A stretch of 25,818 nt of DNA from a virus. The stretch is from positions 1 to 25,818 of IMG/VR virus record IMGVR_UViG_3300012985_000026. One strand, 5' to 3'. The notes under the pieces are model-generated. The model was not told where the DNA came from. It worked only from the letters and a program-made list of their open reading frames with translations, and did not search any database. The translations under genes were made by a program, and so were the position numbers. How positions within the stretch are numbered: position 1 is the stretch's first letter; each line of letters opens with the position of its first letter. This document shows, piece after piece, positions 1 through 25,818 of this stretch.

Positions 1-345
1 CCGCAGGTTGTAGCAAATCTAAGAGAAAGGATTCCAATACCTCAATGGGTAAAAACCAGCAGAGCAAATGCTATGGAATTTGAAAGAGTAGAAACATTAA
101 GAATCTATCCTGACTATGTTTTTCCAGATTATTCTCAAGAACCAAAGCATGAACTCACTTATAGAATGGTAGCTACAAGCGCAGGAACTTCTATTACATT
201 GGGAGCAGAGGCGTCTGATGCAGAAATCTTAAGAGAGGTTTCTATCGAAGGACAACCTGTTTACTCTTTCTCTTACGACCCAGAAACAAGAGTTTTATCT
301 GGAATAAACGTAAGTGTCGGAGACCACATCAAAGTAATGTACTAA
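1..345 (+). CDS. Partial phage structural protein, C-terminal part (5' end outside window)
   Basis: The reading frame is open from base 1 (PQVVANLRERIPIPQWVK...) to a TAA at 343-345, so this is the C-terminal ~114 residues of a larger protein. An internal ATG at 73 exists, but the frame continues upstream without a stop, so I treat the gene as truncated by the window edge. No family is recognised. It has no membrane segment or signal peptide. The tail-fibre-like gene begins 13 bp downstream, so by position it is probably a tail or baseplate component; that role is inference from context only. Confidence 0.6.
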   Translation, partial: PQVVANLRERIPIPQWVKTSRANAMEFERVETLRIYPDYVFPDYSQEPKHELTYRMVATSAGTSITLGAEASDAEILREVSIEGQPVYSFSYDPETRVLSGINVSVGDHIKVMY

Positions 346-358
346 CTAAAAAATTGCA

Positions 359-1387
359 ATGAAAAAGATACTACATTTATTACTACTAATTCCTGCCCTT
401 TCATTTGGGCAGGTTTATACTTTTCAATACACAGGAAGCGTTAACTACCACAATCAATATCGAGGCGGCGTAGGGGCTGATATTACTTTGAAAGCACCTG
501 TTACAGATGCTACAACTGTTTTCGGCTTCGATATGAAAGGATTAATTAGATTCAATCCTACGTTATCGGCTTTTCAGTATCACGACGCAACGCAATGGAC
601 TAGATTAGTTGATGTCGCTTACGGAACTGCGAACTACAAGCCTTTAAGTTATGTACCTACATGGTCAGAAATAACATCAAAGCCTTCGTTTTTCAGCGGG
701 GCTTATGCAGACCTTACAGGAAAGCCAGACTTATCTATTTATTACCTAAATAGCAATCCTAGCAATTATATCAACCAATCCCAATCGCGTAGTTCAATAT
801 CTCTGACCACGACTGGAACAGGTGCAGCAAGCTATAATTCAACAACTGGCGCATTAAACATTCCGACTCCATCAACAACAGGAACAGTAACAAGCGTAGG
901 ATTATCTTCTACTGACTTTACTGTTTCAGGAAGCCCCGTTACCACATCTGGAAATATTACCGCGAACCTAAACACTACGGGAGTAAGTGCAGGAAGCTAT
1001 AGAAATGTTACGGTTGATACTAAAGGACGCGTAACTTCTGGAGCAAACCCTACGTTTAATACGGCAGTTTCAAGAACGCTAAATAGCAACTATACAATAT
1101 CATCGACGCTTAATGCAAGGGTATATTATACAATCAGAATTTCGTATAATATAACTGTATTGTTGGGCTCAACGGGTGCTGTATCCTTGCAGTATTCGAC
1201 TAATGCAGGCAGCACTTGGATTACGGTATCTACTATATCTAATTCGTTAAATTTAGGTTTGGCGCTTACTGGGTATAATGATTTTGTATTGTCTGGAGAA
1301 ATTCCAGCTAATGCTTTGGTCAGGCTAAATTCTACGTCTACTAATGCTACCAACGCAATACAGACGGCTACCGAAATTACTTATTGA
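359..1387 (+). CDS. Tail-fibre-like protein with N-terminal signal peptide
   Basis: This 342-residue protein starts with a Bacteroidota-type signal peptide (MKKILHLLLLIPALSFGQ, cleavage likely before Q18). The middle contains WSEITSKPSFFSGAYADLTG-type segments (about residues 100-125) and a Ser/Thr/Gly-rich stretch with TGTVTSVGLSSTDFTVSG (about 175-192), both typical of phage tail-fibre or receptor-binding proteins. The C-terminal ~90 residues look like a beta-rich domain. It follows a structural gene and overlaps the next gene by one base (TGATG at 1385-1389). A Sec signal on a fibre is odd, because virion parts normally assemble in the cytoplasm. The alternative is a secreted or surface-displayed phage protein that reuses fibre modules. 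Confidence 0.65.
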   Translation: MKKILHLLLLIPALSFGQVYTFQYTGSVNYHNQYRGGVGADITLKAPVTDATTVFGFDMKGLIRFNPTLSAFQYHDATQWTRLVDVAYGTANYKPLSYVPTWSEITSKPSFFSGAYADLTGKPDLSIYYLNSNPSNYINQSQSRSSISLTTTGTGAASYNSTTGALNIPTPSTTGTVTSVGLSSTDFTVSGSPVTTSGNITANLNTTGVSAGSYRNVTVDTKGRVTSGANPTFNTAVSRTLNSNYTISSTLNARVYYTIRISYNITVLLGSTGAVSLQYSTNAGSTWITVSTISNSLNLGLALTGYNDFVLSGEIPANALVRLNSTSTNATNAIQTATEITY

Positions 1388-1608
1388 TGAAACGCATTGC
1401 CCAAAATATAAAGATTCAAGCCGTACTATCTAACATTGTTGTTATAGGCGGAATGTCTTTGATAGCTTTTGGCAATATTGATCCGTCTGACAAGATTGGA
1501 ATATTCGGAATCATGGGAGTAGTTCTTAATTATTACTTCGGAAGTTCCAAAAGTTCAACGACAAAAGACGAGACAATATCAGATTTAACAAAAAATAATA
1601 GCAAGTGA
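1387..1608 (+). CDS. Small two-TM protein, holin-like
   Basis: This 73-residue protein starts at ATG 1387, overlapping the upstream TGA; the in-frame TTG at 1384 is a less likely start. Two hydrophobic helices (about residues 13-29 and 35-50) are followed by a Gly/Ser-Lys-rich cytoplasmic tail beginning NYYFGSSKSS. A short tail of this type after a GSS motif is common in small phage membrane proteins annotated as holins. It sits directly behind the fibre-like gene and just before a new transcription unit, as lysis or accessory membrane genes often do. A second holin candidate lies with the endolysin at 5032-5397, so this one may be an antiholin or an unrelated membrane protein. Confidence 0.5.
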   Translation: MKRIAQNIKIQAVLSNIVVIGGMSLIAFGNIDPSDKIGIFGIMGVVLNYYFGSSKSSTTKDETISDLTKNNSK

Positions 1609-1620
1609 TAAAATAATTTG

Positions 1621-1733
1621 TACATTTGTAATGTAATTGAAAGTGCCGAAGTTCAATTGCAATGAAAGTTTAACATAGAATTGCCAATTAATGATAACCC
1701 GGCACGGTTTGATTTAATTGGCTTTCTTGTTTT
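1621..1733 (+). promoter_or_regulatory. Promoter and structured leader A (5' motif complementary to terminator loop)
   Basis: A -7 box TACATTTG lies at 1621-1628; no clear -33 TTG is visible. The motif GTGCCG (1643-1648) follows 15 nt later. CAATT (1654-1658) can pair with AATTG (1679-1683). The terminator-like stem GCCAATTAA (1683-1691) pairs with TTAATTGGC (1714-1722) and is followed by TTTCTTGTTTT. The inner stem AACC/GGTT (1696-1699/1706-1709) presents the hexaloop CGGCAC (1700-1705), the exact complement of the 5' motif. The element ends about 14 nt before the YopX gene. Pairings are read directly; the regulatory role is inferred. Confidence 0.6.
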
Positions 1734-1746
1734 AAAATATTTAATT

Positions 1747-2100
1747 ATGAGAGAAATAAAATTTAGAGGTTATTGTAATGATTTAGAAAAATTCATTTAT
1801 GGGGGAATTTCAATATTCCAAAACGAAGCAACTATTTTTGATGAAAAAGATATGACCAATTCCGCTTACGATGTAGACATAAAAACAGTTGGTCAATTCA
1901 CAGGCTTAAAAGACAAAAACGGAACTGAAATATACGAAGGTGATATTGTAAGACGATTTGATAAAAATGAAATAGTTTCATTTATAGACGAAAATTCATG
2001 CGGTTGCTGCAATTACGGTTCTGGGTATATCTGGAGCAAATACGAGGCAGAATCAATAGAAATAGTCGGCAACATCCACCAAAACCCAGAATTATTATGA
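1747..2100 (+). CDS. YopX family protein
   Basis: The start is ATG 1747 in the context TTTAATTATG, giving 117 residues; the frame extends further upstream, but only through leader sequence. The N-terminal REIKFRGY and the core TVGQFTGLKDKNGTEIYEGDIV (about residues 49-70) are the hallmark of the YopX domain found in phages of Gram-positive bacteria and Bacteroidota. A CGCC motif lies near residue 88. The biochemical role of YopX proteins is not established. It is the first gene behind leader A and is coupled to the next gene by ATGA. Confidence 0.85.
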   Translation: MREIKFRGYCNDLEKFIYGGISIFQNEATIFDEKDMTNSAYDVDIKTVGQFTGLKDKNGTEIYEGDIVRRFDKNEIVSFIDENSCGCCNYGSGYIWSKYEAESIEIVGNIHQNPELL

Positions 2101-2216
2101 ACTACGACGACGAAAGAGTAAACAGAATATACAAGATGATAGTTATATTTGTCATTGTAGGAACGATAGCATTGACAATAGGATTTTGTCTTGCTAATAA
2201 ATTTATTAACCTTTAA
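2097..2216 (+). CDS. 39-residue single-pass membrane protein
   Basis: ATG 2097 overlaps the YopX stop as ATGA. The product MNYDDERVNRIYK... has a charged N-terminus and one TM helix (about residues 14-35, MIVIFVIVGTIALTIGFCLA) ending in a short NKFINL tail. The frame is open upstream, but the overlap start is favoured because it couples translation to YopX. No family is recognised. Confidence 0.55.
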   Translation: MNYDDERVNRIYKMIVIFVIVGTIALTIGFCLANKFINL

Positions 2217-2227
2217 ATAATTGGATT

Positions 2228-2485
2228 ATGAATTATAGATTAGAGAAAGAAAAAGTAATAACATTTGAATTTTTAACAGATAACGGATTTGAACAGGATG
2301 AAGATTTATACTGGAAAAATGAAGATATAGGAGTAGAATATAATTATTACTCTGAATGGATGTGGTTTGGTAAATATGGAATCCCAAGAGTTGATTCCCA
2401 AAAAAGATTTACTGAATGCCTAAATACAGTTGGAAATACAAATCTGTTAGATGGGTTCAATAGACAATATATTGATGAAAAATGA
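2228..2485 (+). CDS. Hypothetical small acidic protein
   Basis: This 85-residue protein starts at an ATG in the context ATTGGATTATG and is rich in acidic and aromatic residues (EDLYWKNEDIGVEYNYYSEWMWFG around 25-48). There is no signal peptide or TM segment and no family is recognised. Its stop overlaps the ATG of the beta-barrel-like gene as ATGA (2482-2485), so it belongs to the operon starting at leader A. A small cytoplasmic accessory role is all that can be suggested. Confidence 0.6.
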   Translation: MNYRLEKEKVITFEFLTDNGFEQDEDLYWKNEDIGVEYNYYSEWMWFGKYGIPRVDSQKRFTECLNTVGNTNLLDGFNRQYIDEK

Positions 2486-2973
2486 AAAAGCTAATCATAA
2501 TTATATTTATATCAACCCTATCTTATTCTCAAGACATAAGATTAGGAGATACTGAAACATTCAACATATCTATTTTAACTGATGCTAGAGCCTCGATTAA
2601 AGAAAAAGGAATCAACATAGGCGGAGAGATAGAACTTGTTTCTAACGCGATTTACGTGCGTTCTGGAATACAGACATTTTCTGTTCTTGAAGGCGGTTAT
2701 ATGGATTGGACAACTGGAATAGGTCTAAACCTTAAATCAGGCTACTTTGACAATTTCAGATATTACGCTGGAGGAAGATTAGGGCTTATTTGGAGAGACG
2801 GCAATTCATATCCGACAGCAGGATGTGAAATAGGAATAGAACATAATTTCAATTCTGGATTTATTTTAGGATTGAGAGGCACATACGATTACCGTTCTGA
2901 CTTTGAGTATTGGTCCAATAATAAAGCAGAAATGAGATATAGTTGTTTTATAAAGATAGGTTTTAAACTTTAA
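2482..2973 (+). CDS. Secreted outer-membrane beta-barrel-like protein
   Basis: This 163-residue protein has a signal peptide (MKKLIIIIFISTLSYSQ, cleavage near S16/Q17). It is followed by alternating amphipathic strands separated by Gly/Asn/Asp turns, for example GINIGGEIELVSNAIYVRSG and YYAGGRLGLIWRDG. It ends CFIKIGFKL, a hydrophobic/aromatic C-terminal strand as in outer-membrane barrels. Such a protein would insert in the host outer membrane and could alter the receptor or exclude superinfecting phage; that role is inference. It is coupled to its neighbours by ATGA upstream and a 3-bp gap downstream. Confidence 0.6.
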   Translation: MKKLIIIIFISTLSYSQDIRLGDTETFNISILTDARASIKEKGINIGGEIELVSNAIYVRSGIQTFSVLEGGYMDWTTGIGLNLKSGYFDNFRYYAGGRLGLIWRDGNSYPTAGCEIGIEHNFNSGFILGLRGTYDYRSDFEYWSNNKAEMRYSCFIKIGFKL

Positions 2974-2976
2974 ATT

Positions 2977-3717
2977 ATGCAATCAGAAATAAGAGGTGTC
3001 GCTTTTAAAGACCGAACTGGGATAAAAATAAATACAAATCAAGGATATTTAGTAGAAATAATAGATTACATTGATTGTAACAACTGTACTGTACAATTCC
3101 CTGAAGGAAATATTGTTTACAATATTCCTTATGCCAGCGTTCACAGATGTAAGAATCCATATCATAAAACTGTTTGCAATGTCGGATACATAGGAAACGG
3201 ATATTATAATAGAACCAATACACCCCATGCATATTATATATGGAAAGGAATTATTAGAAGATGCTATTCAAAAGAAATTAACAAAAAAAATAACTCATAT
3301 AAAGATTGTTTAGTTTCCATTGATTGGCATAATTTTCAGAATTTTAATTATTGGTTTGAAGAAAATTTCAATCCTGATACAATGTTAGGATGGCACATAG
3401 ATAAGGATATTCTATCAAAAGGTTGTAAAGAATATTCTGCAAAAACTTGTTGCTTTGTTCCTCAAGAAATAAATATTAATTTTTCAAGATTAGAAAAAAA
3501 TTCAGGCATATCTTTTAGACGAGGTAAATATATAGCAAACATTAGTGTGTTTAATAAAAATAATTATATAGGTAGCTATGATAGTTATGAGTCAGCATTT
3601 AAAGCATATAAGGATGTAAAAGAAAAACATATAAAATTTCTTGCAGACAAATGGAAACATAAATTAAATAATTCGGTTTACAAGGCTATGTATGACTATA
3701 AAGTAGAATTAAAATGA
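2977..3717 (+). CDS. AP2/HNH-type homing-endonuclease-like protein
   Basis: The 246-residue protein has a central block YYIWKGIIRRCYSKE...SYKDCLVSIDWHNFQNFNYWFEEN (about residues 87-130), as in phage HNH-like endonucleases. The C-terminal block GISFRRGKYIANISVFNKNN followed by SYESAFKAYKDVKEK resembles an AP2-type DNA-binding domain. Cysteine pairs (CNNC about 34-37; CC about 157-158) may bind zinc. The DNA is visibly more AT-rich than the late genes, consistent with a mobile free-standing endonuclease. I cannot point to an unambiguous H-N-H triad, so it may be an inactive or DNA-binding-only relative. Confidence 0.65.
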   Translation: MQSEIRGVAFKDRTGIKINTNQGYLVEIIDYIDCNNCTVQFPEGNIVYNIPYASVHRCKNPYHKTVCNVGYIGNGYYNRTNTPHAYYIWKGIIRRCYSKEINKKNNSYKDCLVSIDWHNFQNFNYWFEENFNPDTMLGWHIDKDILSKGCKEYSAKTCCFVPQEININFSRLEKNSGISFRRGKYIANISVFNKNNYIGSYDSYESAFKAYKDVKEKHIKFLADKWKHKLNNSVYKAMYDYKVELK

Positions 3718-3759
3718 TAGCAAGCACGTTTATTAAAATTGGATGGAAACTTTAAGATT

Positions 3760-4173
3760 ATGGAAAAAGACACAAGACCACAGGCTACAGATTTTAGAAT
3801 AGGAAATATTATAAGATACAATGGAAATTTTGAATTTATAGATTCTTTACATTCAGATAATACTTTTCGAATAAAAAGAGGAGATTCGTCGGAAGGATGT
3901 TTTAAGACATACGGAATTGAGCTAATTTATATTGATGAAGACATTCTTTTGAGTTTAGGATTTAATAAAAAATATACGCAATCTTTTGAGGAATATGAAG
4001 TTGAATGTTTTAAATATGGTAGATTAAGCATAGGGCTTTTAAGTACTGGAGATATTAGCGTTTATTTTAATGATGAAGAAATATTTGGATTATTCTATTT
4101 ACATCAATTACAAAACCTTTACTTCGCTCTTACAGGAGAGGAATTACAAAATAAAAATAAAATTACATCATGA
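3760..4173 (+). CDS. Hypothetical RIGN-family phage protein (paralogue 1)
   Basis: I prefer ATG 3760 (context AAGATTATGG, giving 137 residues) over the in-frame ATG 3739. The N-terminus contains DFRIGNIIRYNG and the C-terminus LHQLQNLYFALTGEEL. This RIGN...HQLQNLYFALTG pattern recurs in Bacteroidota phage proteins of unknown function. The next gene has the same two end motifs, so they are tandem paralogues joined by ATGA at 4170-4173. Confidence 0.65.
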   Translation: MEKDTRPQATDFRIGNIIRYNGNFEFIDSLHSDNTFRIKRGDSSEGCFKTYGIELIYIDEDILLSLGFNKKYTQSFEEYEVECFKYGRLSIGLLSTGDISVYFNDEEIFGLFYLHQLQNLYFALTGEELQNKNKITS

Positions 4174-4556
4174 GGCCGCAAGACTTAAGAATAGGTAACT
4201 TGTTACAAGATAGAATTTCAGAAACTTTTCTCAAGGTGGTTCAGCTAACGGAAAAAGACATTATCACTTACGTAATTGACAGAAGCAAATACCCTTTAGA
4301 AAAAGGATGGTCTTTAGAGCCAATTCCATTAACTAAACAATTGATGTTTAATTTAGGTTTTGTAATACTTCCTAGCGAGAGTGATAAATATATATTATTT
4401 TACAAATCATGTGAACAGGAAAATAAAACCTTTCTTGTAGAATGCTATTCTGATGAATTTTATACATATAGCAGCTTTAGATTGAGATACGTACATCAGA
4501 TTCAAAATATATATTATTTACTCATAGGCAAAGAATTAACCCTAAAAGCATCCTAA
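4170..4556 (+). CDS. Hypothetical RIGN-family phage protein (paralogue 2)
   Basis: This 128-residue protein shares DLRIGNLL at its N-terminus and VHQIQNIYYLLIGKELTL at its C-terminus with the preceding gene, plus EPIPLTKQLMFNLGF in the middle, which matches LLSLGFN of paralogue 1. Function is unknown. The last codons lie inside the downstream terminator: the TAA (4554-4556) sits in the hairpin loop. It is the last gene of the operon that begins at leader A. Confidence 0.65.
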   Translation: MRPQDLRIGNLLQDRISETFLKVVQLTEKDIITYVIDRSKYPLEKGWSLEPIPLTKQLMFNLGFVILPSESDKYILFYKSCEQENKTFLVECYSDEFYTYSSFRLRYVHQIQNIYYLLIGKELTLKAS

Positions 4557-4568
4557 CCGATGCTTTTT
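4544..4568 (+). terminator. Intrinsic terminator overlapping a gene's stop codon
   Basis: AAAAGCATC (4544-4552) pairs with GATGCTTTT (4559-4567) around a six-base loop CTAACC, followed by more T. The stop codon of the upstream gene is in the loop. Confidence 0.85.
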
Positions 4569-4573
4569 TTATT

Positions 4574-4581
4574 TAAATTTG
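4574..4581 (+). promoter_or_regulatory. Putative promoter, -7 box TAAATTTG
   Basis: TAAATTTG matches the Bacteroidota -7 consensus TAnnTTTG directly after a terminator and 22 bp before the next ATG. No TTG box is seen at the expected distance, so it is a weak call that rests on the -7 box and its position. Confidence 0.5.
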
Positions 4582-4603
4582 TGACTAACTTAAAACAAAA
4601 AAA

Positions 4604-4747
4604 ATGAACAACATAAAAGTTACTTGGGATGGTGAGCCTACAAATGACGAATTTGACAAGGCAGAACAGTTTAAGAATGAGTTTGAGGCTACCTTTCCTG
4701 GACTCACTGTAGAGCTAATCGGATCGCGACCGAAAGACCGTGGATAG
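4604..4747 (+). CDS. 47-residue hypothetical protein
   Basis: ATG 4604 sits in an A-rich context 22 bp after a -7 box. The product is MNNIKVTWDGEP...FKNEFEATFPGLTVELIGSRPKDRG: soluble, acidic, no TM and no recognised family. It overlaps the next gene by eight bases (GTG at 4740). It is the first gene of the transcription unit that leads into the lysis cassette. Confidence 0.55.
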   Translation: MNNIKVTWDGEPTNDEFDKAEQFKNEFEATFPGLTVELIGSRPKDRG

Positions 4748-5120
4748 GTTTCTTATAAAACTGGCAGTAGCTGTCAGCATAATTACCTATTTATTCTGGA
4801 AACAGATTAAAGAACTTACAGGCGTTCCCGTATTCTACATGGGCAACGCCTTATTTATTTTCCTATTGTCTGTAATTATTTACAGAAAGTTTAGGCATTT
4901 ATGGATAGCTTTCGTACTTTTATGGTTGTCAGCTAACAATTTGATTGATGAGATTTTTTTTGACAATACTAAAATTGGGTTAAATGAATACGTTCTGCTT
5001 CCTTTTTTAGTAATTATAACTTACTTTAGCTATGCCAGAAAGACTACAAAACATCCCCAGCGAAATATATTCTTTCTTTTTAAAGATTATATTTCCCGCC
5101 ATAGTCGGCGTAGGGATTAA
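4740..5120 (+). CDS. Multi-pass membrane protein with GTG start, overlapping the holin gene
   Basis: This 126-residue frame starts at GTG 4740; no ATG fits, and the start overlaps the previous stop. It encodes about four hydrophobic helices (roughly residues 5-20, 35-48, 55-70, 84-97). The last 30 residues (ARKTTKHPQRN...SRHSRRRD) are very basic and lie in the 89-bp overlap with the next gene, where the other frame encodes a conserved-looking holin N-terminus. The basic tail may therefore be tolerated rather than selected. Its position before holin and endolysin suggests a lysis role such as a holin partner. Confidence 0.55.
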   Translation: MDRFLIKLAVAVSIITYLFWKQIKELTGVPVFYMGNALFIFLLSVIIYRKFRHLWIAFVLLWLSANNLIDEIFFDNTKIGLNEYVLLPFLVIITYFSYARKTTKHPQRNIFFLFKDYISRHSRRRD

Positions 5121-5397
5121 AATAGCAGTTGAAATGCAGATGGACAGCAAAAAAATATCGTGGGTAAATGTCATACTTTCGTTGGTTATAGGCGTTGGCA
5201 TGGTATATCTTTTCAATGGCGTAATCAATAGGTATATTGAAGAGGATTACATACCTTTGGTCGTAGGCCTTGTAGCCATACTAGGAAAAGAATTCGCGGT
5301 ATACCTTATTTATAAACTGAATGTCGATATTTTCCTTACGGCTCTTGTTAATGCTGGACAGGATTTTTTATTGAGCATTTTTAAAAAGAAACAATAA
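5032..5397 (+). CDS. Holin-like membrane protein
   Basis: This 121-residue protein has three or four TM segments: about 14-33 (FFLKIIFPAIVGVGIKIAVE), 44-62 (WVNVILSLVIGVGMVYLFNG), 74-94 (IPLVVGLVAILGKEFAVYLIY) and a hydrophobic stretch near 100-115. It ends in a basic FKKKQ tail. Topology and position, two bases before the endolysin gene, fit a phage holin that would release or activate the M15 endolysin at the inner membrane. It begins inside the upstream gene in another frame. Confidence 0.65.
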   Translation: MPERLQNIPSEIYSFFLKIIFPAIVGVGIKIAVEMQMDSKKISWVNVILSLVIGVGMVYLFNGVINRYIEEDYIPLVVGLVAILGKEFAVYLIYKLNVDIFLTALVNAGQDFLLSIFKKKQ

Positions 5398-5399
5398 TC

Positions 5400-5930
5400 A
5401 TGTTAGATCCGGTTACAGTTGAAAGAATTAAACTATTGCATCCTATAGTAAGAAAAGAGGTTTTGGATATGTACACTCATGCAAACGAAAAACTGCTGCC
5501 TAAAGGCGTTAGATTGCGTTTTGCATATACATTAAGAACTAATAAAGAACAGGATGATTTATATGCTAAAGGAAGGACAAAGGCTGGCAGAATAATTACC
5601 AATGCAAAAGGCGGCCAATCAATTCATAATTACGGATTGGCTTTTGATATCGTTATATTATTTGACGAAGATGGTGATGGTAAATTTGAAATAGCGTCTT
5701 ATGATTTAGATAGCTACTGGATGAAAGTAACCAACTATTTTAAATCAAAAGGTTGGGAATGGGGGGGAGATTGGAAATCATTTAAAGACTATCCTCATTT
5801 TCAAAAAGTATTCGGCTTAAAATGGCAGGATTTGATTAAAATGGCTAAAGACAGTAATGGATATTTTGCAGTAAAGGACGTTGAAGTTAATGATATGGGT
5901 GTAAGTTTTAAAATTATAAAACCTAAATAA
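5400..5930 (+). CDS. Endolysin, M15 family zinc peptidase (VanY/L-Ala-D-Glu type)
   Basis: This 176-residue protein has the M15 motif SIHNYGLAFDI at 74-84 (zinc ligands H76 and D83) and a third ligand in DYPHFQ (H133). WEWGGDW at 119-125 precedes the last ligand, as in L-alanoyl-D-glutamate and D-Ala-D-Ala peptidases. LRTNKEQDDLYAKGRT (45-60) is the usual helix upstream. It would cleave peptidoglycan cross-link peptides during lysis. There is no signal peptide, so it depends on the holin encoded just upstream. Confidence 0.9.
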   Translation: MLDPVTVERIKLLHPIVRKEVLDMYTHANEKLLPKGVRLRFAYTLRTNKEQDDLYAKGRTKAGRIITNAKGGQSIHNYGLAFDIVILFDEDGDGKFEIASYDLDSYWMKVTNYFKSKGWEWGGDWKSFKDYPHFQKVFGLKWQDLIKMAKDSNGYFAVKDVEVNDMGVSFKIIKPK

Positions 5931-5995
5931 AATGAAAAATGGAGGCACAGAAGTTTGATTTGATTTTGTATTCCGACATAGTAGTCGGATAATTA

Positions 5996-6031
5996 AAAAT
6001 CCCCTGCTAAATCAATAGAGGGGATTTTTTT
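5996..6031 (+). terminator. Intrinsic terminator after the endolysin gene
   Basis: AAAATCCCCT (5996-6005) pairs with AGGGGATTTT (6019-6028), continuing into a T run. Its stem resembles the terminator at 6955-6981. Confidence 0.9.
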
Positions 6032-6112
6032 AACCAATAAACCGAATTAAACTATGAAAGCATAAATGTAGTTATTTTTATTTAAGTTTTTACAAATCAT
6101 GTAATATTTTTT

Positions 6113-6151
6113 AAAACGTCTGCTGGATAACACCAAGCCAGGCGTTTTTTT
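6113..6151 (+). terminator. Second intrinsic terminator
   Basis: AAAACGTCTG (6113-6122) pairs with CAGGCGTTTT (6139-6148), with one G-U pair, and leads into a T run. The loop holds a small TGG/CCA inner stem. It immediately precedes a promoter -7 box. Confidence 0.85.
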
Positions 6152-6153
6152 AT

Positions 6154-6161
6154 TATATTTG
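6154..6161 (+). promoter_or_regulatory. Putative promoter, -7 box TATATTTG
   Basis: TATATTTG is a perfect match to the Bacteroidota -7 box, 23 bp before the start of the next gene and directly after a terminator. No -33 TTG is found at the expected distance. Confidence 0.55.
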
Positions 6162-6184
6162 AAGTAACTTTAAATCAGTAAATT

Positions 6185-6475
6185 ATGGAAAATGGAAAGG
6201 TTATAAACTTAAAATTTGTTAGAGCTAAATATGAACAAACATCGTGTAGACACAAATGTGTAACAGTAAATGAAGATACTAGAACTGTTATATGCGATTC
6301 TTGTGATATTGTTGTAGATGCTTTTGACTACTTAAGACATTGTTGTTATCAGGAACAATCTGCTTTTGATGACTTGGCCAGATATGAAATTGAAGTATCT
6401 AAATTACAAAAAAGATATAATAACCTTACCAAAGAAATTGAAAGGCTTAATAAGGTAAAAAGGGCTATGTCATGA
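6185..6475 (+). CDS. Cys-rich putative zinc-binding protein with coiled coil
   Basis: The 96-residue product contains C21, C25, C38 and C41 (SCRHKCV ... VICDSCD), spaced like a zinc ribbon, and a further CC pair near 53. The C-terminal third (about 66-96, YEIEVSKLQKRYNNLTKEIERLNKVKRA) is a strong coiled coil. Function is unknown. It follows its own promoter and overlaps the spanin-like gene by ATGA (6472-6475), so the two are co-translated. Confidence 0.6.
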   Translation: MENGKVINLKFVRAKYEQTSCRHKCVTVNEDTRTVICDSCDIVVDAFDYLRHCCYQEQSAFDDLARYEIEVSKLQKRYNNLTKEIERLNKVKRAMS

Positions 6476-6948
6476 AAAAATATATAATAATATTAATACT
6501 ATTCCTTTCATCCTGCGACATAGTAAAGAAATCAGCAAAGACTAAATCAGATACTAATTTTAACGAGCAGATCGAAACAAAGACCTTCCGAAAAGGAGAT
6601 ACAGTCACTTATGAGGTTCCTAATGTAATATTCAAAGATACTACTATATACCGTAAAAACGTACAGGGAACTGTTTTAAAGACTGTTTACGACAATACAG
6701 GCAGAATATCATCAGTCGATTGCTTTTCGTCGTTTATAGAGGAAATAAAAAAAGAAAATCGTGAGTTCCAGCAGTCGATAAAAGACAAGGAATCTGAAAA
6801 GCAAGAAAAGGCTAATTTCGACTGGATGATTTACATAGTAATAGGAGTAGTTGTGTTGGGAGGTATTTTAGGCAGCTTATTTCTTTATTTGATGTACAAG
6901 TCAATCAATAAAAACTCGGAAATAGTCAGTAGAATGATACCAAAGTAA
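6472..6948 (+). CDS. Lipoprotein with C-terminal TM segment, candidate unimolecular spanin
   Basis: The 158-residue protein has a lipoprotein signal (MKKYIIILILFLSSC, lipobox LSSC, Cys15). A periplasmic part follows, with a charged helical stretch (about 86-115, FIEEIKKENREFQQSIKDKESEKQEK), then a TM helix near residues 119-141 and a short basic cytoplasmic tail. An N-terminal lipid anchor plus a C-terminal inner-membrane helix is the topology of u-spanins such as T1 gp11, which span the periplasm and disrupt the outer membrane as the last lysis step. Its place near holin and endolysin supports this. An ordinary lipoprotein with a C-terminal helix is the alternative. Confidence 0.65.
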   Translation: MKKYIIILILFLSSCDIVKKSAKTKSDTNFNEQIETKTFRKGDTVTYEVPNVIFKDTTIYRKNVQGTVLKTVYDNTGRISSVDCFSSFIEEIKKENREFQQSIKDKESEKQEKANFDWMIYIVIGVVVLGGILGSLFLYLMYKSINKNSEIVSRMIPK

Positions 6949-6954
6949 ACTTTT

Positions 6955-6981
6955 AAATCCCCATAAACAGGGGATTTTTTA
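6955..6981 (+). terminator. Intrinsic terminator after the spanin-like gene
   Basis: AAATCCCC (6955-6962) pairs with GGGGATTT (6970-6977) around a seven-base loop, followed by T residues. It closes the lysis region. Confidence 0.9.
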
Positions 6982-7012
6982 TTTTATAAATGTTAAAGTT
7001 TGTATGTGTGTA

Positions 7013-7042
7013 TTGTTATATAAACATAAATACATATATTTG
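7013..7042 (+). promoter_or_regulatory. Promoter TTG-N19-TATATTTG
   Basis: TTG at 7013-7015, a 19-base spacer and TATATTTG at 7035-7042 match the Bacteroidota housekeeping promoter. The next gene starts 31 bp downstream. This is one of the best promoters in the window and probably drives the early genes. Confidence 0.75.
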
Positions 7043-7072
7043 TCTATCAATAATCAATAAATCATTTACAAG

Positions 7073-7435
7073 ATGGAAGAAATAAAAAATTTGAAACAAT
7101 TATCTGTAGATCATCCTTATTGCTGTAGCGACACTAACTATTATTCTAACGATGCCTCAATGAGGTATGATGGTTTTCCTGAATTTTTACAAGAATGGAA
7201 AGATTCAGATTTAGATTATAATCTATGTTTCAGATGGGACATAAAAGAAAAAACAGATAGTGATGACAATCTAACTGGCAAATATGAAATGGAAATATTC
7301 ATGATTTTGCAGAGAAAAGGTATTTTTATGCCTATAAAAATAAATAGAGTATTTGAAGAAGATTTAAAAGATATTTTAGAATGGCTAAACATAAGGAAAG
7401 ATTATCTTATTTCTTTATGGAATCCAATAACCTAA
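7073..7435 (+). CDS. Hypothetical early phage protein
   Basis: The 120-residue protein is the first gene behind a strong promoter. It has a motif-rich centre (LCFRWDIKEK... KYEMEIFMILQRKGIFMPIKI, about 52-95) that I recognise as recurring in phage proteins of unknown function. It is acidic and soluble, with no TM. Early expression and its place before the HTH gene suggest a host-takeover or regulatory accessory role, which the sequence does not prove. Confidence 0.65.
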   Translation: MEEIKNLKQLSVDHPYCCSDTNYYSNDASMRYDGFPEFLQEWKDSDLDYNLCFRWDIKEKTDSDDNLTGKYEMEIFMILQRKGIFMPIKINRVFEEDLKDILEWLNIRKDYLISLWNPIT

Positions 7436-7447
7436 TCATTAAAAAGA

Positions 7448-7678
7448 ATGAATAAAAAAACAGTACTAGAAAACTTAATGGATAAAGAAGGATTGAATCA
7501 ATCCGAGTTATCAAAAAAAACAAATGTATTGCAGTCTGTAATTTCAAGAGATTTAAAGAGCAACAATAGTTTGAAAATGGCTTTTAAATATGCCAAACTT
7601 TTAAAAATTAAAACACTAGATTTCGAAGGAATAGAACACGGAATGTATGTAAAAGGAACTGCTAAAATTAATCAATAA
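7448..7678 (+). CDS. Small helix-turn-helix DNA-binding protein (Cro/CI-like fold)
   Basis: The 76-residue protein carries an N-terminal HTH: GLNQSELSKKTNVLQSVISR (about residues 15-34), with the recognition helix following TNV, then LKMAFKYAKLLKI. This is the XRE/Cro-type arrangement. It lacks a cleavage or dimerisation domain, so it is more Cro-like than CI-like. It has no divergent partner. Its place in the early operon suggests control of early transcription or the lysis-lysogeny choice. Confidence 0.7.
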   Translation: MNKKTVLENLMDKEGLNQSELSKKTNVLQSVISRDLKSNNSLKMAFKYAKLLKIKTLDFEGIEHGMYVKGTAKINQ

Positions 7679-7692
7679 TTAAACATTAAACT

Positions 7693-7875
7693 ATGAACTC
7701 ACAAGAAAACCTAATAGAATACCAAAAGCACAGAATAACTGCTTTGGAAAAAGAAGTAAAAAAGCTGAAAAAACAGCTTAACTCTAAATTGCCTAAAAAG
7801 CCTGATTATCTTCATGCTTTGGTAAACGATCCGATATTCGAAAGTCCAATACCAAACGTTAATTATCAATCTTAA
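7693..7875 (+). CDS. Short coiled-coil protein
   Basis: A 60-residue protein whose first half is a heptad-patterned helix (YQKHRITALEKEVKKLKKQL, about 10-29) and whose second half is Pro-rich (KLPKKPDYL...ESPIPNVNYQS). No family is recognised. It lies between the HTH gene and the annealing-protein cluster with short spacers and an ATG in A/T-rich context. Confidence 0.55.
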   Translation: MNSQENLIEYQKHRITALEKEVKKLKKQLNSKLPKKPDYLHALVNDPIFESPIPNVNYQS

Positions 7876-7887
7876 ACTTTATAAATT

Positions 7888-8361
7888 ATGAGCAAAGAAT
7901 TATTTGAAAAATTACAGGAAGAACTTTATAATATCCAAAACGATGTGTTTGAAGGCGAATTGTCTAATTTAGATGGGCTTATTAAAATGAGACAGTCTAA
8001 AGAACAATGCGAGAAGTGTCTTGAAATAATAAAGTCTTTTGAAGATTCAAGGCTAAATGAAATAGCACATGATGCTTCTGAATATCCTAAAGGATATCAG
8101 GGATATATCGTCACCCTAACTAATGGAAGAAAAATGTTTAATTTCAAGGGAATTGAGGATATTGAAGAACTAGAAACATCTAAAAAGAAACTTGAAGAAC
8201 AATACAAAAATGCTTTCGAAGGATTTCAGAAAGGAACAGTCCAGACCGTTGAAGAAGATGGCAATAGATATTGGGTTGATTCCGACGGGCAGCTAAGAAA
8301 ATTTCCAGAACTCAACATGGGTAAATCATTTTTAACCATTAAAAAGACAAAAGATGCTTAA
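7888..8361 (+). CDS. Hypothetical protein upstream of the annealing protein
   Basis: The 157-residue, mostly helical acidic protein has a coiled-coil-like start (LFEKLQEELYNIQNDV), a central beta-like segment YPKGYQGYIVTLTNGRKMFNFKGI (about 67-90) and a second helix. Its stop overlaps the ATG of the ERF gene (8354). Helical proteins of this size often sit next to single-strand annealing proteins in phages, so an accessory role in recombination or replication is plausible but inferred only from position. Confidence 0.6.
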   Translation: MSKELFEKLQEELYNIQNDVFEGELSNLDGLIKMRQSKEQCEKCLEIIKSFEDSRLNEIAHDASEYPKGYQGYIVTLTNGRKMFNFKGIEDIEELETSKKKLEEQYKNAFEGFQKGTVQTVEEDGNRYWVDSDGQLRKFPELNMGKSFLTIKKTKDA

Positions 8362-8914
8362 GATATTAAAATCAATATCAGAATTTAAAAAAGAAGTTGG
8401 GGTCTTATCTAAAGATAGCACCAATCCATTCTTTGATTCAAAATATCTGGACATAAACCAGCTTCTGCATCATTTAGAGCCTATACTTGAAAAGCACAAT
8501 TTGCTAGTATTGCAGCCTATTCAAGATGGATTCGTAAAATCTATTATATATCACATTGAGAGCGGAGAAAACATTTCAAGCGAAATAAAATTATCTGATT
8601 TTACTAATCCTCAACACACAGGAAGCGCGGTTACTTACTTTAGGAGATATACCTTGCAATCTTTACTTGGATTACAGGCAGAGGATGATGACGGTAATAA
8701 AGCAGGTGTAGATAAGTCATCAATTAAAAAAGAATCAGAGCCTTCTGAATGGCTTAATCTGTTTGACAAGCAAGGAAACAAGACGTCATCTTTTAATGCA
8801 ATTGAAAAGGCAATATCCGAAGGAAAGAAAATAACACTTCAAGAAACCAGAAAAAAATATAAAGTATCTAAAGATGTTGTCAATCAGCTAAAGGATAATT
8901 TCAATATTATTTAA
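8354..8914 (+). CDS. erf: ERF-family single-strand annealing protein
   Basis: The 186-residue protein matches the ERF superfamily: NPFFDSKYLDINQLLHHLEP (24-43), LEKHNLLVLQP (46-55) and the signature NPQHTGSAVTYFRRYTLQSL (85-104), followed by LGLQAEDDDGNKA. ERF proteins bind and anneal single-stranded DNA for phage recombination and genome circularisation. The C-terminal 60 residues (after about 120) are a separate Lys-rich helical part. It overlaps the upstream gene by 8 bp and precedes an HTH gene by 3 bp. Confidence 0.88.
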   Translation: MLKILKSISEFKKEVGVLSKDSTNPFFDSKYLDINQLLHHLEPILEKHNLLVLQPIQDGFVKSIIYHIESGENISSEIKLSDFTNPQHTGSAVTYFRRYTLQSLLGLQAEDDDGNKAGVDKSSIKKESEPSEWLNLFDKQGNKTSSFNAIEKAISEGKKITLQETRKKYKVSKDVVNQLKDNFNII

Positions 8915-8917
8915 AAA

Positions 8918-9199
8918 ATGGAAATCGATGAAATTCAATATTATTCGATGAAAGAAATGGCCGATAATATCGGAATGACCAGGCAGGGAATTATGCATCG
9001 TATAAAAAAATTGAGAATAGTAAGCCACAAAAGAACTTCAACAAATAAATTATACTCTGAAAAACAATATTTCATGATTAAGAACTTCATGGATGTTGAC
9101 AAGAAAGAAGACAGAGTAGAAGTTATCTACGTTCAAGAAACTTACTGGATAATCCCAAGCAAATTAAACTTTAAAAAACAAACAAAATGGAAGATTTAA
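8918..9199 (+). CDS. HTH protein (MerR/excisionase-like fold)
   Basis: The 93-residue protein begins MEIDEIQYYSMKEMADNIGM and carries an HTH at about 10-33 (SMKEMADNIGMTRQGIMHRI), followed by basic residues and LYSEKQYFMI, the order seen in winged-helix MerR or excisionase-like regulators. The C-terminus (VIYVQETYWIIPSKLN) is probably beta. It could be a transcriptional regulator or DNA architectural protein. It overlaps the next gene by 13 bp. Confidence 0.6.
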   Translation: MEIDEIQYYSMKEMADNIGMTRQGIMHRIKKLRIVSHKRTSTNKLYSEKQYFMIKNFMDVDKKEDRVEVIYVQETYWIIPSKLNFKKQTKWKI

Positions 9200-9393
9200 T
9201 AAAAGCATTACAGATATTGTTAAAATATGGCAATCCAGATTATCCTACTATTTGCATACATGATGAGTTATGCATTGTAGGAATAAATCCAGAAGACATT
9301 TCAAAAGAGGATATCATAGAGTTGGATATTCTTGGTTTTATTGTTGATGCAGAAGAGTCTAGAATTTATTCTTTTAGATTTGGTTCTGCATAA
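9187..9393 (+). CDS. Conserved small phage protein (KALQILLKYGNPDYPT family)
   Basis: The 68-residue protein starts at ATG 9187 inside the previous gene. DLIKALQILLKYGNPDYPTICIHDELCIVGINPEDIS and a C-terminal YSFRFGSA are features I recognise from a widespread small phage protein of unknown function. It closes the early operon before leader B. Confidence 0.7.
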   Translation: MEDLIKALQILLKYGNPDYPTICIHDELCIVGINPEDISKEDIIELDILGFIVDAEESRIYSFRFGSA

Positions 9394-9411
9394 TTAAATT
9401 TCATGTAATTG

Positions 9412-9538
9412 TTGTTTATTATGAAATAATTCATATATTTGTTTAGTCGAAAGCACTACCGACAGGAAAATATTTTAGTCAATGACTAATAGAGTAACCC
9501 TGACAGATAGTAGTGCATCTGTTGGGGTTTTCTCATTT
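9412..9538 (+). promoter_or_regulatory. Promoter and structured leader B (5' motif complementary to terminator loop)
   Basis: TTG (9412-9414), N19 and TATATTTG (9434-9441) form a strong promoter. GCACTAC (9453-9459) starts 12 nt after the -7 box. TTAGTC/GACTAA (9475-9480/9484-9489) is a hairpin. Then comes an 11-bp terminator stem, 9498-9508 with 9517-9527 (two G-U pairs), followed by TTTTCTCATTTT. Its eight-base loop contains GTAGTGC (9510-9516), the exact complement of the 5' motif. The downstream gene starts at 9552. Pairings are seen; switching is inferred. Confidence 0.7.
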
Positions 9539-9551
9539 TAAATAATACTGT

Positions 9552-9749
9552 ATGAAAATAAACTTTAGTAGTAATGGTCTCGAGGGAATTGAGATTATTA
9601 TAGAAATAATAGAAAGTAATGAAGAAGATCTTGTTGATTTATCAATTAAATATGATAATGAAAGAATCAATACTGTGTGCTTAACTAAAAAACAGTTTAT
9701 AAATTTTATAGGTCTGTGTAAGCATGTGAAATCTAAAATGAATAAATAA
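9552..9749 (+). CDS. Hypothetical small protein, first gene behind leader B
   Basis: A 65-residue acidic protein (MKINFSSNGLEGIEIIIEII...) ending in a Lys-rich KHVKSKMNK tail. It has no TM or signal peptide and no recognised family. ATG 9552 lies 24 bases after the terminator-like stem of leader B. It is followed by the replication initiator-like gene after six bases, so it is part of the replication operon. Confidence 0.55.
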   Translation: MKINFSSNGLEGIEIIIEIIESNEEDLVDLSIKYDNERINTVCLTKKQFINFIGLCKHVKSKMNK

Positions 9750-9755
9750 TAATTC

Positions 9756-10481
9756 ATGAAAGATCCAGCAGTATTAATTTATTTTGATAAATGGATTTCC
9801 TCAACTAATGGAATGAAGTCTAGCCATAGGTCTTGGTATATGGATTTAATGATTTATCAGTATGACAAAGGCGCTATTCCTAACGATGAAGATGCTATTT
9901 TCGGAATTTGCAGGGTTCGTCCAAGCGAGTATGAAGACTTCAAGCAAATGGTAGAGCAAGTGCTTAAGCAAAAGTTTGAGCTAGTTAATGGTTTTTGGAT
10001 AAATGGTGTTATGAACGATGTTTTACAGAAGCGTAATGAGTTTAAAGGAAAACGTGAGAAATCTGGTAATATTGGTGTAGTGATAAAGTTGGCAAAGTCA
10101 ATAGAATGGGTGACTGAACCTATGCTTATAAAACTGAAAGACAAATTAAGTACTTTTTCTATTGAAGAAATAAACGAGCATAAGCATAAGCATTTGCTTG
10201 AGCATTTGCTTAAGCTATATATAGATGTAGATGTAGATATTAATATAAAAGAAAAAATAGAAAAATTTCAAATTTTGACTTTATCATCAAATACATATCT
10301 TGAAAGCATTTATAAGCTATTTAAAATACCAATTGATAAAATACCAATTGCTTTATCTGAATTTTGCTTAAATGCTTTGAGCGGAGGAAAAGATTATAAA
10401 AACGTAGAAGAGTTTCGAGAGCATTTTAGAAACTGGATTCGTAAGCGACAAGAATTAAAAACCAAACAACTTTCACAATGA
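9756..10481 (+). CDS. Replication initiator-like protein (DUF1376-type N-terminus)
   Basis: The 241-residue protein starts KDPAVLIYFDKWISSTNGMKSSHRSWYMDLMIYQYDKGAIPND, the pattern of DUF1376-like phage replication proteins (pairs of winged-helix-like units), up to about residue 105. The middle is low-complexity (EHKHKHLLEHLLKLYIDVDVDI, about 140-161). The C-terminal part ends with a helical segment (EFREHFRNWIRKRQELK) such as is found before helicase-loading tails. The gene contains a cluster of DNA repeats that may be the origin. It is coupled to the next gene by ATGA (10478-10481). Confidence 0.65.
   Translation: MKDPAVLIYFDKWISSTNGMKSSHRSWYMDLMIYQYDKGAIPNDEDAIFGICRVRPSEYEDFKQMVEQVLKQKFELVNGFWINGVMNDVLQKRNEFKGKREKSGNIGVVIKLAKSIEWVTEPMLIKLKDKLSTFSIEEINEHKHKHLLEHLLKLYIDVDVDINIKEKIEKFQILTLSSNTYLESIYKLFKIPIDKIPIALSEFCLNALSGGKDYKNVEEFREHFRNWIRKRQELKTKQLSQ
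10176..10216 (+). repeat. Repeat cluster inside the initiator gene, candidate origin
   Basis: GCATAA occurs twice in tandem, then GCATTTGCTT occurs twice (10190-10199 and 10202-10211), each able to form a short AAGCA/TGCTT-type inverted repeat. Directly downstream lie two GATGTA units and an A/T-rich stretch to about 10270. Repeats inside a replication initiator gene recall the lambda O/ori arrangement. The repeats could also simply be a low-complexity protein segment. Confidence 0.4.
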
Positions 10482-10981
10482 CACTGGAATCATGCATACA
10501 AAGAATTTTTTGGAGGTTAGGAAACGGAAATTTTACTCCGAACCAGAAAGATGTAGATGCCATGACCCAAATAACGGAGTGGATAAACAGAGAGAAGGAA
10601 ATAGAACTAGACAACAACAGATTGTTTGCCAAGATTTACACATACTGTTTCATGCATGAGATACAATTTTACAAAGACATTGATTTCGCCCAAAAAAAAA
10701 TGCATGAATTATTGCAGCAGGATATTTCGGATCATTACGATTTGTTCTCTAAAAGGCTAAACGAATTAAAACTCAACCTGTATAAAAAAAAGATAGGTCT
10801 TTCTGATAAACATCCTCAATTAATGAGCGATGAAGAAAAGTCTAAGGAAGAAGAACTAATAAGCGCCAACCAATCTGAACTATCAAAATATTTTATAGGT
10901 ATTTATTCTGACGATAAAATCTACAAATCATTAAACAACCAGATAACGGAAGCTATTAACAATTACAAAAACTACCCATGA
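10478..10981 (+). CDS. Hypothetical replication-module protein
   Basis: The 167-residue, strongly helical protein lies between the initiator and the ATPase, overlapping each by four bases, so all three are translationally coupled. GNFTPNQKDVDAMTQITEWINRE (about 16-38) and a long charged helical middle are visible, with no Walker motif and no TM. A helicase-loader or adaptor role would fit the position but is not supported by a motif. Confidence 0.55.
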   Translation: MTLESCIQRIFWRLGNGNFTPNQKDVDAMTQITEWINREKEIELDNNRLFAKIYTYCFMHEIQFYKDIDFAQKKMHELLQQDISDHYDLFSKRLNELKLNLYKKKIGLSDKHPQLMSDEEKSKEEELISANQSELSKYFIGIYSDDKIYKSLNNQITEAINNYKNYP

Positions 10982-11841
10982 TAGAGATTCCTAAACTAGA
11001 CCTAGCCAAAGAACCGGAGAATGTAGTATTAGATTTCAAACAAGTTGACAAAGAATGTTCGATTGACTTATCTAAAAATTACGAACGCCCTCCCTTGGTA
11101 ATATCTATCGGATATGATGATAAAAGTTATGGAGGAATTCATTTTCCTTTACGATTCGGAACACAGGGTAATATTTCTATGATTAAGGGAGAAGAAAAAG
11201 CAAGGAAATCTTTTTTAAAGTCTTTGATATTGAGCTGCGCATTTGGAGGGAAGTCTAATCATTTTACAAACAGCCTAGACATATTGGGCCACAACCTAAA
11301 AGATAAATTTATCATTGATATTGATACCGAGCAGGACGAATACGATAGCTGGGTAAACGCTACTAGAATCCCAAAGATGGTAGGTATTGTTCCAGAAAAC
11401 TATAAAGCTAAAAGACTTAGAGAAAAAACGCCTAATGAAAGATTAGCATATCTGGAGTGGTTATTTATGGAAAGTGATATTAGAAATGATTTAGGCATAG
11501 TTTCTATTGATGGCTATGTGGATTTGATAAATGATTTCAATTCGCAATTAGAAAGCTCTGAACTGACCCAAAAATTAATGAAGTGGAGTTCTGTAAGCAA
11601 AAGCCATATAACAGGAGTATTGCATTTAAATCCAGGTTCAACAAAAGCAAGAGGTCATTTGGGAACTATATTACAGCAGAAATGTGAAACGGTAGTAATT
11701 ATAAAAGACGAGGGGGAACATTCATTAGTAACGTGCCAACGAGGAAGAGGCAAGAAATTCAAAGAGTTTTGTATAACGGTAAATGAGGATTGGCTTCCTA
11801 TAATAATTGACAATCCAAACGGCGGTAACTGGATGGATTAA
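10978..11841 (+). CDS. RecA-fold replicative ATPase with atypical Walker A
   Basis: The 287-residue protein has a P-loop-like GEEKARKS at 71-78, where the usual second Gly is Arg (ARKS instead of xGKS). A strand FIIDIDTEQ (111-119) and a Walker B-like IVSIDGYVDL (174-183) follow. The segment ITGVLHLNPGSTKARGHLGTILQQKCETVVII resembles RepA/AAA_25-type hexameric ATPases. It probably acts as a helicase-like or helicase-recruiting ATPase at the phage fork. K77 and S78 for nucleotide binding are kept, so activity is plausible. It is the last gene of the initiator-adaptor-ATPase set. Confidence 0.72.
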   Translation: MIEIPKLDLAKEPENVVLDFKQVDKECSIDLSKNYERPPLVISIGYDDKSYGGIHFPLRFGTQGNISMIKGEEKARKSFLKSLILSCAFGGKSNHFTNSLDILGHNLKDKFIIDIDTEQDEYDSWVNATRIPKMVGIVPENYKAKRLREKTPNERLAYLEWLFMESDIRNDLGIVSIDGYVDLINDFNSQLESSELTQKLMKWSSVSKSHITGVLHLNPGSTKARGHLGTILQQKCETVVIIKDEGEHSLVTCQRGRGKKFKEFCITVNEDWLPIIIDNPNGGNWMD

Positions 11842-11877
11842 AACTAAAAACAAAGTTTAATTAATAAATAGAAGATT

Positions 11878-12285
11878 ATGAAACTAATATCAATGACGGA
11901 TTTTGTTCTAGAAGAAGGAAATCCAAGTAACACAGATTCTCAATTTGCAGATAAAGTAATGGCCTATGCCCACTTTCTAAAACAACCTTTGAACCTTTCA
12001 ATGTTCGTTACTTGTGATGATGAAGGCAATATTTTAATTGAGCCAGCAAAAGACGATTTTTCTTTTTATGCCCATAAAAACTTATCAGTACAAGAGGAAT
12101 TTAAGCAATACAAAGAAAAAGTTTTGTTTGAAGGATTCAAGGCAAGGATAACTAAAAATGGATTTAAGGCTATTAAGGATGGGCTTGAATTATCAGTATC
12201 TTCAGATTCTAAAATTATTGTAGAAGATTTAGTTTACGACGGCATAATATTAACCGAATCAGCGACCAAACAAATAGGATTATGA
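11878..12285 (+). CDS. Hypothetical replication-region protein
   Basis: The 135-residue protein starts at an ATG in the context GAAGATTATG. No motif is recognised. A helical start (FADKVMAYAHFLKQPLNLSMFV, about 23-44) is followed by acidic and beta-like segments (ILIEPAKDDFSFYAHK; ELSVSSDSKIIVEDLVYDGI). It is coupled to the DUF1367 gene by ATGA (12282-12285). Position suggests replication or recombination support. Confidence 0.6.
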   Translation: MKLISMTDFVLEEGNPSNTDSQFADKVMAYAHFLKQPLNLSMFVTCDDEGNILIEPAKDDFSFYAHKNLSVQEEFKQYKEKVLFEGFKARITKNGFKAIKDGLELSVSSDSKIIVEDLVYDGIILTESATKQIGL

Positions 12286-12695
12286 AAATAACCCTAATAA
12301 AGCAGCTTAACAACACCTTCAATATAGCTTACAATTCAGATTACGAAACAGCAAAGAAAATACCTTTGAATGAGGAAATCGAATATGAGTTTAAGAAGAA
12401 TCGTAATATCAAGTTTCATCGTAAATTCTGGGCATTATTGAATATGGTTTATGACAACCAAGAAATTTACAATAACAAACTACATCTACGACACGACCTG
12501 ACAATTGCAGCAGGATTCTACGAAAAAAGATTTAACTTTGAAGGAGTAGAGATTTACGAACCGAAAAGCATATCATTCGCCTCGATGGATGAAAACGAAT
12601 TCAGCGAGTTTTATAATGCGGTTTTAGATACTATCGTAAATCATTTTAATTTTGACAAGGAAGATATAATAAATAACATCGAACAATATTTTTAG
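12282..12695 (+). CDS. DUF1367 family protein
   Basis: The 137-residue protein carries the family core IEYEFKKNRNIKFHRKFWALLNMVYDNQE (about 32-60), with a later LTIAAGFYEKRFNFEGVEIYEPKSISFASMDENEF segment. DUF1367 proteins are found in phage replication/recombination regions next to NinB, NinG or methyltransferase genes; their biochemistry is unknown. Here it likewise precedes a methyltransferase and ninG. Confidence 0.8.
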   Translation: MKITLIKQLNNTFNIAYNSDYETAKKIPLNEEIEYEFKKNRNIKFHRKFWALLNMVYDNQEIYNNKLHLRHDLTIAAGFYEKRFNFEGVEIYEPKSISFASMDENEFSEFYNAVLDTIVNHFNFDKEDIINNIEQYF

Positions 12696-12698
12696 ATT

Positions 12699-13307
12699 AT
12701 GCAGATAACAGACAAAATAACGATTACAAACGAAGATAATATGGAATTGATGAAGCGTTATCCAGATAATTATTTTGATTTGGCTATTGTAGATCCGCCT
12801 TATGGAATTGGAATAAGTTCTAATCCAGTAAGACAAAAGCACAACAAAAAAAAATGGGATGATTCAATTCCTAAAAATGATTATTTTGAAGAACTTTTAA
12901 GGGTTTCTAAAAATCAGATTATATGGGGTGGAAATTATTTTAACCTTCCACCTTCACAAGGATTTTTTATATGGAATAAAAAACAGCCACATGATTTTTC
13001 ATTAGCTATGGTTGAATACGCTTGGAGCAGTATTCAAAAACCTGCAAAAATGTGGGATCTAAGTGTTTTAAAAGAGCAAAATAAAATTCACCCCACACAA
13101 AAACCAGTTCAATTATATGAGTGGTTATTGTTGAATAATGCTAAAGAAGGGTTTAAAATACTAGATACTCATTTAGGCTCAGGAAGTCTTGCAATAGCCT
13201 GTCATAACTATAAATTTGAATTGACTGCTTGTGAATTAGATAAAGATTATTTCAATGCAGCAATAAAAAGAATAAAAAACCATATTGGACAGCAAAAACT
13301 ATTCTAA
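12699..13307 (+). CDS. DNA adenine-type methyltransferase (DPPY, beta-like order)
   Basis: The 202-residue protein has the catalytic motif DPPYGIG at 32-38 near the N-terminus and a C-terminal SAM-binding side: HPTQKP (130-135) and DTHLGSGSLAIAC (155-167). DPPY before the GxG motif is the beta-class order; DPPY suggests N6-adenine as target. It is short because the target-recognition segment (about 40-125) is small, as in phage orphan methyltransferases. No restriction endonuclease lies nearby, so it probably modifies phage DNA against host restriction. It overlaps ninG by one base (TAATG). Confidence 0.85.
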   Translation: MQITDKITITNEDNMELMKRYPDNYFDLAIVDPPYGIGISSNPVRQKHNKKKWDDSIPKNDYFEELLRVSKNQIIWGGNYFNLPPSQGFFIWNKKQPHDFSLAMVEYAWSSIQKPAKMWDLSVLKEQNKIHPTQKPVQLYEWLLLNNAKEGFKILDTHLGSGSLAIACHNYKFELTACELDKDYFNAAIKRIKNHIGQQKLF

Positions 13308-13858
13308 TGAAAAAAGTATATCCCAGAAAATGCCTAAACTGTAAAGAGAAGTTTATTCCTGTAAACCAAACAAATAACGTATGCTCTCCAAAATGCGCAA
13401 TAGAATATTCTAAAGCAATGAAGAAGAAAAAAGTCGAAAAGGAATGGAAGAAAGAAAAGGCTGTTTTAAAGGACAAACTAAAAACACTTGGACAATATGA
13501 GGCAGAAGCAAAGAAGTCGTTTCAAAAGTGGGTAAGAATGCGTGATGTTGGGAAGCCGTGCATATCTTGCGGAACTACAAATGCAAAAGAAATTCACGGA
13601 TCGCATTATTTTGATGCTAATAGGTTTTCTGGATTGATATTCGATGAAAGAAATTGTCATGCTGCGTGCGATTATTGTAATGTTTTCCTTGCTGGGAATT
13701 TGATAGGTTATAGAAAAGGACTTATTGAACGATACGGAAAAGAATATGTAGAACAATTAGAATCAGAATCAGATTCAAAAAGAGTTTATAAATATACAAA
13801 AGAAGAGTTAATAGCTAAAAAATTGAAGTACGATATTTTGATTAAAGAAATAAAATAG
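13307..13858 (+). CDS. ninG: NinG-like recombination protein
   Basis: The 183-residue protein starts with a zinc-finger-like RKCLNCKEKFIP...NVCSPKCA (Cys9, 12, 26, 30). It has the central helical block WKKEKAVLKDKLKTLGQYEAEAKKSFQKWVRMRD and the NinG core PCISCGT...EIHGSHYFDANRFSGLIFDERNCHAACDYCN, typical of lambda NinG (Rap) Holliday-junction endonuclease relatives. It would resolve recombination intermediates made by the ERF pathway. Its 3' end carries the -33 box of the leader C promoter. Confidence 0.85.
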   Translation: MKKVYPRKCLNCKEKFIPVNQTNNVCSPKCAIEYSKAMKKKKVEKEWKKEKAVLKDKLKTLGQYEAEAKKSFQKWVRMRDVGKPCISCGTTNAKEIHGSHYFDANRFSGLIFDERNCHAACDYCNVFLAGNLIGYRKGLIERYGKEYVEQLESESDSKRVYKYTKEELIAKKLKYDILIKEIK

Positions 13859-13951
13859 CTATATTTGAATTATAAAATCCGCCAAGATTAAAAATTTAAT
13901 CAATACCCTTCTTTGTTTGCTTGGCGGTAACATTGGAGGGTATTTTGTATT
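13837..13951 (+). promoter_or_regulatory. Promoter and pseudoknot-capable leader C
   Basis: TTTG (13837-13840), N19 and TATATTTG (13860-13867) form a promoter. CCGCCAAG (13879-13886) starts 12 nt later. GATTAAA/TTTAATC (13886-13892/13895-13901) forms a hairpin. AATACCCT (13902-13909) pairs with AGGGTATT (13937-13944), and inside that loop CTTGGCGG (13920-13927) is the exact 8-base complement of the 5' motif, giving an H-type pseudoknot. The U tract is weak, and the gene starts eight bases after the stem, so control could be on translation. Confidence 0.7.
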
Positions 13952-14875
13952 ATGGAAATAAATAAAATATATCAAGAGCCATGTTTAGATACGTTAAAAA
14001 AAATGCCTGATAATTTTTTGGATAGCGTTATAACATCCCCTCCTTATTGGCAGCTTAGAGATTATGGTTACAGCGGACAATGGGGATTAGAACCAACATA
14101 TAAGGAATATTTGGAGAATTTGTGGAATATTATGGATGAAGTATATAGAGTACTTAAAACAGAAGGAACTGTATGGATTAATCTTGGAGACACATATAAC
14201 GGAAGTAAATTAGGCAATACTTCAAACAAAGGGTATAAAGAAAATACTGTTGTATCTACTTTTAAAAAAAATAAACAAAAAGAACCATACAAAACTTTAC
14301 TACTTATACCTCATAGATTTGCTATAGGATGCATGGAAAGAGGATGGATAATTAGAAATGATATTGTTTGGGCTAAAAGAAACGGAATGCCAGAGAGTGT
14401 AACAGATAGATTTTCTAAAAAACATGAATATTTCTTTTTTATGACTAAATCAGAAAAATATTATTTTGACTTAGATTCTGTAAGAGATGTTTTAAAAAAT
14501 AATGTATCTATAAGAAATAAAGCATCCAAAGAATATGGAAGAGGTTCAGGATCTAAACAATTCTCGGAAGGAGAAAGAATATGGGGGAGTATTGAAAAAG
14601 GTAAAAATCCTGGGTCAGTATCCGATTTTTGGGATATACCCACCAAACCATCCAAAGAAAAACATTATACATCTTATAATGACAATCTTTTAAAAAAACC
14701 TGTTTTATCAGGGTGTCCTGAAAATGGATTAATATATGATCCTTTTATGGGAACAGGAAGCACAGCTGAAGTTTGTTTAAGAACTAATAGAAATTTTATA
14801 GGTTCTGAAATGAGTCCAGAATATTGCAATATAGCAAACAATAGAATTGATAAATTTAGTAATATGTTATTTTAA
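13952..14875 (+). CDS. Beta-class DNA methyltransferase (SPPY, probably N4-cytosine)
   Basis: The 307-residue protein has TSPPYW at 28-33 and the SAM-binding motif DPFMGTGST at 263-271, the beta-class order. SPPY is more usual in N4-cytosine enzymes, although adenine specificity cannot be excluded. RNDIVWAKRNGMPESVTDRFSKKHEYFFFMTKS (135-166) is the typical core, and DFWDIPTKPS (225-234) the usual linker. It is the single large gene behind leader C. The DNA is very A/T-rich with different codon preference from the tail genes, suggesting separate acquisition. Confidence 0.85.
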   Translation: MEINKIYQEPCLDTLKKMPDNFLDSVITSPPYWQLRDYGYSGQWGLEPTYKEYLENLWNIMDEVYRVLKTEGTVWINLGDTYNGSKLGNTSNKGYKENTVVSTFKKNKQKEPYKTLLLIPHRFAIGCMERGWIIRNDIVWAKRNGMPESVTDRFSKKHEYFFFMTKSEKYYFDLDSVRDVLKNNVSIRNKASKEYGRGSGSKQFSEGERIWGSIEKGKNPGSVSDFWDIPTKPSKEKHYTSYNDNLLKKPVLSGCPENGLIYDPFMGTGSTAEVCLRTNRNFIGSEMSPEYCNIANNRIDKFSNMLF

Positions 14876-15028
14876 ATGCCCAAGAAACAAACTGACACCA
14901 TATCTGAAATGCAGTCAAGACTAAACACTTTAATGGTATTGAAGATAGTAGAAAAGACTGATAAATATGATACAGAGATAAGCGAATTGAAAAGAAAATT
15001 AGATTATCTGTTTTATGGATTGTGTTAA
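14876..15028 (+). CDS. 50-residue helical protein
   Basis: The ATG at 14876 directly abuts the methyltransferase TAA. The product MPKKQTDTISEMQSRLNTLM...YDTEISELKRKLDYLFYGLC is almost fully helical and coiled-coil-like. No family is recognised. Tight linkage suggests co-expression with the methyltransferase. Confidence 0.5.
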   Translation: MPKKQTDTISEMQSRLNTLMVLKIVEKTDKYDTEISELKRKLDYLFYGLC

Positions 15029-15065
15029 AGTTTTAAAAAGATGTATAAATTAAATAATAATTAAT

Positions 15066-15073
15066 TATATTTG
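15066..15073 (+). promoter_or_regulatory. Putative promoter, -7 box TATATTTG
   Basis: A perfect -7 box lies 21 bp before the ATG at 15095 in an A/T-rich gap. No -33 TTG is seen at 19-20 nt. Confidence 0.5.
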
Positions 15074-15094
15074 TTATTATAAATATTAAATTTT

Positions 15095-15280
15095 ATGAAA
15101 ACAGAAACTAATCCAAGAGGTGCTGGCCGTCCTAAAAAAGGAATTGTAAAGCGATCATATGTAACAGATTTAAGTACTCATAATGATATACAGAAATTAG
15201 TCGAGTCTAGATTTATAAACCAAATTCAATCCGCCAATCTTTCAAAATGTGAGGGTGAGGCTTTAAAAAGAAAAAAGTGA
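15095..15280 (+). CDS. Small basic protein with GRPKKG motif
   Basis: The 61-residue protein begins MKTETNPRGAGRPKKGIVKR. GRPKKG is an AT-hook-like minor-groove motif, seen at the N-terminus of many small phage and plasmid DNA-binding proteins. The rest (DLSTHNDIQKLVESRFI) may form a helical dimerisation part. It is the first gene behind a -7 box and overlaps the next by TGATG. A small transcriptional regulator is the best guess. Confidence 0.55.
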   Translation: MKTETNPRGAGRPKKGIVKRSYVTDLSTHNDIQKLVESRFINQIQSANLSKCEGEALKRKK

Positions 15281-15561
15281 TGAAACAAGTCATACAAGTT
15301 ACTGATGAATTTTTTATTAAGTCAAAAACAAATAGTGGGGAATACGCTAAACAATATTTTAAAGAAGCTCAGTTTGATGATGATACATCATCAAGAGCAT
15401 TAATTATCCGTAAATATGTTCTTAGTGATAAATTAGATGGCTATCCTAATTATGATTTGATTAAAACATATAAAGGATTTGGATTGTTTCTGCAGAAATT
15501 CAGTATTAAAACAGAAACATTAAACATGGCTATTGACATATTAAATTTAGATAAATATTGA
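15280..15561 (+). CDS. Hypothetical protein
   Basis: The start is ATG 15280, overlapping the upstream TGA by one base; an in-frame GTG lies three bases earlier. It has 93 residues with two helical halves (FFIKSKTNSGEYAKQYFKEAQF; NYDLIKTYKGFGLFLQKFSI), no TM and no family recognised. Coupling to the GRPKKG protein suggests a two-gene unit. Confidence 0.55.
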   Translation: MKQVIQVTDEFFIKSKTNSGEYAKQYFKEAQFDDDTSSRALIIRKYVLSDKLDGYPNYDLIKTYKGFGLFLQKFSIKTETLNMAIDILNLDKY

Positions 15562-15562
15562 A

Positions 15563-15630
15563 GTGGTATTCACTACAAAAAAGCTGATACGTTCTTAAGT
15601 AAGGGAATATCCAAGTTTTCGGCTTCTTTT
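15563..15630 (+). promoter_or_regulatory. Possible leader D (weaker instance of the leader architecture)
   Basis: AAGCTGA (15581-15587) can pair with TCGGCTT (15619-15625, one G-U), followed by CTTTT: a terminator-like stem with a 31-base loop. The loop holds GAATATCC (15605-15612), which can pair with the upstream GGTATTC (15565-15571) if one T is bulged. The promoter is doubtful: TAAATTTA at 15542-15549 is one mismatch from the -7 box. Weaker than leaders A, B, C and E. Confidence 0.35.
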
Positions 15631-15652
15631 ATTAATCAATAAAAATTAAATT

Positions 15653-15865
15653 ATGGGAATAGACCAAATTAAAACAGAAATGAAATCTTATAGAGATTAT
15701 TTTGGGAGCAGTTTAATTAATGCTTATGATATAGATAATTGCTATACTAAAGAGCAATTAGCAGAAATAATTGATGCTCACGAATCTTTTTTAGAAGCAC
15801 AGGTTACAGATGCTCAAAGTTCTTTAAGTCGTTTTAAACAAAAATTAGGACTTCACAATTTATAA
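15653..15865 (+). CDS. Hypothetical small protein
   Basis: The 70-residue protein has ATG in the context AAATTATG. It is helical and acidic (YTKEQLAEIIDAHESFLEAQVTDAQSSLSRFKQKL). No TM and no family are recognised. It lies between the possible leader D and the tRNA-fragment region. Confidence 0.5.
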   Translation: MGIDQIKTEMKSYRDYFGSSLINAYDIDNCYTKEQLAEIIDAHESFLEAQVTDAQSSLSRFKQKLGLHNL

Positions 15866-15874
15866 CCATTAATT

Positions 15875-15931
15875 ATGAAAATTAGACACACAATAAAATC
15901 TAACAGGTTCGAGTCCTGTCATTGCCACTAA
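15875..15931 (+). CDS. 18-codon ORF reading into the tRNA fragment
   Basis: ATG 15875 has the same ATTAATTATG context as real starts in this window. It encodes MKIRHTIKSNRFESCHCH, whose last nine codons and stop are made from the tRNA-like sequence. Whether it is translated is unknown. It may be the stub left when a tRNA-derived attachment sequence was joined to an older gene start. Confidence 0.25.
   Translation: MKIRHTIKSNRFESCHCH
15903..15927 (+). other. tRNA 3'-end fragment (T-arm plus acceptor strand), candidate attP core
   Basis: ACAGG (15903-15907), loop TTCGAGT (15908-15914) and CCTGT (15915-15919) form a perfect five-pair T-arm. They are followed by a seven-base acceptor strand CATTGCC and discriminator A (15927). 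The matching 5' acceptor GGCAATG and the D- and anticodon arms are absent upstream, so this is not a complete gene. Phages that integrate into tRNA genes carry exactly such a 3' piece to restore the gene. No integrase is in the window, and Bacteroidota tRNA genes often lack encoded CCA, which fits the following CTA. Confidence 0.65.
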
Positions 15932-15942
15932 ATAATTAAACT

Positions 15943-16107
15943 ATGAAAGAATTAAAATCATTTGGAGTTCTCGTTGTAATGGCTTTATTGCTATGTATTA
16001 TTTTATGTCCATTTATGTATATTGGTTTTGATAAATTATTCTCAATATGTATGGTACTTTCATTTTTTTACAATGCAATTTGTAACATTAATAAAAAAGA
16101 CAGATGA
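15943..16107 (+). CDS. 54-residue membrane protein
   Basis: ATG 15943 (context TTAAACTATG) gives MKELKSFGVLVVMALLLCIILCPFMYIGFDKLFSICMVLSFFYNAICNINKKDR. There are two hydrophobic helices (about 7-27 and 32-46) with a basic C-terminus. The stop overlaps the next ATG as ATGA (16104-16107), which supports translation. No family is recognised. Confidence 0.6.
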   Translation: MKELKSFGVLVVMALLLCIILCPFMYIGFDKLFSICMVLSFFYNAICNINKKDR

Positions 16108-16370
16108 ACCCAGACGACTACATAACAGGACTACATGACGAAAACTCACCCATGAACAGGAAAGAGGTATTGTCTGAAATGGAAGAAGTGAATATTCTGT
16201 TTGAAACTTTAGAACGAAACCTAAGGTATTCAGAAGAACGCAGCAGATACCAGGCTAAGCTTTTAAAAGAAGCTGGAGGTATAATCGAAATGTACCGAAC
16301 CACAGGCAAATTTAAAGAATCAGAACTAAACAGATTGACTGAAATATTTGAACCTTATTTAACCAACTAA
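16104..16370 (+). CDS. Hypothetical helical protein
   Basis: The 88-residue, acidic and mostly helical protein (MNRKEVLSEMEEVNILFETLERNLRYSEERSRYQAKLL...) is coupled by ATGA to the small membrane protein and sits 12 bp before the C5-methyltransferase-like gene. No family is recognised. Its content suggests a coiled-coil dimer. Confidence 0.55.
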   Translation: MNPDDYITGLHDENSPMNRKEVLSEMEEVNILFETLERNLRYSEERSRYQAKLLKEAGGIIEMYRTTGKFKESELNRLTEIFEPYLTN

Positions 16371-16382
16371 TCATTTAGAGTT

Positions 16383-17051
16383 ATGGCAAACATTATAATA
16401 GGATGTGAAGAAAGCCAAACCGTATGCCTAGAGTTCTTAAAGTTGGGACATAATGCTTTTTCATGTGATATTCAAGAATGTAGCGGAGGAAATCCCGATA
16501 GGCATATTATTGGCGATATTTTAAAAATTATAAAAGGAGGCGTATTTAAAACACAATCGGGGAAAAGTGTAAAAATTTTAAAATGGGATGCGTTGATAGG
16601 ATTCCCGCCGTGTACATTTATAAGCAATGCGGGCGCAAGATGGATGTTTCCAAAGGCGGGAATTGTTTGTTTAGAAAGATTAGAGAAAGCAAAAAAAGCA
16701 AAGGATTTTTTTATGGAATTATTTAATTCTGAAATAAAATTTATCTCGTTAGAGAACCCACAACCTTTAAAGATAGTGGAACTTCCAAAAGCTTCTCAAT
16801 ACATACAGCCTTATGAATTTGGACACCCATACAGTAAAAAAACTTTTCTATGGCTTAAAAATCTACCTTGTTTGATGCCTACATATTTTGTTACGGATTA
16901 TAAACCTTTTATACCCTCTAATACCGGAGGAAAGAAAAGAGGGCACAAGGCTACAATATTTCATATAAGCAAAAAAGATAAAAGCAAAACATTTCAAGGA
17001 ATTGCAAAAGCTATGGCAGAACAATGGAATGAAATTATTACTAACCATTAA
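16383..17051 (+). CDS. C5-cytosine methyltransferase-like phage protein
   Basis: The 222-residue protein starts with IIIGCEESQTVCLEFLKLGHNAFSCDI (4-30), a SAM-binding motif I followed by an acidic strand. It has the catalytic GFPPCTF (73-79, Cys77) and SLENPQP (122-128, Glu124), equivalent to the PC and ENV motifs of C5 enzymes. It is much shorter than bacterial Dcm and lacks a full target-recognition domain, as do other phage members of this family. Methylation activity is likely but unproven. Confidence 0.75.
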   Translation: MANIIIGCEESQTVCLEFLKLGHNAFSCDIQECSGGNPDRHIIGDILKIIKGGVFKTQSGKSVKILKWDALIGFPPCTFISNAGARWMFPKAGIVCLERLEKAKKAKDFFMELFNSEIKFISLENPQPLKIVELPKASQYIQPYEFGHPYSKKTFLWLKNLPCLMPTYFVTDYKPFIPSNTGGKKRGHKATIFHISKKDKSKTFQGIAKAMAEQWNEIITNH

Positions 17052-17061
17052 TCAGGGAACA

Positions 17062-17307
17062 ATGACTACAACGGAAGAATTTTTAAACGGCGTATCTAAA
17101 TCAGTCATTCAAAATTCGAAATATATTGAAGAAGTATTTGTAAATGAAGAAGAAGTAAAAGACGCTATGATTGAATTTGCTAAATATCACGTAGCCGAAG
17201 CTTTGAAGTTAGCAAGTGAAAATTACCTACACATTTTTGAGGGTGAATTAATTTTCCTAAACAAAGAATCTATTCTAAACGCTTATCCATTAGAAAACAT
17301 AAAATAA
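17062..17307 (+). CDS. Conserved small phage protein
   Basis: I start it at ATG 17062, ten bases after the methyltransferase stop, giving 81 residues; an in-frame ATG at 17002 lies inside the previous gene. DAMIEFAKYHVAEALKLASEN (about 38-58) and the C-terminal KESILNAYPLENIK recall a small protein widely found in Bacteroidota phages without assigned function. It ends 26 bp before a terminator. Confidence 0.6.
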   Translation: MTTTEEFLNGVSKSVIQNSKYIEEVFVNEEEVKDAMIEFAKYHVAEALKLASENYLHIFEGELIFLNKESILNAYPLENIK

Positions 17308-17333
17308 TTTTTAATCAGGGATGCGACTGTAAC

Positions 17334-17357
17334 AAACCACTTAACCGTGGTTTTTTT
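17334..17357 (+). terminator. Intrinsic terminator
   Basis: AAACCAC (17334-17340) pairs with GTGGTTT (17347-17353) around TTAACC, then a T run. It isolates the following lipoprotein unit from the methyltransferase operon. Confidence 0.88.
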
Positions 17358-17373
17358 ATTTGAAAACATTTTA

Positions 17374-17381
17374 TATATTTG
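17374..17381 (+). promoter_or_regulatory. Putative promoter, -7 box TATATTTG
   Basis: A perfect -7 box lies 23 bp before the lipoprotein ATG and just behind a terminator. The -33 position falls in the terminator's T run, and no TTG is visible there. Confidence 0.55.
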
Positions 17382-17404
17382 CACCAACTTAAAATAAATA
17401 CCAA

Positions 17405-17821
17405 ATGAAAAAATTAATCTTTACACTTGCCTTATCAGGCTTATTATTCGCTTCATGTTCCCATGACGATTCAAACCAGAAATCAGAAACAATGCAAAAA
17501 TAAGCGTCTGTTTCTAAAATTGGAGGAGGAACTCCTAATGAGCCTCAAGCACCTACAGAAGCACAGATTAAAGAAGCAATAAGCGAAACTGAATATGAGG
17601 CTTATCTTCAAATAGTAAATAATGAAACAGCAGGACGAGGAGTAAAATTCTGCAACCATGACAGCTTTGCATCTGGAAGCGGTTCTGGATACGCACAGGT
17701 AACATTGAATGACGGATCAGTACATTACACGTATTTTACATGGTTTAAAGACAGTACAGGCAAAACTTATGTAGCTGGTTTATATGAAGGCACTTCGCCT
17801 CCAGCAGGCAGCGGATGCTAG
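17405..17821 (+). pseudogene. Lipoprotein gene interrupted by an in-frame TAA (moron-like)
   Basis: The ATG at 17405 opens MKKLIFTLALSGLLFASCSH, a clear lipoprotein signal (Cys18), and continues DDSNQKSETMQK before TAA (17501-17503). The same frame then stays open for 105 more codons to TAG 17819: ASVSKIGGGTPNEPQAPTEA ... GVKFCNHDSFASGSGSGYAQ ... GTSPPAGSGC. The downstream part looks like a real secreted domain with two cysteines. One nonsense change therefore seems to have cut a 138-residue lipoprotein to 32 residues. It has its own promoter and terminators, as lysogenic-conversion or superinfection-exclusion genes often do. A sequencing error or readthrough is possible. Confidence 0.7.
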
Positions 17822-17839
17822 AAATAAATATACGATGTA

Positions 17840-17912
17840 GGGCGCATGAAGCAAAATTAATCTATATGATAGATCCAGACGTGGAAATAAACTATAAATT
17901 AAGTCATGCGCC
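17840..17912 (+). ncRNA. Candidate multibranched RNA structure between lipoprotein gene and terminator
   Basis: GGCGCATGA (17841-17849) pairs perfectly with TCATGCGCC (17904-17912). The enclosed 54 bases hold two adjacent hairpins: ATCTAT/ATAGAT (17860-17865/17869-17874) and CCA/TGG (17875-17877/17882-17884, tetraloop GACG). A terminator follows 12 bases later. It could be a 3'-UTR stability element or a processed small RNA. A 23-codon ORF (17866-17937) overlaps it but looks incidental. Confidence 0.4.
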
Positions 17913-17923
17913 TCTCAATATTA

Positions 17924-17952
17924 AAAACCACTATTAGCTTAGTGGTTTTTTT
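17924..17952 (+). terminator. Intrinsic terminator before the sigma-like gene
   Basis: AAAACCACTA (17924-17933) pairs with TAGTGGTTTT (17940-17949) around a six-base loop, then a T run. Confidence 0.9.
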
Positions 17953-17968
17953 ATTCAAAAAACTTTTG

Positions 17969-17976
17969 TATATTTG
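17969..17976 (+). promoter_or_regulatory. Putative promoter, -7 box TATATTTG
   Basis: A perfect -7 box lies 18 bp before the sigma-like gene, directly behind a terminator; no TTG is visible at the -33 position. Confidence 0.55.
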
Positions 17977-17994
17977 ATTAATAAATAATTAACC

Positions 17995-18414
17995 ATGCTT
18001 GAAGAACTTGCAAAAGAAGATAACTATTTCCGTAAGATAGCCTTCAATATATGCAAGGACAAGAACACCGCTGACGACCTAGTGCAGGAAATGTACCTAA
18101 AGCTGTCAGGAATAGACAGGGAAATAAAAGACCTTAAATGGTACGCGGTCATAGTGATAAGGAATTTATTCATAGACCATGCAAAAAAGCCATCAAACAC
18201 AGATTTATCAAGACTGAAACTTATACAGTCGGAAAGATATGAGCCAGACGACAAGGAAAAAAAAGTACTAGACAGGCTTACATGGCTTGAAAGAGAATTG
18301 CTAGAATTAAGCTGTGACAAGTCGCTAAGGGAAATAGAAAGAGAGTTCAACATAAATTACGCATTCACTCACCGTATAATCAAAAATGTAAGAAATGGGG
18401 CGAAAAAAACGTAG
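17995..18414 (+). CDS. Sigma-70-family (ECF-like) sigma factor
   Basis: The 139-residue protein has a region-2-like segment: FNICKDKNTADDLVQEMYLKLS (about 17-38), then WYAVIVIRNLFIDHAKK (49-65), as in ECF sigma factors. A linker is followed by a region-4-like HTH: LTWLERELLELSCDKSLREI (about 95-114) and NINYAFTHRIIKNVRN. It is shorter than bacterial ECF factors. It lies upstream of the terminase genes, where a late activator would be expected, and could direct host RNA polymerase to late promoters. It overlaps the next gene by 20 bp. Confidence 0.75.
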   Translation: MLEELAKEDNYFRKIAFNICKDKNTADDLVQEMYLKLSGIDREIKDLKWYAVIVIRNLFIDHAKKPSNTDLSRLKLIQSERYEPDDKEKKVLDRLTWLERELLELSCDKSLREIEREFNINYAFTHRIIKNVRNGAKKT

Positions 18415-18775
18415 CACAGGATTAGGAGACACCATAGAAAAAGTAACGGAAGCAACAGGAATAAAAAAGTTTATAGAAATATTTGTAGACGGAAAAGACT
18501 GCGGATGTGATGAAAGGCAAAAGTTACTCAACGAATTATTTCCCTACCGATTCAAGGCAAGATGCCTGACCGAAGAGGAGTATAAACAATGGAAAGAATT
18601 TAGGGACATACGAAGCCTTAAGTTAAATTGGAATGAAGTAATATTCATCTGCAAGTTATACGCTGATGTTTTCTCAAGACAGTATTGGGAGCCAGAATGC
18701 GGAGGATGCAACGTAAAAAGCATCATCGACATGATTAACAAATTAGATAAAGTTTATGAAACATATTCAAGATGA
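18395..18775 (+). CDS. Conserved phage protein (GLGDTIEKVTEATGIKK family)
   Basis: The 126-residue protein opens MGRKKRSTGLGDTIEKVTEA and continues with GKDCGCDERQKLLNELFPYR (about 35-54) and a second Cys cluster ECGGC (about 102-106). I recognise this order from Bacteroidota phage and prophage proteins of unknown function located near terminase genes. The four cysteines may bind a metal. It is translationally linked to the sigma-like gene. Confidence 0.7.
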   Translation: MGRKKRSTGLGDTIEKVTEATGIKKFIEIFVDGKDCGCDERQKLLNELFPYRFKARCLTEEEYKQWKEFRDIRSLKLNWNEVIFICKLYADVFSRQYWEPECGGCNVKSIIDMINKLDKVYETYSR

Positions 18776-19010
18776 AATATCAGATGAATTTGCAAAAAGC
18801 ATAGAGTCATTCTATCTAAATTTAGCATATCAATGTCTTGGAAGGGATTTCTGTAAAGAAACTGATTCAAAAAGATTTAGTTTTAACCTTTACACTCACT
18901 TGGATAAAAAAAGATTTGTTTTTGATGGTGTAGAAATAGGAACTATAATTGAAGATTTTGAGAACAGGAGTATAGAATTTATACCAGATAAACAATTTAG
19001 CCATGCCTAG
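18756..19010 (+). CDS. Hypothetical protein
   Basis: The 84-residue protein overlaps the previous gene by 20 bp and the next by 8 bp. There is no TM or signal peptide. IQDEISDEFAKSIESFYLNLAYQCLGRDF is probably helical, and FVFDGVEIGTIIEDFENRSIEFIPD beta. No family is recognised. It belongs to the operon from the sigma gene to terminase. Confidence 0.55.
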   Translation: MKHIQDEISDEFAKSIESFYLNLAYQCLGRDFCKETDSKRFSFNLYTHLDKKRFVFDGVEIGTIIEDFENRSIEFIPDKQFSHA

Positions 19011-19128
19011 AAAGAAGACAGAACCTAAAACGGAAACCAAGCCTAAACTTAAAGAAGAGGTCTACTACGAACATGATCCGTTAAACCAGATTGATGTAAG
19101 GAAAACAAGAATGGTCGAAGATAAATAA
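19003..19128 (+). CDS. 41-residue basic protein
   Basis: ATG 19003 overlaps the upstream gene. The product MPRKKTEPKTETKPKLKEEV...VRKTRMVEDK has a Lys/Glu/Pro-rich start and an aromatic middle (YYEHDPLNQID). No family is recognised. It is retained because of the tight overlap and because the next gene starts two bases after its stop. Confidence 0.5.
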   Translation: MPRKKTEPKTETKPKLKEEVYYEHDPLNQIDVRKTRMVEDK

Positions 19129-19130
19129 CG

Positions 19131-19307
19131 ATGGACGAAATAATAAAATTATATGAATACGTTCCTAAATGGATTATAGACCAGAAGCCAAATATTTATA
19201 TATGCCCTTCAAAATACAAAGAAGTTACAGATAAAGAATACAAAGGACTGCCTATAATCAAAAAGGCTGAAATGCCTTACGGCGGAGTAGTCATTGGATT
19301 TATATAA
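19131..19307 (+). CDS. 58-residue hypothetical protein
   Basis: ATG 19131 gives MDEIIKLYEYVPKWIIDQKP...VTDKEYKGLPIIKKAEMPYGGVVIGFI. It is soluble with a hydrophobic C-terminal strand; no family is recognised. It lies in the dense operon leading to terminase. Confidence 0.5.
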   Translation: MDEIIKLYEYVPKWIIDQKPNIYICPSKYKEVTDKEYKGLPIIKKAEMPYGGVVIGFI

Positions 19308-19346
19308 TAAAAAGTATAATATAATCAATAAACTAAAAATAAAATT

Positions 19347-19652
19347 ATGGCTTTAATAGTAGAAAATTCAGAAAAATGTAAACCGTCTCAAGAAAGGAAA
19401 TTCCAAAATATAATCAACCAGTTTCAAGAAGAAGATAATACGAGAAAGCAATTATTAACCACGCTTTCAGAGAAAGTATCTTCGATGTCTGGAATAAATC
19501 TTCTTTTTGTTAATGAGGATTGTAAATATGAAAATTCAGAAATAAAAAAACAAAAATCTGTAATTGATGATCTTCAATCAGCTTTAGATAAAATAAAATC
19601 AGATAACATCTGGATTGAGAATATTGTTTCAAACCTAGACGATTTAATATAA
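19347..19652 (+). CDS. Helical coiled-coil-like hypothetical protein
   Basis: The 101-residue protein has ATG in the context AAAATTATG. It has two long charged helices (KFQNIINQFQEEDNTRKQLLTTLSEKV; EIKKQKSVIDDLQSALDKIKS). No TM and no family are recognised. It is part of the pre-terminase operon. Confidence 0.55.
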   Translation: MALIVENSEKCKPSQERKFQNIINQFQEEDNTRKQLLTTLSEKVSSMSGINLLFVNEDCKYENSEIKKQKSVIDDLQSALDKIKSDNIWIENIVSNLDDLI

Positions 19653-19654
19653 TC

Positions 19655-19831
19655 ATGGAAAGCGACAAGAAATATCTTTTTGAAAAAGGATGGCATACAT
19701 TATGGAACGATGATAACTGGGTACATCCAGTAATTATGAGAGGTTCAAACATGGATTATTGCGGTGTAGGAATTGAAGCAGCATTGAGCATTCAGAAAAA
19801 AGTAGATAACGGAACTTATGGGAATACATAA
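19655..19831 (+). CDS. 58-residue hypothetical protein
   Basis: ATG 19655 gives MESDKKYLFEKGWHTLWNDDNWVHPVIMRG...GVGIEAALSIQKKV. Aromatic-rich and soluble. It overlaps the small-terminase start (19818) by 14 bp, which supports real translation. Function is unknown. Confidence 0.55.
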   Translation: MESDKKYLFEKGWHTLWNDDNWVHPVIMRGSNMDYCGVGIEAALSIQKKVDNGTYGNT

Positions 19832-20252
19832 ATACATAGAAACTCCAGAAAAGTTATGGGAACTATTCCTTGCTTATAAGAAACACGTAAAAGATAATCC
19901 CAAGATTGTAAAAGACTGGGTAGGAAAAGAAGCAGAGACAGTTTACAGGGAAAAAGAATGCCCTCTTACAATGGTCGGATTTGAATGTTTCGTATGCGAT
20001 AATTCAAGGATAACATATCCTGACTTGACAAATTATTTTGACAAGAATAATGAAAGCTTTAAAGATTTCGTCCCTATCTCATCGCGTATACTGGCAGAAA
20101 TAAAGAATGACCAGATATCTGGAGGCATGACAATGATATACAGCCAGAACCTTACTGCTCGTTTAAACGGACTTGTAGACAAGAAAGAAACGGATATAAA
20201 AGGTACTCTTAATATTCCAACCGTTCCAGATATTGGAAATAGAAAAAAATAA
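19818..20252 (+). CDS. terS: Terminase small subunit
   Basis: The 144-residue protein has ETPEKLWELFLAYKKHVKDNPK (8-29), ECPLTMVGFECFVC (47-60), YPDLTNYF, and SRILAEIKNDQISGGMTMIYSQNLTARLNGLVDK. This pattern matches small terminases of Bacteroidota phages, which bind the packaging start site and present DNA to the large subunit. The large subunit gene overlaps it by 20 bp. No separate cos or pac site is recognised. Confidence 0.8.
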   Translation: MGIHKYIETPEKLWELFLAYKKHVKDNPKIVKDWVGKEAETVYREKECPLTMVGFECFVCDNSRITYPDLTNYFDKNNESFKDFVPISSRILAEIKNDQISGGMTMIYSQNLTARLNGLVDKKETDIKGTLNIPTVPDIGNRKK

Positions 20253-21456
20253 ATACAAATATTCAAAGGCCTATTATAAGATACTAGACCTGATTACGTC
20301 CCATCCTGATGAGGACGTTTTTGTTATTAGGGGAGGTCAGGGAGCAGGAAAGACAATATCCATATTGCAGCTTGTCATACAGTCTTTGGTATCATCTGAA
20401 AAAGAAGTAACGGTTTTATCTGATGCGCTCTCAAAGATGAAACGAACCGTAATGCGAGACTATAAAAAGATTTGCAAAGACTGGGGATTATTCACGGGTG
20501 AAAATGATTTCAACAGATCCGAAAGCAAGCACGAATATGTAAACGACAGCTACATAGATTTCATGGGTGCTGATTCTGCCGATATCGGAAAGGGATTCAG
20601 AAGGGATATCATTTATATCAACGAGGCTGACAAACTAGATTTAGATACCGCAGTACAATTCATATCACGTGCCGGACTTACAATAATTGACTACAATCCA
20701 GATAGCCTATTCTGGGGAGACGATTATATAAACGAAAACAACTTTATAACTCTTACATTCGAAGATAATGAGTTCTTGCCAGAAAGTGAGGTTAAATCAA
20801 TTTTAGAATATAAGACTAAAGGTTTCCATAATTATGACCTACCATTTGATTTATTATTCAAGGATGAAAACATAAAAAACAAATATTGGGCAAACAAATG
20901 GAAAGTTTACGGTCTTGGAATGATAGGTTCATTAGACGGGGTTGTTTTCTCTAATTGGTCAGAAATAGACAAAGTTCCAGATGAAGCCAGATTACTTGGA
21001 TATGGACTTGATTTTGGATACAGCAATCACCCTACTGCCATAATCGAAGTTTATAAATGGAATGACAAAAGGATTCTGAATGAGATTTGTTATGAAAAAA
21101 GATTAAGCAATGCGGCCATAGCAAAAAAGATACCTTCAAAGCTACCATGTTATTGCGATTGTGCCGAACCGAAATCAATTGATGAATTAATAGACAATAG
21201 GATAAACGCAATTGGAGCAGATAAGGGCGCTGACAGTATCAACTACGGAATACAATTAATGCAGGAACAAAGTTATTTGGTGACTAGCAATTCAATAAAC
21301 CTTAAGTTAGAATTGGAAAAACATACATGGGCTAAAGACAAAAGAACTGGAGAATCTTTGAATAAGCCAGTAGACGCATTCAATCATGCTATTGATGCGG
21401 TAAGGTATCACGAAATGGAAACATTAGGCAGAAGCTTTGGAGTAGAAATAAGATAA
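20233..21456 (+). CDS. terL: Terminase large subunit
   Basis: The 407-residue protein has Walker A GGQGAGKT (34-41), Walker B IIYINEAD (126-133, Glu131 catalytic) and a coupling segment LTIIDYNPD. The C-terminal RNase H-like nuclease has likely metal ligands D260 (YGLDFGYSNHP), D309 (YCDCAEPK) and D381/D388 (DAFNHAIDAVRY). It packages DNA into proheads. The start appears to be TTG 20233: no ATG occurs between the preceding in-frame stop and residue 69. It is followed not by a portal gene but by a new promoter and tail genes. Confidence 0.93.
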   Translation: MEIEKNKYKYSKAYYKILDLITSHPDEDVFVIRGGQGAGKTISILQLVIQSLVSSEKEVTVLSDALSKMKRTVMRDYKKICKDWGLFTGENDFNRSESKHEYVNDSYIDFMGADSADIGKGFRRDIIYINEADKLDLDTAVQFISRAGLTIIDYNPDSLFWGDDYINENNFITLTFEDNEFLPESEVKSILEYKTKGFHNYDLPFDLLFKDENIKNKYWANKWKVYGLGMIGSLDGVVFSNWSEIDKVPDEARLLGYGLDFGYSNHPTAIIEVYKWNDKRILNEICYEKRLSNAAIAKKIPSKLPCYCDCAEPKSIDELIDNRINAIGADKGADSINYGIQLMQEQSYLVTSNSINLKLELEKHTWAKDKRTGESLNKPVDAFNHAIDAVRYHEMETLGRSFGVEIR

Positions 21457-21460
21457 GACA

Positions 21461-21622
21461 TTTGTTTATCATTATTTTTTGCTTTATATTTGATGTAACA
21501 AAAAAAAGGTTAGCGACTTGCACACTATAAGTCTGATGTTTTAAATATATACTTAGCACTTTGCACCCTTTTTGTCTGATAACAAAAATCCTTCGGTCGC
21601 CAAACTTGGAGGATTTTTTGAT
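21461..21622 (+). promoter_or_regulatory. Late promoter and structured leader E
   Basis: TTTG (21461-21464), N20 and TATATTTG (21485-21492) form a strong promoter. GCGAC (21513-21517) lies in the 5' leader. The terminator stem AAAAATCCT (21584-21592) pairs with AGGATTTTT (21610-21618), with a 17-base loop containing GTCGC (21596-21600), complementary to the 5' motif; a G-U pair and two flanking A-T pairs extend it. This is the same order as in leaders A, B and C. Between them lies a 43-nt-spaced direct repeat. Confidence 0.65.
21510..21580 (+). repeat. Direct repeat in the late leader (two 28-nt units, 43-nt period)
   Basis: Units 21510-21537 and 21553-21580 share TTAGC, TTGCAC and GTCTGAT at identical spacing, 21 of 28 positions matching. 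TTAGC-N16-GTCTGAT has the spacing of ECF-sigma promoters, so tandem alternative promoters or regulator sites are possible. Confidence 0.55.
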
Positions 21623-21627
21623 TTAAT

Positions 21628-21663
21628 ATGTCAAGTAACAAAACAGCTAAAAATAAGTCTTAA
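21628..21663 (+). CDS. 11-codon leader ORF upstream of the tail chaperone
   Basis: ATG 21628 sits eight bases after the U run of the leader E terminator in an A/T-rich start context and encodes MSSNKTAKNKS. Its TAA ends four bases before the ATG of the tail chaperone gene. It may be a translated upstream ORF. Nothing beyond position and start context supports it. Confidence 0.3.
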   Translation: MSSNKTAKNKS

Positions 21664-21667
21664 CAAT

Positions 21668-22282
21668 ATGAAGGATAAGGTAGAAATAACATTGCCAGAA
21701 AATATATCAGAGATAACCCTAGAGCAGTTCCAGAGGTATGACAAGCTTATGAAGCGAACAGACCTAGACGAGTTCAACAGGAATAAAAGACTTATCGAGA
21801 TATTCTGTGGTATTACGTTCAGAGAAGTAGATAACATAGGAGAAAAAGACTATGATGATATCTTGGGTCAGATAGCAATAGCATTAACTACCAATTCTGA
21901 ATTTATACCTAGGTTCACCCATAACGGGGTTGACCTTGGATTTATTCCAAACTTTGACAAGATAACGACGGCAGAGTATGTAGACTTATCCACACACGGA
22001 ATCGATGTAGAAAACCTTCACAAGACCATGGCCGTTTTGTTTAGACCCGTAACAGGCAAAGACCCGTTTGGGAATTACAAGATAGCAGAGTATAACGGTA
22101 CTTCCCAATATGCAGATATGATGAGGGGAATACCTATGAACGTAGTAAATGGCGCGCTGGTTTTTTTTTACAATTTAGCGAACGAATTACAGGACTATAC
22201 CCTGAGATATACGATGGAGGCACGAAGGAAGGAAAAGGCGCATCTGACTACTTCTCTAAGTGGGGATGGTATGCTACGGTAA
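21668..22282 (+). CDS. Tail assembly chaperone-like protein (upstream, G-like frame)
   Basis: I start it at ATG 21668, where the leader ends; the frame upstream only reads through the terminator. The 204-residue product has DKVEITLPENISEITLEQFQRYDKLMKR (2-29) and LGFIPNFDKITTAEYVDLSTHGID, as in Bacteroidota phage proteins that occupy the tail-chaperone slot. Codons 166-167 are TTT TTT inside a U9 run (22161-22169). The alternative -1 frame downstream encodes conserved-looking sequence, so this is the short product of a frameshift pair. Confidence 0.65.
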   Translation: MKDKVEITLPENISEITLEQFQRYDKLMKRTDLDEFNRNKRLIEIFCGITFREVDNIGEKDYDDILGQIAIALTTNSEFIPRFTHNGVDLGFIPNFDKITTAEYVDLSTHGIDVENLHKTMAVLFRPVTGKDPFGNYKIAEYNGTSQYADMMRGIPMNVVNGALVFFYNLANELQDYTLRYTMEARRKEKAHLTTSLSGDGMLR

Positions 22283-22431
22283 AAAGCCTGTCAAGAAACA
22301 AGCCCTGGAAAATAAACGCCATATTGGAATTGAACATACATGAAATGCACACCTATCTGGCTTGCGACATCGACGAAAAGAAAATGAAACACATCCTTAT
22401 GAAAGGCGGTGCAAATACGGTGAACCTATGA
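22168..22431 (+). CDS. Frameshift extension of the tail chaperone (T-like part, -1 frame)
   Basis: After a -1 slip on U UUU UUU (22162-22168), the frame reads LQFSERITGLYPEIYDGGTK ... SDYFSKWGWYATVKSLSRNK ... EMHTYLACDIDEKKMKHILM ... and stops at TGA 22429-22431, overlapping the next ATG as ATGA. SDYFSKWGWY and HEMHTYLA are typical of tail-chaperone C-terminal parts. The first ATG in this frame comes only at EMH, after the conserved block, so independent initiation is unlikely. The predicted fusion is about 254 residues and would help load the tape-measure protein. Confidence 0.65.
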   Translation, partial: LQFSERITGLYPEIYDGGTKEGKGASDYFSKWGWYATVKSLSRNKPWKINAILELNIHEMHTYLACDIDEKKMKHILMKGGANTVNL

Positions 22432-22901
22432 ATCAATACACGCAGCTATTATATTACATAAAGTCGTTGGCAGATGCCGATCCGTTAGTCAACACGGTAA
22501 CACGCGGAGAATTTGATAAGATTGATTTGGATAAGGGAATCATATTTCCATTGGTTCATATAAATGTTACCGGAGCAGAGTTCAACAACGGAAGTACGGT
22601 TGTTTTCAATGTACAGATTGGCGCATTGGATATACGCGATATAAACAAGGAAATCAGGACTGACAAGTTTTGGGAACAAGACAATGAGGTTGACAATCTA
22701 AACGAAATGTTTGCCGTTCTAAATAGGATATGGCTTAACATGTACAGGGATTTCCAAGACAATAACATAACGGCATCAGAAAACCCTACATTAGAACCCC
22801 AGATATTTAAAAGGACTAATCTTCTTGATGGTTGGATATTGAATTTTGATGTAGAAATGCCTAATACAGAAATATCATTATGTCTGTCAAAACTGAATTA
22901 G
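22428..22901 (+). CDS. Tail or head-tail structural protein
   Basis: I start it at ATG 22428 (157 residues), overlapping the stop of the frameshift product; an in-frame ATG at 22362 lies inside that product. MNQYTQLLYYIKSLADADPLVNTVTRG and the beta-rich VHINVTGAEFNNGSTVVFNVQIGALDI...LLDGWILNFDVEMP suggest a tail-terminator-like structural protein. The assignment rests on fold impression and position, not on a firm family match. Confidence 0.5.
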   Translation: MNQYTQLLYYIKSLADADPLVNTVTRGEFDKIDLDKGIIFPLVHINVTGAEFNNGSTVVFNVQIGALDIRDINKEIRTDKFWEQDNEVDNLNEMFAVLNRIWLNMYRDFQDNNITASENPTLEPQIFKRTNLLDGWILNFDVEMPNTEISLCLSKLN

Positions 22902-23395
22902 ACCGCTTCGGTAAATATGTAGTGCAGCAGTCACGTTATAACCTTTCAAGGTCAGACAAGAACGACAGCAAGAGCCTATATAATTCCATTGGGTATCAGC
23001 TAGAAGTATCTCCTAATAGCTTTTCATTGTCGTTTACGATGGAGGATTACGGGGAGTTTGTAGACAAGGGAGTTAAAGGGGTTAGCAGTTCGGCTAAAGC
23101 ACCTAAAAGCCCTTTCAAGTTCGGAACGGGTACAGGCAAAAAAGGAGGACTGACAAAAGGAATAGACGGATGGGTAAGAAGGAAAAGATTCCAGTTCAAG
23201 GAAAGAGGCACTGGAAAGTTCCTAAGTTATGAAAGCACTGCCTTTTTAGTCAGAAGAAGCATCTGGAATAAGGGAATAGAAACGACTAACTTTTTCACCA
23301 AGCCATTTGAAAGGGCATTTGCAAGGCTTTCTGATGATGTAGTAGAAGCCTATAGCCTAGAAGTAGATGATTTATTAAAATTTGCATTAAGATGA
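22880..23395 (+). CDS. HK97 gp10-like tail component
   Basis: The 171-residue protein has ELDRFGKYVVQQSRYNLSRSD (about 6-26), a beta-strand region SFSLSFTMEDYGEFVDKGVKG (47-67), a Gly/Lys-rich loop and a helical end with AFLVRRSIWNKGIETTNFFTKPFERAF. The order 'helix, VSFxMxxYgxfvDkGvkG, Gly loop, FLVRRSIWxxGI' fits HK97 gp10-type head-tail connector proteins. It starts inside the previous gene. Confidence 0.6.
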   Translation: MSVKTELDRFGKYVVQQSRYNLSRSDKNDSKSLYNSIGYQLEVSPNSFSLSFTMEDYGEFVDKGVKGVSSSAKAPKSPFKFGTGTGKKGGLTKGIDGWVRRKRFQFKERGTGKFLSYESTAFLVRRSIWNKGIETTNFFTKPFERAFARLSDDVVEAYSLEVDDLLKFALR

Positions 23396-23883
23396 TAAAG
23401 ACATTAAGCCCATACTATATTGAAATACCTTTGGTTTCTCCATTGTCTGGGGAAACATGTACCTCATTCACGTTGCAGATATTTATATGGGACGGGCTTA
23501 AAGACTCTCCTCCTGTAGATCCTGCATACAGCATAACCAAGCAGAATCCAGAATCAAGCACAGGAACTGCCAAGATAAACATCGCAAGGCTTATAAACGA
23601 CTTTATAGAGTTTGAACCGCAGGCAATATTTACGGGTCTTATCGACGGCAATAACCAGCGATGGGTAAAGGTTCAGAATACTTACGAAACAGACGATGAA
23701 GAGGACAAGGATGAACCGCAGAACATCAGCATAGACCTGGCATTAAAAGGCTACGGTTATGGCATAGGAGGAGAAAACCCGCAGCCTCCGACAAACAAGA
23801 TTCTTATACCGATAAACGAATACAAGGTAAACCGAACGGGATATTTCTCGTTTCCTTTTTTAATTGATGAAACCGCATTATGA
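23392..23883 (+). CDS. Hypothetical structural protein
   Basis: The 163-residue protein is rich in beta-type sequence (YYIEIPLVSPLSGETCTSFTLQIFIW; KILIPINEYKVNRTGYFSFPFLI), with an acidic middle (ETDDEEDKDEPQ). It overlaps its neighbours by ATGA on both sides. No family is recognised. The position in the late operon supports a virion role. Confidence 0.55.
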   Translation: MIKTLSPYYIEIPLVSPLSGETCTSFTLQIFIWDGLKDSPPVDPAYSITKQNPESSTGTAKINIARLINDFIEFEPQAIFTGLIDGNNQRWVKVQNTYETDDEEDKDEPQNISIDLALKGYGYGIGGENPQPPTNKILIPINEYKVNRTGYFSFPFLIDETAL

Positions 23884-24455
23884 TAACAGTAATCTCATAT
23901 CCCGCATTTAACATAAATCTTTCTGTTGACGAAGGCACGAGTACCGACAGCGCAGAAATGGTCAAGATATTCGGAATAAACGTTTCTGATGCCTTGGATG
24001 ATGAATACATCGAGATAACCTACAATGACGAGACAGTCACGTTGCTTATAACAGACGAGTGCCGATATGATCCGACAGACATATTCTTTCTGAACAAGGA
24101 AGGCGCACAGCAGTCGCTTACGTTCTTCAAGGTAAAGAAAGAATCATTGTCCGTAGAGTCAGAAGAGTTTGAAAGCGACAGGGGGCAGCCTAACGAAGGC
24201 AACCATCAGTTTGTACAGTACAATGTGCAGGGAAAATCAAGGCTGACATTAAACTCCGGCTTCGTGCAGGAGGAGCTTAACGAAAGCTTCAAGCAGCTAT
24301 TCCTGTCCTCAAGAATATGGATTTATGACGGGGTAAGGTTTATCCCTATGAAGCTTGCAGGCAAGACATTAGAGTATAAGACAAGGCAGAACGACAGGCT
24401 TATCAATTATGAGATACAGCTTGAGTACGCATTCAACGAGATAAACAACATATGA
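23880..24455 (+). CDS. Hypothetical tail structural protein
   Basis: The 191-residue beta-rich protein starts MITVISYPAFNINLSVDEGT and ends INYEIQLEYAFNEINNI. An acidic stretch with SLSVESEEFESDRGQ lies in the middle. Overlaps of four bases with both neighbours place it in the late operon. No specific family is recognised. Codon use here is noticeably more G/C-rich than in the early region. Confidence 0.55.
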   Translation: MITVISYPAFNINLSVDEGTSTDSAEMVKIFGINVSDALDDEYIEITYNDETVTLLITDECRYDPTDIFFLNKEGAQQSLTFFKVKKESLSVESEEFESDRGQPNEGNHQFVQYNVQGKSRLTLNSGFVQEELNESFKQLFLSSRIWIYDGVRFIPMKLAGKTLEYKTRQNDRLINYEIQLEYAFNEINNI

Positions 24456-25818
24456 TAATCGGAATCTACGTAGGCGAAGACAAGCTAGACCTTTTCGGCA
24501 ACGAGAATATAGAGGTGGTTTCTTCTATTGCCAACACCGAAGATATCACAAAAAATACTACCGACTACACAAAGAGCTTTACAGTTCCTGCCAGCCATAT
24601 AAACAATGCGATATTCAAGCATTACTACAATGCGGATATTGACAATACGTTTGATGCTCGTGTAAAAGTAGACGGCAGAATTGAGTTAGGAGGACTTCCA
24701 TTCAAGTACGGTAAGTTCAGGTTGGAAAAGGTAAACGTGAAGTCGGGAAACCCTTCATCTTATACCATAAATTTCTGGGGAAGGCTGGTTTCGATAAAAG
24801 ACAAGCTAAAGGATGATGAATTATCTTCTTTGGATCTGTCGGCTTTCAACCATGATTATACTTCTGCAAACGTAAAGACAGGATTGACAACCTCCTTATT
24901 TTCTGGGAATATTGTCTATAACCTATTAGCCAAGAAACAATACTACTATAACTCCAACAGTTCCGATAACGTAAACACTCCTACGCTTGCAAATATTGCA
25001 TATAACGGAGGAGGCATAAACGGTATAGTATGGAATGACCTAAAGCCGTCTTTGAGGATGATACAGATCATTGAGGCTATAGAGGAAAAATACAATATAG
25101 TCTTTACCCGTGATTTCTTCGGAAGGTCTGAATTTGAAAACCTTTTCATGTGGCTTAATAATAATGCCACTACGCAGGGAAGCCCTACGGAAAAACTCAT
25201 TGATTGGGATTCTGGAAACGGGTCTGATTTCGGTCTGTCGCTTGCAACAGATAAATGGAATAACGATACGCGATACATAAACGCATCTAATTTTGATTAT
25301 TTCCAGTACAGACTTACAGTAATTCCTACTCCCGCTTACGATGAAATTCCGTATACTATTGTAGTAAAGAATTTCGGGGTAGACGTATTGGAAATAGAAT
25401 GTCCGGGAGGATACATAAGGACTGGATTCTTTGATATACTATCACAGAGCAGCACTTATGTCAACTTTGAATATACGTTCTACATAAGATCGTCAGAGAG
25501 CATAGAGTATGAATGCGAGATTTTATTGAGAAACCAGAAAAAGACTGGCGGAATACCGTCGCATGACGACAGGCAGAGCTTTGCTTCGGCTGATTTGCTT
25601 ACGACAGTGTTTGACGTATCTGCCAATATGCCTAAGATGAAGATAATAGATTTCCTCAGAGGTTTATTCAACATGTTCAAGCTGGTAGTCATTGCAGATA
25701 ATTTTGACAACATATATGTAAACAGCCTTAACTATTATTATGCAGAGGGAAAGCTGTATGACATTACCAGATTTATAGATTTCAGTACGGAAGAAGTAGC
25801 AAGGGGAAAAATACTAAA
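24452..25818 (+). CDS. Large tail/baseplate-like structural protein, 3' end outside window
   Basis: ATG 24452 overlaps the previous stop. The frame is open for 455 codons to the window edge, so the gene is truncated. The N-terminal part MIIGIYVGEDKLDLFGNENI ... ITKNTTDYTKSFTVPASHIN ... FKYGKFRLEKVNVKSGNPSSYTINFWG resembles large Bacteroidota phage proteins that begin with a KSFxVPxxxxN motif and act in the distal tail or baseplate. Downstream, LRMIQIIEAIEEKYNIVF and MKIIDFLRGLFNMFKLVV are repeated fold-like segments. The exact role is uncertain. Confidence 0.6.
   Translation, partial: MIIGIYVGEDKLDLFGNENIEVVSSIANTEDITKNTTDYTKSFTVPASHINNAIFKHYYNADIDNTFDARVKVDGRIELGGLPFKYGKFRLEKVNVKSGNPSSYTINFWGRLVSIKDKLKDDELSSLDLSAFNHDYTSANVKTGLTTSLFSGNIVYNLLAKKQYYYNSNSSDNVNTPTLANIAYNGGGINGIVWNDLKPSLRMIQIIEAIEEKYNIVFTRDFFGRSEFENLFMWLNNNATTQGSPTEKLIDWDSGNGSDFGLSLATDKWNNDTRYINASNFDYFQYRLTVIPTPAYDEIPYTIVVKNFGVDVLEIECPGGYIRTGFFDILSQSSTYVNFEYTFYIRSSESIEYECEILLRNQKKTGGIPSHDDRQSFASADLLTTVFDVSANMPKMKIIDFLRGLFNMFKLVVIADNFDNIYVNSLNYYYAEGKLYDITRFIDFSTEEVARGKIL

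Follow-up and report, generated by a model that had tools for sequence, protein, structure and literature searches.

Leaders with complementary loops in the window

The question raised by this locus is whether a viral DNA of 25,818 nucleotides (the whole stretch analysed, hereafter the window) carries one kind of RNA element ahead of several of its operons. An earlier note had claimed four such leaders, starting at 1621, 9434, 13860 and 21485, in which a short 5' motif is complementary to the loop of a terminator-like hairpin. We found the first three to be as claimed, with a TAnnTTTG box, a 5' motif, a stem followed by a U-rich tail, and an exact loop complement of 6-8 bases. The features are as follows.

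1621..1628, + strand: leader 1, -7 box TACATTTG (consensus TAnnTTTG)
1632..1661, + strand: leader 1, hairpin 1, TGTAATTGAA/TTCAATTGCA, kissing motif GTGCCG in the loop at 1643-1648
1683..1722, + strand: leader 1, hairpin 2, with outer stem P2 GCCAATTAA/TTAATTGGC, internal loop TGAT/TGAT, inner stem P3 AACC/GGTT and kissing loop CGGCAC at 1700-1705; U-rich tail at 1723-1735
1747..2100, + strand: YopX-like gene downstream of leader 1 (Pfam PF09643, E 5e-18)
9434..9441, + strand: leader 2, -7 box TATATTTG
9446..9463, + strand: leader 2, hairpin 1, GTCG/CGAC, motif GCACTAC at 9453-9459
9475..9489, + strand: leader 2, middle hairpin TTAGTC/GACTAA, present too in contigs L082, L094 and L128
9494..9531, + strand: leader 2, hairpin 2, GTAACCCTGACAGAT/ATCTGTTGGGGTTTT, loop GTAGTGC at 9510-9516, tail CTCATTTT
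9552..10481, + strand: start of the replication operon, a 65-aa ORF followed by a DUF1376 primosomal-type protein
13860..13867, + strand: leader 3, -7 box TATATTTG
13879..13886, + strand: leader 3, kissing motif CCGCCAAG, adjoining the 5' side of a small hairpin
13887-13900, + strand: leader 3, small hairpin ATTAAA/TTTAAT (ATTAAG/CTTAAT in L091)
13902..13944, + strand: leader 3, hairpin 2, with P2 AATACCCTTC/GGAGGGTATT, P3 TGTT/AACA and loop CTTGGCGG at 13920-13927
13952..14875, + strand: DNA N6/N4 methyltransferase gene downstream of leader 3 (Pfam PF01555, E 1.8e-48)
21485..21618, + strand: claimed leader 4, promoter box and terminator-like hairpin present; non-member

The motif had been placed ahead of a middle hairpin, and in leader 3 it does directly precede the small hairpin. 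At 1621 and 9434, however, it lies inside the loop of hairpin 1, where it forms part of the loop aaaGTGCCGaagtt between GTAATTG and CAATTGC in leader 1 and of the loop aaaGCACTAC between GTCG and CGAC in leader 2.

A promoter-containing scan of both strands of the window, compared with 200 dinucleotide shuffles, ranked 1621, 9434, 13860 and 21485 highest (scores 23, 30, 28 and 24; the next score on either strand was 19). Scores of at least 23-24 arise 0.1-0.25 times per shuffled window, and the weakest two leaders therefore cannot rest on that scan alone. A strict descriptor, which includes a motif hairpin, a kissing helix of at least 6 bp, an enclosing stem, a U tail and a promoter, gave three matches (38.6, 36.8 and 34.1). 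None of the 200 shuffled windows reached 32 or more, which puts the three leaders far beyond chance. The fourth leader was not recovered by this descriptor. Its complement, GCGAC/GTCGC, spans 5 bp across a linker of about 65 nt and is not significant, and it has neither a motif hairpin nor a homologue. Leaders thus stand ahead of accessory (YopX), replication and methyltransferase genes, and the one claimed for the tail operon is not supported. Nor is the description of the switch as phage-wide supported if it is taken to mean all operons, since most promoters have no leader; for those listed as leaderless (6154, 7035, 15066, 17374 and 17969) a gene does follow at short distance. At 15560-15635 inspection by eye suggested a fifth leader, which was rejected, as it has a weak GTATTC/GAATAT pair with one G-U, no good box and an unsupportive RNA fold.

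Covariation of the paired loops

Homologues of leaders 2 and 3 keep the geometry and carry compensatory changes, in agreement with the covarying structure that had been anticipated. For example, the homologue of leader 2 in L128 has the kissing pair CCATCAC/GTGATGG in place of GCACTAC/GTAGTGC. A search with window region 9756-10481 as query found no relatives. Between the sister phages mumin9-1 and hattifnatt9-1, which share 96% identity in DNA, two kissing pairs have changed with compensation (GTGGAACG/CGTTCCAC in mumin9-1, GTGAGACG/CGTCTCAC in hattifnatt9-1).

We built a covariance model, R1, leaving out the kissing pairs, and evaluated 18 matches. Covariation was seen in each of the four helices: changes on both sides affect 25 of 28 pairs, 94.8% of pair cells are paired, and the covariation score is 0.655, compared with 0.166 for shuffled and at most 0.125 for slid alignments. 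The kissing helix alone is 89.6% paired (34-50% when slid), with 25 double-changed cells against 7.8 in shuffles. R1 recovered leader 3 and, in addition, L141, L132:5784, L122:761, L124:33 and L121:1759, which then showed kissing pairs of 6-10 bp. Two hairpin loops linked by covarying Watson-Crick pairs were thus found. The nested helices hold 23 G-U against 3 A-C pairs, which indicates that the element acts as RNA from the sense strand. Judged from the sequences, hairpin 1 is joined in most leaders to the apical loop of the terminator-like hairpin 2 by a predicted intramolecular kissing loop, the helix ranging from 6 to 11 bp. Because a change in one loop is matched by a change in its partner from virus to virus, we regard the leader class as a real element, and one apparently undescribed as an RNA element.

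Occurrence in phages and hosts

About 60 leaders with some 50 distinct kissing sequences were found in related phage contigs and isolated phages, the latter including 11b, mumin9-1, hattifnatt9-1, Harreka_1, elemoE and Danklef_1. Over 2.46 Mb, the catalogue of leaders with promoter and U-tract numbers 68 non-redundant members against 10 in reversed-sequence controls. Complementarity was the basis on which members were chosen, and some 10 of the 68 are likely to be chance matches. No convincing member was found in phages phi12:1, phi46:1, FPSV-S2 or Bacteroides BS162P3. We searched 299 host genomes, all from one family, using R1, which mainly covers one subtype, and stricter filters; 19 gave matches at E 0.01. 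A promoter together with kissing was present only in L141, whose contig is about 2 kb long.

How phages of Bacteroidota control their genes is still mostly unmapped, and a leader class common in replication and accessory operons offers a testable handle on their transcription. What is conserved in this class is mainly the geometry, which makes it hard to spot from sequence similarity. Some 60 natural pairs of kissing loop and terminator are available for studying how a tertiary contact influences termination, and they could possibly be used for building regulators in Flavobacteriia.

Putative terminator and proposed mechanism

Hairpin 2 ends about 7-50 nt upstream of the start codon, and in 60 of the 68 catalogue leaders the ORF starts a median of 16 nt 3' of P2. 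Immediately 3' of P2 the T content is 68-70%, even where the ATG lies at least 24 nt away, compared with 37.5% just upstream of the start codon when all ORFs that follow a TAnnTTTG box are considered. When a U-tract was not required, positions 0 to +5 after P2 still held 62-78% T. The U-tract is thus tied to P2 and not to the start codon, which, together with the stable stem that it directly follows, supports hairpin 2 as a putative intrinsic terminator.

We consider it somewhat probable that these sequences form a family of cis-acting leader RNAs in phages of Flavobacteriia and work as kissing-loop attenuators ahead of phage operons. The transcript would begin at hairpin 1, in line with the short spacing from promoter box to hairpin 1, and the loop of this hairpin would dock on the apical loop of hairpin 2. 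Docking could take place once the apical loop has been transcribed, at a time when P2 still lacks its 3' arm. P2 would then terminate part of transcription, at a frequency that may be set by the state of the kissing contact, through tertiary docking instead of an alternative helix. An all-against-all helix scan gave strong covariation only for the kissing helix, P2 and the stem of hairpin 1 and found no covarying antiterminator helix, and therefore no second secondary structure for a switch is visible. Our tentative guess is that docking delays or strains the closing of the lowest P2 pairs and so favours read-through; the opposite direction, in which docking aids termination, is nearly as likely. 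In a rod model the linker is too short for full P2 and kissing together in 43% of leaders, whereas leaders of the type that lacks P3 never show this conflict. The correlation between linker and P2 length (rho -0.65) was dropped as evidence, being partly built in since a longer P2 consumes linker. A broader proposal, which we put forward with some reserve and at rather less than an even chance, is that these leaders make up a large, fast-evolving class of phage switches. Read-through past a terminator would be decided while the leader is being made, by the tertiary docking of two of its hairpin loops; there would be no alternative secondary structure and little conserved sequence, and every copy within a genome would have a private kissing sequence.

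Alternative explanations

The strongest rival is that the leaders serve for 5'-end protection and spacing: hairpin 1 and the kissing contact would shield the mRNA from decay, the U-rich stretch would serve ribosome binding, and termination would be incidental. In F. psychrophilum the -7 box consensus TAnnTTTG covers -12 to -5 (PMC9723704), and spacing from box to hairpin 1 in the catalogue is mostly 3-6 nt, from which hairpin 1 should begin at about +1 and leave almost no unpaired 5' nucleotides, which favours this explanation. The leaders also precede genes of many functions, and orthologous helicase genes are preceded by unrelated leader sequences, as expected if shape alone matters. However, a protective leader would have no need of a terminator-like end, and the U-rich stretch, which follows P2 and is not tied to the ATG, holds far more T than upstream regions usually do. 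We consider this explanation unlikely, yet serious enough to keep in view.

Less probable still is a riboswitch-like element, in which a ligand or protein bound by the internal loop or by the docked fold sets termination. Non-Watson-Crick-type internal loops do recur in a fixed position, flanked by P2 and P3. There the main subtype keeps UGAN/NGAU (TGAN/NGAT in DNA), which is all that is conserved in it; other subtypes differ, and AGUA/GAA, as in the bulged-G motif, is an alternative. One leader type has no P3. Against a common ligand, two leaders of a single phage (L119) have unlike internal loops, TGAA/GGAT and GGC/AAA, the kissing loops vary freely, and the downstream genes share no common pathway.

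We regard it as quite improbable that the leaders remodel RNA polymerase for processive antitermination, as put of HK022 and EAR of B. subtilis do by RNA only (PMC11658703). Phage transcripts that begin right at two interacting and apparently shape-selected hairpins would suit this explanation, but a terminator closes the element itself and Rfam gave no match. In addition, a terminator-promoter pair lies behind leader 1 at 4544-4582, with the promoter at 4575 directly after the terminator, and such pairs between units would be hard to understand under processive antitermination. Chance complementarity in AT-rich leaders holds for the claimed leader at 21485 and is refuted for the other three by the shuffles, the slides and the double change between sister phages, so that as a general account it can practically be dismissed.

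Comparison with known systems

Flavo-1 (RF01705), known from host transcripts (PMC9723704), is likewise a structured 5' element of Flavobacteriaceae. Its model has no match in the window at E up to 10. On the window and the scanned member loci, no match that reached the gathering score in Rfam, among whose models put may not be included, overlapped a leader. The weak matches were snoRNA, microRNA or sRNA noise, and DUF805b matches in L050 and L096 are located away from leaders. We found no paper on such a leader in Bacteroidota phages in a search of a library with few subscription journals.

The likeness to put, which had been offered as an analogue, is functional at best: both are RNA-only 5' structures with two hairpins, put belonging to a phage early transcript. 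Put and EAR suppress distant terminators, whereas the phage leaders hold their own, and no sequence relation is known. Attenuators, also named before, fit better. Trp-type leaders and transcriptional riboswitches share the order of promoter, structured leader of about 100 nt, intrinsic terminator and gene. The mutually exclusive antiterminator helix of the classic type was searched for and not found, however, and here a loop-loop contact partners the terminator hairpin. In the purine riboswitch, kissing loops stabilise a three-way-junction aptamer of conserved sequence; intramolecular docking and a terminator are alike, whereas the phage leaders have free loop sequences and no such junction. 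In antisense attenuators of the pT181 and pIP501 type, loop-loop kissing settles the outcome for a leader beside an intrinsic terminator, the partner being an antisense RNA in trans. The phage leaders also pair kissing with a terminator, but the two loops belong to the same transcript and covary.

Leaders in the window

The window is a virus record of 25.8 kb. The phage is tailed, has its relatives among flavobacterial phages, and carries genes for a large terminase, a primosomal DUF1376 protein, methyltransferases and YopX. The earlier note had claimed four RNA leaders in it, each running from a promoter -7 box through a 5' motif and a middle hairpin to a terminator-like stem whose loop can pair with the motif. 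Our first scan sought the -7 box TAnnTTTG, a motif at most 35 nt away and a stem with a U-rich tail that carries the motif's complement in its loop; a stricter descriptor added a hairpin enclosing the 5' motif.

1621: leader; first scan 23, stricter descriptor 36.8
9434: leader; first scan 30, stricter descriptor 38.6
13860: leader; first scan 28, stricter descriptor 34.1
21485: claimed leader; first scan 24, not recovered by the stricter descriptor

The next-best first-scan score was 19, counting both strands. Across 200 dinucleotide shuffles, scores of at least 23 arose 0.245 times per window and scores of at least 28 arose 0.015 times, so that test is enough to secure 9434 and 13860 but not 1621 or 21485. 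Equally frequent complementarity in shuffled sequence had been proposed as a refutation; under the stricter descriptor with promoter, none of 200 shuffled windows reached 32, and the leaders at 9434, 1621 and 13860 exceed them all. The fourth claim, at 21485, was dropped because the match is only 5 bases, the linker is about 65 nt and no homologue was found.

Within the region claimed as the fourth leader, a stretch of about 29 bases recurs as an imperfect direct repeat (21510-21538, TTAGCGACTTGCACACTATAAGTCTGATG, and 21553-21581, TTAGCACTTTGCACCCTTTTTGTCTGATA); it may represent an operator or another kind of RNA. Positions 15560-15635, ahead of a 70-aa ORF, have a weak leader-like layout (an AGTG/CACT hairpin, an AAGCTGA/TCGGCTT stem with a T-rich tail, and GTATTC/GAATAT), which we rejected as a leader: the promoter box is poor and the RNA fold gives no support. 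ARAGORN found no complete tRNA in the window; a fragment at 15895-15929 (AACAGGTTCGAGTCCTGTCATTGCCAC) resembles a tRNA T arm and 3' end, and is a possible attachment site or tRNA remnant. A lipoprotein-like reading frame at 17405-17820 is broken by an in-frame TAA (17501-17503) and is open again beyond it.

Relatives and leader anatomy

IMG/VR loci were gathered by their terminase, replication, helicase, YopX and methyltransferase proteins, and named phages were added. Scanning these 2.46 Mb with a descriptor including promoter and U-tract (score at least 28) gave 68 non-redundant leaders with 53 distinct kissing sequences, compared with 10 in the reversed and complemented sequence. About 10 of the 68 entries are expected by chance, most probably entries that precede no ORF (L048, L249, L148 and L071 minus among them); an ORF follows in 60 of 68, with the ATG a median of 16 nt past P2, the outer stem of the second hairpin. 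Isolates with leaders include Flavobacterium phages 11b, mumin9-1 (two), hattifnatt9-1 (three) and elemoE, Olleya phage Harreka_1 and Polaribacter phage Danklef_1.

The layout described earlier, of box, 5' motif and terminator-like stem with the complement in its loop, stands, except that most members enclose the motif in the loop of a separate hairpin (H1), and the contact is therefore a kissing loop. Hairpin 2 consists, from outside inwards, of P2 (7-17 bp), an internal loop (often UGAN/NGAU; AGUA/GAA or UGC/AAU in other subtypes), P3 and the kissing loop. In the subtype of 9434, L082, L094 and L128, P3 is reduced or absent, the linker is longer and there is an extra hairpin, TTAGTC/GACTAA. 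In the 13860 subtype the motif is immediately 5' of a small hairpin, in whose stem A-T is replaced by G-C in L091. In Flavobacterium psychrophilum TAnnTTTG occupies -12 to -5 (PMC9723704), which places +1 at about the fifth base past the box; the box-to-H1 distance in the catalogue is mostly 3-6 bases, and the predicted transcript 5' end would be the base of H1.

Kissing sequences differ between copies in multi-leader genomes. Orthologous helicase genes (MKKTLYPHQK...) are preceded by unrelated leaders of common shape, as if these were exchanged like cassettes (GTGGACG, CCATCAC, GTGGAG, CATCCAC and GCTTCTCAC; loci L018/L119, L121, L122, L123 and L126-L132). At L083, L099, L087 and L047, a second small hairpin follows the kissing-loop leader, just ahead of the ATG of the MANILLK/MAKFELK genes; its stem covaries (AGGT/ACCT versus CCGT/ACGG) and it is possibly a translational element. 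DUF805b RNA (Rfam RF02914) occurs in two related phage contigs (L050:14539-14570 and L096:11635-11666).

Covariation of the kissing helix

Covariation in homologues had been asked for beforehand, and the kissing helix does covary. Six leaders went into a covariance model, R1, which represented H1, P2 and P3 and left out the kissing pairs; an alignment of its 18 best matches (A4) was then given kissing brackets for counting. There, 94.8% of cells were paired, 25 of 28 pairs had both-side changes, and the covariation score was 0.655 against 0.166 shuffled and at most 0.125 slid, phylogeny being addressed in these pair statistics by the slide controls only. The kissing helix by itself was 89.6% paired (34-50% when slid), with 25 doubly changed cells against 7.8 when shuffled. 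The nested helices held 23 G-U and 3 A-C, as sense-strand RNA would predict.

Since the seeds were picked for kissing, prediction is the cleanest evidence. A search of 299 genomes with R1, which mainly represents one subtype so that this host search is not exhaustive, yielded L141 (AGCCTTCGAC/GTCGAAGGCT). R1 also recovered L132:5784 (GCTTCGAC/GTCGAAGC), L122:761, L124:33 and L121:1759, and all five have kissing pairs of 6-10 bp. The most telling natural comparison is between the sister phages mumin9-1 (GTGGAACG/CGTTCCAC) and hattifnatt9-1 (GTGAGACG/CGTCTCAC), which are 96% identical across 1.3 kb yet differ by two compensated kissing pairs.

Possible mechanism and known systems

Lifting the U-tract requirement recovered the same set of leaders, with T at 62-78% in the six bases right after P2 and A-rich sequence further on. 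Over ten bases at the P2 end T was 68% (70% where 24 nt or more lie before the ATG), compared with 37.5% at the comparable site before ORFs of TAnnTTTG promoters generally. The enrichment therefore tracks the P2 end and the U-tract is part of the hairpin; this favours hairpin 2 as a putative intrinsic terminator over a role in ribosome binding.

An all-against-all helix scan of A4 found strong covariation in P2, H1 and the kissing helix only (P3, broken up by gap columns, is visible with a given structure) and no alternative antiterminator stem; control, if any, must run via docking. Docking would be possible once the apical loop emerges, ahead of the P2 3' arm. A simple rod model that allows 2.8 A for each pair and 6 A for each linker base makes full P2 closure while docked impossible in 43% of leaders, and strains none of the P3-less type; that docking might brake termination is thus a guess. 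The main rival to the attenuator reading is that the leader would protect the mRNA 5' end. The internal loop varies among leaders, even inside one phage, and the downstream genes have no common pathway; both points favour an RNA-only device that works by its shape over a metabolite riboswitch.

No Rfam family, Flavo-1 included, matched the leaders in the window and member loci scanned, and the literature searched, whose coverage is incomplete, holds no description of such a leader. The earlier analogy with attenuators survives as a resemblance, but the leaders lack the feature that defines the classic two-state kind, an alternative antiterminator stem. From its sequence, the leader looks like an attenuator-like element organised around a kissing loop.

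Follow-up and report, generated by a model that had tools for sequence, protein, structure and literature searches.

A length-conserved T9 run at a reading-frame junction in phages points to transcriptional slippage in a putative tail chaperone gene

The window analysed here is the whole stretch of an IMG/VR viral record, 25,818 bases in length, and the question raised by one of its genes is how a G-like protein comes to be joined to a T-like extension encoded in the -1 frame, and whether it is the ribosome or the RNA polymerase that changes register at the run of nine T's where the two frames meet.

Layout of the locus and constancy of the frame relation

The features of the locus, with two neighbouring genes given for context, are as follows.

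20284..21456, + strand: terminase large subunit (PF04466, PF17288), directly upstream (context)
21668..22282, + strand: G-like protein, the 0-frame product, 204 aa, with a conserved part of 167 aa up to the putative slip site; ATG at 21668, stop codon at 22280-22282
22161-22169, + strand: T9 run, the putative slippage site, read in the 0 frame as GTT TTT TTT TAC and flanked by G22160 and A22170
22168..22431, + strand: T-like extension in the -1 frame, 87 codons plus stop (TGA at 22429-22431)
22170..22282, + strand: overlap in which the tail of the 0 frame and the extension are both open
22428..22901, + strand: next gene, 157 aa, phrog_30964, whose start codon shares ATGA with the stop of the extension
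22880..23395, + strand: phrog_29822 protein (context)

The original prediction, made from the letters of this DNA, was of a programmed -1 ribosomal frameshift in a tail chaperone gene, and its description of the site was borne out. The coding sequence that starts at ATG 21668 reads GTT (from 22160) TTT TTT TAC, placing T TTT TTT in frame at 22162-22168, and the -1 frame is open from 22168 to 22431, contains the motif SDYFSKWGWY and ends in ...CTATGA, so that it overlaps the following gene, whose ATG is at 22428. As had also been claimed, the -1 frame of the window has no ATG, GTG or TTG between the previous stop and the conserved block. In a PHROGs search the G-like protein matched phrog_32199 (E=3.5e-14). 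Between the terminase and the G-like gene, at 21587-21620, there is a hairpin with T's after it (AAAATCC...GGATTTTTT), and two stretches that resemble each other lie ahead of it (GCACACTATAAGTCTGATG / GCACTTTGCACCC..GTCTGATAA); this is a possible terminator or regulatory site, uncalled by a consensus scan. The + strand of the window also carries two A9 runs.

Viral contigs were scanned with the G-like protein, the extension and relatives of both, and the loci obtained reduce to 124 distinct sites, drawn from IMG/VR contigs and from two isolated Nonlabens phages, P12024L and P12024S, which are the sole named relatives (both T9, with a G part about 28% identical to that of the window). The comparison of homologues for a conserved slippery run, proposed with the original prediction, gave a clear result: the extension stood in the -1 frame relative to G, the two meeting at the T run, in all 124 sites, and every run was of T8 to T10 (T9 in 119, T10 in four, T8 in one, T7 or shorter in none). 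In 311,627 other bases from 54 of the loci, T9 was found once, alongside 140 T6, 46 T7 and nine T8 runs. As every complete homologous site carries the run while T9 is this rare elsewhere, its presence at the site is far beyond chance. The 13 loci in which a site was not detected are all explained: nine records end inside or just past the gene, the two loci L024/L215 represent a single contig with a T9 run and a further break of frame in its extension, and L089/L155 represent another, in which G and T are fused in one frame. In the former contig (L024:2629-2847) the extension is broken after KWGWYCT and goes on in the G frame despite T9, through either assembly error or decay.

Among the near relatives, L089 alone encodes G and T within a single frame (2548-3267, 239 aa). 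The original prediction had held that homologues fused in one frame at a different run length would expose a sequencing error in the T run; one such homologue, with T7, was thus present in the close set, and it is read as a divergent natural fusion, since the other complete sites have T8-T10 and are all in the -1 relation. It carries T TTT TTA, a classic -1 ribosomal heptamer, at the site; a -1 slip on it would run into a stop some eight codons later and leave a short G. The two products could have exchanged roles in L089, as in dnaX. The terminase of L089 looks unlike that of the window. Furthermore, eight BFVD proteins of 226-267 aa (e.g., A0A516L611, A0A516L5A8 and A0A6J5N0W0) were matched by both the G model and the T model. 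The T-model matches were individually weak (E 0.1-0.7) and, the T-domain model being itself weak (pLDDT 70), single T matches mean little; the same full-length proteins nevertheless recur in the G and T lists, and they are probably one-ORF G+T fusions.

Selection on both reading frames

The substitutions separating 44 close pairs of sequences revealed selection on both frames, with the switch between them placed at the run. Of the substitutions in the 30 bases ahead of the extension start, 71% fell at third positions of the 0 frame, while in the 30 bases past that start 48% fell at third positions of the extension, rising to 57-74% further on. Past the 0-frame stop, substitutions at extension codon positions 1, 2 and 3 numbered 89, 73 and 328, respectively; the third frame over the same region was never open (mean 8.9 stops). 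This switch of codon phase at the run, together with the third-position bias, argues for translation of the extension into protein from roughly the run onward. Likewise, the conserved -1 relation, the change of substitution phase at the run and the occurrence of one-ORF forms all indicate that a trans-frame fusion is made. At the DNA level, the locus therefore consists of two selected frames joined at the run, the arrangement expected of a short product and a trans-frame extended product that share their N-terminal part. The claim of a conserved, selected -1 transition at the T run, fusing G-like and T-like parts, was accordingly upheld by both the homologues and the frame-specific substitutions.

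These observations also bear on two explanations in which no programmed switch takes place. The gene would truly lie in one frame in virion DNA, as it does in L089, if the T run reflected phase variation through slippage of replication or a homopolymer error of sequencing or assembly; however, the same frame relation recurs across the 124 distinct sites as well as in two phages isolated and sequenced separately, no site has a frame-restoring indel in the run, and selection acts on two frames and switches between them there. Both sequencing error and phase variation were ruled out by this constancy, and the explanation is given almost no credence. Scarcely more probable is that the extension is a separate gene, expressed by re-initiation or from a non-canonical start. 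The extension does contain an ATG in P12024L and P12024S, where it is annotated as a gene start, but no ATG, GTG or TTG lies between the run and the W-G-W motif in 114 of the 124 distinct sites (and no ATG upstream of that motif in 111), which excludes a separate start codon for the extension. Moreover, selection on the extension frame begins at the run rather than at a start codon, and fused forms exist.

Run length, codon register and the agent of the switch

The T9 run is placed in three different phases relative to the codons of G: GTT/CTT TTT TTT Txx; TTT TTT TTT [A/C/G]xx; and GGT/AGT TTT TTT TTx. Among 53 lineages sharing less than 90% identity, the base following TTT TTT was not a T in 15/15 cases when the preceding codon was TTT, but was a T in 32/33 cases when that codon was GTT or CTT and in 5/5 when it was GGT, AGT or TCT. 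A permutation of 54 rows gave the same picture, with T9 expected in about 23 rows if the two sides were independent and observed in 48, a number not reached in any of 20,000 permutations (p<=5e-5 at every dereplication level). One row of this set (L010/L035, the same contig) had been picked at a T6 run, and correcting it would bring T9 to 49; it is absent from the tree, the folding and the 53-lineage counts, and was corrected in the 124-site count. On a quick protein tree built without the site, some branches of which are weak, the register changed at least nine times and the run length five times. Both Phe codons of the site were TTT in 53/53 lineages, whereas in the rest of these genes TTC makes up 20% of Phe codons. 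Judged by these counts, it is the total number of T's that is under selection, with the codon phase left free.

A U_UUU_UUN heptamer on which two tRNAs slip in tandem does not account for the two additional T's or for their exchange between the sides, because seven positions suffice and the last base is tolerant; both are predicted if an enzyme reads the run as a whole. RNA structure 5' or 3' of the run showed no excess over shuffles or control stretches in the 53 lineages (downstream, with folding that did not include pseudoknots, the mean z was about 0 and no better than in control stretches); a stimulator hairpin is not evident on either side of the run, and no terminator-like hairpin was found at or before it. 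Flavobacteria mostly do not rely on Shine-Dalgarno pairing, which makes an internal stimulator of that kind unlikely.

The second product therefore, in our assessment, probably arises by programmed transcriptional slippage on T9. The host RNA polymerase would lose register within the run, because its 9-10 bp RNA:DNA hybrid would there consist entirely of rU:dA, and would add one U in a minority of transcripts. The resulting U10 mRNA would give the 254-aa G-T fusion by ordinary translation and the U9 transcripts the 204-aa G-like protein, whereas transcripts lacking one U would give a G of 169 aa; we infer both the agent and the preference for insertion over deletion. Nine T's fit the length of the hybrid of bacterial RNA polymerase and the length at which slippage is efficient in vivo (PMC5009743), such slippage being known on runs of nine A or T (PMC5009743, PMC1088944). 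Runs of this kind are avoided in many bacterial coding sequences, and the slippage threshold varies among bacteria (Baranov 2005, PMC1088944). As in known slippage genes, the window has an uninterrupted A/T run of about nine or more at the frame junction, and across the homologues it is the length that is conserved rather than a codon-phased heptamer, as seen from the compensating gains and losses of T and the three registers.

The original prediction had instead named the ribosome, as in lambda G/GT: at U_UUU_UUU (22162-22168) both tRNA-Phe would re-pair one base back in a few percent of ribosomes, giving the fusion. Its heptamer is in frame and the -1 transition is real, and an X XXY YYZ motif (here T TTT TTT) is found in the 0 frame at every site, yet this does not discriminate, as T8 or more supplies it in any register seen. 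In its direction and in its place close to the end of a G-like gene, the transition matches lambda-type G/GT (PMC5009743), the related in-frame fusion of L089 has T TTT TTA at the same spot, and the predicted fusion is the same 254 amino acids whether it arises from one added U or from a ribosomal -1 step. For this last reason, mass spectrometry or dual-luciferase assays in their plain form, as had been proposed, would not separate the mechanisms. What the heptamer leaves unexplained is that nine T's are kept regardless of register: seven U's would be enough, but T7 was found in 0/124 sites and T8 in one, the T's shift sides while their total stays at nine, and the last base, free in heptamers elsewhere (U_UUU_UUA/C), is always U here. 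The stimulatory structure was not found in the 53 lineages, and in E. coli ribosomes shift to -1 less readily on U_UUU_UUU than on A_AAA_AAG (PMC5009743). Ribosomal frameshifting is thus considered unlikely, though a serious contender. A combination, in which polymerase slippage fixes the level and ribosomal shifting raises it further, is far less probable again; T9 satisfies the requirements of both mechanisms, but nothing requires the ribosomal part.

Gene context, related systems and annotation

For the function of the two products, the gene order in two related contigs (L295 and L296) is informative: terminase, G, GT, the phrog_30964 protein, a weak Neck1/tail-completion match, further tail-like genes, the tape measure (E=1.9e-4 and 4.4e-6), a head protease, a probable capsid protein and the portal. 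In L296 it is the phrog_29822 homologue that weakly matches tail completion/Neck1. By this order G/GT opens the tail module and precedes the tape measure gene, though not as its immediate neighbour. Tail genes come before head genes in both contigs, the tape measure being followed by the genes for the protease, the capsid-like protein and the portal. The tail-chaperone role that had been proposed fits the gene order but found no match to a known chaperone family, nothing significant being obtained in Pfam, PHROGs or NCBIfam, and one BFVD protein named tail assembly chaperone matched at E=0.28. The AlphaFold2 model of G (residues 1-167, pLDDT 93) had no PDB match with E<=0.001 and no meaningful match with Foldseek and VIA-align, which is still compatible with a shared fold. 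On architecture and gene position, a chaperone role is plausible, and the G and G-T pair probably acts in tail assembly as lambda gpG and gpGT do. The host is probably flavobacterial; two scans of bacterial genomes found no relative and named no prophage host.

The closest mechanistic parallel is mxiE of Shigella flexneri, in which a T9 run (PMC6260861) in the first ORF receives one extra nucleotide (PMC1088944) at a frequency of 20-30% (PMC4256274), the added U joining an overlapping ORF so that short and long products arise (PMC6260861, PMC1088944). There, a type III secretion (T3SS) regulator is encoded and slippage is proven, whereas here the gene would be a phage tail gene and slippage is deduced. 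RNA polymerase slippage on homopolymers also gives two length variants from tssM1 of Citrobacter rodentium and dnaX of Thermus thermophilus, although on A11 and A9 runs, respectively, and in bacterial genes; both variants of tssM1 are needed, and its authors liken the case to lambda G/GT (PMC4256274). With lambda the present locus shares a two-part tail-region protein, with an abundant G-like product and a G-T fusion made through a -1 transition near the 3' end, but in lambda the slip is ribosomal (PMC5009743). The present G and T have no detectable sequence or solved-fold relationship to those of lambda, and with 20-30% slippage the G:GT ratio would differ widely from the 30:1 of lambda. Lambda G/GT is placed between the major tail and tape measure genes; the gene described here instead follows the terminase and precedes neck/tail genes, the tape measure lying several genes further on.

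Frameshifting in G/GT serves as the textbook example of ribosomal recoding among phages, and software takes frame switches in phage tail genes to be ribosomal. It is rather likely that widespread environmental phages, with one cultured genus (Inhavirus, on a marine flavobacterium), make their tail-chaperone pair by polymerase slippage on a length-locked T9, so that the ratio of products would be set by host transcription and not by the ribosome and the solution of lambda G/GT would be reached by another mechanism. If so, predictions of phage frameshifts need a second class. Length that is kept while codon phase changes is an unusually clean evolutionary signature, by which polymerase slippage can be parted from ribosomal slippage on sequence alone. 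mxiE-type slippage and two-product G/GT genes are both known; their combination and the length-locked signature appear to be new, no description of transcriptional slippage in a tail chaperone gene having been found in the literature searched, subscription papers lying outside that search.

The annotation of P12024-like phages, in which the extension is now a separate gene or missed, would also be corrected. P12024L genes 40-41 and P12024S genes 38-39 are direct homologues of the present pair, with T9, the -1 extension and the terminase upstream, but are annotated as two separate hypothetical proteins. The expectation that gene callers overlook the extension was borne out: in P12024L it was called as a separate 55-aa gene, P12024L_41 (L012:3079-3246; JQ823123 24473-24640), from an ATG inside the extension. 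This start is an artefact, shared by P12024S, and P12024L_41 founds a PHROG of its own, phrog_38404. Several short T-only BFVD proteins (53-84 aa) also match the T model, which suggests that the extension has been called as a separate gene in their phages too.
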